Position numbers and translations under genes: made by a program. From positions 6,073,001-6,137,000 of the forward strand of contig NZ_CP054916.1 of the NCBI RefSeq assembly GCF_013364155.1: 64,000 nt of DNA. Reading direction: 5' to 3'. Under the pieces are notes generated by a model. That model was not told the DNA's origin and ran no database searches. It saw nothing but the letters and a program-made list of their open reading frames with translations. Position 1 is the first letter of the stretch; every line of letters begins with the position of its first letter. Positions 1-64,000 of this stretch are shown one piece after another. Source of the stretch: Streptomyces sp. NA02950 (lineage in GTDB: Bacteria; Actinomycetota; Actinomycetes; Streptomycetales; Streptomycetaceae).

Positions 1-462
1 GAGGGCATCCAGGACGCGGGCAGCGACGTCGACACCTTCATCCGCAAGGTGAAGAACAAGGAAGACGGTGTGAAGCTCATGGGCTTCGGGCACCGCGTCT
101 ACAAGAACTTCGACCCCCGGGCGAAGATCATCAAGTCGGCGGCGCACGATGTGCTCTCCGCCCTCGGCAAGTCGGACGAGCTTCTTGAGATCGCCCTCAA
201 GCTCGAGGAGCACGCCCTCGCCGACGACTACTTCGTCGAGCGCAAGCTCTACCCGAACGTGGACTTCTACACCGGTCTGATCTACCGGGCGATGGGCTTC
301 CCGACCGAGATGTTCACCGTGCTGTTCGCGCTCGGCCGGCTGCCGGGCTGGATCGCCCAGTGGCACGAGATGATCAAGGAGCCGGGTTCCCGCATCGGCC
401 GCCCGCGCCAGATCTACACGGGCATCGTCGAGCGCGAGTTCGTCCCGGTCGAGCAGCGCTAA
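1..462 (+). CDS. gltA: Citrate synthase, 3' part (5' end outside window)
   Basis: The open frame runs from base 1 to the TAA at 460-462; the N-terminal half is outside the window. It contains the citrate synthase signature [14 protein letters not shown], whose His is catalytic, and PNVDFYTG, whose Asp is the catalytic acid. A typical C-terminus, GRPRQIYTG, follows. The family condenses oxaloacetate with acetyl-CoA at the entry of the TCA cycle in the cytosol. The numbering used for duplicated Streptomyces citrate synthases (gltA or citA) cannot be settled from this fragment. The gene is followed by a long non-coding stretch rich in repeats. Confidence 0.95.
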
Positions 463-542
463 GGGCGACCTCTTCCGTCTCTGAGTGCCCCGCTCTCCCG
501 GCGCGTGCCGGAAGGGTGGGGCACCGTTGCGTCTCCGGGGTG

Positions 543-652
543 GCCCGGTTCCCGCCGGGTGACCCCGGGAGGAATGGGCGCCTTGGAGCCCCGGGTTCGC
601 CCGGTTCCCGGTGAGTGACCCGAGGGAAAGGGCACCTTGGAGCTTCGGGTTC
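543..652 (+). repeat. Two imperfect tandem units of about 55 bp
   Basis: Two adjacent units begin with CCCGGTTCCCG (near 543 and 599) and end with a block like GGGCGCCTTGGAGC plus CGGGTTC. A more diverged unit may precede them at about 480-542. They lie directly downstream of citrate synthase, and the second unit runs into the dispersed repeat at 630-813. No coding potential is evident. Confidence 0.6.
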
Positions 653-813
653 CTTGGTCTGGCGGCGGGTGAGGCGAAGGGGCGCGCCGCTGTCGAAAGG
701 GAGAGCGTGCGGAGGCCGCGAGGCTGCAATCGATATGCGGCTCCGCCGCGTGGAGTGGCCGAGCACGGTCGACCGTCGACAGCGGCTGGAGCGCCCCGGA
801 GCCGAACCGAGCC
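630..813 (+). repeat. Dispersed intergenic repeat, copy 1
   Basis: This stretch shares long blocks, in the same order and orientation, with 15308-15461. The blocks include CCTTGGAGCT, then AAGGGGCGCGCCGCTGTCGA with AAAGGGAG, then GCACGGTCGACCGTCGACA, and finally AGCGCCCCGGAG before CGAACCGAGCC. Copy 1 also carries an extra G+C-rich segment at about 698-757 that copy 2 lacks. The GGTCGACCGTCGAC block is palindromic. Copy 1 lies between citrate synthase and copA, outside any convincing gene. Small ORFs read from it look like by-products of G+C-rich DNA. Confidence 0.75.
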
Positions 814-826
814 CCCGAAAACGCGA

Positions 827-871
827 AAGCGCCCCGCTTCCGATCCCCCCACGGGTCGGAGCGGGGCGCTT
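827..871. terminator. Strong hairpin, likely bidirectional terminator
   Basis: The arms AAGCGCCCCGCTTCCGATCC and GGGTCGGAGCGGGGCGCTT pair almost perfectly around a short C/A loop. It lies between citrate synthase (+) and copA (-), where a terminator for one or both would be expected. No long T-tract follows, as is usual in Streptomyces. Confidence 0.7.
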
Positions 872-1135
872 CCCATGTCCCGGTACGGATTCCCCCCACG
901 GGATCCGGCCGGGCGTCCACGGGCCGCACGGGCGGCGTTGCGGCGCGATCTGCCGGGACGAGTACCGCGGGAGGGCCGCTCAAAGCTCCCCGAGTACGTC
1001 GCCCCGGCCACGCGTAGCGGGATACGTCCCCCAAGACGAATCCCCACCGTCCCATTAGACTCGCGACCCCCCGAAATGGTTACGTTCGGTTGTCTGTGAT
1101 CTGCGTCTCTTGCCATAAGGGGCGTACAAGGGCAA

Positions 1136-1161
1136 GAGCCTCGATTTGAAGATCGAGGCTC
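1136..1161. terminator. Hairpin downstream of copA
   Basis: A perfect 10-bp stem (GAGCCTCGAT / ATCGAGGCTC) closes a 6-nt loop. It lies 42 bp beyond the copA stop codon, which fits a terminator for the copper ATPase transcript on the minus strand. Confidence 0.7.
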
Positions 1162-1202
1162 CCGTGTATGGGTGCTGTGCGGCTTATGGGGAGCTGGTGA
1201 AG

Positions 1203-3500
1203 CTATGTGGACGCTGTGAAGGTCCGCAGTCGCAGGCTGTTGGTGACGACGAATACCGACGAGAACGCCATGGCGGCTCCCGCGATCATCGGGTTGAGCA
1301 TTCCGGCCGCCGCGAGCGGCAGCGCGGCCACGTTGTAGCCGAACGCCCAGAAGAGGTTGCCCTTGATGGTGGTGAGCGTCCGGCGCGCCAGCCGGATCGC
1401 GTCCGCCGCCACCCGGAGGTCGCCGCGGACCAGGGTCAGGTCCCCGGCCTCGATGGCCGCGTCCGTACCGGTGCCCATGGCGAGCCCGAGGTCGGCGGTG
1501 GCCAGGGCGGCCGCGTCGTTGACGCCGTCGCCCACCATGGCGACCGTACGGCCCTCGCCCTGGAGCCGCTTGACCACGTCCACCTTGTCCTGCGGCAGGA
1601 CGTCGGCGATGACCTCTTCGACGCCGGTCTCGCGCGCCACCGACTCGGCGACCAGCCGGTTGTCCCCGGTCAGCAGGACCGGGGTGAGGCCGAGGGCGCG
1701 CAGCTGGGTGACGGCCTCGGCGCTGGTCTCCTTGATCGCGTCGGCGACCAGCAGGATGCCGCGCGCCGCGCCGTCCCAGGCCACGGCGACGGCCGTATGG
1801 CCCTCCGTCTCGGCGGCGGCCTTGGCGGACGCCAGTTCCTCGGGGAGTTCGACGGCCCACTGGCCGAGCAGCTTCTCCCGGCCGACCAGCACCTCGTGTC
1901 CGTCCACCACACCCCGTACGCCGAGCCCGGCGACGGAGGTGAAGCCCTCGGACACCGGGAGGGCGCCGACGCGCTCGGCCGCGCCGTCCGCGACCGCGCG
2001 GGCGACCGGGTGTTCGCTGGCGTGCTCCACGGCGCCGGCGAGGCGCAGCAGATCGCCCTCGTCCGTGCCGGACGCGGTGACGACGCCGCGCAGCCGCATC
2101 CGGCCGGTGGTGACCGTGCCGGTCTTGTCCAGGACGACGGTGTCCACCCGGCGGGTCGACTCCAGTACCTCGGGGCCCTTGATGAGGATGCCCAGTTGGG
2201 CACCGCGGCCGGTGCCGACCATGAGCGCGGTCGGGGTGGCCAGGCCCAGGGCGCAGGGGCAGGCGATGATCAGGACGGCCACCGCGGCGGTGAAGGCGGC
2301 GGTCGCGTCACCGGTGGCGGCCAGCCAGCCGAGCAGCGTGCCGAGGGCGATCAGCAGCACGATCGGTACGAAGATCCCGGAGACCCGGTCGGCGAGCCGC
2401 TGGACTTCGGCTTTGCCGTTCTGCGCGTCCTCCACCAGCTTGGCCATCCGGGCGAGCTGGGTGTCGGCGCCGACGCGGGTGGCCTCCACGACGATCCGGC
2501 CCGCCGCGTTGACGGTCGCGCCCGCCACCGCGTCGCCCACCACGACGTCCACCGGCACCGATTCGCCGGTCAGCATCGAGGCGTCCACGGCCGAGCCGCC
2601 CTCGACGACCGTGCCGTCGGTGGCGATCTTCTCGCCGGGGCGGACGACGAAGCGGTCGCCGACCGCCAGCTCGCCGACGGGGACGCGGACCTCCCGGCCG
2701 TCGCGCAGGACGGCCACGTCCTTGGCGCCGAGCTCCAGCAGGGCGTGCAGCGCGGCCCCGGCCCGCCGCTTGGACTTCGCCTCCAGGAACCGGCCGAGGA
2801 GGATGAAGGTGGTCACCCCGGCGGCGGCCTCGAGGTAGATCGAGGACGTTCCGCCCGTACGGGACACGGTGAGGTCGAAGCCGTGCCGCATCCCCGGCAT
2901 GCCCGCGTCGCCGAAGAACAGCGCCCAGAGGGACCAGCCGAGGGCCGCCAGGGTGCCGAGGGAGACGAGGGTGTCCATGGTGGCCGCACCGTGCCGGGCG
3001 TTGGTCCAGGCGGCCCTGTGGAAGGGTGCGCCGCCCCAGGCGACGACGGGCGCGGCGAGGGTGAGCGAGAGCCACTGCCAGTTCTCGAACTGGAGCGAGG
3101 GCACCATCGCCAGCACGACGACGGGCAGGGACAGCGCGAGGGAGACGAGCACGCGGTGGCGCAGGGTGTCCGGCTCGCCCTCACCGCGCCCGGGGCGGTC
3201 CGCCGCGCCGCCGGGGGGCTCGGCGGTGTCGGCCGGGGGAGCGGGCTCGGGCGGGCGCGGTTCCTCGGCGGTGTAGCCGGTTCTGACGACCGTGGCGATC
3301 AGGTCCGCCACCTCGACCCCGGTGCCGTAGGACACCTTGGCCTTCTCGGTGGCGAAGTTGACCGTGGCGGACACTCCGTCGATGCGGTTGAGCTTCTTCT
3401 CGACGCGCGCCGCACACGAGGCACACGTCATTCCGCCGATGGCGAGTTCGACCTGTGCCGTGTGCCCGGCCTCGGGAGCCGTGGGAGCCGTGGTGGTCAT
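1203..3500 (-). CDS. copA: Copper-translocating P1B-type ATPase
   Basis: A 765-residue heavy-metal P-type ATPase that exports Cu(I) across the cytoplasmic membrane. It has an N-terminal HMA metal-binding domain with GMTCASC (about residues 23-29), then membrane segments. The intramembrane CPC metal site is in [13 protein letters not shown], the phosphorylation site in DKTGTVTTG, the P1B His-Pro motif in SEHPVARA, and the hinge in [11 protein letters not shown]. Length and order are those of full CopA proteins. The copZ gene lies upstream on the same strand with a CsoR-type palindrome before it, so the pair is probably copper-induced. Silver transport is possible, but the CPC motif and CopZ favour copper. 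Confidence 0.96.
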
Positions 3501-3586
3501 GTCTGGGTCTCCTGGGAGGAGGGCCGGTGCCGTACGGCGGCTGTATGAGCAGGGCGGTACGGCCAGGCGGGAGGAGTCAGGGGTGC

Positions 3587-3826
3587 TCAGGCCCGGTCGG
3601 CGAGTTCGTACCCCGCCTCGTCGACGGCGGCGCGGACGGCCTCGTCGTCCAGTGGGGTGGCCGAGACGACGGTGACCTGTCCGGTGGAGGCCACCGCCTT
3701 GACGGAGGAGACGCCGTCGAGGGCGCCGAGTTCCTCGGTGACGGCGCTCTCGCAGTGGCCGCAGGTCATTCCGGTCACCTGGTAGACGGTGGTGAGGCCG
3801 GAGCCGGTGTTCGCCTCGGAGCTCAT
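3587..3826 (-). CDS. copZ: Copper chaperone, HMA domain
   Basis: A 79-residue single HMA-domain protein with the Cu(I)-binding GMTCGHC motif. It would deliver copper to the adjacent CopA. I chose the ATG at 3826, which has GGAGAG just upstream. The frame is open to 3907, but that would place coding sequence up to the regulatory palindrome. The gene lies 86 bp upstream of copA on the same strand and is presumably co-transcribed with it. Confidence 0.92.
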
Positions 3827-3911
3827 GGACTCTCTCCTGTGTGGGGTGGGCGTGTCGGTTGGGACGCAGGAGGCACCGGATGTCCCAGGGTCTCCTGACT
3901 CTGTCAACTCT

Positions 3912-3928
3912 ATACCCCTAGGGGGTAT
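3912..3928. promoter_or_regulatory. CsoR-type copper operator
   Basis: A perfect 7-3-7 palindrome, ATACCCC-TAG-GGGGTAT, lies about 85 bp upstream of the copZ start. It matches the G-tract-containing, AT-flanked palindromes bound by actinobacterial CsoR repressors. No csoR gene is in the window, so the regulator would act in trans. Confidence 0.75.
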
Positions 3929-4030
3929 TCCCGGAAGCCGGAAGTGCGCCGGATCTCGAGGGGCGCGACGCGCCCGCGCGCGCTCCCCCTTCGCGGATAC
4001 GCGCCTGAAGACCGCAGGCGTGGGTCCGGA

Positions 4031-4687
4031 TCAGGGGGCGGGGGCACCCTCGGTGCCGATGACCGGGGCGAGATAGCCGTACAGGGCGGCCTTGGTCTCG
4101 GCGATGTACGCCTCCCGCTCCGCTCCCTGATGGCACAGGATCAGATCGAGACCGGCCTTGAACAGCTGGAACGCCATGGTGGCGGTGCGGGCGCGGCGGT
4201 CGGCGGGCAGAGCGGGCTGGTAGCGACCGATCAGTTCCTCCACCCGGGCCTGGAGGGTGAGGTGCAGCGCGTCGTGCTCCTCGACCACGCGGCCGGGGGC
4301 CTCCGAGGAGTGGATCAGTGCGAGGAAGGCGGGATTCGCGCAGTTGAACTCGATCATTGGATCGAGGACCGCGTCGAGCATCTCGCCCAGCGGCAGCGAG
4401 GCGTTCTCGACGGTGAAGATCAGGCCGTGGGCCTGCCGCATCTGATGGGTCAGCCGCTCGCCCAGTTCGACCGCGATGGCCTCCTTGTTCGGGAAGAACT
4501 GGTACAGCGTGCCCGGGGAGACCCCGGCCTCGCGGGCGATCGCGTTGGTGCTCGCGGAGGTGTAGCCGCTCCGGCAGAAGACGTTGGCGGCCGCGTCGAG
4601 CAGCTGCTGGACCCGGCGCTCGCCGCGCGCCTGTCTGCGGCGCGGCTTGGCGGCTCCCTCGGGCTGGGCTGCCTTGCTCTCGGTCAC
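4031..4687 (-). CDS. TetR-family transcriptional regulator
   Basis: A 218-residue regulator with an N-terminal TetR helix-turn-helix (TNAIAREAGVSPGTLYQFF) and a variable ligand-binding C-terminal half. The frame also offers a TTG at 4693, but GGAG lies about 7 nt before the GTG at 4687 and only 2 nt before the TTG, so GTG was chosen. It is divergent from the MMPL exporter, with two near-identical 19-bp operator-like sequences between them. The likely role is repression of itself and the exporter, relieved by an exported lipophilic ligand. The ligand cannot be deduced. Confidence 0.88.
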   Translation of the reverse strand: MTESKAAQPEGAAKPRRRQARGERRVQQLLDAAANVFCRSGYTSASTNAIAREAGVSPGTLYQFFPNKEAIAVELGERLTHQMRQAHGLIFTVENASLPLGEMLDAVLDPMIEFNCANPAFLALIHSSEAPGRVVEEHDALHLTLQARVEELIGRYQPALPADRRARTATMAFQLFKAGLDLILCHQGAEREAYIAETKAALYGYLAPVIGTEGAPAP

Positions 4688-4716
4688 GCGCAATCTCCGG
4701 ATCTTGTTTCATTGAC

Positions 4717-4764
4717 AAACGCGAGTGCCCGCTCGCATTATTGTAAAACGCGAGCGACCGCTCG
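4717..4764. promoter_or_regulatory. Two copies of a TetR-type operator
   Basis: The 19-mers AAACGCGAGTGCCCGCTCG (4717-4735) and AAACGCGAGCGACCGCTCG (4746-4764) are spaced 29 bp apart. The second contains the perfect palindrome CGAGCG-AC-CGCTCG. They sit in the divergent region between the TetR gene and the MMPL exporter and are the obvious binding sites for that TetR protein. Confidence 0.75.
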
Positions 4765-4853
4765 TGTCTGCCAGTCTATGGCAAGCAATGACCCATGCCG
4801 CCTGCCCGGACGTCGCGCGGGGGGATGGGCACAGGTGAAGGGGACACCGTGCC

Positions 4854-7154
4854 ATGACCGCTGTCAACCGGCCGTCGGGGGACCGGATCGGAGGATGGAC
4901 CCGCCTGGTCACGGCGCGCCCCCGGCTCTCCTTGCTGCTCGCCCTGCTCTTCACCGCACTCGCCGTGGTGGCGGGCAGCGGTGTCGCCGACCGGATGGGC
5001 AGCGGCGGCTGGGAGGACCCGGCCTCCCAGTCCTCCTACGCCACCAAGGCGTTGGAGAAGCACTTCCCGACCTCCCAGCCCAATCTGATCCTGCTGGTCG
5101 ACAGCGGCAGGGCCACGGTGGACGACCCGGCCGTCGCCGCCGAGGGCCGCGCGCTCGCCAAGAAGCTGGCCCAGGAGGAGTCGGTCACCGGCGTCACCTC
5201 CTACTGGGACACCGGCGCGGCCACCCTCCGCCACCGGGACCGCGGCGAGGCGATCATCGCCGCGCGCATCGTGGGCGACGAATCCGCCGCCAACAAGGCG
5301 CTGGAGCGGCTCGCCCCGCACTACCGCGGGGACCACGGCCCGGTCGAGGTGTCGATCGGCGGCATGGTCGCGGTCCGCCATGAGCTCCAGACCACCATCC
5401 AGGAGGATCTGCTGCGGGCCGAGATGATCGCCCTGCCCATCACCCTGGTGCTGCTCGTCATGGTCTTCGGCAGCGCGGTGGCCGCCCTGCTCCCGCTCGG
5501 TGTGGGGATCATCGCCATCCTGGGCACCAACGCGGTGCTGCGCGGCCTCACCGAATTCACCGATGTCTCGGTCTTCGCGCAGAACCTCACCACCGCGCTC
5601 GGCCTCGGACTGGCCATCGACTACGCCCTGTTCATCGTGCGCCGCTTCCGCGAGGAACTGGCCACCGGCGCCGCCACCCTGCCCGCCGTGGCCGCCACCC
5701 TGCGCACCGCCGGGCGCACCGTGCTCTTCTCGGCGCTGACCGTCGCCGTCTCGCTCGCCGCCATGCTGGTCTTCCCGCAGTACTTCCTGCGCTCCTTCGC
5801 CTATGCGGGCATCGCCGTGGTGCTGATCGCCGCGGCTGCCGCCCTGGTGGTGCTGCCCGCGGTGCTGGTGCTCCTCGGCGACCGGGTCAACTCCCTCGAT
5901 CTGATGAAGCTGCTGCGCCGCGGCCGCCCTGCCCGTACCGGGGAGCCCGGCCGGGGTTGGGGGCGGCTCGCCCGGCTGGTCATGCGGCGCGCCCCGCTGT
6001 TCGCGCTGGCCACCGTCGTCGGGCTGGTCGCGCTCGGACTGCCCTTCCTGAGGGTGGAGTTCGGCACCGCGGACGACCGTCAGCTGCCCACGAGCGCCGA
6101 GTCGCACACGGTCCAGCAGCACATCCGGGACGGCTTCCCCGGCGGCCCCGGCGGCGCCGTCGAAATCATCGCCGAGGGACGCCCCGGCACCCGCGCCCTC
6201 GCCGACTACAGCGCCAAGCTCTCCACGCTGCCCGATGTGCGGCGGGTCGACAGCCCCGCGGGCCAGTTCGCGGGCGGCCGGCAGATCGCCCGGCCCGGCC
6301 CGGCCGAGGCGGCGCGCGCGGCCCAGGGGGGCGCGTACCTCACCGTGCTGGCCAAGGGCGAGGCGGTGGACGCCGCGAGCCAGGATCTGGTGCGGGACGT
6401 CCGCGCCCAGCACCCCCCGTTCAGCGCCTCGGTGACCGGCACCGCCGCCGTCCTGGTGGACACCAAGGACTCCATAGCCGACCGGCTGCCCTGGGCCGCC
6501 GCGATCATCGCCGCCGTCACCCTGCTGCTGGTCTTCCTGCTCACCGGCAGTGTGCTGATACCGATCCAGGCGGTGCTGCTCAACGCGCTCAGTCTCACCG
6601 CGATGTTCGGCGCGGTGGTGTGGGTCTTCCAGGACGGGCATCTGTCCGGCCCGCTGTCCTTCACCACCTCCGGCGACATCGAGACCACTCTGCCGGTGCT
6701 GATGTTCTGCGTCGCCTTCGGCCTCTCCATGGACTACGGCGTCTTCCTGCTCTCCCGGATGAAGGAGGAGTACGACCGCACCGGGAACCACACGGCGGCC
6801 GTGGAGTTCGGACTGCGGCGCACCGGCGGACTGATCACGGCGGCCGCGCTGATCCTCGCCGTGGTCATGGTCGCCATCGGCACCTCGCGGGTCACCAACA
6901 CCAAGATGCTGGGCCTGGGCATCGCCCTGGCGGTGCTGATGGACGCCATGGTGGTGCGCAGTCTGCTGGTGCCCGCGGTGATGCGGCTGACCGGCCGGGC
7001 CACCTGGTGGGCGCCGGGCCCGCTGCGCCGGCTGCACGCCAGGATCGGACTGAGTGAGGGGGAGTCCGTCCCGACCGGGGGCGGCGGCAGCGGGGATGAC
7101 ACCGGGCCCCGCAGCGAGGAGGGGCTGCGGGACCCGGTCCGCGCGGGGCACTGA
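4854..7154 (+). CDS. MMPL-family RND-type transporter
   Basis: A 766-residue membrane protein of the MMPL/RND superfamily. It begins with a membrane segment (RLSLLLALLFTALAVVAG) and a periplasmic loop. Two multi-helix blocks follow, at about residues 190-350 and 540-700, each with Asp-Tyr motifs (LAIDYALFIVRRF and LSMDYGVFLLSRM) typical of proton-coupled MMPL proteins. The ATG at 4854 follows an AAGGGGA ribosome site. Relatives export lipids, siderophores or antibiotics. The adjacent TetR suggests a ligand-inducible exporter; the substrate is unknown. Confidence 0.92.
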   Translation: MTAVNRPSGDRIGGWTRLVTARPRLSLLLALLFTALAVVAGSGVADRMGSGGWEDPASQSSYATKALEKHFPTSQPNLILLVDSGRATVDDPAVAAEGRALAKKLAQEESVTGVTSYWDTGAATLRHRDRGEAIIAARIVGDESAANKALERLAPHYRGDHGPVEVSIGGMVAVRHELQTTIQEDLLRAEMIALPITLVLLVMVFGSAVAALLPLGVGIIAILGTNAVLRGLTEFTDVSVFAQNLTTALGLGLAIDYALFIVRRFREELATGAATLPAVAATLRTAGRTVLFSALTVAVSLAAMLVFPQYFLRSFAYAGIAVVLIAAAAALVVLPAVLVLLGDRVNSLDLMKLLRRGRPARTGEPGRGWGRLARLVMRRAPLFALATVVGLVALGLPFLRVEFGTADDRQLPTSAESHTVQQHIRDGFPGGPGGAVEIIAEGRPGTRALADYSAKLSTLPDVRRVDSPAGQFAGGRQIARPGPAEAARAAQGGAYLTVLAKGEAVDAASQDLVRDVRAQHPPFSASVTGTAAVLVDTKDSIADRLPWAAAIIAAVTLLLVFLLTGSVLIPIQAVLLNALSLTAMFGAVVWVFQDGHLSGPLSFTTSGDIETTLPVLMFCVAFGLSMDYGVFLLSRMKEEYDRTGNHTAAVEFGLRRTGGLITAAALILAVVMVAIGTSRVTNTKMLGLGIALAVLMDAMVVRSLLVPAVMRLTGRATWWAPGPLRRLHARIGLSEGESVPTGGGGSGDDTGPRSEEGLRDPVRAGH

Positions 7155-7258
7155 CGCCTTCCGCGGGGCTGTCGCCCCTTCCGTAAGGCGCCGGGGACAT
7201 CTCGTGCGTGGTGCGGAGGGGCACCGGCCGCGCGGGGCTTCGGGGGCAGGCGGCGCTG

Positions 7259-7327
7259 GGTCCTGTCCGGTGGATCTCTGACGATCAGCCCGCGTCGCGG
7301 GCCGAATGAGATCCCCCGGACAGGACC
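7259..7327. repeat. 69-bp nested palindrome
   Basis: Outer arms of 20 bp (7259-7278 and 7308-7327) match at 19 of 20 positions and begin with GGTCCTGTCCGG. A second perfect stem, GCCCGCG-T-CGCGGGC, lies at 7288-7302. The right arm ends on the stop codon of the small HTH gene (TAG at 7327-7329, minus strand). It could be a terminator for the convergent MMPL and HTH genes, or a small non-autonomous inverted-repeat element. Confidence 0.65.
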
Positions 7328-7533
7328 TAAGGGGCGTCGCGCCGCCCGCGTCGGTTGCCGGGTCTGCGGGCCACCCAGGACCGGACGGTGTCCGCGTACC
7401 AGAACGGTTTGCCGCGCTCCACCAAGTCGGGAGGCGGCAGCAGTCCGTGCTTGCGGTACGACCGTACGGTGTCGGTCTGGACCCCGATATGCGCGGCGAT
7501 CTCCTTGTACGACCACAGCCTCCGGTCGGTCAT
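7327..7533 (-). CDS. Small helix-turn-helix DNA-binding protein
   Basis: A 68-residue protein, nearly all one HTH domain: WSYKEIAAHIGVQTDTVRSY, then a GLLPPPD wing and FWYADTVRSWVARRPG. This is the MerR/AlpA-like arrangement seen in excisionase-type and small regulatory proteins. The frame is open to 7800, but homology-like sequence begins at the ATG at 7533, preceded by GAAGG. It stands alone at the end of the inositol locus; no integrase is near. Its target is unknown. Confidence 0.7.
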   Translation of the reverse strand: MTDRRLWSYKEIAAHIGVQTDTVRSYRKHGLLPPPDLVERGKPFWYADTVRSWVARRPGNRRGRRDAP

Positions 7534-7723
7534 CTCTCGCGCCCTTCCCGCAGACACCGCGACCACGGCCCCGGTGGGGCCGTCGGGGGAGCCACGGCAG
7601 ACCTGCTGACGATCTCTCACCCTGTGCCCGGTGAACGACGCTGAGTGATCACCGGACAGGGGTTGTTGAACACCTGTGACGAAGGCGTGTGGAGATGTGA
7701 CGGCTGTGACAGCGGAGTGACGC

Positions 7724-8764
7724 TCAGGCTCCGAGCTCGGACATCCGTGTGGTGATTTCCTCCAGCCGCACCGGGCGGTGCTCCAGCCGGGACAGCTCAC
7801 ATGCCTCGGCCACCAGCAGGGCGTAGAGCGCCTGCTGACCGGAGCAGGGGTTGGGGGCCGCGCCCCGGGCCGCCCGGACGAAGGCGGCCAGCTCCGACCG
7901 GTAGGCGTCCGCGAACCGCTCCAGGAAGTGCGCCCAGGGCCGGGCGGGACCGGCGGGTCCGTCCGGTTCGGCAGAGGTGAAGGGCGTACGGCCGTCCAGT
8001 CCCACCACCAACTGGTCGCGCTCGCCCGACAGTTCCATCCGCACGTCGTATCCGGCGCCGTTGTAGCGGGTGGCGGTCGCGGTCACCAGCGTGCCGTCGT
8101 CCAGCGTCAGCAGCGCCGCCGCGGTGTCCACATCGCCCGCCTCCCGGAAGAACGCGGCACCGTCCGCCGAGCCGGACGCGAATACCTCCACCACCTCACG
8201 CCCGGTCAGCCAGCGCACGGCGTCGAAGTCATGCACCAGACAGTCCCGGATCAGCCCGCCGGAGTGGGGCAGGAACTCCGGCGGCGGGGGAGCGGCGTCC
8301 GAGGTGATCGCCCGGATGGTGTGCACCCGGCCGAGCCGTCCCTCGCGCAGCGCCTCCCGTGCGGCCCGGTATCCGGCGTCGAACCGCCGCTGGAAGCCCA
8401 ACTGGAGCATGGTCCCGGCCGACTCGACCTCGCTCAGCGCCCGGACGGTGCCCGCCAGGTCCAGGGCGATGGGCTTCTCGCAGTACGCGGGCAGCCCGGC
8501 CCGCGCCGCCCGGGTGATCAGCCCGGCGTGCGAGGCGGTCGCGGTGGCGATCACCAACGCGTCGATCCCGCCGCTGAAGACCGCGTCCACCGATACGGCG
8601 GCGGTCACCGGCACGGTGGCGTCCGCGCCGATCCGCGCCGCCAGTTCGGCGGCCCGCGCGCTGTCGGCGTCCCCGATCAGCAGTTCGTCGACGCCGTCCG
8701 TGGCGGCGAGGGCGGCGGCATGGAAGGAGCCGATCCGCCCGGCGCCGAGAAATCCGATGCGCAT
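7724..8764 (-). CDS. Gfo/Idh/MocA-family dehydrogenase (inositol dehydrogenase-like)
   Basis: A 346-residue NAD(P)-dependent oxidoreductase. The N-terminal Rossmann motif is GFLGAGRIGSFHA, and the family motif CEKP is in YCEKPIALD. The C-terminal alpha/beta domain carries the His of CLVHDFDAVRWL. It is the last gene of a minus-strand unit with a second Gfo/Idh/MocA gene and an IolE-like gene. In this setting it probably oxidises myo-, scyllo- or chiro-inositol, or an inosose derivative. Which isomer each of the two paralogues uses cannot be told. Confidence 0.87.
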   Translation of the reverse strand: MRIGFLGAGRIGSFHAAALAATDGVDELLIGDADSARAAELAARIGADATVPVTAAVSVDAVFSGGIDALVIATATASHAGLITRAARAGLPAYCEKPIALDLAGTVRALSEVESAGTMLQLGFQRRFDAGYRAAREALREGRLGRVHTIRAITSDAAPPPPEFLPHSGGLIRDCLVHDFDAVRWLTGREVVEVFASGSADGAAFFREAGDVDTAAALLTLDDGTLVTATATRYNGAGYDVRMELSGERDQLVVGLDGRTPFTSAEPDGPAGPARPWAHFLERFADAYRSELAAFVRAARGAAPNPCSGQQALYALLVAEACELSRLEHRPVRLEEITTRMSELGA

Positions 8765-8865
8765 GATGTGTTTCCGTCCAGGTGAATGAGGAGTCGCGTC
8801 GGGGGACAGCGGAGCGCCGGCCGCGGCGGCGGCCGGCCCTCCGGGTGGTCAGCCGTGACGGATGA

Positions 8866-9885
8866 TCAGCGGTAGAGGGCCGGGCGCTCGATCATTTCGA
8901 CGGCCGTGCGCTCACCGGTCCTCTGGGCCCGCAGCCCCGCCTCGCAGACGGCGGCCGCGGCATAGCCGTCCCAGGTGCTGGGCCCCTCGACCACCCCGCG
9001 CCGGGTGGCGTCGACCCACGCCTGCACCTCCCGGTCGTACGCCTCCTCGAAGCGGGCCACGAAGTCCGGGGCGATCTCGCCGCCCCAGCCGCCGGGGCGG
9101 TTGACCAGCATGCCGTGGGCGTCGCCGACCCGCGCGGTGCCGCGTTCGCAGACCGCCTCGGTCTGCACCTGGTAGCCGAAGCCGCAGGTGGCGAACATCT
9201 CGACGGTGACGAGCGCACCGCCGCTGGTCTCGAAGATCACCAATTGGGGGTCGCCGAGCCCCTCGGGCGCGTTGCCGCTGGGCGTCGGCTTGAGCACCGT
9301 CACCGTGGTGATCTCCTGCTCCAGCAGCCAGCGCGACTGGTCCATCTCATGCACCACCGAGTCGCTGATCAGCATCTCGGTGGTGAAGTACGAGTGCACC
9401 GAGGCATTGCGGTGGCGGCAGTGCAGCATCAGCGGACGGCCCAGCTCGCCGGTGGCCAGCAGCGCCTTGAGCTTCATGAACTCGGAGTCGTAGCGGCGCA
9501 TGAAGCCGACCTGGACCCGGCGGTGGCCCAGCTCCTGCTCGGCCTCCAGAACCCGCAGCGCGGACGCCGAGTCCGGGGTGAGCGGCTTCTCGCACAGCAC
9601 CGGCAGATCCCGCTCGAACGCGCTGAGCAGCGCGGCCTCGTGCGCGGGCCCGGGTGAGGCGATCAGCACGGCGTCCACGCCGGGCGCGGACATCGCGGCG
9701 GCCGGATCGGTGAACGCCCGGCAGCCCTCGGCCGTGTCGGCGACCGACTTGGCGCGCGCCTCGTCGATGTCGACCACGGCCGCCACCCGCGCGCCGCTGA
9801 TCACGTCATTGATCCGGCGGACATGGTCGGCGCCCATCTTGCCGGTCCCGATGACGGCGATCCCGAGCGTCCCCTGCTGGGTCAT
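8866..9885 (-). CDS. iolG: Inositol 2-dehydrogenase (Gfo/Idh/MocA family)
   Basis: A 339-residue paralogue of the downstream dehydrogenase, with the Rossmann motif [14 protein letters not shown] in LCEKPLTPD, and [13 protein letters not shown] supplying the catalytic His/Asp region. It would catalyse the NAD+-dependent oxidation of myo-inositol to scyllo-inosose, the first catabolic step. It lies 93 bp after the IolE-like gene and 101 bp before the second dehydrogenase. The iolG symbol is inferred from the locus; either paralogue could be the main myo-inositol enzyme. Confidence 0.85.
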
Positions 9886-9978
9886 AAGCGGTCTCTTCTC
9901 TTTCTGCCGGTGCGGCTTGTGCTGATGAGGCTTCTGCTGGTGCGGGTGGTGGCTCGCCCGGCGGGCCGGTGCGGGGTG

Positions 9979-10899
9979 TCAGGCGCCGCAGGAGCGCAGG
10001 AAGCGGCGGGTGCGCTCGGCGATCGGGAAGGGCTGGTCGGGCGGGCAGGGGTACATGTCCTGCTCGACGATGGCGAATAGGTCCACATCCAGCTTCTGGG
10101 CGGCGGCGAGGACCGGTGCCAGCTCGGGCACACCGTTCGGCGGCTCGCACATCACCCCGCGCTGGACGGCCGGGCCGAACGGCACCCCGTTCTTCACCAC
10201 GTCGGCCAGGATCTCCGGGTCCACCTGCTTGAGGTGGAGATAGCCGATGCGCTCGCCGTAGGTCTCGATGAGCTTGACGCTGTCGCCGCCGCAGTAGGCG
10301 TAGTGCCCGGTGTCCAGACACAGGTTGACCAGGCCGGAGTCGGTCGCGTCCAGGAAGCGGGCGACGTTCTCCTCGGTGTCGATGTGGGTGTCGGCGTGCG
10401 GGTGGACGACGATCTCCAGGCCGTAGCGCTCCCGCACCTCACGGCCGAGCCGCTCCATCCCGGTGGACAGATGGCGCCACTGCTCGGCGGTCAGCTCCCG
10501 GGGCTCGATGATCTCGGCGGTCTTGTCGTCCCGCCAGAAGGAGGGGATGACCACCAGGTGCTTCGCGTCCATCGCCCGGGTCAGCTCGGCGACCTGGGCG
10601 ACATGCGCCCAGGTGGCGTCCCAGACGTCGGGTCCGCGGTGCAGCGAGGTGAAGACGGTGCCGGCCGAGACGGTGAGCCCGCGGCGGCCGGTCTCCTCGG
10701 TGAGCCGGGCCGGGTCGGTCGGCAGATAGCCGTACGGACCCAACTCGATCCAGGAGTAGCCGGCCTCCGCTACCTCGTCGAGGAAGCGCTGCCAGGGGAC
10801 CTGCTGCTCGTCGTCGGGGAACCACACCCCCCACGAGTCGGGGGCCGAGCCGACCCGGATGCGGTCCAGGGCGGGTACGGGAGAGGCGGCGGCAGTCAT
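9979..10899 (-). CDS. iolE: Sugar phosphate isomerase/epimerase-type TIM barrel, IolE-like
   Basis: A 306-residue AP-endonuclease-2-type TIM barrel, beginning with GSAPDSWGVWFPDD and carrying metal-site residues in WIELGPYGY, VVHPHADTHID and CLDTGHYAYCGGD. Members near iol genes dehydrate scyllo-inosose (IolE) or isomerise inososes (IolI/IolH). As no other iolE candidate is present and the rest of the pathway is complete, IolE is the best guess. The ATG at 10899 was preferred over 10926 because GAGGAGA precedes it. It is the first gene of the unit behind shared site A. Confidence 0.82.
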   Translation of the reverse strand: MTAAASPVPALDRIRVGSAPDSWGVWFPDDEQQVPWQRFLDEVAEAGYSWIELGPYGYLPTDPARLTEETGRRGLTVSAGTVFTSLHRGPDVWDATWAHVAQVAELTRAMDAKHLVVIPSFWRDDKTAEIIEPRELTAEQWRHLSTGMERLGREVRERYGLEIVVHPHADTHIDTEENVARFLDATDSGLVNLCLDTGHYAYCGGDSVKLIETYGERIGYLHLKQVDPEILADVVKNGVPFGPAVQRGVMCEPPNGVPELAPVLAAAQKLDVDLFAIVEQDMYPCPPDQPFPIAERTRRFLRSCGA

Positions 10900-11028
10900 G
10901 GGGAGGGGTCTCCTCTCGCCGGTCATCGGCGACCGGGGAAGGGGGCGGTGCGGATTCCGGGGCTCGCTGAGGGGGTGGGTGCCCGCGTCGTACTGTTTTG
11001 GGCAGCTTCACGGTCCGGGCGGGCGGTC

Positions 11029-11057
11029 GTCAAGGGTTCGTCAGGACATTCGGACGT
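11029..11057 (-). promoter_or_regulatory. Shared inositol-regulon element, site A
   Basis: Read on the minus strand, this is ACGTCCGAATGT, then CCTGACGAACCC, then TTGAC. The same order of blocks occurs at sites B and C. The TTGAC is placed like a -35 box, so the rest would be an operator adjoining the promoter of the iolE-iolG-dehydrogenase unit. Confidence 0.65.
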
Positions 11058-11084
11058 CATGTCACGTAGGGAGCGAGGGGCGCC

Positions 11085-11945
<861 letters not shown>

Positions 11946-11950
11946 GGTGA

Positions 11951-13024
11951 TCACCTCCTGGCGGCCTGACGGCGCACCCACAGATTGACGAGCGTCGCGA
12001 GCAGCAGCATCACGCCCACGAAGAACTTGAACCAGTCCGGGTTCCAGTTGGCGTAGACGATGCCCTGGTTGACCATGCCGAAGATGAAGGCGCCCAGGAC
12101 CGCGCCGATCGCCGAGCCGTAGCCGCCGGTGAGCAGACAGCCGCCGATCACCGCCGCGATGATGTAGTAGAACTCGTTGCCGACACCCTCGCCCGCCTGC
12201 ACGGTGTTGTACTCGAAGAGCAGATGCATACCGACGAACCAGGCGGCGAAGCCGACGGTCATAAACAGGGCGATCTTGGTGAGGTTCACCGGTACGCCGA
12301 CGGCGCGGGCGCTCTCCTTCGAACCGCCCGCCGCGAAGATCCAGTTGCCGAACTTGGTGCGCAGCAGCACCCAGGTGGCGATGGCCGCGAAGACGAGCCA
12401 CCACACCACGGTCACCTTCACATCGACACCGAAGACGGAGAGCTCGGAGGCGAAGAGCGACTTGGCCTGGTCGAAGCCGTCCATGTCGTTGATGGTGTCG
12501 GTGGCGACATTGCCGGTCAGCAGCTTGGTGACGGCCAGGTTGGCGCCCTGGAGCATCAGGAAGCTGGCGAGGGTGACCAGGAAGCTGGGCAGTCCGGTCC
12601 GGATCAGCAGCAGTCCGTTGATCATGCCGACGCCGAGCGAGACCAGCAGGGCGACGATCACGCCCACCCAGACATTGGCGGTCAGCTGGAAACTGAGCAT
12701 GGACGCGGCCAGCGCCGAGGAGGTGACGGCGACACCGGCGGACAGGTCGAACTCGCCGCCGATCATCAGCAGCGAGACGGCCAGCGCCATGATGCCCATG
12801 GTGGACGCCTGGTAGAGGACGGTGGCGAAGGAGTCGGCCTGCCGGAAGGTCGGGGCGACGGCGAAGAAGAAGACATAGACGCCGATGGCCGCGACCAGCG
12901 CGCCGATCTCCGGCCGGGCCAGCACCCGGCGGGCCAGCGAGCGTTCGCCGGTGCGGCGGCTCTTCGGCTCCGGTGCGGGGGAGGCCGGCGGCGTGGCCGC
13001 CGCCGGAGTGACGGTATGGGTCAT
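11951..13024 (-). CDS. Sugar ABC transporter permease (CUT2/RbsC type)
   Basis: A 357-residue hydrophobic protein of the ribose/xylose-type permease family, with about ten predicted membrane segments. The cytoplasmic motif typical of the family is visible in [15 protein letters not shown], and [12 protein letters not shown] is the usual early motif. It lies between the substrate-binding gene (7-bp gap) and the ATPase gene (5-bp gap), so the three form one transport operon. The homodimeric channel probably carries myo-inositol or related polyols. Confidence 0.93.
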
Positions 13025-13031
13025 CGCTCGA

Positions 13032-14042
13032 TCACCGCGTCCCCTTCTGTGCGAACTTCGCGATGGTGTCCACGTTGTCCTTGCTGACGAAGGCCGGACC
13101 GGTCAGCACCGGTTCCTCGCCGCCGCCGCTGAAGTTGCCGTTGTACCGGTAGAGCCACATGGAGTCGATGGCCAGATAGCCCTGGAGATAGGGCTGCTGG
13201 TCGACGGCGAACTGCACGTCCCCGCTCTTCACGGCGGCGACGAGGTCCTTGTTGAGGTCGAAGGTGGCGACCTTGGCCTTGCCGCCCGCGTCCTTGGCGG
13301 ACTGCACGGCGGTCAGCGCGAACGGGGCCCCCAGGGTGACCACATGGTCGATGCTGGAGTCCTGCTTGAGCTTGGCGGCGATGGTGGACTTCACCGACGG
13401 CATATCGGTGCCGTTGACATAGAGGATGTCCGTCTTGCCCTTGAAGGTCTTCTTCACACCCGCGCACCGGGCCTCCAGGGCGACATGGCCCTGTTCCTGG
13501 ATCACACAGATGTTGTGCTTCGCGCCTTCCTCGTTCAGCCGCTTGCCGAACGCCTCACCGGCGATGGACTCGTCCTGCCCGAAGTACTCCAGCAGGCCCA
13601 TGTCCTTCCACTGCTCCAGCCCGGCGTTGAAGGCGACGACCGGGATCCCGGCCTTCTTCGCCTTGGCTATCGCGCCCTTCATGGCGTCCGGCTTGGCCAG
13701 TGTGATCGCGATCCCGTCGACCTTCTGGTCGATGGCGTTCTGGATCAGGCTGGCCTGGTCGGCGCCGCTGGGGTTACTGGAGTAGACGAGTTCGATGTTG
13801 TCCTTGGCCGCCGCGGCCTTGGCGCCCTTGCGGACGGTGTCCCAGAAGGTGTCGCCCGGTGCCGCGTGAGTGATCATCGCGATCTTCAGCCGGGGGGTGT
13901 TCGCCTTTCCGGCGACGATGTCGTCGCCGGATTCCTGCGCCTTCTTGCCGCCTTCACTGCTGCATCCCGCCACGACGAGGACGGTTGCGGTGGCGAGTGC
14001 GGCCAGTCCCGCTCCGCGGCGTCGGTTGATTCTGAGGTCCAT
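13032..14042 (-). CDS. Sugar ABC transporter substrate-binding lipoprotein
   Basis: A 336-residue periplasmic-binding-type protein with a lipoprotein signal: Arg-rich start, hydrophobic stretch, then lipobox VVAGCSS, whose Cys would be lipidated and anchored outside. The mature part has the type I sugar-binding fold (IAMITHAAPGDTFWDTVRKG, then GIAITLAKPDAM). ATG 14042 was chosen over GTG 14054, since GAGAGGTG lies upstream with normal spacing. It is the first gene of the uptake operon behind shared site B. The ligand is inferred as myo-inositol. Confidence 0.92.
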   Translation of the reverse strand: MDLRINRRRGAGLAALATATVLVVAGCSSEGGKKAQESGDDIVAGKANTPRLKIAMITHAAPGDTFWDTVRKGAKAAAAKDNIELVYSSNPSGADQASLIQNAIDQKVDGIAITLAKPDAMKGAIAKAKKAGIPVVAFNAGLEQWKDMGLLEYFGQDESIAGEAFGKRLNEEGAKHNICVIQEQGHVALEARCAGVKKTFKGKTDILYVNGTDMPSVKSTIAAKLKQDSSIDHVVTLGAPFALTAVQSAKDAGGKAKVATFDLNKDLVAAVKSGDVQFAVDQQPYLQGYLAIDSMWLYRYNGNFSGGGEEPVLTGPAFVSKDNVDTIAKFAQKGTR

Positions 14043-14123
14043 CTGATCCAGCACCTCTCAAGCCAGGTCCGTTGTTCACACGGCCGTTGCAGAACGGGAG
14101 CCAACTCCTCCCGGCCATCGGCT

Positions 14124-14160
14124 GTCAAGGGTTTGTCATGACAATATTTCATCTGGACGT
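14124..14160 (-). promoter_or_regulatory. Shared inositol-regulon element, site B
   Basis: Read on the minus strand this contains ACGTCC, then TGTCATGACAAACCC, then TTGACA, with some extra A/T bases between the first two blocks compared with sites A and C. TGTCATGACA is itself palindromic. It would control the importer operon that starts at 14042. Confidence 0.65.
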
Positions 14161-14198
14161 AACGACGCGATAACGTGGCTGGAGGTCGCCTCAAGCTC

Positions 14199-14228
14199 AC
14201 GTCCGAATGTAATGACAAATTCTTGACA
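14199..14228 (+). promoter_or_regulatory. Shared inositol-regulon element, site C, with -35 box
   Basis: On the plus strand: ACGTCCGAATGT, then AATGACAAATTC, then TTGACA. A possible -10 (TAGACC) follows at the right distance near 14247. It faces the iolC-aldolase-iolB-iolD-mmsA unit and shares block order with sites A and B. Confidence 0.7.
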
Positions 14229-14322
14229 GGGGGCCTGGAGCACGTCTAGACCTGAAAGGGCCGGGCGTCGTCCGGTGTTCCTGGACCACACCCTGAGCTG
14301 CGTCTTTCCCGAAGGGGCACGC

Positions 14323-15270
14323 ATGAGTGAGCCGTACGACCTGATCACGATGGGCCGGATCGGAGTGGATCTCTATCCGCTCCAGACCGGTGTCCCTCTG
14401 CCGCAGGTCGAGTCGTTCGGAAAGTTCCTCGGCGGCTCGGCGACCAACGTCGCGGTCTCCGCCGCCCGCTTCGGCCGCCGAGCCGCGGTCATCAGCCGCA
14501 CCGGGGCGGACCCCTTCGGTGACTACATCCACCAGGAGCTGCGGGCGTTCGGGGTGGACGACCGCTTCGTCACCCCGGTCGAGGAGTATCCGACCCCGAT
14601 CACCTTCTGCGAGATCTTCCCGCCGGACGACTTCCCGCTGTACTTCTACCGCCGCCCCAAGGCGCCCGATCTGGAGATCCACCCCGAGGAACTGGACCTC
14701 GACGCCGTCCGCGCGGCCCGCATCTTCTGGATGACCGGCACCGGTCTGAGCGAGGAGCCCAGCCGCACCAGCACCCTCGCCGCCCTGGCCACCCGCGCCA
14801 AGAACGGCACCACCGTCTTCGACCTCGACTGGCGGCCCATGTTCTGGCGCGACCCCGGCACCGCCCGCCCCTTCTACGCCGCGGCGCTGCGCCACGCCAC
14901 CGTCGCCGTCGGCAACGTGGACGAGTGCGAGATCGCCACCGGGGTCCGCGAACCCTCCGCCTGCGCCGAGGCCCTGCTGGCGGCGGGCGTGGAACTGGCC
15001 GTCGTCAAACAGGGACCCAAGGGCGTCCTCGCCGTGCACCGCGACGGCACCACCGCCGAGGTCCCGCCGGTCCCGGTGGAGGTGGTCAACGGACTCGGCG
15101 CGGGCGACGCGTTCGGCGGTGCCCTGTGCCACGGCCTGCTCTCCGGCTGGGACCTGGAACGGATCATGCGGTACGCCAACGTGGCGGGCGCCATCGTCGC
15201 GTCCCGGCTCGCCTGCTCGTCCGCGATGCCCACGGCGGCCGAGGTCGAGGCCCTGCTCACCGGGGACTGA
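14323..15270 (+). CDS. iolC: 5-dehydro-2-deoxygluconokinase (PfkB family)
   Basis: A 315-residue PfkB-family sugar kinase. It has the N-terminal GGSATNVAVSAARFG motif and the C-terminal PfkB signature with the catalytic Asp in NGLGAGDAFGGAL. In inositol catabolism IolC phosphorylates 2-deoxy-5-keto-gluconate. The ATG at 14323 follows GAAGGGG; the frame is open from 14275 but that part is upstream leader. It is the first gene of the plus-strand iol unit. Unlike some Gram-negative IolC proteins it is not fused to a DUF2090 aldolase domain. Confidence 0.93.
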   Translation: MSEPYDLITMGRIGVDLYPLQTGVPLPQVESFGKFLGGSATNVAVSAARFGRRAAVISRTGADPFGDYIHQELRAFGVDDRFVTPVEEYPTPITFCEIFPPDDFPLYFYRRPKAPDLEIHPEELDLDAVRAARIFWMTGTGLSEEPSRTSTLAALATRAKNGTTVFDLDWRPMFWRDPGTARPFYAAALRHATVAVGNVDECEIATGVREPSACAEALLAAGVELAVVKQGPKGVLAVHRDGTTAEVPPVPVEVVNGLGAGDAFGGALCHGLLSGWDLERIMRYANVAGAIVASRLACSSAMPTAAEVEALLTGD

Positions 15271-15307
15271 CGGATGGGTGCCCTGGAGTCTCGCGGTGCC
15301 CCAGCAG

Positions 15308-15461
15308 GGCGCCTTGGAGCTCCGGTTCTGTGGTCCACCGGCGAGAGAGCCGAAGGGGCGCGCCGCTGTCGAAAGGGAGCGCGCGGAGACCCCGAGGAAC
15401 GAGGGGCCGGGCACGGTCGACCGTCGACAACGGCTCCAGCGCCCCGGAGGCGAACCGAGCC
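15308..15461 (+). repeat. Dispersed intergenic repeat, copy 2
   Basis: The second copy of the element at 630-813, inserted in the 214-bp gap between iolC and the aldolase gene, in the same orientation. The conserved blocks are those listed for copy 1. It ends just before the ribosome site (GAAGGGA) of the next gene. It may affect readthrough from iolC or carry its own promoter or terminator. Confidence 0.75.
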
Positions 15462-15484
15462 TCTCAAAAAGAAGGGAACACCCC

Positions 15485-16363
15485 TTGAGCATCAGCATCT
15501 CCGACCTCGTCACGGTGCGCAGCCGCCACCCGGAGGCCATCGCCGAGGCGGCCGCCCGCCGGGTCCGCCGCCCCCTGATCGGTGACAGCGGCCGGCTGAT
15601 GATCGTGGCCGCCGACCATCCGGCGCGCGGCGCACTCGCCGTCGGAGACCACAAGCTGGCCATGGCCAACCGAGCCGATCTGCTGGAGCGGCTGTGCACG
15701 GCGCTGTCCCGCCCCGGTGTCGACGGGGTGCTCGCCACCGCCGACATCCTGGAGGACCTGCTGCTGCTCGGTGCTCTCGAGGGCAAGGTCGTGATGGGTT
15801 CGATGAACCGCGGCGGGCTGGCCGGGGCCACCTTCGAGCTGGACGACCGGTTCACCGGTCACCGCCCCCAGGACATCGCCCGGCTCCGCTTCGACGCGGG
15901 GAAGCTGCTGCTGCGCATCGACTACTCCGACGCGGGCTCGCTGACCACCATGGTCACCACCGCCCGCGCCATCGACGAGATGGCCGAGCACCGGTTGCCG
16001 GTCTTCGTCGAGCCGTTCATATCCCGGCGGACGGACGGCCGGGTCCGCAACGACCTGGGCGCCGAGGCCGTCACCAGGTCCATCGCCATCGCGTCCGGAC
16101 TCGCCGGGACCTCCGCCTACACCTGGCTGAAGGTGCCGGTCACCGACGACCCGGACGAGATGGCCGCCGTCATGGAGACCAGCACCCTTCCGGCGGTACT
16201 GCTCGGCGGCGAGGTGGGAAGGGACCAGGAAGGGGCGTACGAGCGATGGCGCAAAGCCCTGCGGCTGCCGACCGTCCAGGGGCTGGTCGTCGGCCGCTCG
16301 TTGCTCTATCCGGCGGAGGGCAGCGTCGAGACCGCTGTGGACACCGCCGTCGGACTGCTCTGA
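15485..16363 (+). CDS. Aldolase-like (beta/alpha)8 protein of the inositol cluster
   Basis: A 292-residue TIM-barrel protein similar to the Cgl0159-type proteins of corynebacterial inositol clusters and to DeoC/LacD-type aldolases. Visible segments are LMIVAADHPARG, GSMNRGGLAGATFELDDRF, PVFVEPFISRR and LKVPVTDDPDEM, whose Lys is a candidate Schiff-base residue. It is well placed to cleave 2-deoxy-5-keto-gluconate 6-phosphate to DHAP and malonate semialdehyde (the IolJ step), as no other aldolase is present. The start is TTG 15485 after GAAGGGA; the longer open frame upstream overlaps iolC and the repeat. The function is inferred. Confidence 0.82.
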   Translation: MSISISDLVTVRSRHPEAIAEAAARRVRRPLIGDSGRLMIVAADHPARGALAVGDHKLAMANRADLLERLCTALSRPGVDGVLATADILEDLLLLGALEGKVVMGSMNRGGLAGATFELDDRFTGHRPQDIARLRFDAGKLLLRIDYSDAGSLTTMVTTARAIDEMAEHRLPVFVEPFISRRTDGRVRNDLGAEAVTRSIAIASGLAGTSAYTWLKVPVTDDPDEMAAVMETSTLPAVLLGGEVGRDQEGAYERWRKALRLPTVQGLVVGRSLLYPAEGSVETAVDTAVGLL

Positions 16364-16460
16364 ACGCCCGCACCGCCCCGAACGCCCCGGACGCCCCTCA
16401 CCGCTCCGAACGCCGCGCGCCACGGGCCCCGTCCCTGGAGGAAAGGCAGAAACTGACGTC

Positions 16461-17393
16461 ATGACCAGCACCGATCCTTCGACCGGTTTCCATGTGCAGG
16501 CCGGTAAGGCGGCCGACGGCCCCTACCTGGTGGACATCGGCCCCGAGCGGGCCGGATGGGGATACTCCGCGCTGCGGGTGCTCGATCTGCCGCCCGGCGG
16601 TTCGCACTCCCTGGCCACCGGTGACAGCGAGTGGATCGTGCTGCCGCTGAGCGGCGGCTGCACGGTGGTCACCGAGGGCGAGGTCTTCGAACTCCACGGC
16701 CGGGACAGCGTGTTCAGCGGGGTGACCGACTTCGTCTATCTGCCGCGCGACGCGCACGCCCGGATCGCCAGCGGCGCGGGCGGCCGGTTCGCGCTCACCG
16801 GCGCCCGCTGCGAGCGGCGGCTGCCCGCGCGCTACGGCCCCGCCTCCGGTGTCCCGGTCGAGCTGCGCGGCACCGGGAACTGCTCGCGCCAGGTCAACAA
16901 CTTCGCCGCGGCGGCCCCCGCCGGAGGCGGAGAATCCGGTGGCGGTTTCGCATGCGACAAGCTGATCGCCGTCGAGGTGCTCACCCCCGGCGGCAACTGG
17001 TCCTCGTACCCGCCGCACAAGCACGACGAGTGCCGCCCCGGTGAGGAGAGCGAGCTCGAGGAGATCTACTACTTCGAGATCGCCGAGGCCCACGGCAGCG
17101 AGGGCATCGGCTACCAGCGGGTCTCGCCCTCCGGCCGCGGCCGTGGCACCGATGTGCTCGCCGAGGTCCGCTCCGGGGACGCCGTCCTGATCCCGGACGG
17201 CTGGCACGGCCCGTCCATCGCCGCTCCCGGCCACACCATGTACTACCTCAATGTCATGGCGGGCCCGGGGGAGGAGCGCGCCTGGCTGATCCGCGACCAC
17301 CCCGACCACGCCTGGATCCGCTCCACCTGGCCGGACCAGCCCGTCGACCCCCGACTCCCGCTCTACGAAGCCCCCGATGGAGGCCCCCGATGA
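16461..17393 (+). CDS. iolB: 5-deoxy-glucuronate isomerase
   Basis: A 310-residue IolB protein with two cupin-like halves. The C-terminal half shows the metal-site segment YPPHKHDECRPGEESELEE and a later His in DGWHGPSIAAPGH. It isomerises 5-deoxy-D-glucuronate to 2-deoxy-5-keto-D-gluconate. A good ribosome site (GGAGGA) precedes the ATG. The stop codon overlaps the iolD start (ATGA at 17390), so the two are translationally coupled. Confidence 0.95.
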   Translation: MTSTDPSTGFHVQAGKAADGPYLVDIGPERAGWGYSALRVLDLPPGGSHSLATGDSEWIVLPLSGGCTVVTEGEVFELHGRDSVFSGVTDFVYLPRDAHARIASGAGGRFALTGARCERRLPARYGPASGVPVELRGTGNCSRQVNNFAAAAPAGGGESGGGFACDKLIAVEVLTPGGNWSSYPPHKHDECRPGEESELEEIYYFEIAEAHGSEGIGYQRVSPSGRGRGTDVLAEVRSGDAVLIPDGWHGPSIAAPGHTMYYLNVMAGPGEERAWLIRDHPDHAWIRSTWPDQPVDPRLPLYEAPDGGPR

Positions 17394-19276
17394 ACGCCTC
17401 GGCAGTGCGCCGCCTGACCGTCGCCCAGGCCCTGGTGGAGTTCCTGGCCCACCAGTACACCGAGCGGGACGGCCGGCGGCACCGCCTGATCAACGCCACC
17501 TGGGGCATCTTCGGCCACGGCAATGTGGCCGGGATCGGGCAGGCGCTCCTGGAGTCCGGTCCGGAGGCCATGCCGTACCTCCAGGGCCGCAATGAACAGG
17601 CCATGGTGCACGCGGCGGTGGGCTTCGCCCGGCAGTCCAACCGGCTCGCCGCCCAGGCCGTCACCACCTCCATCGGTCCCGGCGCCACCAACCTGGTCAC
17701 CGGCGCGGCGCTGGCCACCGTCAACCGGCTGCCGGTGCTGCTGCTGCCGGGCGACACCTTCGCCGGCCGCCCCGCCGACCCGGTGCTCCAGCAGCTCGAA
17801 GTCCCCTCCGCGGGCGATGTGTCGGTCAACGACTGTCTGCGCCCGGTCTCCCGCTACTTCGACCGGGTGGTACGCCCCGAGGCGCTGATCCCGGCCGCCC
17901 TGGCGGCCATGCGGGTGCTCACCGACCCGGTCGAGACCGGCGCGGTCACCCTCGCGCTGCCGCAGGACGTGCAGGCCGAAGCGTTCGACTGGCCCGAGGA
18001 GTTCTTCGCCGACCGGGTCTGGCACGTACGCCGCCCCGCCGCGGATCCGGCCGAACTCGCCGTCGCCGCCGAGGCGGTCCGGTCCGCCCGCAGGCCCCTG
18101 ATCGTCGCGGGCGGCGGGGTCCACCACAGCGAGGCCGAGGACGCCCTGCGCGCCCTGGTGGACGCCACCGGTGTGCCGGTCGCCTCCACCCAGGCGGGCA
18201 AGGGCTCGCTGCGCCATGACCACCCGGCCGACATCGGCGGTATCGGGCACACCGGCACCGCGGTCGCGGACGACCTCGCCCGCACCGCCGACCTGGTCAT
18301 CGGCGTCGGCACCCGCTACAGCGACTTCACCACCGCCTCCGCGACCCTCTTCGCCGACCCCGCGGTGCGCTTCGTCAACCTCAACATCGCCTCGTTCGAC
18401 GCCCACAAGCTGAGCGCCGCCACGCTGGTGGCCGACGCCCGCGCCGGTCTGGAGGCGCTCACCGGCGCGCTGTCCGGCCACCGGGTCGACGAGACCTACG
18501 AGGCGGAGTACCGCACCGGCAAGACCGCCTGGGAACGCCGGGTGGACGCCGCGTTCGCGGCCGGTGACGACGCGGCGCGCCCTTCGCAGACCCAGGTGCT
18601 GGGCGCGCTGGACGCGGTCGTCGGCGACGAGGACGTGGTGGTCAACGCGGCCGGATCGCTCCCCGGCGACCTCCACAAGCTGTGGCGCGCCCGCTCGCCC
18701 CGCCAGTACCACCTGGAGTACGGCTACTCCTGCATGGGCTACGAGATCCCCGGCGCGATCGGGGTGCGGCTGGCCGCCCCCGACCGCCCGGTGTGGGCGC
18801 TGGTGGGCGACGGTACGTATCTGATGATGCCGACCGAGATCGTCACCGCGGTCCAGGAGGGCATCAACATCAACGTCGTACTGCTCCAGAACCACGGATA
18901 CGCCTCCATCGGCGCCCTCTCGGAGGGGATCGGCGCGGAGCGGTTCGGCACCGCCTACCGCTTCCGGGCGGCCGACGGCACCTACACCGGCGATCCGCTG
19001 CCGGTGGACCTGGCCGCCAACGCCGCCTCGCTCGGCATGGACGTGCTGCGCGCCGGGAGCGTGGGGGAGCTGCGCGAGGCGCTGGCCGCGGCCCGTGCCT
19101 CGGACCGTCCCACATGTGTCTATGTGGAGACCGAAACAGCCGACACAGTGTCCGGCCCGCCCGAGGCGCAGGCGTGGTGGGATGTGCCCGTCGCCGAGAC
19201 CGCGACCCGTCCGGCCGCCGTGAAGGCCCGTGAGGACTACGACCGGCAGGCCGCCGCCCGCCGCCGCCACCTCTGA
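17390..19276 (+). CDS. iolD: 3D-(3,5/4)-trihydroxycyclohexane-1,2-dione hydrolase (ThDP enzyme)
   Basis: A 628-residue thiamine-diphosphate enzyme of the acetolactate synthase fold. The catalytic Glu is in the N-terminal Pyr domain (QGRNEQAMVHAAVGFA), the central domain has GGGVHHSEAEDALRAL, and the C-terminal PP domain has the ThDP-binding GDG motif (ALVGDGTYLMMPTE) ending near QNHGYASIGAL. IolD opens the ring of the diketone to 5-deoxy-D-glucuronate. Length and order are typical. It overlaps iolB by 4 bp and is followed after 25 bp by mmsA. Confidence 0.95.
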   Translation: MNASAVRRLTVAQALVEFLAHQYTERDGRRHRLINATWGIFGHGNVAGIGQALLESGPEAMPYLQGRNEQAMVHAAVGFARQSNRLAAQAVTTSIGPGATNLVTGAALATVNRLPVLLLPGDTFAGRPADPVLQQLEVPSAGDVSVNDCLRPVSRYFDRVVRPEALIPAALAAMRVLTDPVETGAVTLALPQDVQAEAFDWPEEFFADRVWHVRRPAADPAELAVAAEAVRSARRPLIVAGGGVHHSEAEDALRALVDATGVPVASTQAGKGSLRHDHPADIGGIGHTGTAVADDLARTADLVIGVGTRYSDFTTASATLFADPAVRFVNLNIASFDAHKLSAATLVADARAGLEALTGALSGHRVDETYEAEYRTGKTAWERRVDAAFAAGDDAARPSQTQVLGALDAVVGDEDVVVNAAGSLPGDLHKLWRARSPRQYHLEYGYSCMGYEIPGAIGVRLAAPDRPVWALVGDGTYLMMPTEIVTAVQEGININVVLLQNHGYASIGALSEGIGAERFGTAYRFRAADGTYTGDPLPVDLAANAASLGMDVLRAGSVGELREALAAARASDRPTCVYVETETADTVSGPPEAQAWWDVPVAETATRPAAVKAREDYDRQAAARRRHL

Positions 19277-19301
19277 CGTTTTTCGAGAGAAAGGCCCACC
19301 C

Positions 19302-20804
19302 ATGAAGACCGTCAACCACTGGATCGGCGGCAAGGCCGTCGAGGGCGCGACCGGTCGCTTCGGTCCGGTCTACAACCCCGCCACCGGCGCCCAGGACACT
19401 CAGGTCGCCCTGGCCTCCGTGGACGAGGTCGACGCGGCGGTGGCCGCGGCGAAGGAGGCGTTCCGCTCCTGGGGCGAGGTGTCCCTGGCCAAGCGGACCG
19501 CGATCCTGTTCACGTTCCGGGAGCTGGTCGTCGCCCACCGCGACGAGATCGCCGAGCTGATCACCGCTGAGCACGGCAAGGTGCACTCCGACGCGCTGGG
19601 CGAGGTGGCCCGCGGTCTGGAGATCGTCGAGCTGGCCTGTTCGATCGCCGAGAAGCTCAAGGGCGAGCTGTCCACCCAGGTCTCCACCGGGGTCGACGTC
19701 TCCTCGATCCGCCAGCCGCTCGGTGTGGTCGCGGGCATCACCCCGTTCAACTTCCCGGCCATGGTGCCGATGTGGATGTTCCCGGTGGCCATCGCCTGCG
19801 GCAACACCTTCGTCCTCAAGCCCAGCGAGAAGGACCCCTCGGCCGCCGTACGGCTGGCCGAGCTGGCCGCCGAGGCCGGGGTGCCGGAGGGTGTGCTCAA
19901 TGTCGTCCACGGCGACAAGGTGGCCGTCGACCGGCTGCTGGAGCACCCGGACATCGCCGCGGTCAGCTTCGTGGGCTCCACCCCGATCGCCCAGTACATC
20001 CAGTCCAAGGCCGTTGAGCACGGCAAGCGGGTGCAGGCGCTCGGCGGTGCCAAGAACCACATGCTGGTGCTGCCCGACGCCGACCTGGACTTCGCCGCGG
20101 ACAACGCCATCAACGCCGCCTACGGTTCGGCCGGTGAGCGCTGTATGGCGGTCTCGGTGGTCGTGGCGGTCGGGGACACCGGCGACGAACTGGTGAAGAA
20201 GATCGCCGACCGTGCCGCCAAGCTGCGCATCGGCCCCGGTAACGACCCGGCCTCCGAGATGGGCCCGCTCATCACCAAGGAGCACCGCGACAAGGTCGCC
20301 TCCTATGTGCGCGGGGCCGCGGCCCAGGGCGCCGAGGTGGTCGTGGACGGCACCGGTTACACGGTGGAGGGACACCCTGAATGCGCTGCCGGCTTCTTCA
20401 TCGGCGTCTCGCTGCTGGACAAGGTGCCCACCACGGCCGACGCCTACCGCGACGAGATCTTCGGCCCGGTGCTGTGCGTGGTCCGCGCCGAGACCTACGA
20501 CGAGGCCATCGAGCTGATCAACAGCTCCCGGTGGGGCAACGGCACCGCGATCTTCACCCGGGACGGCGGCGCCGCCCGTCGCTTCCAGCTCGAGGTGGAG
20601 GCGGGCATGGTCGGCGTCAATGTGCCGATCCCGGTGCCGGTGGGCTACCACTCCTTCGGCGGCTGGAAGGACTCGCTCTTCGGCGACCACCACATCTACG
20701 GCAACGACGGGGTGCACTTCTACACCCGCGGCAAGGTGGTCACCACCCGCTGGCCCGACCCCAGCGACGGCGGTATCAACCTGGGCTTCCCCAGCAACCA
20801 CTGA
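19302..20804 (+). CDS. mmsA: CoA-acylating methylmalonate/malonate-semialdehyde dehydrogenase
   Basis: A 500-residue aldehyde dehydrogenase of the MmsA/IolA type. It has the NAD-binding FVGSTPIAQYIQSKA, and the catalytic Cys in the MmsA motif YGSAGERCMAVS, where other ALDHs have a Glu/Cys pair. It converts malonate semialdehyde to acetyl-CoA and CO2 with NAD+ and CoA, closing the inositol route; it can also serve valine breakdown. The ATG at 19302 follows GAGAGAAAGG. It is the last gene of the iol unit and is followed by a strong terminator. Confidence 0.95.
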   Translation: MKTVNHWIGGKAVEGATGRFGPVYNPATGAQDTQVALASVDEVDAAVAAAKEAFRSWGEVSLAKRTAILFTFRELVVAHRDEIAELITAEHGKVHSDALGEVARGLEIVELACSIAEKLKGELSTQVSTGVDVSSIRQPLGVVAGITPFNFPAMVPMWMFPVAIACGNTFVLKPSEKDPSAAVRLAELAAEAGVPEGVLNVVHGDKVAVDRLLEHPDIAAVSFVGSTPIAQYIQSKAVEHGKRVQALGGAKNHMLVLPDADLDFAADNAINAAYGSAGERCMAVSVVVAVGDTGDELVKKIADRAAKLRIGPGNDPASEMGPLITKEHRDKVASYVRGAAAQGAEVVVDGTGYTVEGHPECAAGFFIGVSLLDKVPTTADAYRDEIFGPVLCVVRAETYDEAIELINSSRWGNGTAIFTRDGGAARRFQLEVEAGMVGVNVPIPVPVGYHSFGGWKDSLFGDHHIYGNDGVHFYTRGKVVTTRWPDPSDGGINLGFPSNH

Positions 20805-20847
20805 GGCGTATGTGACTCCTGATTCGCACGTCTGAGTGGTTTGGCTT

Positions 20848-20880
20848 CCCCCTGCCGGATCCTGTCCGGCAGGGGGTTTC
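20848..20880 (+). terminator. Intrinsic terminator of the iol operon
   Basis: A perfect 12-bp stem (CCCCCTGCCGGA / TCCGGCAGGGGG) with a 5-nt loop is followed by TTT, 43 bp after the mmsA stop codon. Confidence 0.85.
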
Positions 20881-20944
20881 GCGTTCGTGGAGGAGCGGGA
20901 ATCCAGGCCCCGGAAGCACAGGCAGACGGGGGAACGGGGAAGGC

Positions 20945-23638
20945 ATGCCCGGGGTCATGGCTGGGTTCATGGAGGGGGAAGGGGCCGAGGAGTTCATCGA
21001 GGCGTTCAAGGACGCCGTGGTGCCCCGGGACCGGAAGGCCAAGGCGCGGGATCTGCTGCCACCCGTGCTGCTGCTGACCGAGGGCGAGCGGGCGGCGGCC
21101 CACGCCCACCGGACGATGCGGGGGCTGCGCCGGATCCTCTCTCCCGACGGCGCCAAGCGCGTGCCGTACGCGGCGCTGGACGCCGAGGGGATCCGCGAGG
21201 CCGCGGGGCGCCCGCTGACCCTGGACCTCGGCAAGGAGCTGTGCGTCGATGTGCCCCGCCGCACCGGCGGCCTGCGGCTCACGGACTTCTGGCTGATGCG
21301 GGACATCGTCGAGCGGGCGCTGGACCCGGAAGCCCCCGAGCCGGACGGCAGCGCGCTGCGCGACCACTGCTACGCACAGCGCCTCGAACGAGGGCCGCTG
21401 CTGCGGGCGTTATGGACGCTCGGCGGTGAGACCGGCGAGCCCGGCACCGCGGGGCCGGGCTGGTTCGCGGAGCTGCGCCGGCTGCTGGCGCGTCCCCTGT
21501 TCCAGCTGCTGCCGCGCTGGTGGTGGGGGCGGCGCCGGACCCGTCGGCTGCTGCGCTCCCCCCGGCACGGCTGGTACGCCGACTGGCGGCGGATCAGACA
21601 CGGCCGGACCGCCGAGGAGTTCTTCGAGAACGCGGCCCGGCTGCTGCGCGCCGAGCGCGGCCGGGACCGGGAGGCGGTGACCGGCCGGTTCGAGGAGCTG
21701 CTGCTGCACGCGCTGCTGGCGGATCTGCGGCACGCCGCGCGGCCGGGCCGGATCTCGCCGTGGCGCCGTAGGCGGCGGACCCGGTGCGTCCTGCTGCTGG
21801 AGCTGCCGGGGGACGGCGCCGGTGCGGCGGCCGGGCAGCGCTTCCTGGAGCGGTACGGGGCCGCCGCCCGGGACACCCGGTGCGCCGCGGTCGTGGTGGT
21901 GGCCGTGGGCCGGGCGGGCGGGGCCGCCGAGGAGGAGCGCGGAGGGCTGGGCCGGGTCGCCGCCCGGCTGCGCGGCGCGAGCGGGATGCCGTCGCGTGCG
22001 CCGCGGCCGCTGCGGGCCGTGCTGCCCGAGCCCGTACCGGAGCCGGAGGGGCTGGACCTCGACCCGGTCGCGCCGCACACCTTCCGGTTCGGCCCGGTCA
22101 CCGAACTGACCCTCCTCGGGACCCTGGTGGCGGCCCTGTTGAGCGTTCCGGGCGCCTGGCTGGTCGACCGGGCCACGGACGAGCCGGACCGGCGCTGTCT
22201 GGGCGGGGCGTCCAGCGAGGTCGTCGCCGGCCGGCCCGAGCTGAGCACGGACCCGCCCCGGAAGCAGTACGAGGACGCCCTGCGGCTGATCCGCAAGGAG
22301 AACGCGCGGGTGGACCGCGAGGTCAGGGCGCACGGCGGCACCGCCCGCACGGTGGTGCACATCGGTTCGGACGTGGCCGCCGACCAGGGCGGGCAGCGCT
22401 ACAACGCGGCCGTGCCCGAGCTGCGCGGTATGGCGCTGGCCCAGCGCGCGCTGAACAACGAGGCGGGCAACGACTCCCAGAAGGTGTGGCTGCGTGTCGA
22501 CAGCCGTAACGCGGGCGACGAATTCGCGGACGCGCCGCGGGTGGCCCGTCAGGTCGCCGAGGACGCCCATCACAAGGGCTCCGGCATCATCGGCGCCGTG
22601 GGCTTCTCCAAGAGCCTGAAGCAGACCCAGGAGGCCGTGCGCGTCCTGGGCGGGGCGCAGATCCCCGTCGTGGGCACCACGGCCACGGCGGATCTGATGC
22701 GGGTGGACGGGTACTACCGCCGGGTGGCGCCCACCAACAGCCGCGAGACCGCGATCGAGGCCGACTTCGCCCGCCGCGGCAACATCATCGACGACGGCAC
22801 CGGGGCGTGTTCCCCGGCCCGTGCCGCCGTGGTCGTCAAGGACCCCCGGGATCTGTACAGCGATGAGCTGGGGACGCTGTTCGCCGAGCGGTTCGGCGCC
22901 CGGCCGTACACCCTGGAGTACACCCCCGGCGGCCGGGCCGGCGGTCTCGCCCAGGAGCCGGGGGACGACCGTGTCGTCCGCAAGGACAGCATCGGCGATC
23001 TGGCCGACGCGGTGTGCGAGCACATCACCGACAACCCCCGCACGGTCGTCTACTGGGCCTCCCGCGCCCTCCAGTTCAGCGCGTTCCTCGACGACTTCGG
23101 GGACAACACCGCGTGCGAGGGCAGAAGGCTGACGGTGCTCGGCGGCAATGACCTCACCACCGCCGCCCTCGCCGGTGAGTACGCGGACCTGCCCTGGCTG
23201 CGGCTCTACCACACGGTCCATGTGCTGCCCGCGGGCCATCCCCGGCTCAGCGATGTCGCCAAGAAGTTCAACGCCGACTACGCCAGGCGCTTCGGCCCCC
23301 ATGACCTGTGGCGCGACGACGGACGGGCCGCCCTGGCCCATGACGCGATGCAGTTGATGGCCGAGGCGGCCAACCGGGCCTACCGCAGCACCGGGGACGT
23401 GGAGCGCTCCAATGTGCAGATCGGCCTCGACAACGGCATCCGGAAACAGGGAGCCGGTGGCTATCTGGACATCGGGCGGCACCGCTCGGTGCCCCGGGAC
23501 AAACCGGTGGTGATCCTGCATCACACCGACCAGGGCTCGGAGCCCGTCCTGTACTGCGGAGCCTTCACCCAGAACCCGGCGGGGCGGATCACCCGCTGGG
23601 GGCCGCACGGGGAGTTCTCCTGTCCGAGGGACAGCTGA
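20945..23638 (+). CDS. Large membrane-anchored protein with C-terminal type I periplasmic-binding domain
   Basis: An 897-residue protein. Residues 1 to about 385 form an Arg-rich, presumably cytoplasmic region with no motif I recognise; I see no Walker A. One membrane segment follows at about 388-406 (LTLLGTLVAALLSVPGAWLV). The external part from about 440 resembles Leu/Ile/Val-binding (type I) solute receptors (HIGSDVAADQGGQRYNAAVP, later GAVGFSKSLKQTQEAV and PVVGTTATADLMRVDGYYRR). There is no signal peptide, permease or ATPase nearby, so it looks like a single-pass sensor rather than a transport component. It is monocistronic after the iol terminator; GGGAAGG precedes the ATG. Confidence 0.8.
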   Translation: MPGVMAGFMEGEGAEEFIEAFKDAVVPRDRKAKARDLLPPVLLLTEGERAAAHAHRTMRGLRRILSPDGAKRVPYAALDAEGIREAAGRPLTLDLGKELCVDVPRRTGGLRLTDFWLMRDIVERALDPEAPEPDGSALRDHCYAQRLERGPLLRALWTLGGETGEPGTAGPGWFAELRRLLARPLFQLLPRWWWGRRRTRRLLRSPRHGWYADWRRIRHGRTAEEFFENAARLLRAERGRDREAVTGRFEELLLHALLADLRHAARPGRISPWRRRRRTRCVLLLELPGDGAGAAAGQRFLERYGAAARDTRCAAVVVVAVGRAGGAAEEERGGLGRVAARLRGASGMPSRAPRPLRAVLPEPVPEPEGLDLDPVAPHTFRFGPVTELTLLGTLVAALLSVPGAWLVDRATDEPDRRCLGGASSEVVAGRPELSTDPPRKQYEDALRLIRKENARVDREVRAHGGTARTVVHIGSDVAADQGGQRYNAAVPELRGMALAQRALNNEAGNDSQKVWLRVDSRNAGDEFADAPRVARQVAEDAHHKGSGIIGAVGFSKSLKQTQEAVRVLGGAQIPVVGTTATADLMRVDGYYRRVAPTNSRETAIEADFARRGNIIDDGTGACSPARAAVVVKDPRDLYSDELGTLFAERFGARPYTLEYTPGGRAGGLAQEPGDDRVVRKDSIGDLADAVCEHITDNPRTVVYWASRALQFSAFLDDFGDNTACEGRRLTVLGGNDLTTAALAGEYADLPWLRLYHTVHVLPAGHPRLSDVAKKFNADYARRFGPHDLWRDDGRAALAHDAMQLMAEAANRAYRSTGDVERSNVQIGLDNGIRKQGAGGYLDIGRHRSVPRDKPVVILHHTDQGSEPVLYCGAFTQNPAGRITRWGPHGEFSCPRDS

Positions 23639-23719
23639 TGCAACCATCGGAAGGGTTGGCAGGTCTTCTTGAATGTTCGCCCGAATAATGGGCGCACGAC
23701 CTACTCAGGGGGATTCATC

Positions 23720-24181
23720 ATGCTTCGTCTGCTTCGTTCCTCGGTGGTGACCGCCGGCTGCACGGCCGCGCTCGGTCTCGGACTCGTTCTCGCCGCGGGC
23801 GCGCCCGCCTCCGCGCACACACCCAGAACGGACCCCAACGGCCGCTACACCGCCGAGGAGATCCACCACTTCCTGGAGGGCTTCTACGGCAACCACGGCC
23901 CGCGCCCCTGGGAGCGGGAGCACCTGGTCTCCGACCAGCTGAAGGAGAAGGCCGACCAGAACCCCGGTTACGACGTACTGCTGTGCGCGCAGAACACCCC
24001 GAAGCGCATCGACGTCGGCGAGGTGACGACGGCGCAGTCCGCGCGGGTCGGCTGGGCGACGGTCACCACCCACTGGCGGGGCCGCCCCGCCACCACGTCG
24101 TCGTTCACCGCCTATGTCGACCTCGACGGCAGCCGCCCGATGCGGCTGCTCGACGTGGACTGCGGTACGCCCGGGGGCTGA
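23720..24181 (+). CDS. Small secreted protein, function unknown
   Basis: A 153-residue protein with a clear Sec signal peptide: a short Arg-containing start, the hydrophobic run AALGLGLVLAAGA, and an ASA-type cleavage region before HTPRTDPNG. The mature part of about 115 residues is acidic/polar, with two Cys (LLCAQ and VDCGT) that could form a disulfide outside the cell. GGGGG precedes the ATG at 23720; the longer frame from 23669 would hide the signal. I do not recognise the family. It probably has its own promoter. Confidence 0.8.
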   Translation: MLRLLRSSVVTAGCTAALGLGLVLAAGAPASAHTPRTDPNGRYTAEEIHHFLEGFYGNHGPRPWEREHLVSDQLKEKADQNPGYDVLLCAQNTPKRIDVGEVTTAQSARVGWATVTTHWRGRPATTSSFTAYVDLDGSRPMRLLDVDCGTPGG

Positions 24182-24254
24182 CCGGGCCCGGCCGGGCGAA
24201 CCGGCGGGCCCCGGCGGGTTCGGTTCCGCCGGACCCGGGCCGTAGTCTCACCGT

Positions 24255-26336
24255 ATGACCTGGTCACGCGCGCTGAAGGAGACCGCGCGCGACGGGCTGT
24301 CCATCGAGCGCGCCCGGCTGGAGCCGCTGGTCGCGCTGCGCGGTGCGTGCGGGGTGGCGATCGTCGTCGGGCTGACCCTGTGGCTGGGGTCGCCGACGCT
24401 CGCGGTCTCCTCGGCGTTCGGCGCGTTCTCCGCCGGGATCGCCACCTTCCAGCGCAGCTGGCGCCCGCGCCCCGCACTGGCCCTGGCCGCCGCGGGCGGT
24501 CTCGCGGTGAGCACCTTCCTGGGTTATCTGGCCGCCGCTCACACCGCCACCTTCGTTGTCATGCTCGCCGTCTGGACGCTGCTGACGGGGATGGCGTGGG
24601 CGGTCGGCCCGGTCTCCGGACTGGTCGCGACCCAGATGGTCGCCGTGATGCTGGTGACCGTCACCCTGCCCACCTCGCTGCTGGGCGCCCTGGAGCACGC
24701 CGCGCTGATCGGCCTCGGCGGGGTCGTCCAGGCCGCGCTGATCGTGCTGTTCCCGGTGCGGCCGTGGGGCGTCCAGCGGGACGCGCTGGCCGACGCGCTC
24801 GCCGCCGTCGCCGACTACGCCCGGCGGCTGCGCCACGACCCGGTGGCGCCCTTCGACCCCACCCCGCTGATGGACGCCCGCAGCGCCGCGGAGCTGACGC
24901 CCCGCCAGGCCCGGCGGCGGCCGCGCCAGCTGCGCGGCTACCGGCTGCTGGCCGAGCGGATCCGGCCGGTGCTGGCCTCGCTCGCCGATCCGGTGGTCGG
25001 CGCCGCGGCCGAGGGCCCCGAACGCGACCGCGCGCGTGAACTGCTCGGCGCCACCGCCACCGTGCTGGACGCCGTGGCCCACGCCATCCGCAAGGGCGTA
25101 GCGGTGCGGCTGCCGCCGGAGGCCATGGCGGTGCTGGAGGTGCCCCCGACCGGTCCGAAGCTGGACGGCGCCGCCCGCCGCGCCGCACTGCGGCTCATGG
25201 CGCTGGTGAACGACGTGGTGGAGTCCTCGGACGAACCGGTCCGGACGGTGAGCGCCGCGGGCGGCCGGGACCGCCGCTATCTGCCGCGCCCCACACCCGT
25301 CGGCACGGTGCGGGTGGTCTGGCACGCCCTGCGCCGGGAGACCCGCTGGTCCTCGCCCGTCTCCCGGCACGCGGTACGGGTCTCCGTGGTCGCCGCGGGC
25401 GGCTATCTGCTGAGCAGCGCACTACCTTGGGGCCATGGCTACTGGGCGCCGCTGACCTCGGTGATGGTGCTGCGGCCGGACTTCGGCCAGACCTTCTCCC
25501 GCGGGGTCGCCCGCTTCACCGGAACGCTGGTGGGGGTGCTGGTCGCCGGGGTGGTGGTGGCGCTGGCCGACCCCGCCCCCTGGGTGAGCGCGCTGCTGGC
25601 GGTGGGCTCCGTCGGCTCGCTGTATCTGCTGATGCGCACCGGTTTCATCGTGGCCTCCGCGTGTATCGGCGCCTACGTCGTCTTTCTGCTCGGCATCGCG
25701 GGCGCGGCCCTGGGGCAGACGGTGCAGGCGCGGGTGGCGCTGACGCTGCTGGGCGGGGTGCTGGCGATGGCCGCGTACGTGGTCTTCCCGGCCTGGGAGA
25801 CACCGCTGCTGCGGGACCGGCTGGCGGAGTGGCTCACCGCCAACGGCCGTTACGCCACCGCCGTGTTCGACGCCCATGCCCGCCCCGCCGACCGCCGTCC
25901 CCGTCAGGTGCGCGAGGCGCTGCTGGACGCGCGGGCGGCGCGGGCCGCCTGGGAGCAGTTGGAGGCGCGGGCCCAGCGGGAGCCGGTGCGCCATCGCGGG
26001 CTGTCCCGGCGCGCGGCGCGGGAGGCGCAGACGGCGCTGTCCACCACCGGGCGGGTCACCATGCTGCTGGAGGCGCACCTTCCGGACCGTGCCGCGCCGG
26101 CGTCCGCGGAGGCCGGGGAGTTCGCCGCGGCGCTGCGCACGGTGGTGCCGGAGGCCGCCGCCGCGGTACGGGAGCGGCGGCCGCTGGACTGGGCACCGCT
26201 GCGGGAGGTGCTGGAGCGCTGGCAGCGGCGGGCCGGGGACCGGCCCGGGGTGGGGGTGCGCGGCGCCGAACTGCTGGTGGAGGCGCTGGAGGAGCTCGCG
26301 GAGGCGCTGGTGGTGGCCAAGCCGGGCGGCGGCTAG
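24255..26336 (+). CDS. FUSC-family membrane protein (aromatic acid exporter-like)
   Basis: A 693-residue protein with the two-block layout of FUSC/YccS proteins. A cluster of hydrophobic helices lies at about residues 30-170, a long cytoplasmic stretch follows, and a second cluster starts near residue 375 (GHGYWAPLTSVMVLRPDFGQTFSRG, the FUSC hallmark) and is followed by a charged C-terminus. Relatives export fusaric acid, p-hydroxybenzoate or related aromatics. TAGTCT lies exactly 6 nt before the ATG with no Shine-Dalgarno, which suggests a leaderless mRNA. The stop overlaps that of the convergent TetR gene by 4 bp. Confidence 0.87.
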   Translation: MTWSRALKETARDGLSIERARLEPLVALRGACGVAIVVGLTLWLGSPTLAVSSAFGAFSAGIATFQRSWRPRPALALAAAGGLAVSTFLGYLAAAHTATFVVMLAVWTLLTGMAWAVGPVSGLVATQMVAVMLVTVTLPTSLLGALEHAALIGLGGVVQAALIVLFPVRPWGVQRDALADALAAVADYARRLRHDPVAPFDPTPLMDARSAAELTPRQARRRPRQLRGYRLLAERIRPVLASLADPVVGAAAEGPERDRARELLGATATVLDAVAHAIRKGVAVRLPPEAMAVLEVPPTGPKLDGAARRAALRLMALVNDVVESSDEPVRTVSAAGGRDRRYLPRPTPVGTVRVVWHALRRETRWSSPVSRHAVRVSVVAAGGYLLSSALPWGHGYWAPLTSVMVLRPDFGQTFSRGVARFTGTLVGVLVAGVVVALADPAPWVSALLAVGSVGSLYLLMRTGFIVASACIGAYVVFLLGIAGAALGQTVQARVALTLLGGVLAMAAYVVFPAWETPLLRDRLAEWLTANGRYATAVFDAHARPADRRPRQVREALLDARAARAAWEQLEARAQREPVRHRGLSRRAAREAQTALSTTGRVTMLLEAHLPDRAAPASAEAGEFAAALRTVVPEAAAAVRERRPLDWAPLREVLERWQRRAGDRPGVGVRGAELLVEALEELAEALVVAKPGGG

Positions 26337-26938
26337 GCCGAAGCGCCGAACAGCCGCTCGAGGTGCAGATCGATCAGCCCCATGGCCTCCTCGGGGGTGT
26401 GCAGCTCCAGCAGGGTGTGTCCGGTGACCCCCTCGACCAGGGCCATCAGCAGGGACGCTTCGCGCTCGGGGTCCAGACCGGCGGCCACCTCGCCCCGTTC
26501 GACGCCCCGTTCCACCTGTCCGGCGAAGAAGGCGCGCAGCGCGCGGGCGCCCTCCCGGGCGTGGGCCCGCGGCGCCTCGTCGTGCAGGGCCCTGACGAAG
26601 TAGGCGATCTGCACCAGATTGCCGATCCGGCTGTTCTCGTCCAGCGGCAGGATCTCGGCGAGTGTTTCGCGCAGCACGGTGCGCGGGGTCGGCTCACCGG
26701 GCAGCGCCTCGATCCGGGCGCGGATCCGCCGCTCGGCGAGCTGTCCGATGTGCTCGAGCGCGAAGCCCAGCATCTCGTCCTTGCGGGTGAAGTAGTGCTG
26801 TAGCTGACCGAGCGAGATCCCCGCCTCGGCGGCGACATCGCGCAGGCTCGCGCCCTCCAGCCCACGTGCGGCCGCGATCCGCCACAGCGCCTCGGCGATC
26901 AGCTTCCGCCGCTCTTCGTGGTCCACCCGTCTGGGCAC
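26333..26938 (-). CDS. TetR-family transcriptional regulator
   Basis: A 201-residue regulator beginning RRVDHEERRKLIAEA, with the HTH in RDVAAEAGISLGQLQHYFTR, and a C-terminal region like the BetI/TetR_C_6 type (LLMALVEGVTGHTLLE). GTG 26938 was chosen because GGAAGG lies 8 nt upstream; another GTG at 26977 would put coding sequence into the operator-like inverted repeat. It is convergent with the FUSC gene and divergent from the PH-domain pair, which it may control along with itself. Confidence 0.88.
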   Translation of the reverse strand: MPRRVDHEERRKLIAEALWRIAAARGLEGASLRDVAAEAGISLGQLQHYFTRKDEMLGFALEHIGQLAERRIRARIEALPGEPTPRTVLRETLAEILPLDENSRIGNLVQIAYFVRALHDEAPRAHAREGARALRAFFAGQVERGVERGEVAAGLDPEREASLLMALVEGVTGHTLLELHTPEEAMGLIDLHLERLFGASA

Positions 26939-26969
26939 CCCGTGGTCCTTCCGGCTCGGACGGTTTTGG

Positions 26970-27018
26970 CAAGTCACTTGTATGGCTATAGTGGCACCCG
27001 TTCAATACAGCTGACTTG
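26970..27018. promoter_or_regulatory. Inverted repeat between TetR gene and PH-domain genes
   Basis: CAAGTCACTTGTA (26970-26982) and TACAGCTGACTTG (27006-27018) are inverted copies matching at 11 of 13 positions. They flank a TATGGCTATAGT-like promoter core in the divergent region. This is the likely operator of the TetR protein encoded at 26333-26938. Confidence 0.65.
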
Positions 27019-27040
27019 AAAAAGTTTACGGGGAACCGCG

Positions 27041-27544
27041 ATGCCCGAACTCAAGGCCCCACGCCACCGAGTCGACCCACGAGCCCGCCGCTGGTGGACC
27101 GTACAGGCCCTGCTCGTCTTCAGCGGCCCGGCGCTGCTCACCGCACTGGCCCTGGCCGTCCTCTCGCTGCTCTTCTTCCCCGGCGCGCTGCCCTGGCTCG
27201 GCCCGCTGCTGCTGGCCGTCCTGGTACTGCCCGGCCTCGGCTATCTGTGGTTCATGCCGAAGTGGCGGTACGCGGTGCACGCCTGGGAGCTGGGGGAGCG
27301 CGCCGTCTACGCGTCGAGCGGCTGGTTCTGGCGCACCCGACGGATCGCCCCGCTCTCCCGCGTGCAGACCGTGGACACCGTACGCGGCCCGGTCCAGCGG
27401 GCGTTCGGGCTGGCCACCGTCACCGTCACCACCGCCTCCACCGCGGGCGACATCCGGATCGCGGGTCTGTCCGACGTTGACGCCGAGGAGCTCTCGCGCC
27501 GTATCGGCGAGGCCGCCCAGCTGGTGCCCGGTGATGCCGCGTGA
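27041..27544 (+). CDS. PH domain-containing membrane protein (YdbS-like)
   Basis: A 167-residue protein with two N-terminal membrane helices (about 27-50 and 55-75), followed by a bacterial PH domain of the DUF304/bPH2 type (WFWRTRRIAPLSRVQTVDTV, then VTVTTASTAGDIRIAGL). It overlaps the next gene by 4 bp (GTGA at 27541). Such paired YdbS/YdbT proteins are membrane proteins; in Bacillus they are linked to amyloliquecidin resistance. The role here is unknown. Confidence 0.87.
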   Translation: MPELKAPRHRVDPRARRWWTVQALLVFSGPALLTALALAVLSLLFFPGALPWLGPLLLAVLVLPGLGYLWFMPKWRYAVHAWELGERAVYASSGWFWRTRRIAPLSRVQTVDTVRGPVQRAFGLATVTVTTASTAGDIRIAGLSDVDAEELSRRIGEAAQLVPGDAA

Positions 27545-29214
27545 ACGGGACTCCCCCCGCCGCCCCGGATCCGGCCACGGCTCCCGGGTGGCGCTCGCTC
27601 GACCCGCGCACCGTCGCCGTCCATCTCAGCTGGATGGCCGCCCCGCTCGGCTCCCTCGGGCTCACCGCCCTGGCCACCCACGGACGGCTCGACGCCCGCG
27701 CCTGGATCACCCTCGGCTGTATCGCCGCGAGCTTCGCCGTGGTCACCACCGGCGGACTGCTGCGCTGGTGGCGCACCCGCTACCGGATCACCGCGGACGC
27801 CTTCGAACTGCGCACCGGTCTGTTCACCCGGCGGCTGCGCGCCATCCCGCTGCACCGCATCCGCAATGTCGATCTGACCGCCCACCCCGTCCAGCGGCTC
27901 TTCGGTCTCACCGTGCTGCGCGCCGGAACCACGGCCGACGGCGCCGCGGGCGGCAGCGCCCTCACCCTGGAAGCGCTCACCCGCCCCGCGGCCGAGCGGC
28001 TGCGCGCCGAACTGCTGGCCCGCGCCGGGGGTAGGGCCACCGCCGGGGATCCGGTGCTCTCCACGGTCGACCGGCGCTGGCTGCGCTACGCCCCGCTCAC
28101 CTTCTGGATATTCGGCGGAGTCTTCGCGGTCCTCGGCACCGTCTGGCGCGTGCTCAGCGACATGGGCATCGAGCCCTGGCGGATCGGTGTGGTCCGCGAC
28201 GCCTTCGAGGAGTTCGGCAACAGCGCGCTGTGGCTCACCGTGCCGCTCGCCCTGCTCGCCATCGCCGCCGTGGGCAGCCTCGGCGCGGTGGCGCTGTACG
28301 CCGAGAACTGGTGGAAGTACCGCCTGGAGTGGACCGACGCGGCCACCCTGCGGATCCGCCGCGGACTGCTCACCACCCGCTCGGTCTCGTTCGAACGCTC
28401 CCGGCTGCGCGGTGCGGTGCTCCGCGAGCCGCTGCTGCTGCGCATGGGCGGCGGAGCCACCGTGCGGGCGGTCGCGGGCGGCCTCGGCAGCCGCGAGGAG
28501 AACTGCAAGCGCAGCCAGGTGCTGCCGCCCGCGCCACGCGCCGAGGCGCTGCGGGTGGCCGCCGGAGTGGTCGCCCCCGGACCCGGCGGCGAGGCCGGAT
28601 CCGGCGGCGAGGCGCGGGCGCTCTTCGACCGGCCCGCGCTGCGCCCCCACCCCGCCGCCGCCCACCGCCGCCGGATCGGCCGCGGGTTCATCTGGGTGGT
28701 CCTGCCCGGCGCCACCGCCCTCGCCGTGCTCGGCGCGCTGCTCACCCCGGTGCTGCTGTATTGCGCGCTCGGCTACGCCCTGCTGGTCACGCCCGTGGTG
28801 CTGGTGCTCGCCCGGGACGCCCACCGCTCCCTCGGCCACGGGGTGACCGGACGTCATCTGCTGATCCGCTCGGGCACCTTCAGCCGGGACACCGTCGCCC
28901 TGGAGCGCGACGCCGTGCTCGCCTGGAGCTTCACCGACAACCCGCTGTCCCGGCGGGCCGGTCTCACCACCGTGACGGCCGCCGTCGCCGCGGGCCACGA
29001 CGGCTATCGCGCCCCGGACCTGGCCGCCGGGGACGCCGTGCCCTTCGCGGCCGCGGCCGCCCCCGGCATCCTCGACGAGTTCCTGGTGACGGCCGAGGAC
29101 GGGACCGCGGACGGGACCGGGGACGGGAGGGCGGACGGGACCGGGGACGGGAGGGCGGACGGGACCGGGGACGGGAGGGCGGAAGCGCTCAGTCCGTCCG
29201 GCCGCCGCCCTTGA
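27541..29214 (+). CDS. PH domain-containing membrane protein (YdbT-like)
   Basis: A 557-residue protein with three repeats of a two-helix membrane unit plus bPH2 domain; the first domain reads [20 protein letters not shown]. It is translationally coupled to the smaller PH protein. The last 40 residues are a low-complexity tail made of three DGTGDGRA octapeptides encoded by a 24-bp tandem repeat. The 3' end overlaps the convergent sdhB gene by 26 bp. The pair probably acts as a membrane complex, perhaps in envelope stress or peptide resistance. Confidence 0.87.
29110..29181 (+). repeat. 24-bp tandem repeat, three perfect copies, in frame
   Basis: Units 29110-29133, 29134-29157 and 29158-29181 are identical. 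Each starts GACGGGACCGGGG and ends ACGGGAGGGCG, and encodes DGTGDGRA at the C-terminus of the YdbT-like protein. The length is a multiple of three, so changes in copy number keep the frame. Confidence 0.95.
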
Positions 29215-29940
29215 GGCTCGCCCGCAGGAACTCCCGGTTCATCCGCGAAATGGACTGGAGCGGTATCCCCTTGGGGCAGGCCACGGCGCATTCACCGGTG
29301 TTGGTGCAGCCGCCGAAGCCCTCCTCGTCCATCGTCTCCACCATGTCCAGCACCCGGGTCTCGCGCTCCGGCGCCCCCTGCGGCAGCGCGTTGAGATGGA
29401 CCACCTTCGCCGAGGTGAAGAGCATCGCCGAGCCATTGGGGCAGGCCGCCACACAGGCGCCGCACCCGATGCACTCGGCGTGCTCGAAGGCGAGGTCCGC
29501 CACCGGCTTGGGTACCGCGGTGGCATGCGCGTCCGGGGCGCTGCCGGTCGGCGCGGAGATGAACCCGCCCGAGCCGATGATCCGGTCGAACGCCGACCGG
29601 TCCACCACCAGATCCTTCACCACGGGGAACGCGGCGGCGCGCCAGGGCTCCACATCGATGGTGTCGCCGTCCGCGAAGTGCCGCATGTGGAGCTGACAGG
29701 TGGTGGTCCGCTCGGGCCCGTGCGCCTGCCCGTTGATCACCATGCCGCAGGCGCCGCAGATGCCCTCACGGCAGTCGTGGTCGAAGGCGACCGGCTCGTC
29801 CCCGCCGAGGATCAGCTCCTCGTTGAGGGTGTCGAGCATCTCCAGGAAGGACATCTCCGGCGAGATGCCGTTGACCTCGTAGGTGGTCAGGGCGCCCGGC
29901 TCCTCGGGGCCGCGCTGCCGCCAGATCCGCAGGGTGAGCC

Positions 29941-29944
<4 letters not shown>
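29189..29944 (-). CDS. sdhB: Succinate dehydrogenase/fumarate reductase iron-sulfur subunit
   Basis: A 251-residue SdhB/FrdB protein. The N-terminal [2Fe-2S] ferredoxin domain has [12 protein letters not shown] and a later Cys ([10 protein letters not shown]). The C-terminal domain has [14 protein letters not shown] and [14 protein letters not shown] for the [4Fe-4S] and [3Fe-4S] clusters. It passes electrons from the flavoprotein to menaquinone. It overlaps sdhA by 4 bp and is the last gene of sdhCAB. Confidence 0.95.
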
Positions 29945-31896
<1,952 letters not shown>

Positions 31897-31897
31897 C

Positions 31898-32677
31898 TCA
31901 GCTCACCACTCCACTCATCACGCCCACGGGTACGGCGATGAAACCGCAGGTCAACAGCGCGGCCAGCGTGTTCGCGGCCATCTTCAGGGCCTTGTCGCGG
32001 CGGGGCCGCCCCGCGCCGAGGGTCTGGGCGGCGCTCCAGAAGCCGTGCCGGACGTGCAGACCGAGGGCGAGCATCGCCGTGATGTAGATGGTGTTGCCGT
32101 ACCAGGTGGAGAAGGTCGCCACCACGTTCTGGTACGGATGGCCGGGCTCGGCCCGCTCGTTCACCGTGAGCGTCGTGAGGTCCAGGATGTGCCAGACGAT
32201 GAACAGCGCGAGGATCACCCCGCCCCAGCGCATGGTGCGGGTGGCATAGCTCGCCCGCCGCCGCTGATGGGCGTAGCCGCGCGGCCGGGCCGCCAGATCC
32301 CGGCGGCTGAGCTGGGCCGCGGCCACCGCGTGCAGCACCACGGCGGTCAGCAGCGCCACCCGGGCGAGCCACAGGAACCACTCGTGCGGGAGGAACGGCT
32401 CGCCGAGGGTGCGCAGCCAGTGGGCGTAGCCGTTGAGATCGTCGGGCCCGAAGAAGACCTTCAGGTTGGCGAACATATGGGCCACCAGATAGGCCAGCAT
32501 GATCAGCCCGGTGACGGCCATCACCGCCTTCTTGCCGACGGTCGAGTGCCAGAGGGAGCCGATGGAGGACGTCTTCCGAGGCGTCTTCCGCGACGTCTTC
32601 CGAGATGGCTCGCCCGGGGGCCTTCGCTGGTGGCCGGGCCGGTTGTGGTCCGCGTCCGTGCGTGTCGCCAGTGCCAT
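31898..32677 (-). CDS. sdhC: Succinate dehydrogenase cytochrome b subunit
   Basis: A 259-residue membrane anchor with about five helices and several membrane His ([50 protein letters not shown]), as expected for a di-heme type B anchor that binds menaquinone. A basic N-terminal tail ([12 protein letters not shown]) precedes the first helix. The ATG at 32677 was chosen because TAGCGT lies 7 nt upstream, suggesting a leaderless mRNA. The frame is open to 32737, but that would run into the divergent LysR operator. Confidence 0.9.
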
Positions 32678-32723
32678 GCCCTTGACGCTAAGCAGCCCTT
32701 GGCGATTCGTCCAAGACATGATA

Positions 32724-32742
32724 TGGCTGGTTTCCATAGCCA
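32724..32742. promoter_or_regulatory. LysR-type binding site between sdhC and the LysR gene
   Basis: The inverted repeat TGGCT-N9-AGCCA contains a T-N11-A-like core in the 82-bp divergent region. It sits where a LysR regulator would bind to control itself and sdhCAB. Confidence 0.5.
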
Positions 32743-32759
32743 GCAGCTATCATCGCTGC

Positions 32760-33728
32760 GTGCGACTCCAGCAGCTCCGCTATTTCGCCACCGTCGCGGA
32801 CACCCGCCACTTCACCCGCGCCGCCGAGCTTCTCCATGTCGCCCAGCCCTCGCTGTCCCAGCAGATCAGAACGCTGGAACGGGAGCTGGGGGCCGAACTG
32901 TTCCACCGCGCCCGCGGCAACATCGCGCTCACCGACGCGGGGGAGGCGCTGCTGCCGCTGGCCCGCCAGATCCTCGCCGACACCGAGACCGCACACCGCG
33001 AGGTGCAGGAGGTCGCCCAGCTCCGGCGGGGCCGGGTACGGCTCGGCGCCCCGCCCAGCCTGTGCGCCAGCCTCGTCCCCGACGTGCTGCGCCACTTCCA
33101 CGACGCGTTCCCGGGGATCGAACTGTTCGTGGACGAGGGCGGGTCGCAGGACCTGGTGCGCAGCCTCGCCGCCGGGGAGCTGGACCTCGCCCTGATCATC
33201 GCCCCGCTGGCGGGCCAGGCCCCCGCGCTGGCCGCCACCGAGCTGCTCCGCGAGGAGCTGGTGGTGGCCTCCTCGCCCGCCTCCCCACCGCCCACCCGAC
33301 GCCGCCGGATCCGGGTGGAGGATCTCCGGGACCAGCCCCTGGCGATGTTCCGGCGCGGCTACGACCTGCGGGAATTCACCACGGCGGCCTGCCGGGCGGC
33401 CGGGTTCGAGCCCACCTTCTCCGTCGAGGGCGGCGAGATGGACGCGGTGCTCGGCTTCGTCCGCGCCGGGCTCGGGATCGCCGTCCTGCCGGGGATGGTG
33501 GCCGAGCGTTCCGGGCTGCGGATCACCCCGTTCGCGGGCCACCGGATGCGGCGCACCATCGCGGTGGCCCACCGCAAGGACGTGGCCCCGCCCCGCGCCG
33601 CCCGCGAGCTCCGACGAGTACTGCTGGAGCACCTGCGCACGGCGGGGGCGGGGGAGGGCGAAGGCCTGCCCCCGAGCACGACGCTGCTGTCGCCGGGGCC
33701 GGAGGGGCCGGAGGGGCCGCAGGGGTAG
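32760..33728 (+). CDS. LysR-family transcriptional regulator
   Basis: A 322-residue LysR regulator. The N-terminal winged HTH reads LRYFATVADTRHFTRAAELL then VAQPSLSQQIRTLE; the C-terminal effector domain follows. The start is GTG 32760, with TATCAT exactly 6 nt upstream and no Shine-Dalgarno, so it is probably leaderless. The last 12 or so residues are a Pro/Gly/Glu repeat (GPEGPEGPQG). It is divergent from sdhCAB, the likely target; the effector is unknown. Confidence 0.9.
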   Translation: MRLQQLRYFATVADTRHFTRAAELLHVAQPSLSQQIRTLERELGAELFHRARGNIALTDAGEALLPLARQILADTETAHREVQEVAQLRRGRVRLGAPPSLCASLVPDVLRHFHDAFPGIELFVDEGGSQDLVRSLAAGELDLALIIAPLAGQAPALAATELLREELVVASSPASPPPTRRRRIRVEDLRDQPLAMFRRGYDLREFTTAACRAAGFEPTFSVEGGEMDAVLGFVRAGLGIAVLPGMVAERSGLRITPFAGHRMRRTIAVAHRKDVAPPRAARELRRVLLEHLRTAGAGEGEGLPPSTTLLSPGPEGPEGPQG

Positions 33729-33816
33729 CCGGGCGGTGCGGCGCGGGGGCGCGCGGCGCGGTCCCGTACGGCGGCACGTCGGCCGGGTACGCCGCGCCGC
33801 ACGGGTGGTCCGCGGG

Positions 33817-34191
33817 TCAGCCCCAGACGGCCTCGGCCAGCCCCGCGCCCGCGAACGCGGCGCCCACCCCCGCCGCCACGCTCCCCGCCACATTGGCGGC
33901 GGCGAACAGCCAGGCGCCGTCCTCGGCCAGCCGCAGCGTCTCGTACGAGAAGGTCGAGTACGTCGTCAGCGCCCCGCACAGCCCGGTGCCCAGCAGCAGT
34001 TGGAGCTGCGACGAGGCGGCCCCGGCCGCCGCCGCGCCGGTCAGCAGCCCCAGCACCAGACAGCCCATGACGTTCACCGTGAACGTGCCCCACGGGAACA
34101 TCGCGTCGTGCCGGGACTGCACCGCACGGTCGGTCAGATAGCGCAGCGGGGCACCCGCCATCCCGCCGACGATCACCAGCAGCCAGTTCAC
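33817..34191 (-). CDS. crcB: Fluoride efflux channel subunit CrcB
   Basis: A 124-residue CrcB/Fluc protein with four membrane helices. It has the family motifs [23 protein letters not shown] and [12 protein letters not shown], including the polar Asn and Phe-box residues that line the fluoride path. The GTG start overlaps the DUF190 stop by 4 bp (GTGA). A second crcB lies two genes upstream, so the channel is probably a heterodimer. Confidence 0.92.
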
Positions 34192-34595
34192 CGGGCCCGC
34201 CCCGGGCGGCCGACGATCTCGACCGGGTCCACGACCATCAGGGCGTCGCCCACGATGTCCTCCAGACCGGGCAGGAAGGACCGCACCCGTTCCTCCGTAT
34301 CGATGATCACCACGGCCATGGGCAGATCCTCGCCGAGCGACAGCAGCCGCGAGGTGTGCACCATCGACGAGGAGCCGTAGCCCTCCACCCCGCGGAACAC
34401 ACTCGCCCCCGCGAGCCCCGCGCGGTGGGCACGGTGCACGATCTCGGCGAACAGCGGCCGGTGGTGCCAGGTGTCGCGCTCGCCGACGAAGACGGTCAGC
34501 CGCAGCCCGTTGGTCCCCGGCGCGGAGGCGTTCCCCGCACCGGAACCGGCACCCGCACCGGCGGCGCCGGGCGGCGGCCCGGACGGCGTGTTCAT
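34188..34595 (-). CDS. DUF190 domain protein
   Basis: A 135-residue protein: a low-complexity Gly/Ala/Pro leader of about 30 residues, then a DUF190 domain ([18 protein letters not shown], then [19 protein letters not shown]). DUF190 is a PII-like ferredoxin-fold domain often encoded beside crcB. It overlaps both crcB neighbours by 4 bp, so the three are made together. A regulatory role for the fluoride channel is plausible but unproven. The longer frame to 35114 overlaps the upstream crcB out of phase. Confidence 0.85.
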
Positions 34596-35092
34596 CGCGC
34601 GCTCCGGCCGTATCCGCCGAGGGCCAGGGCACGACGGGTCGCCATGGCCCCCGCCCAGACGGCAGCCATCGCGGCCAGCAGCGTTCCGGCCAGAGAGAGC
34701 AGCCCGGTCGCGGCGCGGCCCTCGCCGAGCAGGCGCTTGAAGTCCACGGCGTACGTCGAGAAGGTGGTGAACCCGCCCAGCACCCCGGTGCCGAAGAACG
34801 GCCGGAGCAGCCGGTGCGCGGCCCACACCTCGTCCACCAGCACCAGCAGTACGCCGATGAGGGCGCACCCGACGGTGTTCACCAGCAGTGTCGTCCAGGG
34901 GAACGCGGCCGCCGGGGTCGGCCACAGCAGCGACGCGCCGTAGCGCGCGGTGACTCCGATCCCGCCGCCGACCGCGACCGCGGCCACCACCGGCCCCTGA
35001 CCGTGCCACGCGCCGTGCCCGGTGGGGGCGGGCGCTGCGATGCCGGGGTCGATGGGCTCGTCCGTCACCCCTTGAGACCGTGAGCTGCCCAT
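34592..35092 (-). CDS. crcB: Fluoride efflux channel subunit CrcB (second copy)
   Basis: A 166-residue CrcB protein with four helices and the motifs [23 protein letters not shown] and [13 protein letters not shown]. It has about 30 extra polar residues at the N-terminus compared with its partner. It is the first gene of the crcB-DUF190-crcB unit. I looked for a crcB-type fluoride riboswitch upstream and saw none. Confidence 0.92.
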
Positions 35093-35207
35093 GGGGCTCA
35101 GCGTACGTGCTCACCGGGCACCGGGCCGCCGGGGCTCCGGCGGCTCACGCGACCCCGGCGGCCCCGCGGGGCCTCGGTGGCCCCGGCGCTCAGGCGGGCT
35201 CACGGGT

Positions 35208-36245
35208 TCAGTGGTCGCGGTCCGCCACGATGTCGCACAGCGCGTACAGCACCCGGGTCGCCGGCCCCTTGGGAAGCCCGCCCAGCGCGGCCCGCGCCCG
35301 CAGCAGCCGCGCCCGCATCATCGCCTCCGCCTCCGCCGGCGCACCGCCGTCGCGCAGCAGCGCCACGGCCCTCGGGACCGCCGCGGCGCCCTCCCGCGCG
35401 CGCCCGGCGGCCGTGAGCAGCTCCCGCAACTCCTCCGCTCCGGGGCCCTCGTCGGCCAGGGCGAGCAGCACCGGGAGGCTGGCGACGCCGACGGCCAGAT
35501 CCTTGCCCTGCTCCTTTCCGGAGACCTCGGACGCGGCGGTGATGTCGAGGATGTCGTCGGCGATCTGGAAGGCGGTGCCGAGGTGTTCGCCGTATTCCGC
35601 GAGCGCCTGCACCGTGTCGTCGCGCGCGCCCGTGCGTATCGCACCGCTCTGCAACGCCATCGCGATCAGGGCGGCGGACTTCCCCGCGACCACCGCGAAG
35701 TAGTGCGAGAGCGCGTCCTCACCGGCCGAGACGCCCGTCAGCTCCCGTATCTGCCCGGTCACCAGCCGGTTGGTGACCTTGGCCTGGAGCCGCAGGATCT
35801 CCGGGCCGAGCTCCGCCGCGAGCCGGGCGGCCTTCGCCAGCAGCCAGTTGCCCGCCAGTACGGCCACGGAGTTGCCCCACAGCGCGTTGGCGCTCGGCGC
35901 CCCGCGCCGGGTGCGGGCCTGGTCCATGACGTCGTCGTGGTAGAGCGAGGCGACGTGCACCAGCTCGGCGAGCGCGGCGGCGTCCACGGCGGTGCGGGGA
36001 TCCCGCTCCCCGAACTCCGCGCCGACCAGGGTCAGCAGCGGGCGCAGCCGCTTCCCGCCGGTGCCGATGAGATGCCCGACGATCCGGGCGACATACGGGT
36101 CCGGCGCCTCGGCGGCGAACCCCCGCAGCCGCTCCTCGGACGCGTCCAGACCCTGCTGGAGGCGGGCGGTGAGGGCGGGTTCGCGGGCGGCCAGCTCCCC
36201 GGCCAGGGAACCACCGCGCACGGTGTGGGCGAACGACGCGACCAT
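35208..36245 (-). CDS. Polyprenyl diphosphate synthase (trans-isoprenyl type)
   Basis: A 345-residue isoprenyl synthase with the first Asp-rich motif DDVMD (in ASLYHDDVMDQARTRRG), the second DDILD (in FQIADDILDITAASE), and the GGKRLRPLL substrate site. It elongates allylic diphosphates with IPP, most likely to the C45 side chain of menaquinone, though chain length cannot be read by eye. TAGCGT lies exactly 7 nt before the ATG at 36245, suggesting a leaderless mRNA. The frame is open to 36488, but that part is promoter DNA. It is divergent from a UbiB-like gene. Confidence 0.92.
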   Translation of the reverse strand: MVASFAHTVRGGSLAGELAAREPALTARLQQGLDASEERLRGFAAEAPDPYVARIVGHLIGTGGKRLRPLLTLVGAEFGERDPRTAVDAAALAELVHVASLYHDDVMDQARTRRGAPSANALWGNSVAVLAGNWLLAKAARLAAELGPEILRLQAKVTNRLVTGQIRELTGVSAGEDALSHYFAVVAGKSAALIAMALQSGAIRTGARDDTVQALAEYGEHLGTAFQIADDILDITAASEVSGKEQGKDLAVGVASLPVLLALADEGPGAEELRELLTAAGRAREGAAAVPRAVALLRDGGAPAEAEAMMRARLLRARAALGGLPKGPATRVLYALCDIVADRDH

Positions 36246-36533
36246 GCCGCGGACGCTAAGCGAGGAATGCGCCTGAATCGCGGGGTGTGTCAGGAAGGTG
36301 CCACGGGCGGGCGCGGTGCGGTGCGCCGCGCCGGGGACGGAGCGGGCGCACACCACCCGCCCCGCCGGCCTCCTGACACCTTCCTGGCAGCTTCCCGCGT
36401 CCCGTCGTGGCCCGCCGCGGCCGGTGCCGAGGATGGGGATCGAAGCGAGGGATCGTCCGAGGCGGGCAGAGGCGGGGTACGGGCACATGGGGGCTGCGAC
36501 AGCGTTACGTCGTCACGGCGCCGCGGGACCGCG

Positions 36534-38552
36534 GTGAAGGTGGCTCAGCTCGCCCTCGTCGTCCTCGTCATGAGCGGCTTCATGACCGTCTTCGTGGTGA
36601 GCGCGCGGCGGATGCTCGGGCTCCACATCGGGTTCATCCGGGCGCTGTTCGCCGGGCTGGTGAGCCTGGCCGGGCTCGGGGTCTTCAACCTGGTGATGCA
36701 GCGGCCCGAGCAGCAGGGCATTCTCACCGGGGTGCAGTTCGGCTCCACGCTGCTGGTCACCATGGGCTTCCTGGCCGCCTGGGAGGTGGTGCTGCCGAGC
36801 GGGTCCATGGGCTCCCCGGCCGGATGGCCGAGGGCGCTGAAGTCCCGTATCGCCCGCGGCCGCCGCTACTCCCACATCGTCTCCATCGCGGTGCGCCACG
36901 GGCTGCGGCCGTATCTGCGCGGACGCTCCGGCGGCTGGGCCCAAGGCCGCTCCGGCGGCGGATCCAAGGGCCCCTCCGGCGGTGGCGCCGCCCGGCTGGC
37001 CCGGCCGCTGCGGCTGGCCCTGGAGGAGGGCGGTCCCACCTTCGTCAAACTCGGCCAGATGCTCTCCACCCGGCACGACATGCTGCCGCGCGAGTTCGTG
37101 AGCGAGCTGAGCCGACTTCAGTACCAGGTGTCACCCGAACCCTGGCCCGTCGTCGAGGAAGCCCTCGTCGCGGCGTACGGCGTGCCCCTGGAGACGCTGT
37201 TCAAGGAGTTCGAGGCGACTCCGATGGCCGCCGCGTCCATCGCCCAGGTGCACGCCGTCTGGCTGCACGACGGCGCCAAGGCCGTCGTCAAGGTGCTGCG
37301 CCCCGGCGTCCGTACGGTGGTCGAACGCGACCTGGACATCATCTGCCGACTGGCCGCCATGCTGGAGCGCCGCACCCGCTGGGCCCGCGCCATCGGCATG
37401 GTGGAGCTGGCCGAGGGGTTCGCCGCCTCCGTCCACGAGGAGCTGGACTTCCGGGTGGAGGCCGCCAACATCGCCACCGTGCGGGCCGCGTGGGCGCGGC
37501 GGCGCCAGGACGACGCCATCCGGCTGCCCACCGTCCACGAGGAGCTGTCCGGCGAATCGGTTCTGGTGCTGGACTGGCTGGCGGGGGAGCCCGTCGGCGG
37601 CGCCACCCGGCTGGCCTCCGCGAGTGAGGACGACCGTGCCGGGTGGGCACGTGCCCTGCTGGCCACGCTGCTCGACCAGGTGCTGATCGACGGCGTCTTC
37701 CACGCCGATCCGCACCCGGGCAACATCCTGCTGCTGGACGACGGCCGGGTCGCGCTGATCGACTTCGGCTCCGTCGGACGGGTCGACGCCCAGATGCGGG
37801 CCGGGCTGAAACTGTTCCTGCTGGCCGTCAACACCGGTGATCCGGCCGCCCTGTGCGATGCGCTGCTCCAGATCGTCGAGCGCCCCGACGAGATCGACGA
37901 GCGCGCCCTCGAACGGGCCCTGGGCCGCTTTCTCGCCCGCCACTTCGTCCCCGGCAGCGCCCCCCAGGTGCAGGTGTTCGCGGATCTGTTCCGGCTGGTC
38001 GCCGGGTATGGGCTGACGGTGCCGCCGGAGGCCGCGGCCGTCTTCCGGGCGCTGGCCACCCTGGAGGGCACCCTCACCACCGTCTGCCCGGGGTTCACCA
38101 TGGTGGACGAGGCGCGCCACTTCACCGGCGGACGGCGCGGCGGCCGGGCGGGCGGCCCCTTCGCGCAGCCCTCCGGTCCTTCCTCGTCGATCCCGTCGCC
38201 GGAACCGGCCGTACCGGCCGAGCTGCTGGCCGCGTGGGAGCTGCTGCGCCGGCTGCCGCGCCGGCTGGACCGGGTGACCAGCGCGCTGGAGCAGGGACGG
38301 CTGGGGGTGGGGGTCCGGCTGTTCGCCGACGCCCGCGACCGCAAGTACGTACGCTCCCTGGTCCACGAGGTGCTGCTCACCTTCATCGCGGCGACCAGCG
38401 GGGTGATGTCCGCGATCCTGCTGAGCATCGAGCGCGGACCGGAGGTCGTCCCCGGCACCGGTCTCTTCCAGCTCTTCGGCTACCACCTGCTGGTGATTAC
38501 CGCGGTGCTGGTGCTGCGGCTGCTCTTCATCATCTCCCGCGAGGACCGGTGA
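36534..38552 (+). CDS. ABC1/UbiB-family atypical kinase
   Basis: A 672-residue membrane protein. Three N-terminal hydrophobic segments lie within about residues 1-85, then a Gly/Ser-rich linker at about 125-155. The UbiB kinase-like core has GPTFVKLGQMLSTRHDMLP (the KxGQ motif), FEATPMAAASIAQVH, the ATP-site Lys in AVVKVLRPGV, HADPHPGNI and LIDFGSVGR. Two further helices close the C-terminus. UbiB/ADCK proteins support quinone biosynthesis. The divergent polyprenyl synthase suggests a link to menaquinone here. The GTG at 36534 is the first start after the divergent promoter region; the frame is open far upstream by chance. Confidence 0.88.
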   Translation: MKVAQLALVVLVMSGFMTVFVVSARRMLGLHIGFIRALFAGLVSLAGLGVFNLVMQRPEQQGILTGVQFGSTLLVTMGFLAAWEVVLPSGSMGSPAGWPRALKSRIARGRRYSHIVSIAVRHGLRPYLRGRSGGWAQGRSGGGSKGPSGGGAARLARPLRLALEEGGPTFVKLGQMLSTRHDMLPREFVSELSRLQYQVSPEPWPVVEEALVAAYGVPLETLFKEFEATPMAAASIAQVHAVWLHDGAKAVVKVLRPGVRTVVERDLDIICRLAAMLERRTRWARAIGMVELAEGFAASVHEELDFRVEAANIATVRAAWARRRQDDAIRLPTVHEELSGESVLVLDWLAGEPVGGATRLASASEDDRAGWARALLATLLDQVLIDGVFHADPHPGNILLLDDGRVALIDFGSVGRVDAQMRAGLKLFLLAVNTGDPAALCDALLQIVERPDEIDERALERALGRFLARHFVPGSAPQVQVFADLFRLVAGYGLTVPPEAAAVFRALATLEGTLTTVCPGFTMVDEARHFTGGRRGGRAGGPFAQPSGPSSSIPSPEPAVPAELLAAWELLRRLPRRLDRVTSALEQGRLGVGVRLFADARDRKYVRSLVHEVLLTFIAATSGVMSAILLSIERGPEVVPGTGLFQLFGYHLLVITAVLVLRLLFIISREDR

Positions 38553-38625
38553 AGGGTGACGGTACGACGGCCGGACGGGCGCGTCCCGACGACGGGGCCC
38601 ACCACCGCGGCTTACGTTGTGACGC

Positions 38626-39651
38626 GTGACGGCTGCCGCGAACGCTGACATCCCCCCGACCATGCGCGCCTGGGTGGTCCGCACCCCCGGCCGGATCGAC
38701 CAGGTGGAGCGGCCGGTGCCCCGGCCCGCCGCCGACGAACTGCTGGTCCGCGTGCGGGCCTGCGGGGTGTGCCGTACCGATCTGCATGTGCGGGACGGCG
38801 ATCTGCCGCCGCACCGCAGCCCCGTCGTCCCCGGCCACGAGGTGGTCGGCGAGGTGGTCGCGGCGGGCCCGGAGGCCGGGGGACGGCGGCTCGGCACCCT
38901 GGTGGGCGTTCCCTGGCTGCGCCGCACCTGCGGCCGCTGCGCGTACTGCCGCCGCGGCCAGGAGAACCTGTGCCCCTCGTCCGAGTACACCGGCTGGGAC
39001 GCGGACGGGGGCTACGCCGAGTACGTCACCGTCCCGGCCGCGTACGCCTACGACCTGCCCCCCGGATACGCCGACGAGGAGCTGGCCCCGCTGCTGTGCG
39101 CCGGGATCATCGGCTATCGCGCCCTGCGCCGGGCCGAACTGCCGCCGGGCGGCCGCCTCGGCATCTACGGCTTCGGCGGCTCCGCGCACCTCACCGCCCA
39201 GGTGGCCATCGCCCAGGGCGCGGTCGTCCATGTGCTCACCCGCTCGGCCGAGGCCCGCGCCCTCGCCCTCGACCTCGGCGCCGCCTCCGCGGGCGCCGCC
39301 GCCGACCGGCCGCCCGAGCCGCTCGACGCGGCCATTCTGTTCGCGCCGGTGGGCGAGCTGGTGCCGGTGGCCCTGGAGGCGCTCGACAGCGGCGGCACCC
39401 TCAGCGTCGCCGGGATCTACCTCTCCGACATCCCGCCGCTGAACTACGAGCGCCATCTCTTCCGTGAACGCACCCTGCGCAGCGTCACGGCCAACACCCG
39501 TGAGGACGGCCGGGAGTTCCTGGCCGCGGCGTCGGCCCACCGCATCCGCGCCACCATCACCCCGTACCCCTTCGACCGCGCGGACGCCGCCCTGGACGAC
39601 CTCGCGGCGGACCGGGTCAACGGCGTCGCGGTCCTGACCATGAGTGACTGA
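38626..39651 (+). CDS. Zinc-dependent alcohol dehydrogenase (MDR family)
   Basis: A 341-residue medium-chain dehydrogenase. Catalytic zinc ligands are in [11 protein letters not shown] and PGHEVVGEV; the structural zinc Cys cluster lies between [15 protein letters not shown] residues; the nucleotide fold is [14 protein letters not shown]. It resembles the 'zinc-binding alcohol dehydrogenase family' proteins of actinomycetes that act on small alcohols or aldehydes. GTG 38626 is preceded by TACGTT at exactly 7 nt, so it is probably leaderless. It is the last intact core-like gene before the accessory region. Confidence 0.9.
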
Positions 39652-39654
39652 TGC

Positions 39655-39895
39655 GGGCTTGGTGCTGGTGTCGGCGGCGCCAGGTTGACCAGTGCAGGAT
39701 GTGGCCGCGATCCGGCCGGTGCCAGGGCCGCACCTCGACGCGTGCCCAGTCGTAGATCCGCGGGCCGTGTACTCCCTGGCCGCATGAGCGGGGTTTCCAC
39801 TTCTGCCGGGGCAGGCCGTCGATCAGGTTGTTGACGGGGGTGGTCGGTCGCCCAGCGGGTCACGACGGTGTCGTGCCGGGTGGTGGCCATGACGT
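39655..39895 (-). pseudogene. IS701-type transposase remnant, frameshifted and truncated
   Basis: Read on the minus strand, fragments of a DDE transposase of the IS701 type appear in two phases. First comes DVFHVMATTRHDTVVTRWAT. After one extra base in a run of five C (G run at 39836-39840 on the plus strand) comes NNLIDGLPRQKWKPRSCG, then YDWARVEVRPWHRPDRGH. The C-terminus is missing and no terminal repeats were recognised. It lies just beyond the alcohol dehydrogenase stop and marks the left edge of the accessory island. Confidence 0.7.
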
Positions 39896-40105
39896 GGAAG
39901 ACATCGCCTGGCCGGGCAACGGCCCCGCTCCGCGCCGCGGTACCGGCGCTACCCCAGGAACAGCTGGTGACCCCGCTTCACCCCGCACCGGGTCCATTAG
40001 GAGGGTCTGTGCCGCGTCTGTGCGGTGCTTCATTCGCTTCGCAGGGCCGGGATGGGGCCCGAAAAACCCCGCGCGCCAACGAAGGCCGGGCGCTACGGTT
40101 CGGGG

Positions 40106-40260
40106 ATGTCCGATGATGACGGCCACTCCGGAGGAGATGTCACGTCGGCCTATGACGCGTCGTCGGCGGACATGTTCTGCCCGGGCTCGGTGGATCCGGA
40201 GGTCGGCCTGCTGACCGAACTCGCGTCCGCAGCACCGCCGTCCACTGAGTCCCGGAGGCT
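40106..40260 (+). pseudogene. N-terminal fragment of a class I SAM methyltransferase
   Basis: From the ATG at 40106 the product begins MSDDDGHSGGDVTSAYDASS and then has FCPGSVDPEVGLLTELA. This resembles the start of small actinomycete class I methyltransferases (Tyr-Asp, then Val-Asp-Pro and LAELA), but the following glycine-rich SAM motif is absent. TACGGT sits 6 nt before the ATG, like an intact leaderless promoter. Its identity rests on a short stretch. Confidence 0.45.
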
Positions 40261-40770
40261 GCTTGGCCATCGAAGTGAGCGCGTCACGCTCGCCGATGCC
40301 GCGCCAACTACAAGAGCGTCCCATTCCGCTACGTCTGACCCGCCGATCCGCGCGACTCCCCGACGTCCGCAAGGGCGGTTAACTACGGCGCAATTGACAC
40401 CACGGAACCAGGACGCATGACTGTACGTCAACCATGCTGTCTCACTGTGACACTGGGCGCGATACGGTTGTTGTATGGGTCACACAGGATGCGCACCATT
40501 CAGGGCGATCCCGACCGGGGCGCGGTGGCTCAAGATGGTCATATCGCCGAAATCCGCGACGAGTTGGCCGCACAGTCTGAGCCATTGTGGCTCTGGACAG
40601 CTCTCAGGCAGGAGGTTAGGGTTTATCTGAAACTCTTAAGTTGCATGAATCTCGAGCTGGACTGAGTCGGCTCGGTCTTCATGTGTATTACGGTAATGTC
40701 GCCTCAGTGCATCGAGTGGCGCTCGAATGTATTGGTGGCCATCACCTGATCGACGGGGGGAGGACGTTAA
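40261..40770. other. Gene-free left border of the biosynthetic island
   Basis: About 500 bp without a convincing gene. G+C falls here relative to the flanking core genes. A 58-codon frame at 40489-40665 (starting MRTIQGDPDRG) is open but lacks a good ribosome site and recognisable features. The perfect palindrome ATTAC-G-GTAAT lies at 40687-40697, about 75 bp upstream of the first island gene, and may be an operator or promoter part. Confidence 0.5.
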
Positions 40771-41907
40771 TTGCTGGGTCCATACGAGGCGCTGGATGAC
40801 GGCCGTATCCGGTTCCGAGGTAACCGCGTTCATGCGCAGATCGATGACGTGAGGAAGCTTGAGGCGCCGGTCTCGAAATTTCGCAGTCGAGTGCGGGACC
40901 TCGCGACGGACAAGGCGTTTGCGAGTATCGCCAAGATCAATCATCGCGTCTTCTCGGCGGCGCATTCTTATTTCGCTGAGCGCGGTGCACTCTTCACTCT
41001 TCTCCCTCTCGTCACGCGCATGATCTCGTCACCGGGTGCCGTGTATGGAAAAGAGGCGATCAGTTACACCTCGGATACTTCTCCTGTCACGCTTTCATGG
41101 TTCGATCTGCCAGAGCGAGCGTTCCTATCCGAGTCTTCGCAGATCTACCTTGAGTTGGCACTGGCTCAGCCAGGAGTGGATGAGGTGTACAGTGTGTACA
41201 ACTCCTTCCGCCTGGAGGAGAGCGACTTCTCTCATCTTTCGGAGTTTCATCACATCGAATTCGAGGGAAGGGTCCCGCAGGAAGATAATCTGCGCTGTGC
41301 GATCGGGCTGCTCTCGTGTATTTTGAGGGAGCTTCTCGAACATGAGGAGGAGTCCCTCGCCCATTTCCTGTCGGCAGACAAAATGGCCGAGTTGGCGTCA
41401 CTGACATCACCGTCGGCCTACACTCATCTGACCCTCCGTGAGGCACTTGACCTTCTTCATGAGGACACTGGTGAAGACCGGTTCCGCCACTTCACCACGG
41501 AAGGAACATTCGGGAGCTGGGAGGAGATCCGGCTGACGTGGATCTGCGGGGGTCCCGTGACCGTCAGTCGTTTTCCCCTTCTTGAGGTTCCCTTCTACCA
41601 CGCGGAGATCCGTAACTCCGACCCCAAGACCGCCCACAACGCGGACATCATCTGGCCCGGTTATCGGGAGATAGTCGGCAGTGGTGAACGCATCGGCGGG
41701 GCTGATGAACTCGCGGCCAAGGCAGAGATCTTCCAGCTTCCGTCGCAGGACTATGCGCCGTACCTGGAGACCCGGGAGCTCGACGGCTGGCGTCGTAGTT
41801 CAGGGTTCGGCCTCGGCTGGGAGCGTTTCCTCCAAGGCGTACTGGAGATGCCGGCGATCTGGGATGTCTGCCATTTCCCGCGAACGCATCTGGCGCTCAA
41901 GCCCTGA
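40771..41907 (+). CDS. Class IIb aminoacyl-tRNA synthetase-like protein (AsnRS/AspRS catalytic core), probable amide-forming enzyme
   Basis: A 378-residue protein with the AsnRS/AspRS catalytic fold. Motif 2 is FRLEESDFSHLSEFHHIEFE, with the Arg and Glu that bind ATP and amino acid. Motif 3 is GFGLGWERFLQGV, with the invariant Arg. Only about 50 residues precede the core, where true AsnRS/AspRS carry an OB-fold of about 100 residues for the anticodon. Such truncated paralogues (as in AsnA-like enzymes) activate an amino acid for non-translational use. It starts at TTG 40771 after GGGGGGAGG. Its composition is poor for Streptomyces: bases 40921-40980 contain 32 G+C in 60. It heads the island operon. 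Confidence 0.85.
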   Translation: MLGPYEALDDGRIRFRGNRVHAQIDDVRKLEAPVSKFRSRVRDLATDKAFASIAKINHRVFSAAHSYFAERGALFTLLPLVTRMISSPGAVYGKEAISYTSDTSPVTLSWFDLPERAFLSESSQIYLELALAQPGVDEVYSVYNSFRLEESDFSHLSEFHHIEFEGRVPQEDNLRCAIGLLSCILRELLEHEEESLAHFLSADKMAELASLTSPSAYTHLTLREALDLLHEDTGEDRFRHFTTEGTFGSWEEIRLTWICGGPVTVSRFPLLEVPFYHAEIRNSDPKTAHNADIIWPGYREIVGSGERIGGADELAAKAEIFQLPSQDYAPYLETRELDGWRRSSGFGLGWERFLQGVLEMPAIWDVCHFPRTHLALKP

Positions 41908-41958
41908 TCATTCATCATGGGCCGTAATCGGTAAGGATTCGGAGAGGGAATACCGTTC

Positions 41959-42810
41959 ATGGTTTTGATCAATGACGAGAGGTTCGAGGAGTTCTTCGAG
42001 CCGTACGCGCAGAACGTGGATGGCTTCTATGAGGCCTCGTACTGGCGGCTCAGCGACGAGGTCATACGCGAGCTGATGCGGCGTCATCTGCATGTGAGTC
42101 CGGACGACCACATCCTGGACGCCGGTGGGGGCACCGGGCGCTGGGCCCAATGGTGCGCTCGCGAGCTCGGGACGCGCGTGACGGTCGCCGACAGGTCGCG
42201 CGCCATGCTGGACCAAGCCGCGAAGAGCCTTGCGAGTGCGGAGGCTGAGCACGTCGCTGGAAGGGTCGAGCTCCTGCACTGCGACATCGAGGACGCTCCG
42301 GATCTTCCCAGCGACTCCTTCGACGGTGTTGTCAGCGTCTACAACATGCTGAGCTTCAACACCGATCCCGGCAAAGCGTTCGACACGATGTATCGGGCTC
42401 TCAAGCGGGGTAAGCACGGCCTGATCATGGGTCAGGGGCTCGCCAACGCCCTGGCGTCGAAGTTCAACAGGGATCAGGCGTCCGCAGACGAGATCCGCAA
42501 GCTCGCTGAGACCTCGATCGTGCAGTGGGCACCGCATGTTCCCCCGCTCCGGGTATTCTCCGCCGCCGACCTCTCCGAGCTGGCGACGCGGGCGGGCTTC
42601 GAGGTGCGCGGCGTCTTCGGGGTCACGACTCTCGTGTCTCCCGGGCCGGAGGACTTCACCTACCCCTACGAGGTGATGAGCGACATCTCCGCCACGCTGG
42701 ACGACCCCGCCCACTTCCAGGTCGCTCTTGAGCAGGAACTCGCCGTGAACGGGATGCCCGGATGGGCCGATCGCGGGGTGAACCTGATGGTCCACGTCTA
42801 CAAGCCATGA
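41959..42810 (+). CDS. Class I SAM-dependent methyltransferase
   Basis: A 283-residue methyltransferase with the SAM site ILDAGGGTGRWAQWCA (motif I), VTVADRSRAML (acidic loop position) and the motif II/III region DGVVSVYNMLSFNTDPG. The substrate is unknown. GGAGAGGG precedes the ATG. It lies 51 bp after the synthetase-like gene, and its stop overlaps the next methyltransferase start (ATGA at 42807), so both are probably cotranslated and may act on the same small molecule. Confidence 0.9.
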   Translation: MVLINDERFEEFFEPYAQNVDGFYEASYWRLSDEVIRELMRRHLHVSPDDHILDAGGGTGRWAQWCARELGTRVTVADRSRAMLDQAAKSLASAEAEHVAGRVELLHCDIEDAPDLPSDSFDGVVSVYNMLSFNTDPGKAFDTMYRALKRGKHGLIMGQGLANALASKFNRDQASADEIRKLAETSIVQWAPHVPPLRVFSAADLSELATRAGFEVRGVFGVTTLVSPGPEDFTYPYEVMSDISATLDDPAHFQVALEQELAVNGMPGWADRGVNLMVHVYKP

Positions 42811-43589
42811 CGCGGGGGACCGGCGACGTGGCGATCCGGGCGGCGGAGCCATACAAGTATCTGGCCCAGGTCTACGACCGGTGGACGGCGGAGAACCAGT
42901 ACGAGGCGTGGTGTGACTTCGTCGAAGAAGAATGGCGGGTCGGTCCCTTCGAGGTCCGTGAGGTTCTCGAACTGTGCTGCGGGACGGGCACCGTCCTGCA
43001 GCACCTGGCCGGGCGCGGCTATTCCGTCACCGGTTTGGATCGCTCCCCCAGCATGCTGGAGCGTGCGCGAGAGAAGTTGGGCCCGGAGTGCCCGCTCATC
43101 CGAGCCGAGCTTCCCGAGGTGCCCGTTGACGGCTCCTTCGACGCGGTCCTCTGTGTCTTCGACAGCATGAACTACCTGTGCGACGAGGCACACGTGCGGG
43201 AGACCATGCGGTCGGTCAGCAGGGTGCTGAAGCCGGGCGGCACCTTCATATTCGACGTCAACTCGCTCCGCAAGCTGCGTGATGTGTTCGGTTCGTCGCA
43301 CTATGGCGATGACTTGGAGGACTTCGCGTACGTCTGGCGGAACAGGTTCGAACCGGCCACCTCCTGTTGCGACTTTCTGATCACGTTGTTCGCACGCTCG
43401 CCGCACGGAACCTATGCCCGGTACGAGGAACGCCACCGGCAGCGTGCCTACGCACAATCCCACCTGGCTTCGCTCGCGAGAAGCGCGGGATTCGACGGCA
43501 TGGTGATCTATGACGACTACAGCCGGCGGCCGACAGGCCCGGAGACGCTGCGGGAGACCTGGGTCCTCACCAAGGCCGTGGAGGCGTGA
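42807..43589 (+). CDS. Class I SAM-dependent methyltransferase
   Basis: A 260-residue methyltransferase with motif I VLELCCGTGTVLQHLAGRG, SVTGLDRSPSML, and later DAVLCVFDSMNYL and VLKPGGTFIFDVNS. It is similar to small-molecule O/N-methyltransferases of antibiotic clusters. The start is the ATG at 42807, inside the ATGA overlap with the upstream methyltransferase, although the frame is open from 42762. Only 3 bp separate it from the MccF-like gene. Confidence 0.9.
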   Translation: MTRGTGDVAIRAAEPYKYLAQVYDRWTAENQYEAWCDFVEEEWRVGPFEVREVLELCCGTGTVLQHLAGRGYSVTGLDRSPSMLERAREKLGPECPLIRAELPEVPVDGSFDAVLCVFDSMNYLCDEAHVRETMRSVSRVLKPGGTFIFDVNSLRKLRDVFGSSHYGDDLEDFAYVWRNRFEPATSCCDFLITLFARSPHGTYARYEERHRQRAYAQSHLASLARSAGFDGMVIYDDYSRRPTGPETLRETWVLTKAVEA

Positions 43590-43592
43590 GGA

Positions 43593-44603
43593 GTGAACGT
43601 ACGGAGTCCTGTCCGGCCGCCGACCCTGCGGCCGCGAGACGTCATCGGTCTCGTAAGCCCCTCCGCACCCGGCGCGCCCGTGGCACCGCAGCGGTTCCGC
43701 CGCGCGACCGATGCCCTGCGGAACATGGGGTTCACTGTCAGGGAGGGATCGCGGACCTGGGGCACCGGCGACAGTGCGGGCACGCCGCAGGAGCGTGCCG
43801 ACGAGATCAACGAGTTCATCCGTGATCCCGGGGTACGGGCGATCGTCGCCACGATCGGGGGGCACACGTGCAACGCGATCCTGCCTCTGATCGACTATGC
43901 CGGGCTACGGGAAGATCCCAAGATCCTCATCGGCTACAGCGACATCACGGCGCTGCTGCTCGCCTGTGTCGCCAAGTCGGACGTCGTGACCTTCCACGGT
44001 CCGACGCTGCTGGCGGAGTTCGGTGAGTTCCCGGCGCCTCTCCCCGGTACCCGGGACGCTTTCCTCACGGCCGTGAGCCAGACCGCCGCCGTCGGCCCGC
44101 TTCAGCAGCCCCCGGAATGGACCGACGAACACCTGCTCTGGGATTCGGAGGACACTCGGGCGCGATCGCTCAAGCCCAGCCGGCCGAGGTCGTGGATCGT
44201 CGAGGGAAAGGGCGTCGGTCCGCTTCTGGGCGGCAATCTCGACACGCTGTCCGTATTGGGTGGCACCGAGTATCTTCCCGATTTCCGTGGCGCGATCCTG
44301 GTGTGGGAGACCTGCCTCACCTCCATCAACAGGATCGACCAGCTTCTGACCCATCTCGAGATGGTGGGCATCATGGACGATCTGGCGGGAATGATGGTGG
44401 GTCATGGATTCCGGGCCTCAGGAGAGTTCGAGGACGCGCTGCACGGTCATGTGGCCGAGCGGTACGCCGACCACGGCTTCCCCGTGGTCGCGGGCGTGCT
44501 GGCCGGTCACTGCGACCCCATGCCGACCTTGCCGCTGGGCTGCCGAGTCGCCCTCGACTCGGAGCGGCGATCGATCGAGGTGATCGATGCCGCTGTTCGA
44601 TGA
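43593..44603 (+). CDS. LD-carboxypeptidase/MccF-family serine peptidase (S66)
   Basis: A 336-residue S66 peptidase. The nucleophile Ser is in LIGYSDITALLLA, the Glu of the triad in AILVWETCLTSI, and the His in GVLAGHCDPMPTLPLG. The N-terminal start PRDVIGLVSPSAPG is typical. The family includes LdcA, which trims peptidoglycan, and MccF, which cleaves the amide between aminoacyl and nucleotide parts of microcin C and gives self-immunity. In a cluster with synthetase paralogues the MccF-type role is attractive but inferred. GTG 43593 follows GTGAGGA. Confidence 0.88.
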   Translation: MNVRSPVRPPTLRPRDVIGLVSPSAPGAPVAPQRFRRATDALRNMGFTVREGSRTWGTGDSAGTPQERADEINEFIRDPGVRAIVATIGGHTCNAILPLIDYAGLREDPKILIGYSDITALLLACVAKSDVVTFHGPTLLAEFGEFPAPLPGTRDAFLTAVSQTAAVGPLQQPPEWTDEHLLWDSEDTRARSLKPSRPRSWIVEGKGVGPLLGGNLDTLSVLGGTEYLPDFRGAILVWETCLTSINRIDQLLTHLEMVGIMDDLAGMMVGHGFRASGEFEDALHGHVAERYADHGFPVVAGVLAGHCDPMPTLPLGCRVALDSERRSIEVIDAAVR

Positions 44604-45051
44604 CGAGGTCAGCGCATCTGCGGCGCGACTGTTGGAAGAGTCCGGCTTCACGCGATTGCTCGCGGTGCCGGCCTTCCCCGTCGGCAGCCCGCAGGGTTTT
44701 CGTTATCCGCTCCGGACCAAGGCGTCAGACGGCAGCGAATGGTATGTGCGCTCCTGGGGCACCGACTTCCAGATCGCGAACCGTGCCTGGCTCCGCCGGG
44801 GCCTCTCCGCGTCCTTCTCGCTCGGCTGGGCCGTTCTGCCGGAAGGGCAGACCGATCGGCTGCTCATGATTGAGACCTTTGAGACGGATGGTCCTTCGGC
44901 ATCCGAGCACAGAGAGAGAGTGCTGGGCTGCCTTGAGCCTTATGTGCGGCGGTCGGCCGTGGCGGAGAGCAGTCGATGGGGTCGTACGACGTTGCGTATC
45001 GCGGCGTTGCTCAGGTCCGATCCGCAGACCGTACGGGAGTGCTCCTCGTGA
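44587..45051 (+). CDS. Hypothetical protein of the aaRS-rich cluster
   Basis: A 154-residue protein that I do not recognise. It overlaps the MccF-like gene by 17 bp, and its stop overlaps the start of the ProRS-like gene (GTGA at 45048), so all three are tightly coupled. The sequence is soluble and mixed alpha/beta, without signal, Cys pairs or a nucleotide motif; it has a Trp/Tyr-rich centre (SEWYVRSWGTDFQIANRAWL). Tight coupling to the next gene suggests a partner subunit or substrate-binding accessory. Confidence 0.72.
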   Translation: MPLFDDEVSASAARLLEESGFTRLLAVPAFPVGSPQGFRYPLRTKASDGSEWYVRSWGTDFQIANRAWLRRGLSASFSLGWAVLPEGQTDRLLMIETFETDGPSASEHRERVLGCLEPYVRRSAVAESSRWGRTTLRIAALLRSDPQTVRECSS

Positions 45052-46283
45052 TCGGTGACGCCTACCTTCGGACTCTCGAGGACGCCCGGATCGTCCTGCC
45101 CGGATCCTACGGCCGGGGAATCCCGGTGTGGCAAGACGCCGGGCTCCAGTTGGCCCGTCGTCTGGTATCGGGTTACGAGTCGGCTCTCCGGCAATGGTGG
45201 GAACCCAGCATTGTCGAGCACCCCTTTCTCATGCCCGCCGCCGAGTACAAAGACGTTTTTGGCGACTATGCCAATGTTTACGAGGTGCAGGTTCCTGAGG
45301 CGGGCGGCTCCTGTGTGCTCGCGCCCGACAACATGCCGGCCAGCGTCGGATGGCTGCGGGAGCGGGGGAGTGACGGCCCGTTGGTGGCCGTCGGGGGTCT
45401 GTTGCGCGTACTGCCGGGCGGGGCCCAGCCGCTCTTTCGGGATCGGCACATCTGGCCGGCCGTCCAAGTGACGCATCTCGTGGGCGAGCAGAGTGCCCTC
45501 GACGAGCTGGAGCGCCATCAGCTGGCGATCACGCGGTTGCACCAGTTGCTGTGTCTCCCGGTGGTGACCGTGCGGACCGGGAACCTCGCCTCCTACGGGA
45601 GGATGACCTATCTGACGGTCAGCTGCCTGCCCGATGGGCGGCCCACGGTCACGGCGACGCTCTACGTGATGTCGGGCCGCTACCGTGACAGGCTGCTCAC
45701 CGACACCGAGGTGATCGATGTCGGATTCACCGGGAAACTCCTGGCTCTCGTCGCCCTGCACCACCGGGACTCCGCCGGACTGGTCCTCCCATCTGCCCTC
45801 GCTGATGCGCAGGTCGGAGTGCTCGTCGGGAAGCAGGACCGGAGGATCCAGGAGTGGCGGACAGAGCAGGCCCACGAAGGCGTCCGTGTCCGCCTGGTGA
45901 ACTCCGACCCCCGGCGCTCCGTCCGCCGGCGTGCGGAGCGGCGGCTGCTTCGTCAGGGCGTTCCGCTCATTCTCGGCGTCCGGACCGAAGGTCTACGCAT
46001 CGCGCGAAGGTACCCCCTTCTCCGATCAGATCTTCCCGCTCTGCCGGAGTCACGGACGCTGCACGGTGAACTGGCCGCGCACGACGATCGTCTCAGACGG
46101 TCCTCCGCCGACCGGTTCTCGGCCGGTTTGAGGGAGGCAGGACGTCTGGTCGCACGCTGCCGCGAGTGTGCGGCAACGAACACAGAGGAGATCTTCGGCT
46201 GGGTCGTTCCAGAGGTGGAGGCGCCCTGCGGCAAGTGCGGAGTGCCCGGGAACGAAGCCCTTCTGGGCGGACGTTTCTATTGA
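45048..46283 (+). CDS. Prolyl-tRNA synthetase-like protein with altered catalytic motifs
   Basis: A 411-residue class IIa synthetase-like protein resembling archaeal-type ProRS. A catalytic-domain-like N-terminal two-thirds is followed by GLVLPSALADAQVGVLVG at the usual start of the anticodon-binding domain, and a C-terminal Cys pair set (CRECAA and CGKCG) like the ProRS zinc domain. By eye, motif 2 (FRYE in ProRS) reads LRVL, the LRPTSE region reads LAPDNM, and the motif 3 Arg is Lys (GFTGKLLAL). It may have lost tRNA charging or been repurposed. The GTG at 45048 overlaps the previous stop; the frame open from 44976 is ignored. Confidence 0.75.
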   Translation: MIGDAYLRTLEDARIVLPGSYGRGIPVWQDAGLQLARRLVSGYESALRQWWEPSIVEHPFLMPAAEYKDVFGDYANVYEVQVPEAGGSCVLAPDNMPASVGWLRERGSDGPLVAVGGLLRVLPGGAQPLFRDRHIWPAVQVTHLVGEQSALDELERHQLAITRLHQLLCLPVVTVRTGNLASYGRMTYLTVSCLPDGRPTVTATLYVMSGRYRDRLLTDTEVIDVGFTGKLLALVALHHRDSAGLVLPSALADAQVGVLVGKQDRRIQEWRTEQAHEGVRVRLVNSDPRRSVRRRAERRLLRQGVPLILGVRTEGLRIARRYPLLRSDLPALPESRTLHGELAAHDDRLRRSSADRFSAGLREAGRLVARCRECAATNTEEIFGWVVPEVEAPCGKCGVPGNEALLGGRFY

Positions 46284-46313
46284 ATCCGCGACGGGGACGG
46301 GAAGGGGCTCGAT

Positions 46314-47234
46314 ATGCGATCGCTACGCGATTCCAGTGATGTGCGCGACGACCCGGACGAACTGACGGGTCGTCTTCGTGAGGCCGGCTACCTCTACCTG
46401 CCCGGCACACTCGACCTGGGCAGGGTCGAAGCCGTTTCCGCCGACCTCCGTGCCGCGTTGTGCGGGCTCGGCTGGCTGGACGATTCCGGCTCGACCCGTG
46501 TGCGTTCCCGCGACCGCAGATTCACCAGCGAGTCGATGAGCGGAGGATACGGTGCGCTACAGAGTGTCGAGTCGTTCCATGCGCTGGCACACGACCGGGT
46601 GCTCGTGGACCTGATGTCGGGGATCCTCGGTGGTCCGGCCTTCTGCCATCCGGCACGGGTGGCCAGGGTCGCGTTCCCCGCCGACGACGCGGGGGGCTTC
46701 TTCACCAGGCCGCACCAGGACTTCGCGGGCCTTCATGTCGCCACGGACGTGCTCACGATCTGGATCCCATTCACGTCCTGCTCGGGCGACCACCAGGGAC
46801 TGTGCGTCCTTCCAGGGTCTCACCGGGAGGGGTTCCGGCGTCCCGATGCCACGATGGGCGGGGCCCGTCCTCTGTACGTGCGCGAGGAACCGGACGATCC
46901 GCGGTGGGCGACGGCCGACTACCGTCCCGGCGACATCCTCGTCTTCCACAGCCTCACGGTGCACGCGGCGATGACCAATCGCAGTGACCGGGTCCGGCTG
47001 TCGGCGGACTTCCGGTACCAACTGCCGACGGACCCGATGCGGCCGGAGTTCCTGCACCCGCACGGATGGCCGCGCACCCCCGACTGGCCGGAGTTGACAG
47101 GTGGATGGACATCGCAACGGTGGATCTCGGTGCCTGCCGAGGTTCCGCTGATCCCTCCACCGCGCGATCTCGCATACATGGAGATATTGGAGAAGATCGA
47201 GCCGCCACGGTCGCGAATACTCTCCGGCTCATGA
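46314..47234 (+). CDS. Phytanoyl-CoA dioxygenase (PhyH)-family Fe(II)/2-oxoglutarate oxygenase
   Basis: A 306-residue PhyH-type oxygenase. The iron site has His and Asp in RPHQDFAGLH and the distal His in SLTVHAAMTNRS; the following RVRLSADFRYQ supplies the Arg that binds 2-oxoglutarate. PhyH enzymes in antibiotic clusters hydroxylate, epimerise or desaturate small substrates. It lies 30 bp after the ProRS-like gene and overlaps the next gene by 4 bp (ATGA at 47231). Confidence 0.88.
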   Translation: MRSLRDSSDVRDDPDELTGRLREAGYLYLPGTLDLGRVEAVSADLRAALCGLGWLDDSGSTRVRSRDRRFTSESMSGGYGALQSVESFHALAHDRVLVDLMSGILGGPAFCHPARVARVAFPADDAGGFFTRPHQDFAGLHVATDVLTIWIPFTSCSGDHQGLCVLPGSHREGFRRPDATMGGARPLYVREEPDDPRWATADYRPGDILVFHSLTVHAAMTNRSDRVRLSADFRYQLPTDPMRPEFLHPHGWPRTPDWPELTGGWTSQRWISVPAEVPLIPPPRDLAYMEILEKIEPPRSRILSGS

Positions 47235-49198
47235 AGGGACATGTGCCTGGCTGCGTCGAGCTGACCACGACCTCCACCCGCCGGCCGACATTGATCCGGA
47301 CATACCGTTCCTTCTTCCGGCACTGTCATTACTCCGGATGCTTCCGTGTGCTGGTCACCATCGATCCCGCGTACCCGGTGAGCGACAGTGAGGCCGACTC
47401 GGTGCGCGATTTCCTCCGGGACATCCGGACGGTGGACGATCGCGTCTGCTCGGTGGTTGTCGAGGAGTTCCCGCGGCACATCGGTCTCCAAGGCGCACTG
47501 TCGGTTCTCTTCGCCCACACACGCGCGCCGGTGGGGATCCACCTCGAAGACGACTGGGAGTTCTACCGCGACGTTGACCTGAACGCGTTGATCGAGGACC
47601 TCGTCGACCAGGACAGCACTCAGATCTCCTTCGCCAGCGACCACGTCGCCCGGGGAGGAACCTTCAACCGCGACGGAGAGGTGGAGGAGGTATGCGGAAC
47701 CAGGGTCCCGCTGCGCCGGCTCACCGCGGCGAGCTGGGCGGCGAACTATCTACCGCTGGCGCCTCACGTCCACCGCACCGACCGCTGGGTTCCGACGGTC
47801 GCGAAAGCCCTGGCGGTGTCCGATCCGATCCGCTGTCCGGATGAGCGGGTCCGGGAGCATGTCATCTCGACCGCCTCCAGGGACCGCCACAACGCGCTGT
47901 GGACCAAGGAGGTCGTCGTCCGGGACATCGGGCGGGACTGGCTGCGGGCGCGTGAGGCGCACAAGGCCATCGTGCCCGGGGACACGCCCACGTGGCGGGG
48001 TTCCCTTGAACTGCCTCGCGACGGCGCCGTCCCGCTGCTGACGCGATCAGCCGGGTATCGGGCCGATGAGGCGCGCTTGCTTGGAAGCCCGCGGGCGGAT
48101 CCGGGTCGGCTCGCCGCCTCCGACGAAACGTATCCGCAGTTCCTGGAGCGGGCCCAGGGGCCCGTTGTCTGGGATGTGGACGGCCTCGCCTACGTCGATC
48201 TGTTGTGCGGTGACGGCGCCGTGATTCTCGGACACGACCACCCCGCGGTCACCCGGACGATCCGCGAGCGGACGGTGAACGGATTGTCTCTCGCGCCGGC
48301 GTCCCCGGCTCGTGTCGCCGCGGCGGGGCTCATCGCCAAGGCCGTTCCGGGCGCCGACGTCGTGCACTTCGTCCCGACGGCCACCGACGCCGTCCGGACG
48401 GCGGTCGACCTGGCCCGCCGGTTCACGGGCCGCAAAGACGTGGTAGCGGCGGGACCGGTGGCCTGGCCGGCCAATGTCCCGGACCGGGTGGTCGACCCGA
48501 CCACCGTCGCGTCGCTCGACGCTGTGCACGACGAGGAAGATTTGATCGACCTGGTCGCGGCAGACGGGGCCCGGATCGCCGGGGTGCTCGTCGCTGGGCC
48601 GCTCCACCGTCGCCTCTCCGAAGGCTTTCTGCGCAGGCTCCAGCAGGCGTGCGGGAGCAGGGGCGCCCTCCTGGTCCTCGACGAGGGTCTTACGGCTTTC
48701 CGGTTTCCCGGGGGGCTCGGCGGGTCGCACGGAGTCACCGGAGATCTTGTCTGCCTCTCGCACGGTCTGGCCTCGGGGCTGTCGGTGGCGGTCGTCACCG
48801 GGCGGGCGGACATCATGGGCCACCTGCGGGACGACGACGGCGGGAGCCGGTCCGGCGATGTCCTCCTGTTCGAGGTGATGAAGGCGAGCCTGCGCGAGTA
48901 CGGGCGCCCCGAACACTACGAACGACTGGCCGCGACCGGCCAGCGCATGCGTGAGGCCGTCGACCGTGTGGCAACCAGGAGCGGACTCGGGAACGTGGTC
49001 CACGGCCATGACCAGATGCCGTTCCTCCGCTTCACCGGAGACACCGTTCTCGACCAGAAGATCGTCAGCGAGATGGCCCGGCGAGGAGTGCTGACGCGTA
49101 CCGGTCCCAACTTCGTGAGCAGGGCACATGATCTCGACACGGTGGACGTGGTCGCGGACGCACTGACGAGGTCTCTGGCCCTCGTACGGGGATCTTAG
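47231..49198 (+). CDS. Glycosyltransferase-like domain fused to a class III aminotransferase-like domain lacking its PLP lysine
   Basis: A 655-residue two-domain protein. Residues 1 to about 270 look like a GT-A glycosyltransferase, with HLEDDWEFYRD placed like a DXD metal site. Residues from about 320 follow glutamate-1-semialdehyde-type class III aminotransferases: VVWDVDGLAYVDLLCGDGAV, GHDHPAV, and LLVLDEGLTAFRF with the PLP-pyridine Asp. Where the family has Leu-Gly-Lys-Ile-Ile-Gly-Gly-Gly, this protein has CLSHGLASG, then LSVAVVTGRADIM, so the Schiff-base Lys appears replaced by His. It may bind but not transaminate. ATG 47231 (ATGA overlap) was preferred over the open frame from 47066. 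Confidence 0.78.
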   Translation: MKGHVPGCVELTTTSTRRPTLIRTYRSFFRHCHYSGCFRVLVTIDPAYPVSDSEADSVRDFLRDIRTVDDRVCSVVVEEFPRHIGLQGALSVLFAHTRAPVGIHLEDDWEFYRDVDLNALIEDLVDQDSTQISFASDHVARGGTFNRDGEVEEVCGTRVPLRRLTAASWAANYLPLAPHVHRTDRWVPTVAKALAVSDPIRCPDERVREHVISTASRDRHNALWTKEVVVRDIGRDWLRAREAHKAIVPGDTPTWRGSLELPRDGAVPLLTRSAGYRADEARLLGSPRADPGRLAASDETYPQFLERAQGPVVWDVDGLAYVDLLCGDGAVILGHDHPAVTRTIRERTVNGLSLAPASPARVAAAGLIAKAVPGADVVHFVPTATDAVRTAVDLARRFTGRKDVVAAGPVAWPANVPDRVVDPTTVASLDAVHDEEDLIDLVAADGARIAGVLVAGPLHRRLSEGFLRRLQQACGSRGALLVLDEGLTAFRFPGGLGGSHGVTGDLVCLSHGLASGLSVAVVTGRADIMGHLRDDDGGSRSGDVLLFEVMKASLREYGRPEHYERLAATGQRMREAVDRVATRSGLGNVVHGHDQMPFLRFTGDTVLDQKIVSEMARRGVLTRTGPNFVSRAHDLDTVDVVADALTRSLALVRGS

Positions 49199-49210
49199 GC
49201 GTGGTGGGAT

Positions 49211-50044
49211 TTGTCAGTGATCAAGATGGGAGCGCTCGTGTCGGATCTGTACCTTCGTCCCGCCATCGGTACCACGATCGAACCGGAAGCCATCACGGAG
49301 CTGTGTTCGCGCCTCCGCGCGCCGGACTGTCCGCCAGAGGGAGTTGTCCGGCTCGGTGGTTGGGACCTGGAATACCGTGACCCACGCGCGTTTGCCACGA
49401 CCGTGGAACTCCTCTTCCGGGACGGTGTCTACGACGTCGACGGTCTGGTGCGGCCCGCGGTCATCGTCGATGCCGGCTCATGGCTCGGGCTCAGCGTACT
49501 GCGCTTCCGGTCTCTGTTCCCCGATGCGCGGATCCTGGCGTTCGAGCCCGATCCGGAGCTGTTCGGGGTGCTGACGAGAAACCTGGAGCGCAACGGGATA
49601 CGGAACGTGGAGGTGCACAACGCCGCCCTCGCCGACCGGGAGGGCGAACTGGAGTTCCTCGCCACCGGCAACGATGCTGGAAGCCTGCGCGTCCGATCTC
49701 CCCAAGGCCGCCTCACGACGGTGCCCACACGGACGTTGAGCGGATATGTGTCATCACCGCTATCGCTGCTCAAGCTCAACGTCGAGGGCTCTGAATGGGA
49801 CATCATCGACGAACTGGGCGACCGCCTCAGCCTTGTGGATCAGATTCTCATCGAATACCACGGATTCGGTGACCTGCCGCAGACGCTCCATCGCATTCTC
49901 GGCCGCCTCGACGAACACGGCTTCACCTACATCATCAGTCATTTCAACGAGCGGAATCGTGCCTGTGTGCCACCGCTGAGGCTCGCCGCCGACTTCCGGT
50001 ACTTCTTGCTGATCTATGCTCGACAACTCGGTACCACCGAATGA
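49211..50044 (+). CDS. FkbM-family methyltransferase
   Basis: A 277-residue FkbM-type class I methyltransferase with motif I VDAGSWLGLSVL, the acidic loop ILAFEPDPELF, and a conserved LKLNVEGSEWDII segment. FkbM members methylate hydroxyl groups of sugars and polyketides. The start is uncertain: TTG 49211 gives the longest form, while GTG 49238 has GGGAG 5 nt upstream; the recognisable domain starts well after either. Its stop overlaps the radical SAM start (ATGA at 50041). Confidence 0.85.
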   Translation: MSVIKMGALVSDLYLRPAIGTTIEPEAITELCSRLRAPDCPPEGVVRLGGWDLEYRDPRAFATTVELLFRDGVYDVDGLVRPAVIVDAGSWLGLSVLRFRSLFPDARILAFEPDPELFGVLTRNLERNGIRNVEVHNAALADREGELEFLATGNDAGSLRVRSPQGRLTTVPTRTLSGYVSSPLSLLKLNVEGSEWDIIDELGDRLSLVDQILIEYHGFGDLPQTLHRILGRLDEHGFTYIISHFNERNRACVPPLRLAADFRYFLLIYARQLGTTE

Positions 50045-50793
50045 GGTGTTCGCAGATGGGACTCTTCGCCGACCATCAACCCATGTTCGTGGAAGTCGAG
50101 ACGACCACGTACTGCAACCGACGGTGCTCCTACTGTCCGAATAGCGTGTTCGATCGTGGACTACGGGCGAACGAGGTCCAGATGCCCGAAGATCTGTTCC
50201 ACAAGATCGTGCAGGATCTGGGACGCAATCACTTCTGCAATCAGTTCAGTCCACACAACTACGGTGAACCACTGGCCGACGAGCGTATGCCGCGTCTCCT
50301 CGAGATGGCACGGCACGAGATGCCGAGGGCCCGGATCGCTCTCTACACCAATGGCGACTACCTCACACCCCAACTCTTCGAGCAGATCAGTCCCTCCGTC
50401 GACGCCTTTGTCATCACCCAGCACGGCGAGAAGATGCCACCCGGAGTCAAGGAGATATTCGATGAGTTCGGGGGATCTCATCCGAAGATTCGCTACAAGA
50501 CCTCGCAGGCGATCAAGTTGAACGCCTCCAACCGGGCCGGCCTCATCCCCATGCAGGTCAAGCGCCGCGAGGCCTGCGGCGTGGTGATGAACGAGTTGCA
50601 CATCAACGCACACGGTCAACTCATCCTGTGCTGCGAGGACTACCTCGCCCGGAAGGTCTTCGGGAACATGCGGGAGATGACGGTCGAGGAGGCGTGGTCC
50701 TCGCCGGAGCGTATGCGGGTGCACCGAGCCAACGTTCGCGGAGATTTCGCGCTGGATCAGTGCGTCACCTGCGGTTACGGCCGGATCACATGA
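50041..50793 (+). CDS. Radical SAM/SPASM-domain enzyme
   Basis: A 250-residue radical SAM protein with the [4Fe-4S] motif CNRRCSYC (Cys 25, 29, 32). A short C-terminal SPASM-like region has further Cys (EACGVVMNE, LILCCEDY, CVTCGYGR). At 250 residues it is close to small aminoglycoside/aminocyclitol radical SAM enzymes such as dehydrogenases and epimerases, and shorter than most peptide-modifying SPASM proteins. No precursor peptide gene is obvious. ATG 50041 overlaps the FkbM stop; ATG 50056 with GAGGTG upstream is an alternative. Its stop overlaps the next start by 4 bp. Confidence 0.9.
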   Translation: MRCSQMGLFADHQPMFVEVETTTYCNRRCSYCPNSVFDRGLRANEVQMPEDLFHKIVQDLGRNHFCNQFSPHNYGEPLADERMPRLLEMARHEMPRARIALYTNGDYLTPQLFEQISPSVDAFVITQHGEKMPPGVKEIFDEFGGSHPKIRYKTSQAIKLNASNRAGLIPMQVKRREACGVVMNELHINAHGQLILCCEDYLARKVFGNMREMTVEEAWSSPERMRVHRANVRGDFALDQCVTCGYGRIT

Positions 50794-51569
50794 TCCCCGG
50801 GACCTCCTGCGAGCGGGTGGTGGCCCTCTCGCCGCATTTCGACGACGCGGTGCTGTCCGTCGGCGGCCTTCTCGGGACCCTGGCCGGTCGCGCCGTCGTC
50901 GTCACCATCCACGGTGGCCCTCCCCCGGATGGACCCCCGTCCGACTGGGACCGGCTATGCGGATTCGGTTCCGGTGCCGCGGCGGCATCGGCCAGAGAGG
51001 AGGAGGACCGCGTCGCATGCGGCGTCATCGGCGCGGAAGCCAGACATCTGTCCTACCCGGACGGCGCCTACGGCGCGCCCGCGTCCGTCGATGAGCTGAC
51101 GGACGCGCTCGAGGCGTATGTCACCGAGGACACTCTGGTGCTCGTCCCGGCCGGTCTCTGCCGTCACGCGGATCACCACCGCACCAGGGACGCGGCCCTT
51201 GGGACACTGGCGGCGCTGGGCGTGGGCCAGGCATGGCTGTACGCCGACCAACCGTACGCGAGCCGGTCGGGCCACTGGGCCGGGCCCGGCGCGAAAACGC
51301 TGGTCGACGAGGTGTGGCGGGAACGACTGGCGCCGGTTGTCGAGGATTTCGGCCTTCCAGAGGCGCGGACCCTTCGCCTCACGGCCGAGATGTGGGCGGT
51401 GAAGCACCGCGCGGTCCTGGCGTACGCGTCCCAACTGGGGCCGCTGGCAACGTACGCCGGCCATTTTCTCGCCTTCGACGGGCCCTTGCGAACCGAACTC
51501 ATCTGGCGGGTTGGAGTGCGGCCGATGCCATCGCGCCGTGCCACAGCGGGAATAACAGGCGGAACGTGA
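50790..51569 (+). CDS. PIG-L-family N-acetyl-sugar deacetylase
   Basis: A 259-residue PIG-L/LmbE protein with the zinc and catalytic motif SPHFDDAVLS near the N-terminus and a second metal motif RHADHHRTRD. The family removes acetyl groups from GlcNAc units, as in MshB, glycopeptide and aminoglycoside pathways. With a DXD glycosyltransferase directly after it, a transfer of GlcNAc followed by deacetylation is likely. The ATG at 50790 overlaps the radical SAM stop (ATGA); the frame open from 50628 is not used. Confidence 0.9.
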   Translation: MIPGTSCERVVALSPHFDDAVLSVGGLLGTLAGRAVVVTIHGGPPPDGPPSDWDRLCGFGSGAAAASAREEEDRVACGVIGAEARHLSYPDGAYGAPASVDELTDALEAYVTEDTLVLVPAGLCRHADHHRTRDAALGTLAALGVGQAWLYADQPYASRSGHWAGPGAKTLVDEVWRERLAPVVEDFGLPEARTLRLTAEMWAVKHRAVLAYASQLGPLATYAGHFLAFDGPLRTELIWRVGVRPMPSRRATAGITGGT

Positions 51570-52315
51570 ACATCTTCTTCTACTGGTCCGGTCAGGAATT
51601 CGATTTCAGCAATTATCTTGCCGTCGCGTCCGCCGCACGTCACACGTCCGGCGCGGACGTCGTCGTGGTGGTGGACGAGCGCCCGGTGGACAACGTTCAT
51701 TTCCGAAGGGTCGAGCGACTCCCCGGGGTGACGGTGGAACCCCTGAGCCTCGCTTCGCTGGTGTCGCCGGAATTGCGGCTTCTCTACCACCGCATGCGCT
51801 TCGTGGCGCACCGTTCGGACCTCGTGAGGCTCGCACTGCTCGCCAAGTACGGCGGGATGTATCTCGATACGGACACGCTGACCGCCGGTGACCTCAGCCG
51901 GACGCCCGAGGTCCTGCTACTGGAGGACGGCAAGATCGTCTACCTCGGCTGCTTCGCCCTGCCCGCGGGGCACCCGGTGCTGACCGCCACGCTGGCCGCC
52001 CTGGAGGCCATGCCAGAGGCCGACCTGGATGTCTACCAGAGCATTATTCATCTCTGGACACGCATCGTGCGACAACGCTCACCCACAGTGGAGTTTGGTG
52101 ATCACGATGCTTACTTTCCTGTACACTGGAAAAATTGGGAGGACGTGTTCACCGAGCGACGACCAGTGGACTCCATCCAGGTCCTGCACCACTACGGCTA
52201 CTACAGTCGACAGTACACACGTACGATGGATGAAGAGTGGGTCAACAGCAACGACTGTCTGTTCAGTGATCTCGCTCGGCCCCTCTTGCGTGACCTGCGC
52301 CGCCTGGGCTGGTAG
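51566..52315 (+). CDS. DXD-motif glycosyltransferase (GT32-like)
   Basis: A 249-residue protein of the 'glycosyltransferase sugar-binding region containing DXD motif' family. FVAHRSDLVRLALLAKYGG leads into MYLDTDTLT, whose DTD binds the metal and UDP-sugar. The N-terminus FFYWSGQEFDF is usual for the group. The GTG start overlaps the PIG-L stop (GTGA). It is the last gene of the tightly coupled run that began near 40.8 kb. The acceptor is unknown. Confidence 0.88.
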   Translation: MNIFFYWSGQEFDFSNYLAVASAARHTSGADVVVVVDERPVDNVHFRRVERLPGVTVEPLSLASLVSPELRLLYHRMRFVAHRSDLVRLALLAKYGGMYLDTDTLTAGDLSRTPEVLLLEDGKIVYLGCFALPAGHPVLTATLAALEAMPEADLDVYQSIIHLWTRIVRQRSPTVEFGDHDAYFPVHWKNWEDVFTERRPVDSIQVLHHYGYYSRQYTRTMDEEWVNSNDCLFSDLARPLLRDLRRLGW

Positions 52316-52420
52316 GACGAGTCGGTCAGTCTCCTGTTTCCGGTGTGTGAGCAGGAGGGATAGTCTGTCCCCAAGGATGCGCCGGGGGACCGGCGAACGG
52401 CGGACAGTTATGAGGGCGAA

Positions 52421-53986
52421 GTGAGCAACGGCAGTTTCATCTCGGCCACGATTCCATACGTGAATGCCCGACCTCATCTGGGGCATGCGCTGGAGTACGT
52501 TCAGGCGGACTGCTTCGCCCGCTTCCAGCGCTTGCAGGGGCGCGATGTCTTCTTCCTCACCGGCTCGGATGAAAACAGCCTGAAAAACGTCATTGCCGCT
52601 GAGGCCGAGGGAATTTCGACGCGGGAGCTCGTAGATCGGAACGTCGCTTACTTTCAGGACCTGATCGAACAGCTGAAGCTGAGCAAGGACGACTTCATCC
52701 GGACGAGTGTCGACCAGCGCCACATTGAGGGAGCGACCCGGGTCTGGGAGTTGATTGCCGCCAATGGGGACATCTACAAGAGGTCCTACGAGGGACTCTA
52801 CTGCGTCGGCTGCGAGCAGTTCTACTCGCCTGCGGAGCTGGTAGACGGTAACTGCCCGGAGCACCTTGTTCCGCCGGAGCTGGTCAGCGAGGAGAACTAC
52901 TTCTTCCGGCTCTCCCGTTATCAGAATCAGCTTTTGGACGCGTTCAAGAGCGGCGAGCTGCGGGTGGTACCGAAGAGCCGTTACAACGAGGTCGTGAGCT
53001 TCGTCGAGTCCGGGCTCATGGATATCAGCATTTCCCGTTCCACCGAGCGTGCGCGGGGCTGGGGCATCCCGGTGCCGGGCGATCCGAGCCAGGTGATCTA
53101 CGTCTGGATCGACGCCCTCACCAACTACATCACCGCTCTGGGATGGGCTGCGGGGGACGACCTCTACAAGCGTTATTGGGAGGAGGCGGACTCCCGCACC
53201 CACGTCCTCGGCAAAGGAGTTACGCGCTTCCACTCGGTCTATTGGCCGGCGATGCTGATGTCGGCCGGTCTCCCGCTGCCCACGGAGACGGTCGTCCACG
53301 GTTACATCACGGCCAACGGCCGGAAACTCAGCAAGTCGCTGGGGAACGCGGTCGATCCCGTGGGAGTGATCGACAAGTACGGCATCGACGCGGTGCGGTA
53401 CGCGTTGCTCGCTGATCTCTCGCCGTTCGAGGACGGGGATTTCAATGAGGAGCGGCTCGTCCAGCGCTACACCACGGATCTGGCCAACGGTCTCGGAAAT
53501 CTGGTGAGCCGTGTGGCCTCCATGATCGGACGTTATCGGGACGGCACGATTCCGCAGGCCGCGGGCGAGCTCGAGGAGCAGGACGAGCGGCTTGCCCGAC
53601 AGGTGGCGGAGAGCGTTGAGGGGGTGGTGACGGCGATGAGCCGCTACGACCACCGTGAGGCGCTGAGTCACGTGGGCGACCTGATCCGTGCCTCGAACTC
53701 CTATGTCGACAGCAATGCGCCATGGCACCTTGCCAAGGCCGCGGCCGCGGGCGACGAGACGGCGTCCGCCCGTATGGACACCGTTTTCCTGTACCTCACA
53801 GGTGCCATCCGTCAACTGGGCCTGTTGTTGCTGCCCTTCCTGCCGACGTCGGCGGAGGAGATCCTCAAGGTGGTGGGCGAGGAGAGCCATCGCCTCGCCG
53901 AGCCCTCGGCCTGGCTCGACGGCCTCCCGGGCAGGGCAATTGAGAGGCCCGAGCCGATCTTCCCTCGACTGGATGTGGTGGCCTGA
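52421..53986 (+). CDS. metG: Methionyl-tRNA synthetase
   Basis: A 521-residue class I synthetase. The HIGH motif is PHLGHAL (His 19 to His 22) and KMSKS reads RKLSKSLGN (about residues 301-309). A zinc-knuckle insertion has YCVGCEQFYSPAELVDGNC; VIYVWIDALTNYI is characteristic of MetRS, and an anticodon-binding helical domain ends the protein without a C-terminal dimerisation domain. It charges tRNA-Met. It sits inside the island after a 105-bp gap, so it may be a resistant or cluster-specific second copy rather than the housekeeping gene; the latter cannot be excluded. GTG start with GAGGGCGAA upstream. Confidence 0.92.
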   Translation: MSNGSFISATIPYVNARPHLGHALEYVQADCFARFQRLQGRDVFFLTGSDENSLKNVIAAEAEGISTRELVDRNVAYFQDLIEQLKLSKDDFIRTSVDQRHIEGATRVWELIAANGDIYKRSYEGLYCVGCEQFYSPAELVDGNCPEHLVPPELVSEENYFFRLSRYQNQLLDAFKSGELRVVPKSRYNEVVSFVESGLMDISISRSTERARGWGIPVPGDPSQVIYVWIDALTNYITALGWAAGDDLYKRYWEEADSRTHVLGKGVTRFHSVYWPAMLMSAGLPLPTETVVHGYITANGRKLSKSLGNAVDPVGVIDKYGIDAVRYALLADLSPFEDGDFNEERLVQRYTTDLANGLGNLVSRVASMIGRYRDGTIPQAAGELEEQDERLARQVAESVEGVVTAMSRYDHREALSHVGDLIRASNSYVDSNAPWHLAKAAAAGDETASARMDTVFLYLTGAIRQLGLLLLPFLPTSAEEILKVVGEESHRLAEPSAWLDGLPGRAIERPEPIFPRLDVVA

Positions 53987-54121
53987 CCGCCGGCAGAAGC
54001 CCGAGGCGGCTACGTGTGGGCGGGCACGGACGTGACGGCGCGTGCTGGTCTTCTGCGCCGGTTCTTGTAGAACCTGCTCGTCTTCTGGCTTGGATGCGAC
54101 CGGGTTCGTTGGACCGTTCGA

Positions 54122-55099
54122 TCAGCGGGCCCCGGCCCGCCACAGGTCGAGCACCGCTCGTTCTCTGGCTGGGCTGAGACCTGACTTGCGTTCACGGTGG
54201 GAGCCGAGTGCTCGTTCCCACGCAAGCGCGGCGCGAGCGGTGTCGGCCAGTGCGCGAAGCCTGAGGCCGTTGTTGAGCGTCGGCAGCGGATCTCGAGCCA
54301 TGAGTCCGGCATCGTCCGGGCGGCGCACCCACAGAGGCAGGGAATCCTGTCCGGACCATGGCACCACTCCGGCCGAGTGCAGGAACTCCTGTGGAACCCA
54401 GACCAGTTCGCTGGGGACATCCAGCGCCGCCGCCATACTCCCAAGCGCGCTTCCTATGCCTACCGGCGTCCCGACGGCGTCGAACGTGCCGGACCGCCGC
54501 CGCTCGGCGGACTCAACGAGCCATTCCGCGAGGTCCCTGACGTCGATCCATTGGATGAGATCCTCCGGTCTGCCCGGCGCGAGGACGGTGCCGCCCCTGG
54601 CGAGTCGCTCCGGCCAGTATCCGAATCTGTCCGAGGGGTCCCCCCAGCCCGCGATCAGTCCCGGCCGGACGATGAGGGCCCGAGTGCCGAACCGCAGTCT
54701 CACCGCCTGCTCCGATGCCAGCTTGGACGGGGCGTACGGACCGCCTCCATCGGGTGCGATGAGTTCCGCGTCCGTGGTGGCACCGGGTGTGGACCGATCG
54801 CGATAGACGAGGCATGTCGAGACGAACGTCCAGTGCCCCGCCCTGTCATACATCCGATCGGTGAGCAGCCGGACCCCCCGATACGGGCGGCGCGCGACAT
54901 CGATCACCGCGTCGAACGTTCCCCGGAGCTGTGGGTCCGGATCGGGAACACTCCAGTCGACCCGTACATGGGTCGCTCCGGGCGGGGGGTCGCCGGACGT
55001 GCCCCGAGTCAGGCAGACGACCTCATGACCACGAGCCAGCGCAATCTCGGCCACCGCACGCGACAGGAAGGCCGTTCCTCCTATGACCAGTACACGCAC
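54122..55099 (-). CDS. NAD-dependent epimerase/dehydratase-type reductase (extended SDR)
   Basis: A 325-residue extended short-chain dehydrogenase. The Rossmann motif is VLVIGGTAFLSRAVAE (the third Gly is Ser), and the catalytic Tyr/Lys pair is in GPYAPSKLASEQAV. It resembles nucleotide-sugar epimerases and reductases of natural product clusters. GTG 55099 follows GGAGAGAGG; the frame open to 55198 is upstream DNA. It is the only island gene on the minus strand, convergent with metG and divergent from the methyltransferase at 55307. Confidence 0.86.
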   Translation of the reverse strand: MRVLVIGGTAFLSRAVAEIALARGHEVVCLTRGTSGDPPPGATHVRVDWSVPDPDPQLRGTFDAVIDVARRPYRGVRLLTDRMYDRAGHWTFVSTCLVYRDRSTPGATTDAELIAPDGGGPYAPSKLASEQAVRLRFGTRALIVRPGLIAGWGDPSDRFGYWPERLARGGTVLAPGRPEDLIQWIDVRDLAEWLVESAERRRSGTFDAVGTPVGIGSALGSMAAALDVPSELVWVPQEFLHSAGVVPWSGQDSLPLWVRRPDDAGLMARDPLPTLNNGLRLRALADTARAALAWERALGSHRERKSGLSPARERAVLDLWRAGAR

Positions 55100-55166
55100 G
55101 CCACTTGCCTCTCTCCGGGGTTGGTACGGCGTCGTCGATCGCAGCGTCGGCGGGCAAACTCCTGGC

Positions 55167-55195
55167 TTGCATGACGGCTGACGCAATATTACGAT
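55167..55195 (+). promoter_or_regulatory. Sigma-70-type promoter of the 55307 gene
   Basis: TTGCAT (55167-55172), a 17-bp spacer and TACGAT (55190-55195). The 12-mer ATTACGATCATG that spans the -10 recurs in the promoter at 56450-56478. Confidence 0.6.
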
Positions 55196-55306
55196 CATGC
55201 GCCTAGGCGTGGCACACCCCCTTCTCAGTTCGGAGAGTTCAAGAGCTGCGATCTTGAAAGGCCGCAGTTCAGCCCACCCGTCCTTTCGTCAGAGGGAGTG
55301 GCCCCG

Positions 55307-56437
55307 GTGAGCAGGCGGCAAGTCGTTCGCTGGACCGAAGCCGATGAAGATCGGTCCGCTCGTTGGTGTTCCGAGGGCGGGACGCCGCCGCCGGAGCATG
55401 TGGTCATCGCGGACGAGCGCATGACGGCCGACACTGCCTACCGCTTGGCTTGCGATGGCACCGCGCTGTTGTGGCGCGACGACTTCCAGAGTGCTCGCGC
55501 ACTGCTGCGGGAGATGAAGCAACGCGCTGACCAAGCGCTGCGGCGCCGGAAGCTGAGCCAGTCGCCGAGTGAAGCGTTCTGCCAGTATCGCCAGGCGCGG
55601 TCCGAACGCGCGGACACACTCGGGATGTTGCTGGTGCCGTTCGAGCGTAACGGTGTTATTCCCCTGCGGCGGGCGCCCGATGTGCAGCAAGCCTGTAGGG
55701 AGGCGTACGGCCCGGGAGACGAACCGTTCGTGGCCTCGCTCCGAGAATTGCTGCATCTGATCTGGGCGCATGAGCAACGCCAGAAGGGCTTTGAGGTTCC
55801 GGCGCTGGGGGACCGCATCCATCCGCATTACGGTGTGTTCACGCCGGTGCTGCGAGGCGAGTACATGGACCTGGTGGCCGAGGCGCCGTTGCCCTCGCGG
55901 ACGCTGGCGTTCGATGTCGGCACGGGCACCGGTGTACTCACTGCGATCCTGGCCCGCCGGGGCGTCAAGCGAATCGTGGCGACGGATCAGGAGCCGCGCG
56001 CCCTTGCCTGCGCGCAGGAGAACCTCACCCGGCTGGGGCTGGCCGACCGGGTGGAATTCATGCAGACGGACCTCTTTCCCCCGGGGCGCGCCGCGCTCGT
56101 GGTGTGCAACCCGCCGTGGGTTCCGGGGCAGCCGCACTCTCCCGTGGAGCGTGCGATGTTCGACCCGGAAAGCCGGATGCTGCGAGGCTTCCTCAGCGGT
56201 CTGGCAGCGCACTTGGAGCCGGGTGGTGAGGGCTGGCTGGTGATCTCGGACTTCGCCGAGCACGTTGGGCTGCGACCGCGCGCTGAGTTGCTCGCGGCCT
56301 TCGACGCGGCGGGATTGAAGGTCGTGGCGCGGACGGATGTCAGGCCGAGAGCTCCCCATGTCTCGGATGACAGCGATCCGTTCCCCGCGGTGAGCGCGGT
56401 GGAAGTGACATCGCTCTGGCGTCTCACCCTTCGCTGA
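55307..56437 (+). CDS. Class I SAM-dependent methyltransferase with NPPW motif
   Basis: A 376-residue protein. The C-terminal catalytic half has motif I LAFDVGTGTGVLTAILARRG, RIVATDQEPRAL and the amide/amine-methylating motif VVCNPPWVPG, as in PrmC/HemK and other NPPY/W enzymes that methylate planar nitrogen. The N-terminal half of about 170 residues is helical, Arg-rich and unrecognised. GTG 55307 was chosen over GTG 55298 because GGGAG then has normal spacing. Target protein, RNA or small molecule is unknown. Confidence 0.85.
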   Translation: MSRRQVVRWTEADEDRSARWCSEGGTPPPEHVVIADERMTADTAYRLACDGTALLWRDDFQSARALLREMKQRADQALRRRKLSQSPSEAFCQYRQARSERADTLGMLLVPFERNGVIPLRRAPDVQQACREAYGPGDEPFVASLRELLHLIWAHEQRQKGFEVPALGDRIHPHYGVFTPVLRGEYMDLVAEAPLPSRTLAFDVGTGTGVLTAILARRGVKRIVATDQEPRALACAQENLTRLGLADRVEFMQTDLFPPGRAALVVCNPPWVPGQPHSPVERAMFDPESRMLRGFLSGLAAHLEPGGEGWLVISDFAEHVGLRPRAELLAAFDAAGLKVVARTDVRPRAPHVSDDSDPFPAVSAVEVTSLWRLTLR

Positions 56438-56449
56438 ATTTCGGGTGCC

Positions 56450-56478
56450 TTGTCTGCTGGCAACCACCACATTACGAT
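56450..56478 (+). promoter_or_regulatory. Sigma-70-type promoter of the phosphotransferase gene
   Basis: TTGTCT (56450-56455), a 17-bp spacer and TACGAT (56473-56478), about 117 bp upstream of the ATG at 56595. It shares ATTACGATCATG with the promoter at 55167-55195. Confidence 0.6.
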
Positions 56479-56594
56479 CATGACGAAGCATCGTGAGGCG
56501 GAAGGCACACGCCTGTTTCTCCCCCTCAAGAAATCCTGGCTCGCCATGCCGACTGGTCGGACGCGTGGCCCCCTGCGGAGGTAAAGAAGAACCG

Positions 56595-57557
56595 ATGCAT
56601 GTGCCGACCCCGCCGCCGCAGCAGACGCCCACGTCAATGTGCCGGGTGGATTGGACGGCACTGCCTCGAAAGGTTCGTCTCGCCATCGAGGACAAGTTGG
56701 GGTCACCGGTCGTCTCCTCGGAGACCCAGCACGGCGGTTTCTCGCCTGGTATGGCTGCCATTGTGCGCTGTGCCGATGAGTCCGAGTACTTCGTCAAAGC
56801 GGTAAACGCCGACCTCAACCCGGTATCGCCGCAGATGTATCGGGAGGAGGCGTCCTTCTCGGCCGCACTGCCGAGGGGATTGCCCGTGCCGCGTCTCCAC
56901 CATGTCCACGATGACGGTGACTGGATCGCCCTCGTCTTCGACGCCGTCAAGGGAAAGACCCCCGATGTTCCCTGGAGGGTGGCTGATGCCCAGCGGCTTA
57001 TGGAAACGATACAGATCCTGGCTGCCACACCCCTCGCCGGGGAACTGACCGGCCTGCCTTCCGTTTCAGACCGTCTTGAGCGCAGTTTCGGCGCCTATCG
57101 CCGAGTGGCTGAATCACCGCATCACCTCTCCGCCTGGGAACGCAGGAACATCGATCGGTTGATCCCGGCGGCCGAGTCCGCCCTGGAGTTCGTGGCAGGG
57201 GACTCCCTCGTGCATCTCGATCTGCGTGCGGACAACATCGTCCTGGCCCACGACGGAGGCGCGTACATCGTCGATTGGTCTTGGGCCTCGGCCGGAGCCT
57301 CATGGCTGGACAAGGTCTGCTTCCTCGTGAATGTCGCGACCTACGGGGGAGATGCCGAGTGTTTTGTCGCCGGCGACCCGTTCCTCGCGTCTGTGCCGCC
57401 GGACCATATCACCGCCTTCCTCATCGGATTGAGCGGGATGTGGACCGAAGCCGTGGCCGAACCGGCACCGCCCGGTCTGCCCGCCCTGCGCGCCTTCCAG
57501 CGGCTCGAAAGAGATGCCACTCTCGCGTGGGTCCGCTCTCGTACGGGATGGGAGTGA
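56595..57557 (+). CDS. Aminoglycoside phosphotransferase-family kinase
   Basis: A 320-residue APH/ChoK-type kinase. The catalytic loop reads LVHLDLRADNIVL (catalytic Asp and metal-binding Asn) and the metal Asp is in YIVDWSWASAG. The N-lobe has SEYFVKAVNAD with the ATP-site Lys. Such proteins phosphorylate antibiotics, sugars or biosynthetic intermediates. The start is ATG 56595 with GGAGG somewhat far upstream; the frame is open from 56493. It could protect the producer by phosphorylating the product. Confidence 0.87.
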   Translation: MHVPTPPPQQTPTSMCRVDWTALPRKVRLAIEDKLGSPVVSSETQHGGFSPGMAAIVRCADESEYFVKAVNADLNPVSPQMYREEASFSAALPRGLPVPRLHHVHDDGDWIALVFDAVKGKTPDVPWRVADAQRLMETIQILAATPLAGELTGLPSVSDRLERSFGAYRRVAESPHHLSAWERRNIDRLIPAAESALEFVAGDSLVHLDLRADNIVLAHDGGAYIVDWSWASAGASWLDKVCFLVNVATYGGDAECFVAGDPFLASVPPDHITAFLIGLSGMWTEAVAEPAPPGLPALRAFQRLERDATLAWVRSRTGWE

Positions 57558-57621
57558 CGGTCTCGAACCGCGACAGCCACCACGTCCTCGCCGGTATGCG
57601 CATGATCAGGAGAGTTGGCAA

Positions 57622-58473
57622 ATGAGCGAAATCCTTGTCTCTGTCCATGGCAACAAGCTCGACATTGAGCCCAGACTGGTGGTCATCGACACGGACACGG
57701 CCACTGCCCGTGAGTCAGAGTTCGCACTGCCTGCCGGATTCCAGCGATACATGGGGCTGGCGGTCAGCGGCCGGTGGATCTACATCCTCGCAATGACCAT
57801 CGACGACCGGTCCTCGCTGGTCGCCGTCGACAGGGCCGGTGAGGAACAGGCACTCGTGTGTCCGCTACCCGATGTTCTGGACGGCCACAGCGTGCTCGCC
57901 GCCGATCGAGACCTCTACGTGGTCTCCTCGGGGACGGACGAACTGGTGCGGTTCTCTCTCTCGGACGGACGCCCGGATCCCGGGCAGCGGCGGACAGCAT
58001 GGCGCGCAAGCGACGCGGGGCGCGACACACACCATGTCAACAGCGTTCTCCAGCTCGACGGGAACATCGTGGTGTCCGGCTTCGGGCCCTCACCCACGGG
58101 ATCCTGGGCCGACGCTTACGACGGCTACATCGTCGACGTGACGGACAACCGGCCCTTGGTCACCGGCATCTCGCACCCTCATTCCGTCACGGCATGCAAC
58201 GGCCTCCTGTACTACTGCGAGTCCGGCAGCGGAAGGTTCTGCTCCGAAAAGGGCACCATCATTAACCTCGATGGTTATGTCCGTGGCGTCTGCTGGCTCT
58301 CAGATGATCTCGTATGTATCGGCACCAGTGCCGGGCGCACTCGAGACAGGAAAGGCCATTACCAGGCTGAAGATTGTGCCGTGTGGATCGTTGACGTAAC
58401 CCGCGGCGCCGTTGCCACCCGGATCCCACTGGGGCAGTTCGGCCCGGAGATATACGACATCATCCTTTTGTAG
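57622..58473 (+). CDS. DUF4915-type beta-propeller-like protein
   Basis: A 283-residue protein made of repeated beta-strand blades, such as LVVIDTDTATARESEFALP, GRWIYILAMT, RDLYVVSSGTDELVRFSL, THHVNSVLQLDGNIVVSGFG and HPHSVTACNGLLYYCESGSG. This is the look of DUF4915/TIGR03032-like proteins found in some glycan and antibiotic clusters. No catalytic role is known to me. AGGAGAG precedes the ATG at 57622. It lies 64 bp after the phosphotransferase on the same strand, so the two are probably co-transcribed. Confidence 0.72.
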   Translation: MSEILVSVHGNKLDIEPRLVVIDTDTATARESEFALPAGFQRYMGLAVSGRWIYILAMTIDDRSSLVAVDRAGEEQALVCPLPDVLDGHSVLAADRDLYVVSSGTDELVRFSLSDGRPDPGQRRTAWRASDAGRDTHHVNSVLQLDGNIVVSGFGPSPTGSWADAYDGYIVDVTDNRPLVTGISHPHSVTACNGLLYYCESGSGRFCSEKGTIINLDGYVRGVCWLSDDLVCIGTSAGRTRDRKGHYQAEDCAVWIVDVTRGAVATRIPLGQFGPEIYDIILL

Positions 58474-58541
58474 CGCGAAAGGACTGGGCATGTCATTGCG
58501 ATGGGAAGCTGGTCTCGCGAAGGTTTGTGGAGGTACGCCCA

Positions 58542-59186
58542 GTGGCGTCACGCACGGCTGATGACGCCGAGCCCCCGACGGCGACGTTCTCCAGGGAGTA
58601 CTTCGACCGCCGCTATACCCAAGACCCCGACCCCTGGGGGCTGGCCACCAAGTGGTACGAACGCCGGAAGTACGCGCTGACCATCGCGTCACTGCCCAGG
58701 GCGCGGTACCGAAACTGCTTCGAGCCCGGCTGCGCGATAGGAGAACTCACCCGGCTGCTGGCTCCACGCTGTGCGCGTCTGCTGGCTGTCGACTTTGCGG
58801 AAGGGGCCTTGGAACAGGCCCGTTCGGCTGTGCGCGAGTTCGAACACGTCGAAGTCAAGCGGTCGAAGCTGCCTGAGCAGCTGCCCAGCGACCGTTACGA
58901 CCTCATCGTCGTCAGTGAGATTCTGTATTACTTCTCCAGCGAAGACCTCAATCTGATGCTGGACGGCCTGGTTGACCGACTGGACACCGGCGGCGACCTT
59001 GTGACGATCCACTGCCGGGCTTCCGACCGTCGTCACGGTTACGATGGGTTTAATGTGCATTGTTCGATCGACGCGCGCCGGGAACTGGAGAGGCTCGTAC
59101 ATCACGAGGACGAGGATTTCGTGCTGGATGTATTTCGCCGATGGGACGGCAGCGGTCATGGGGAATCGGCCCATCCCGCCTCGTAA
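58542..59186 (+). CDS. NodS-like SAM-dependent methyltransferase
   Basis: A 214-residue methyltransferase of the NodS/nodulation type. The opening FDRRYTQDPDPWGLATKWYE is diagnostic of that group, followed by motif I CFEPGCAIGELTRLLA and LLAVDFAEGALEQA. NodS N-methylates the deacetylated glucosamine end of chito-oligosaccharides, so an amino-sugar N-methyl role would fit the PIG-L and glycosyltransferase genes of this island. GTG 58542 follows GGAGG with 8 nt spacing. Confidence 0.85.
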   Translation: MASRTADDAEPPTATFSREYFDRRYTQDPDPWGLATKWYERRKYALTIASLPRARYRNCFEPGCAIGELTRLLAPRCARLLAVDFAEGALEQARSAVREFEHVEVKRSKLPEQLPSDRYDLIVVSEILYYFSSEDLNLMLDGLVDRLDTGGDLVTIHCRASDRRHGYDGFNVHCSIDARRELERLVHHEDEDFVLDVFRRWDGSGHGESAHPAS

Positions 59187-59245
59187 CCCGGGCCCGGGTT
59201 GGGCAGACCTCCACGCAGTCCTGACGTGAAGGCAGGTGATGGCTC

Positions 59246-60052
59246 ATGACGTCGGTCCTACCGCGTATGGGGTGGGCTGATCTGCCGGGCGCGGTACGTG
59301 AAGCGGTCGAGGCGCGTACCGGCCCGGTCACGGAGGCGGAGCGCATCGAGATCGGAGAGCAGTCCGAGTTCGCGTCTGTGCTGGACACATCGGTCGGCAG
59401 GGTCTTCGCCAAAGGCACCCTCATCGATGGCCGCCTGGCCGCGCGGCTGTGTACCGAGGCCAGGATCAATCCCCATGTGGCGCGACTCTCCCCCCGGCTT
59501 CTGTGGCGGGTGGAGGCCGGGGAATGGCTCGTCCTCGGGTTCGAGTATGTGCCGGGCAGGCACGCCGACTACTCGCCCGGATCCGCGGACCTGGTCAGAT
59601 TGGGGAGGGCGGTGGCGGCGCTCCAGGAGCTGCGCTGTCCGGATCATGTGTCCAGGCGGGTGGAACAGCGGTGGGCAGGGCTCACGGGGCAGGCTCATAT
59701 GATGGCGGGTGAGACGCTGATCCATATGGATTTGAACCCCGGCAATGTCCTGATGACCGAGGGCCGGGCGTACTTCGTCGACTGGGCTCTGGCGTGCAAG
59801 GGCGCCGACTGGGTAGAACTCGCCCTGCTCGTTCCCCGGTTGATAGGGCATGGACACAGCCCCCGTGAGGCGGAGGAGTGGGCAGCGCAGTTCCGGCCTT
59901 GGAGCCATGTGACGGCCAAGGCTCTGGACGTTGTCGCGGACGCCGAGTCCCTCAAGTGGCAGAAGACGGCAGCCGACTGGCCGTTCCCGCACATAGTACG
60001 GACCGCGAAGGCAGCCCGGGACTGGGCACATTGGCGGCGGCTACGCGGCTAG
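59246..60052 (+). CDS. Phosphotransferase (APH family)
   Basis: A 268-residue APH-type kinase, a distant paralogue of the one at 56595. The catalytic loop is LIHMDLNPGNVLM and the metal Asp is in YFVDWALACKGADW. The N-lobe is short, with FAKGTLIDGRLAARL in the Lys region. It is probably a self-resistance or tailoring kinase. It follows the NodS-like gene by 59 bp, and a ribosome site (GGCAGGTG) precedes the ATG. It is the last gene of the cluster before the conjugation-type ATPase. Confidence 0.85.
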   Translation: MTSVLPRMGWADLPGAVREAVEARTGPVTEAERIEIGEQSEFASVLDTSVGRVFAKGTLIDGRLAARLCTEARINPHVARLSPRLLWRVEAGEWLVLGFEYVPGRHADYSPGSADLVRLGRAVAALQELRCPDHVSRRVEQRWAGLTGQAHMMAGETLIHMDLNPGNVLMTEGRAYFVDWALACKGADWVELALLVPRLIGHGHSPREAEEWAAQFRPWSHVTAKALDVVADAESLKWQKTAADWPFPHIVRTAKAARDWAHWRRLRG

Positions 60053-60225
60053 ACTCGCGGTTGACTCCCCTCGCCAGTTGCTGAGACATGCTCGAGGGCC
60101 GATCTCCCTGTATCGGTACGTCGTCACAGGAAGAGCCCTCTCGTCGTCGGCTGGGAAATCCTCGGATCGCCAGCCTGCGGCGGCGAGCAGGGGCGTCCCA
60201 CCCGGAAGAGAGAGGTACCGACGGC

Positions 60226-62208
60226 GTGTCCATGAGCACGAAAAGCAAGTCCGTCGCAGATATACCCAGACATGTGTGGTCGACGGATGAACTGATCGCT
60301 GCAGGTGTGGCCTTGTTGCTGGCCATGGTCTGGGGTCTCGGCGTATTGGCCTGGGCGGCGGGGGGAGTCGTCGCGCTGATCACGAACGGAGCCTGGCCCG
60401 GCCAGCCCTTTTCCACATCGTTTCCCCTGATCATCGACCTGGCCGTCCACTGGGACGAGCGCGCGCTCGCGTGGTCGGCCGCGGATCGGCCACTGCTGGG
60501 ACCCGACTGGTTGTTCTGGTCGGTTTACGCCACCTTGGTCATCATAGGGGGGACCATGGTGAAGATGGTGCTCAGCTGGGCCCTCCGTGTGCTGGCCCAG
60601 CAGCGTCGGGAACGGCACGTCAAGGTCCGTAAGGCACAACGGGACAACTCGGTTATCTGGGCGGAGTCCACGGACGTCGAATCGCTGTTGGTCCCTGACC
60701 GGAACACTCTGTCCGGACGCGTCTACCTGGGTGAGATGGTGGGCAATTCGGGGGCCAAGCTGGCGACTTCGCGTTATACCTCGATCGCGGTCATCGCGCC
60801 AACGGGTTCGTCGAAGACAGTGAAATACGTTGTGCCAACCATACTGACCTGGCCCGACGCCATCTTCGTCACGTCCACGAAAAATGACATCGCGGATCTG
60901 ACCCTGAACTTCCGTGGCCAGACGCTTGGTCGACCGGTCTATATATTCGATCCCACAGGAGAGTGGCCGGAGGAGCAGCGTAAATACCTGTCCGCATGGT
61001 CACCGCTTATGGCGGTTCACAATTTTGCCGATGCCGACAAGGTCGCTCAATGGCTCTCCGAGGCGGCCGTTGAGGGCGGCGGCGCGGATGCGAAAGCTCG
61101 CTTCTGGATCAATCTTACGCAGATAGCTTTGGGGCCTATGCTATGGATTGCCAGGAAGACGAACAAGACAATGCAGGACGTTGCGGACTGGATCGGCTAC
61201 CAGCGTTTCAGTGAGATAGAGAGGCTTTTCGACGAATACGAACGCGACGCCGTTGATCAGGCGGCGAAGGAAGATTTGGCGATGGCCCGGCGTGGGCTGT
61301 CGGCGACGCAGAAGCGTGACAAGATGACGCTCGCCGGGATCTTTGCCAATGCGGACTTCCTTCTGAAGCCATTCTTGTCCGCGCAGATGGCGCCGACGAC
61401 AGACATCAGGTTTGACGAGGATGGGAAGCCCTACAGCCCTTTCGGGCTCCAGGTTCTGGATATCGAACATGTTCTGGACGAGGGTGGCACCATCTATGCC
61501 ATCAGTGACGAGGAAGAACAGGAAATGCTGCGCCCCGTCTTTCAAGCGGTGGCACAGTCCTACCTTCGGGCCTGTCGGAAGCGTCAGCGGCGCCAGGGCG
61601 CCGGTCCTCTGGTGAATCCCCCGCTGCTCTTGCTCGAGGAAGCCGCCAACGTCGCCCCGCTGCCGACCCTCGACAAGATGGCCGCGACCTATCGTGGATT
61701 CGGCATCGTCATCATGTCGATCTGGCAGGATGAGGCTCAGGTGGCAACGCTTTACGATACGCGAGCCCCCACGGTTCTCGGGAACCACACGACCCGGCTG
61801 TACCTGCCCGGCTCCTCGGATGACACCACACTTGACCGCCTCTCCAGGCTCATCGGAGATCAATCCGTTTCACTGCAGAGGTTCGGATACACGCATCAGG
61901 AAGGGCACCAGAGGATAACGGCCAACGAAGGCTCCGAGGACATCCGGCTTGCCCCGATCGACTATCTGCGCACACTGCCGAGGGACGTCGCGGTCGTCCT
62001 GTCCGGCAATCTTCCACCTCTCAGGGTCACGGCGACGCCGTGGTTCAAGGACCCGGAGATGCGCGCGCGCATCGGCCCGGAGATGTGCGAGAAGTATGAC
62101 CGTGCGTTCGGCGAATCGCAGCGGAAGGCTGACGCCGCGGCGCCAGTTGAGGCATCGGGTACGTCGACGCGTACTTCCGGCTGGATGCGCAAGCGGTCGC
62201 GGTCGTAA
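60226..62208 (+). CDS. VirD4/TraG-type coupling ATPase (type IV secretion)
   Basis: A 660-residue membrane ATPase. Two N-terminal hydrophobic segments (about 22-50 and 103-125) are followed by Walker A APTGSSKTVKYV near residue 190 and Walker B PPLLLLEEAANVAP near 465. The TraG/VirD4 features SIWQDEAQVATLYDTRAPTV and LGNHTTRLYLPG follow. Coupling proteins hand DNA or proteins to a type IV channel. No relaxase or VirB4 is in the window. GTG 60226 was chosen, with AGAGAGG upstream; ATG 60232 is close by. Confidence 0.9.
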   Translation: MSMSTKSKSVADIPRHVWSTDELIAAGVALLLAMVWGLGVLAWAAGGVVALITNGAWPGQPFSTSFPLIIDLAVHWDERALAWSAADRPLLGPDWLFWSVYATLVIIGGTMVKMVLSWALRVLAQQRRERHVKVRKAQRDNSVIWAESTDVESLLVPDRNTLSGRVYLGEMVGNSGAKLATSRYTSIAVIAPTGSSKTVKYVVPTILTWPDAIFVTSTKNDIADLTLNFRGQTLGRPVYIFDPTGEWPEEQRKYLSAWSPLMAVHNFADADKVAQWLSEAAVEGGGADAKARFWINLTQIALGPMLWIARKTNKTMQDVADWIGYQRFSEIERLFDEYERDAVDQAAKEDLAMARRGLSATQKRDKMTLAGIFANADFLLKPFLSAQMAPTTDIRFDEDGKPYSPFGLQVLDIEHVLDEGGTIYAISDEEEQEMLRPVFQAVAQSYLRACRKRQRRQGAGPLVNPPLLLLEEAANVAPLPTLDKMAATYRGFGIVIMSIWQDEAQVATLYDTRAPTVLGNHTTRLYLPGSSDDTTLDRLSRLIGDQSVSLQRFGYTHQEGHQRITANEGSEDIRLAPIDYLRTLPRDVAVVLSGNLPPLRVTATPWFKDPEMRARIGPEMCEKYDRAFGESQRKADAAAPVEASGTSTRTSGWMRKRSRS

Positions 62209-62363
62209 CGAGCGCTTATGCCCGTTCCAAGGCCCGCTTCATCCGGACCCGGAGATCCGTACCGGCCTACGCCCACCGCGCCTCGAGGGGTGCGGCCCGG
62301 GACGAGTGACGCGCGCCAAACCCGCCGTGCGGTCGGTCTGACGCGCGTCTTGGGCGACGTGCG

Positions 62364-63173
62364 TCAGAACTGGGCCGTCAGCCCGGCCGCGTCCAGCAGA
62401 TAGGCGGTCATCGGGTCGTAGAACCGCGGGTTGGTGACATGGTCGTCCAGCGGGACGACCACCGAGAGGGTGCCCTCGGACTCGCCGAGGAAGAGGGCCG
62501 GGTCATTGCAGTCCGCGTACCCGACGGCGTCGATGCCCCGCTGTCCGGCGCATCCGGCCCAGCCGTGGTCGGCGACCACCAGATCGGGCAGCGGACGCCC
62601 CTCGCGGGCCAGCCCGTCCAGGATCGCCGCCATCGGCGCGGGGGAGTGGGTGTGCCGCAGCCTGGCGCCGAGCTCCAGCATCGCCACGTCGCAGAACTGG
62701 AAGACGTACCCCTCGTCGGCCTGGAGCCCGCCGGGGATCTCCACGATGTCGCAGCCCGCCGCGTGCATCGCCGAGGCCGTGGCACTGTGGACGTCCAGCA
62801 GTCCGCCCGGGTGGCCGGTGGCGAACAGCACCCGCTCCTGGGTCTCGGCCGCCTTCCGCAGCACCGACGCCATCCGGTCCAGCGCGCCGACCGTCAGCTC
62901 GGGGTCGATGGTGTCCTGGCCCGAGCGGTGCTGCGGATCGTCGATCACCCCGCACCGCTCCGCCATGACCGCCAGCACGTCCTGTTCGTCGACCCAGCGG
63001 TCGCCCAGTTCCAGACCGAGCCAGTAGTGGCGGTCGCCGTCCGCGAGCTTGCGGTAGTGGGAGAGGTTGTTCTCCCGGGGAGTGGCGACATCGCCCGCGA
63101 TGCGGGTACGGACAAGGTGGTCGATCAACTCGCCACGACTGGGCACGGTACTGGGTATGGGCATGTCGTCCAT
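62364..63173 (-). CDS. Conserved actinobacterial protein, putative phosphatase
   Basis: A 269-residue protein matching a conserved Streptomyces family usually labelled 'phosphatase'. Visible segments are GDVATPRENNLSHYRKLADG, WLGLELGDRWVDEQDVLAVM, RVLFATGHPGGLLDVHS and LPDLVVADHGWAGCAGQRG, whose Asp/His residues could bind metal. I cannot confirm the reaction. The start is ATG 63173 or 63164; the frame open to 63383 overlaps the next gene. It is convergent with the coupling ATPase and may be core chromosome rather than island. Confidence 0.72.
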   Translation of the reverse strand: MDDMPIPSTVPSRGELIDHLVRTRIAGDVATPRENNLSHYRKLADGDRHYWLGLELGDRWVDEQDVLAVMAERCGVIDDPQHRSGQDTIDPELTVGALDRMASVLRKAAETQERVLFATGHPGGLLDVHSATASAMHAAGCDIVEIPGGLQADEGYVFQFCDVAMLELGARLRHTHSPAPMAAILDGLAREGRPLPDLVVADHGWAGCAGQRGIDAVGYADCNDPALFLGESEGTLSVVVPLDDHVTNPRFYDPMTAYLLDAAGLTAQF

Positions 63174-63213
63174 TGTCGCCCCAGTGTCCGTGAAAGGGGG
63201 GCGACGGGCCCGG

Positions 63214-63891
63214 CTACTGCTGGGCGCGCAGCTTGTCCAGCCGGGCCCGTAGGCTCCTGACCGCCTTGCTGTCCTCGCCGCCGGTCGCGACGAGCACGGC
63301 CAGGACATCCGCCCCGACGCTGAGTTTCTCCTGTGGGTCCGTGATCGATGTCCAGGTGAAGAGGGCCCTCCGCGCCGAGGCACGGGTGAGCGAGTGGCGG
63401 TGCCCTACGGCCGACGCGTGAAGGCCGGTGGTGTGCAAATACCAGCGGGCGGCGGTGGCATGATGCCCCATCAGGTGGGAGAGCCAGCCCCGCAACTCGC
63501 GCATATTGATGGTGTGAGGGTGTGCCGGACCGAACTCGGCGGTGATCTGCTGGTCCAGTTGGTCCGCTTCGACGGTGGCCCAGGCCAGGTGTGCCTGATC
63601 CCCTGTCTGAAACGCGGTGGTAATGGCCGCCACGCGCTCGCGGTACTTTGCCGGAGGCTGTTCGGGCGTGGCTTGCGCGGGTTGCCGCGCTTCCGGTCCC
63701 GGCTCAGGGTCGGACACCGGCTCGGCGGCGGTCGGTCGGGAGGCTGACAGGGGACCGGGGGGCGTGAGGCTGGTCGGGGCCGGCGGCTCCGCTTCCCCAG
63801 TCGTCGGTGAGGGCGAGGGCTGGAGCGCGGTGACGTCCCAGAAGGTGGGGCTGACAGTGCCCCATGGGGCGAACGTCTCCTCTTCGTCCAT
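63214..63891 (-). CDS. Hypothetical protein with Pro-rich N-terminus and helical C-terminus
   Basis: A 225-residue protein. Residues 1-80 are acidic then Pro/Ser/Thr-rich (MDEEETFAPWGTVSPTFWDV at the start). Residues from about 80 form helical repeats (KYRERVAAITTAFQTGDQAH, HPHTINMRELRGWLSHLMGH and so on) that look TPR-like. ATG 63891 follows GGGGTG. It lies 58 bp downstream of another minus-strand gene that runs off the window. Function unknown; its position near a coupling ATPase suggests a mobile-element accessory. Confidence 0.72.
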   Translation of the reverse strand: MDEEETFAPWGTVSPTFWDVTALQPSPSPTTGEAEPPAPTSLTPPGPLSASRPTAAEPVSDPEPGPEARQPAQATPEQPPAKYRERVAAITTAFQTGDQAHLAWATVEADQLDQQITAEFGPAHPHTINMRELRGWLSHLMGHHATAARWYLHTTGLHASAVGHRHSLTRASARRALFTWTSITDPQEKLSVGADVLAVLVATGGEDSKAVRSLRARLDKLRAQQ

Positions 63892-63949
63892 GATCACCCC
63901 ACGTCGTCCGTTCGGTACTGGTCTCGGGTCCGGGCCATCGCTCCACCGG

Positions 63950-64000
63950 TCAGATGTGCACGCCGTGCTGGCGCAAGTAAGGGATCGGGTTGATGTCCGA
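63950..64000 (-). CDS. C-terminal end of a gene running out of the window
   Basis: The last 16 codons and stop of a minus-strand gene are visible: SDINPIPYLRQHGVHI. This kind of ending is common in M23-type peptidases and cell-wall hydrolases of actinobacterial conjugation loci, which would fit the VirD4-type gene nearby. The fragment is too short to be sure. Confidence 0.55.
   Translation of the reverse strand, partial: SDINPIPYLRQHGVHI

Follow-up and report, generated by a model that had tools for sequence, protein, structure and literature searches.

Gene content and extent of the block

The window, by which we mean the whole 64,000-nucleotide stretch of the Streptomyces sp. NA02950 chromosome that was analysed, carries at 40771..60052 a block of genes that includes two synthetase-like enzymes, a methionyl-tRNA synthetase (MetRS), an MccF-like peptidase, methyltransferases, and sugar-type genes (Table 1). 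Pfam and NCBIfam scans back most of the assignments, including the MccF-type peptidase, PhyH, FkbM, radical SAM/SPASM, PIG-L, and DUF4915 genes named in a preliminary description and its four class I methyltransferases besides FkbM (at 41959, 42807, 55298, and 58527). The ATGA/GTGA-type overlaps that it reported are found at 42807, 45048, 47231, 50790, and 51566, and, in agreement with it, Pfam scans of the plus-strand genes gave no PKS, NRPS, carrier-protein, or terpene-synthase domain. No transporter was found within the block by Pfam scans.

Some other items of that inventory hold in part. Of the two glycosyltransferase domains proposed, one is recognized by PF04488; the second is unconfirmed, as the N-terminal 290 residues of the 47231-49198 product have no Pfam match and no PDB match better than E 0.68, and the class III aminotransferase at the end of this protein had been overlooked. 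The epimerase at 54122-55198 is epimerase-like by weak NCBIfam matches only. Among the two APH kinases, the one at 59246 is recovered by Pfam, and the one at 56493 by weak NCBIfam matches, with no Pfam match.

Table 1. Features of the block, with positions given in the window.
Feature	Position	Strand	Evidence
AsnRS-like enzyme without anticodon-binding domain (AgnA role)	40771..41907	+	PF00152 1.5e-28
Class I methyltransferase	41959..42810	+	PF13649 1e-17
Class I methyltransferase, AgnC3-like	42807..43589	+	AgnC3 34%, 3e-45; start by ATGA overlap
MccF-like S66 peptidase, AgnC5-like	43593..44603	+	AgnC5 36.5%, 6e-61
154-aa conserved partner of ProRS-like gene	44587..45051	+	no Pfam match; in 8/9 related loci
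ProRS-like enzyme, AgnC1-like	45048..46283	+	AgnC1 32%, 9e-26
PhyH-type oxygenase, AgnC6-like	46314..47234	+	PF05721 7e-22; AgnC6 30%, 9e-34
Class III aminotransferase with unassigned N-terminal portion	47231..49198	+	PF00202 4e-28; 45% in G023
FkbM methyltransferase	49211..50044	+	PF05050 2e-10
Radical SAM/SPASM protein	50041..50793	+	PF04055, PF13186; 87% in Actinomadura
PIG-L deacetylase	50790..51569	+	PF02585 1e-11; ATGA overlap
Glycosyltransferase with DXD region (GT32)	51566..52315	+	PF04488 1e-10; GTGA overlap
Methionyl-tRNA synthetase, proposed self-resistance enzyme	52421..53986	+	PF09334 3e-99; Anticodon_3 3e-9; NF008900 550 bits
NAD-epimerase-like protein	54122..55198	-	weak NCBIfam matches only; 71% in Actinomadura
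PrmC/HemK-like methyltransferase	55298..56437	+	PF05175 9e-13
APH-like kinase	56595..57557 (start assumed; also given from 56493)	+	weak NCBIfam, no Pfam match; 65% in Actinomadura
DUF4915 protein	57622..58473 (start assumed)	+	PF16261 2e-17
NodS-like methyltransferase	58527..59186	+	PF05401 2e-16; 72% in Actinomadura
APH-type kinase	59246..60052	+	PF01636 4e-9; 65% in Actinomadura
TraG/TraD-type conjugative coupling protein, end of conserved block	60232..62208 (start assumed)	+	PF02534 6e-38

The conserved block runs past 60052 to the TraG/TraD gene, which has a 70% identical counterpart at the same end of a related Actinomadura cluster; a TraG search in plasmids gave a single, distant match. 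Bounding direct repeats of at least 20 nt were rejected, as the only pair that the search found was internal. Across the 19 plus-strand block genes measured, third-position G+C lies at 0.69-0.84, against 0.83-0.95 in the remaining called ORFs of the window, with one exception (11154-11969, 0.69). The block is probably foreign and horizontally acquired. Since its third-position G+C deviates and the same gene set recurs in other genomes, it is not a chance grouping, and the evidence supports a real, co-inherited, non-modular biosynthetic cluster based on synthetase folds. The methyltransferase at 55298-56437 may not belong to it because a 63% identical homologue lies elsewhere in the host genome and no tblastn match exists in the Actinomadura cluster.

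Synthetase-like enzymes and their partners

The AsnRS-like enzyme shares 26% identity with AgnA (4e-20), the agrocin 84 enzyme of this kind, and is found by an AgnA-clade profile at 1.5e-45. In the tree, it falls in a clade separate from AgnA (26-30% identity). The search for AsnRS-like proteins gave 458 matches; the listing covered 120 of them, and 18 entered the alignment with the window enzyme. The further named relatives, among the matches listed, come from DPANN archaea.

The ProRS-like assignment of the preliminary description is weak by single-sequence matching (NCBIfam 6e-4; PDB 0.019) and firm by profile, with a match to the ProRS 1nj1 at 9e-15. The predicted model has a pLDDT of 92 and a Foldseek match at 3.8e-27, and the A1 profile finds AgnC1 at 1.7e-36. 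The motif 3 arginine and the TxE loop, both with established roles in genuine ProRS, are absent from the enzyme; in the comparison with 1nj1, GLSDR stands opposite GFTGK, and TSE opposite DN. Alignment of the ProRS-like proteins comprised 37 of 40 sequences (P0127, P0154, and P0156 were left out). The AsnRS-like and ProRS-like enzymes are probably diverged paralogues with a biosynthetic role. The 154-aa protein shows a weak likeness to the class II synthetase core (Foldseek 3.6e-5, model pLDDT 73).

A third synthetase-family protein had also been claimed. It is a genuine full MetRS (PF09334 3e-99), and a ProRS identity for this gene was rejected. A set of three biosynthetic synthetases was likewise rejected, as no intact translational copy besides this MetRS was found in the host.

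The best PDB match of the MccF-like peptidase is MccF 3gjz (E 5.7e-57). The GYSD serine and a late histidine, which we take to be catalytic, align across all seven S66 sequences. The methyltransferase at 41959..42810 is present at 53-81% identity in L002, L003, L004, and the genome G023.

Relation to agrocin 84 and other AgnA clusters

Agrocin 84 is an antibiotic of the "Trojan horse" kind and blocks a tRNA-charging enzyme. Five core genes of the block are homologous to the agn genes of plasmid pAgK84, namely AgnC5 (6e-61), AgnC3 (3e-45), AgnC6 (9e-34), AgnC1 (9e-26), and AgnA (4e-20), so the cluster cannot be called undescribed, as it had been. The preliminary description was right in its gene inventory overall and in its product class, and missed the identity of the MetRS and the agrocin link. 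For agnC2, C4, C7, D1, D3, E1, E2, F, and G, tblastn gave no counterpart in the window (E <= 1e-4).

Some other AgnA clusters contain different synthetases, such as LeuRS in Xenorhabdus and L136 and AlaRS in Exiguobacterium, Peribacillus, and L133; no extra synthetase was seen at several AgnA loci examined. The plasmid search gave 33 records, of which 30 were listed, and nine regions including pAgK84 were inspected. Of 392 sampled Streptomyces genomes, 19 contain AgnA-clade genes, not counting the more distant copy of the host itself. At 18 Streptomyces AgnA loci, synthetases were sought with MetRS, LeuRS, AlaRS, host ValRS, and host LeuRS queries only, so that others would escape detection there.

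Related loci in other actinomycetes

The AsnRS-like, MccF-like, and 154-aa genes each lie near the ProRS-like gene in eight of nine other actinomycete loci. Other carriers identified in the searches include S. niveus, S. phaeolivaceus, S. scabiei, and Actinomadura viridis. The co-occurrence of AsnRS-like, ProRS-like, and MccF-like genes, on which the preliminary description had staked its proposal, is therefore observed. A MetRS gene accompanies them in six of the nine; it was not seen in the sequence stretch covered at the other three (L004, L007, and L009).

From the AsnRS-like gene to TraG, the genes of the Actinomadura cluster are 65-87% identical to those of the window, except for DUF4915 (41% over 68 residues) and the 55298 gene, which is unmatched. 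A decayed or silent island without present function could explain the low third-position G+C and the lack of any transporter in Pfam scans of the block. It is scarcely credible, however, given that the listed genes keep open reading frames and, with the same two exceptions, show this level of identity.

The G023 cluster retains the core genes, and FkbM, radical SAM, PIG-L, and GT32 have no tblastn match (E < 1e-8) in the 40 kb around it. The GT32, PIG-L, FkbM, radical SAM, NodS, and APH-type genes would suit an amino sugar or another aminoacylated product whose amide bonds are formed by the synthetase-like enzymes, with no synthetase under attack. Yet the sugar genes are unmatched in G023, the core matches a nucleotide-antibiotic cluster, and the MetRS is a translational enzyme, which makes such a product very improbable. 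Of the aminoacylated product first proposed, the nucleoside-like version pointed in the right direction, and an amino sugar is possible only as an appended part, because those four genes are unmatched around the G023 cluster.

Cluster MetRS and loss of the housekeeping enzyme

No intact MetRS other than that of the cluster was found in the host genome, so the cluster enzyme presumably charges tRNA-Met. The host housekeeping type-2 MetRS is a pseudogene that lacks its first ~29 residues, changes frame near residue 235, and misses ~83 codons (compared with references L056, L057, L059, L025, and L026). The two are of distinct types: the cluster enzyme is PRK12267-like, and the relative of the pseudogene is PRK00133-like. 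Similarly, Actinomadura sp. NBRC 104425, which has the same cluster, is without the MetRS present in 19 of 19 sampled congeners; judged by the PF09334 score pattern, this lost enzyme is of type 2. A type-2-like MetRS is retained in four sister-cluster genomes (S. ferralitis, S. silvisoli, and two Catenulispora), and G023 retains another MetRS, so the loss is seen in only the two window-type carriers tested. It could be neutral after the arrival of a second MetRS.

In the MetRS tree, from which seven rows had been dropped beforehand (L044, L065, L082, and L088-L091), six of the seven MetRSs from clusters fall together (93/90). The seventh (L003) lies among ordinary housekeeping-type enzymes, and MetRS therefore seems to have been recruited twice into such clusters. 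The sister of the group is the G040 MetRS (L077), with no AsnRS-like, ProRS-like, or MccF-like match in the surrounding 30 kb. An additional MetRS match in two pieces occurs in four further Actinomadura genomes that have no ProRS-like gene, so such an extra MetRS alone is not a marker of this cluster.

The six grouped enzymes carry KLSKS or KLSKT (KLSKS in the window), whereas the loop reads KMSKS in the 16 remaining PRK12267-like rows that have it (L077 apart, with KISKS). The agrocin-resistant LeuRS AgnB2 has KQSKS, and in LeuRS this loop contacts the drug, according to the accessible part of the source (PMC5059758). The LeuRS of the Xenorhabdus AgnA cluster keeps KMSKS unchanged. As a resistance mark, the change in the cluster MetRS is suggestive only.

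Since the block carries its own MetRS while the host's original is broken, an antibiotic against MetRS is possible, and the cluster MetRS is best read as a self-resistance enzyme. Alternatively, an agrocin-type cluster could have another target, and its MetRS could have hitchhiked and taken the place of the housekeeping enzyme by chance, or could supply Met-tRNA or Met-AMP to biosynthesis. The three loci without MetRS in the stretch covered, the type-2-like MetRS in four sister-cluster genomes, and a second enzyme that is ProRS-like rather than MetRS-like would fit this reading. It is nevertheless unlikely: agn has a resistant LeuRS in the corresponding place and other AgnA clusters have other synthetases, MetRS was seemingly recruited twice, and the ordinary MetRS was lost in two window-type carriers from two genera.

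Proposed function

We consider it likely that the block is an agrocin-84-type antibiotic cluster, probably horizontally acquired, with methionyl-tRNA synthetase as the target. Judged from its genes, it is best read as an actinobacterial branch of this type that would make an aminoacyl-nucleotide mimic against MetRS, with P-N chemistry predicted by homology. The AsnRS-like enzyme would activate Asn or Asp with ATP and start a 5'-phosphoramidate (P-N) nucleotide, and the ProRS-like enzyme may activate or transfer the amino-acid part to give a stable mimic of an aminoacyl adenylate (leucyl-like for agrocin 84, presumably methionyl-like here). The methyltransferases, PhyH, and aminotransferase would tailor the nucleotide; GT32, PIG-L, radical SAM, FkbM, and NodS could append a sugar-like part, perhaps for uptake. 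Replacement of a presumably sensitive type-2 enzyme by the cluster MetRS would be a first layer of immunity, and cleavage of the active compound by the MccF-like peptidase a second.

A wider proposal is put forward tentatively, at somewhat short of even chances. AgnA-type clusters would constitute one nucleotide-antibiotic family that crosses phyla. The target (Leu, Ala, or Met) could be read from the full-length synthetase encoded in the same cluster; the AsnRS-like enzyme would begin a P-N nucleotide, to which another class II synthetase-like enzyme (ProRS-like, AlaRS-like, or other) would attach the amino acid. The window would then make a natural Trojan horse directed at MetRS, and two carriers would have abandoned their type-2 MetRS. 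In this lineage, the AgnA step would have passed to an AsnRS-like enzyme with named further relatives from DPANN archaea. These relatives suggest that short archaeal "AsnRS" proteins may be capable of related chemistry.

Agrocin 84 is commonly cited as a lone case. If the proposal is true, its kind is not rare, given the frequency of AgnA-clade genes in Streptomyces, a drug target could be predicted from sequence through the neighbouring synthetase, and P-N antibiotic assembly and the swapping of an essential synthetase become testable. No natural MetRS-directed nucleotide or actinomycete agrocin-type cluster was found in the accessible portions of the open-licence literature.

Comparison with known systems

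Agrocin 84 (pAgK84, Rhizobium rhizogenes K84) shares with the window AgnA, AgnC1, AgnC3, AgnC5, and AgnC6 homologues and a complete extra-type synthetase. It differs in an AgnA of another clade and in an agrocin-resistant LeuRS where the window holds MetRS, and for the latter reason the window cluster is called agrocin-84 "type". Unlike agn, the window cluster is chromosomal and has added sugar-type genes, the aminotransferase fusion, and the 154-aa partner.

Microcin C resembles the window in its S66 peptidase, for which MccF is the nearest PDB entry; MccF cleaves the aminoacyl-nucleotide, as stated in the accessible part of a review (PMC7916415). A microcin C cluster was rejected, as Pfam scans of the window genes found no ThiF/MccB-type domain. 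Phosmidosine is a phosphoramidate nucleotide from an actinomycete, as described in the text available (PMC6429109), and the predicted window product may resemble it; the literature search found no description of a phosmidosine gene cluster.

Complete synthetases encoded within or close to an antibiotic cluster include AgnB2 and are also named for albomycin, borrelidin, mupirocin, and indolmycin, in the part of the review that could be accessed (PMC7916415). The window shares this arrangement with such self-resistance copies and differs from them in that its synthetase is a MetRS and that two carriers have lost the housekeeping gene.

Gene content of the cluster

The genome of Streptomyces sp. 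NA02950 (9.77 Mb, two contigs) carries a block of genes whose assignment to the family of agrocin 84, encoded by the agn genes of plasmid pAgK84, is strong. The 19 plus-strand genes measured in the block have a third-position G+C of 0.69–0.84, against 0.83–0.95 in all other ORFs called in the rest of the window except one. Domain scans upheld most entries of the preliminary description's gene list but left its second glycosyltransferase unconfirmed, and one of its synthetase-family genes proved to be a full MetRS. A conserved gene for a 154-aa protein was added to the list, and a TraG/TraD gene lengthens the block beyond its earlier limits.

Features of the cluster and of related sequences (window positions unless a contig or locus is named)
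Feature	Position	Observation
Cluster	40771-62208	
Fusion gene	47231-49198	Class III aminotransferase at its end
MetRS	52421-53986	Full length
Methyltransferase	55298	Apparently a host gene; no match in the Actinomadura sp. NBRC 104425 cluster
TraG/TraD	60232-62208	Same position in Actinomadura, 70%
TraG/TraD	L140 12310-14232	Near AgnA in G412, 74%
Host MetRS pieces (L017, L068)	C1:4507459-4508350	Pseudogene of housekeeping type
Split MetRS-like matches (L064)	G023:C1:3507530-3508194	Perhaps another broken copy
Streptomyces AgnA locus	L133 2990-14154	AlaRS and an AlaRS-like gene, plus APH-like and epimerase-like genes similar to those of the window
AgnA-like sequence, Pantoea agglomerans plasmid (H15-H20)	L101 9443-11038	Inside a larger protein annotated GNAT acetyltransferase; TonB-dependent siderophore receptor close by

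Distribution and co-inheritance

Searching GTDB contigs with a profile built from ProRS-like proteins (A1) recovered eight related loci, and a genome search added G023; G050, the third match of that search, is apparently the genome of L009, with identical coordinates. The AsnRS-like, MccF-like, and 154-aa genes each occur in eight of these nine loci, and a MetRS in six (L002, L003, L005, L006, L008, and G023). All four are absent from L009, a 13.4-kb contig on which the ProRS-like match falls in two parts. The cluster of Actinomadura sp. NBRC 104425 shares 65–87% identity with that of the window from the AsnRS-like gene through TraG, except for DUF4915 (41% over 68 residues) and the methyltransferase at 55298 (no match). 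The ProRS-like family is rare, being found in 3/392 Streptomyces genomes, host counted, and in the host only across 394 genomes of the class; the AsnRS-like gene at E ≤ 1e-60 was likewise confined to the host among 296 relatives.

TraG is rare, occurring only in the host among 101 genomes of the genus, and a TraG/TraD gene adjoins three AgnA-type or window-type clusters in all; conjugative spread of the cluster is therefore plausible from gene neighborhood. Repeats bounding the cluster were searched for and not found.

Synthetase-like enzymes and a proposed pathway

The layout of an archaeal-type ProRS is largely retained in the ProRS-like enzyme (profile 5-377 vs 1nj1, 9e-15; predicted structure with pLDDT 92 and Foldseek 3.8e-27). 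In a 37-row family alignment, four cysteines and the last tyrosine are invariant; aligned against 1nj1, the enzyme has a lysine in place of the motif 3 arginine, and its TxE loop is altered. Given the roles of this arginine and loop in ProRS, charging of tRNA-Pro appears unlikely. The predicted structure of the 154-aa partner weakly resembles part of the class II core.

In a tree that carries a long-branch warning, the AsnRS-like enzyme of the window and its counterparts from Actinomadura, S. scabiei, S. niveus, and further sources form a clade separate from AgnA, the AsnRS-like enzyme of agrocin 84. The next relatives of the window enzyme outside that clade, among the matches listed (P0014-P0120), are short (approximately 378 aa), share 51–60% identity, and are mostly nameless metagenome proteins, the named ones coming from DPANN archaea (Nanoarchaeota, Pacearchaeota, and Woesearchaeota). 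The G023 cluster otherwise has a similar gene set (MetRS 61%, aminotransferase fusion 45%, and PhyH 51%) and holds an AgnA-clade enzyme in the AsnRS-like slot, so that a foreign but equivalent enzyme may have taken over this step in the window lineage. The sugar-type genes had no match in the G023 cluster region and thus look accessory.

It is proposed that the AsnRS-like enzyme would start the phosphoramidate, that the ProRS-like enzyme would add or activate an amino acid, and that the MccF-like peptidase would trim or detoxify; the order of P–N formation and acylation is itself a proposal.

Cluster and housekeeping MetRS

A PF09334 search of the host returned one intact MetRS, that of the window, together with the pieces of a second. 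These share 75–84% identity with intact Streptomyces MetRSs (L056, L057, L059, L025, and L026) in two long pieces, lacking the first ~29 residues and about 83 codons, with a frame change near residue 235. As a baseline, MetRS was found in 99/100 relatives; the lost type occurs in 36 of 61 same-genus rows, as read from the table, and the type used varies among Streptomyces species. Draft Actinomadura NBRC 104425 has the cluster MetRS only, an absence less certain than a pseudogene, and all 19 sampled congeners gave a single-piece PF09334 match (471–484 bits). Loss is not a general rule, since S. ferralitis, S. silvisoli, and two Catenulispora retain a MetRS like the lost type beside the cluster one, and G023 retains a further MetRS of housekeeping type.

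In NCBIfam, PRK12267 comes closest to the cluster MetRSs and PRK00133 to the lost type (L059); we infer that these correspond to MetRS1 and MetRS2 of PMC7916415. Six of seven cluster MetRSs form one group (93/90), with KLSKS or KLSKT at the KMSKS-loop position; the seventh, L003, falls among ordinary housekeeping-type enzymes and shares KMSKS with 16 other rows. In the six rows that represent the lost, Streptomyces-type MetRS, the loop reads KFSTS. AgnB2, the agrocin-resistant LeuRS, has KQSKS, and this loop contacts the drug in LeuRS (passages of PMC5059758). Sister to the group (98/100) is L077 (L092, L093), the MetRS of G040, which has KISKS and no AsnRS-like, ProRS-like, or MccF-like neighbor within 30 kb. 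In S. aculeolatus (L004), no MetRS was found in the stretch examined around the cluster; another contig encodes a PRK12267-like MetRS that groups with ordinary enzymes, besides the other type.

The wider AgnA family

A plasmid search with AgnA returned 33 records. Among the records examined, that of Xenorhabdus has LeuRS, a class II-like gene, and LD-carboxypeptidase near AgnA. In Exiguobacterium and Peribacillus, the companions are AlaRS and an AlaRS-like gene, and Peribacillus has S66 as well; in Bradyrhizobium, S66 accompanies AgnA; and in Streptomyces NBC_01707, where no full synthetase was seen, a Pro/His/Thr-type gene and LD-carboxypeptidase do so. Near AgnA in S. changanensis, NBC_00829, and Pantoea, no extra synthetase, class II-like gene, or S66/LD-carboxypeptidase is annotated. 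In Pfam, the second enzymes belong to tRNA-synt_2b (Xenorhabdus and NBC_01707) or tRNA-synt_2c (Exiguobacterium and Peribacillus), and only AgnC1 among those of AgnA loci matched the A1 profile. AgnA-clade genes occur in 19/392 Streptomyces genomes besides the host; of 18 such loci, 12 have an MccF-like gene and three, with few queries used, a LeuRS or AlaRS, one an edge fragment in each case. L133 is possibly an AlaRS-directed sister cluster, judging from its gene content.

Relationship to agrocin 84

A plasmid search with the ProRS-like protein gave five records, all Agrobacterium/Rhizobium plasmids, including AgnC1 of pAgK84, whose agn region contains agnA, agnB2, agnC1, C3, C5 (MccF-like), and C6 (PhyH). 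Five of these proteins match the window by blastp: AgnC5 (36.5%, 6e-61), AgnC3 (34%, 3e-45), AgnC6 (30%, 9e-34), AgnC1 (32%, 9e-26), and AgnA (26%, 4e-20). AgnA shares 39–43% identity with the AsnRS-like enzymes of six sister loci (L003, L004, L006, L007, L008, and G023), that of L005 being further away (29% over 114 residues). A review (PMC4392301) describes AgnA as a truncated AsnRS homologue without the anticodon-binding domain and AgnB2 as conferring self-immunity. Agrocin 84 itself mimics leucyl-adenylate in a stable form and carries an uptake group on N6 (PMC7916415). A putative immunity role for the cluster MetRS is well supported.
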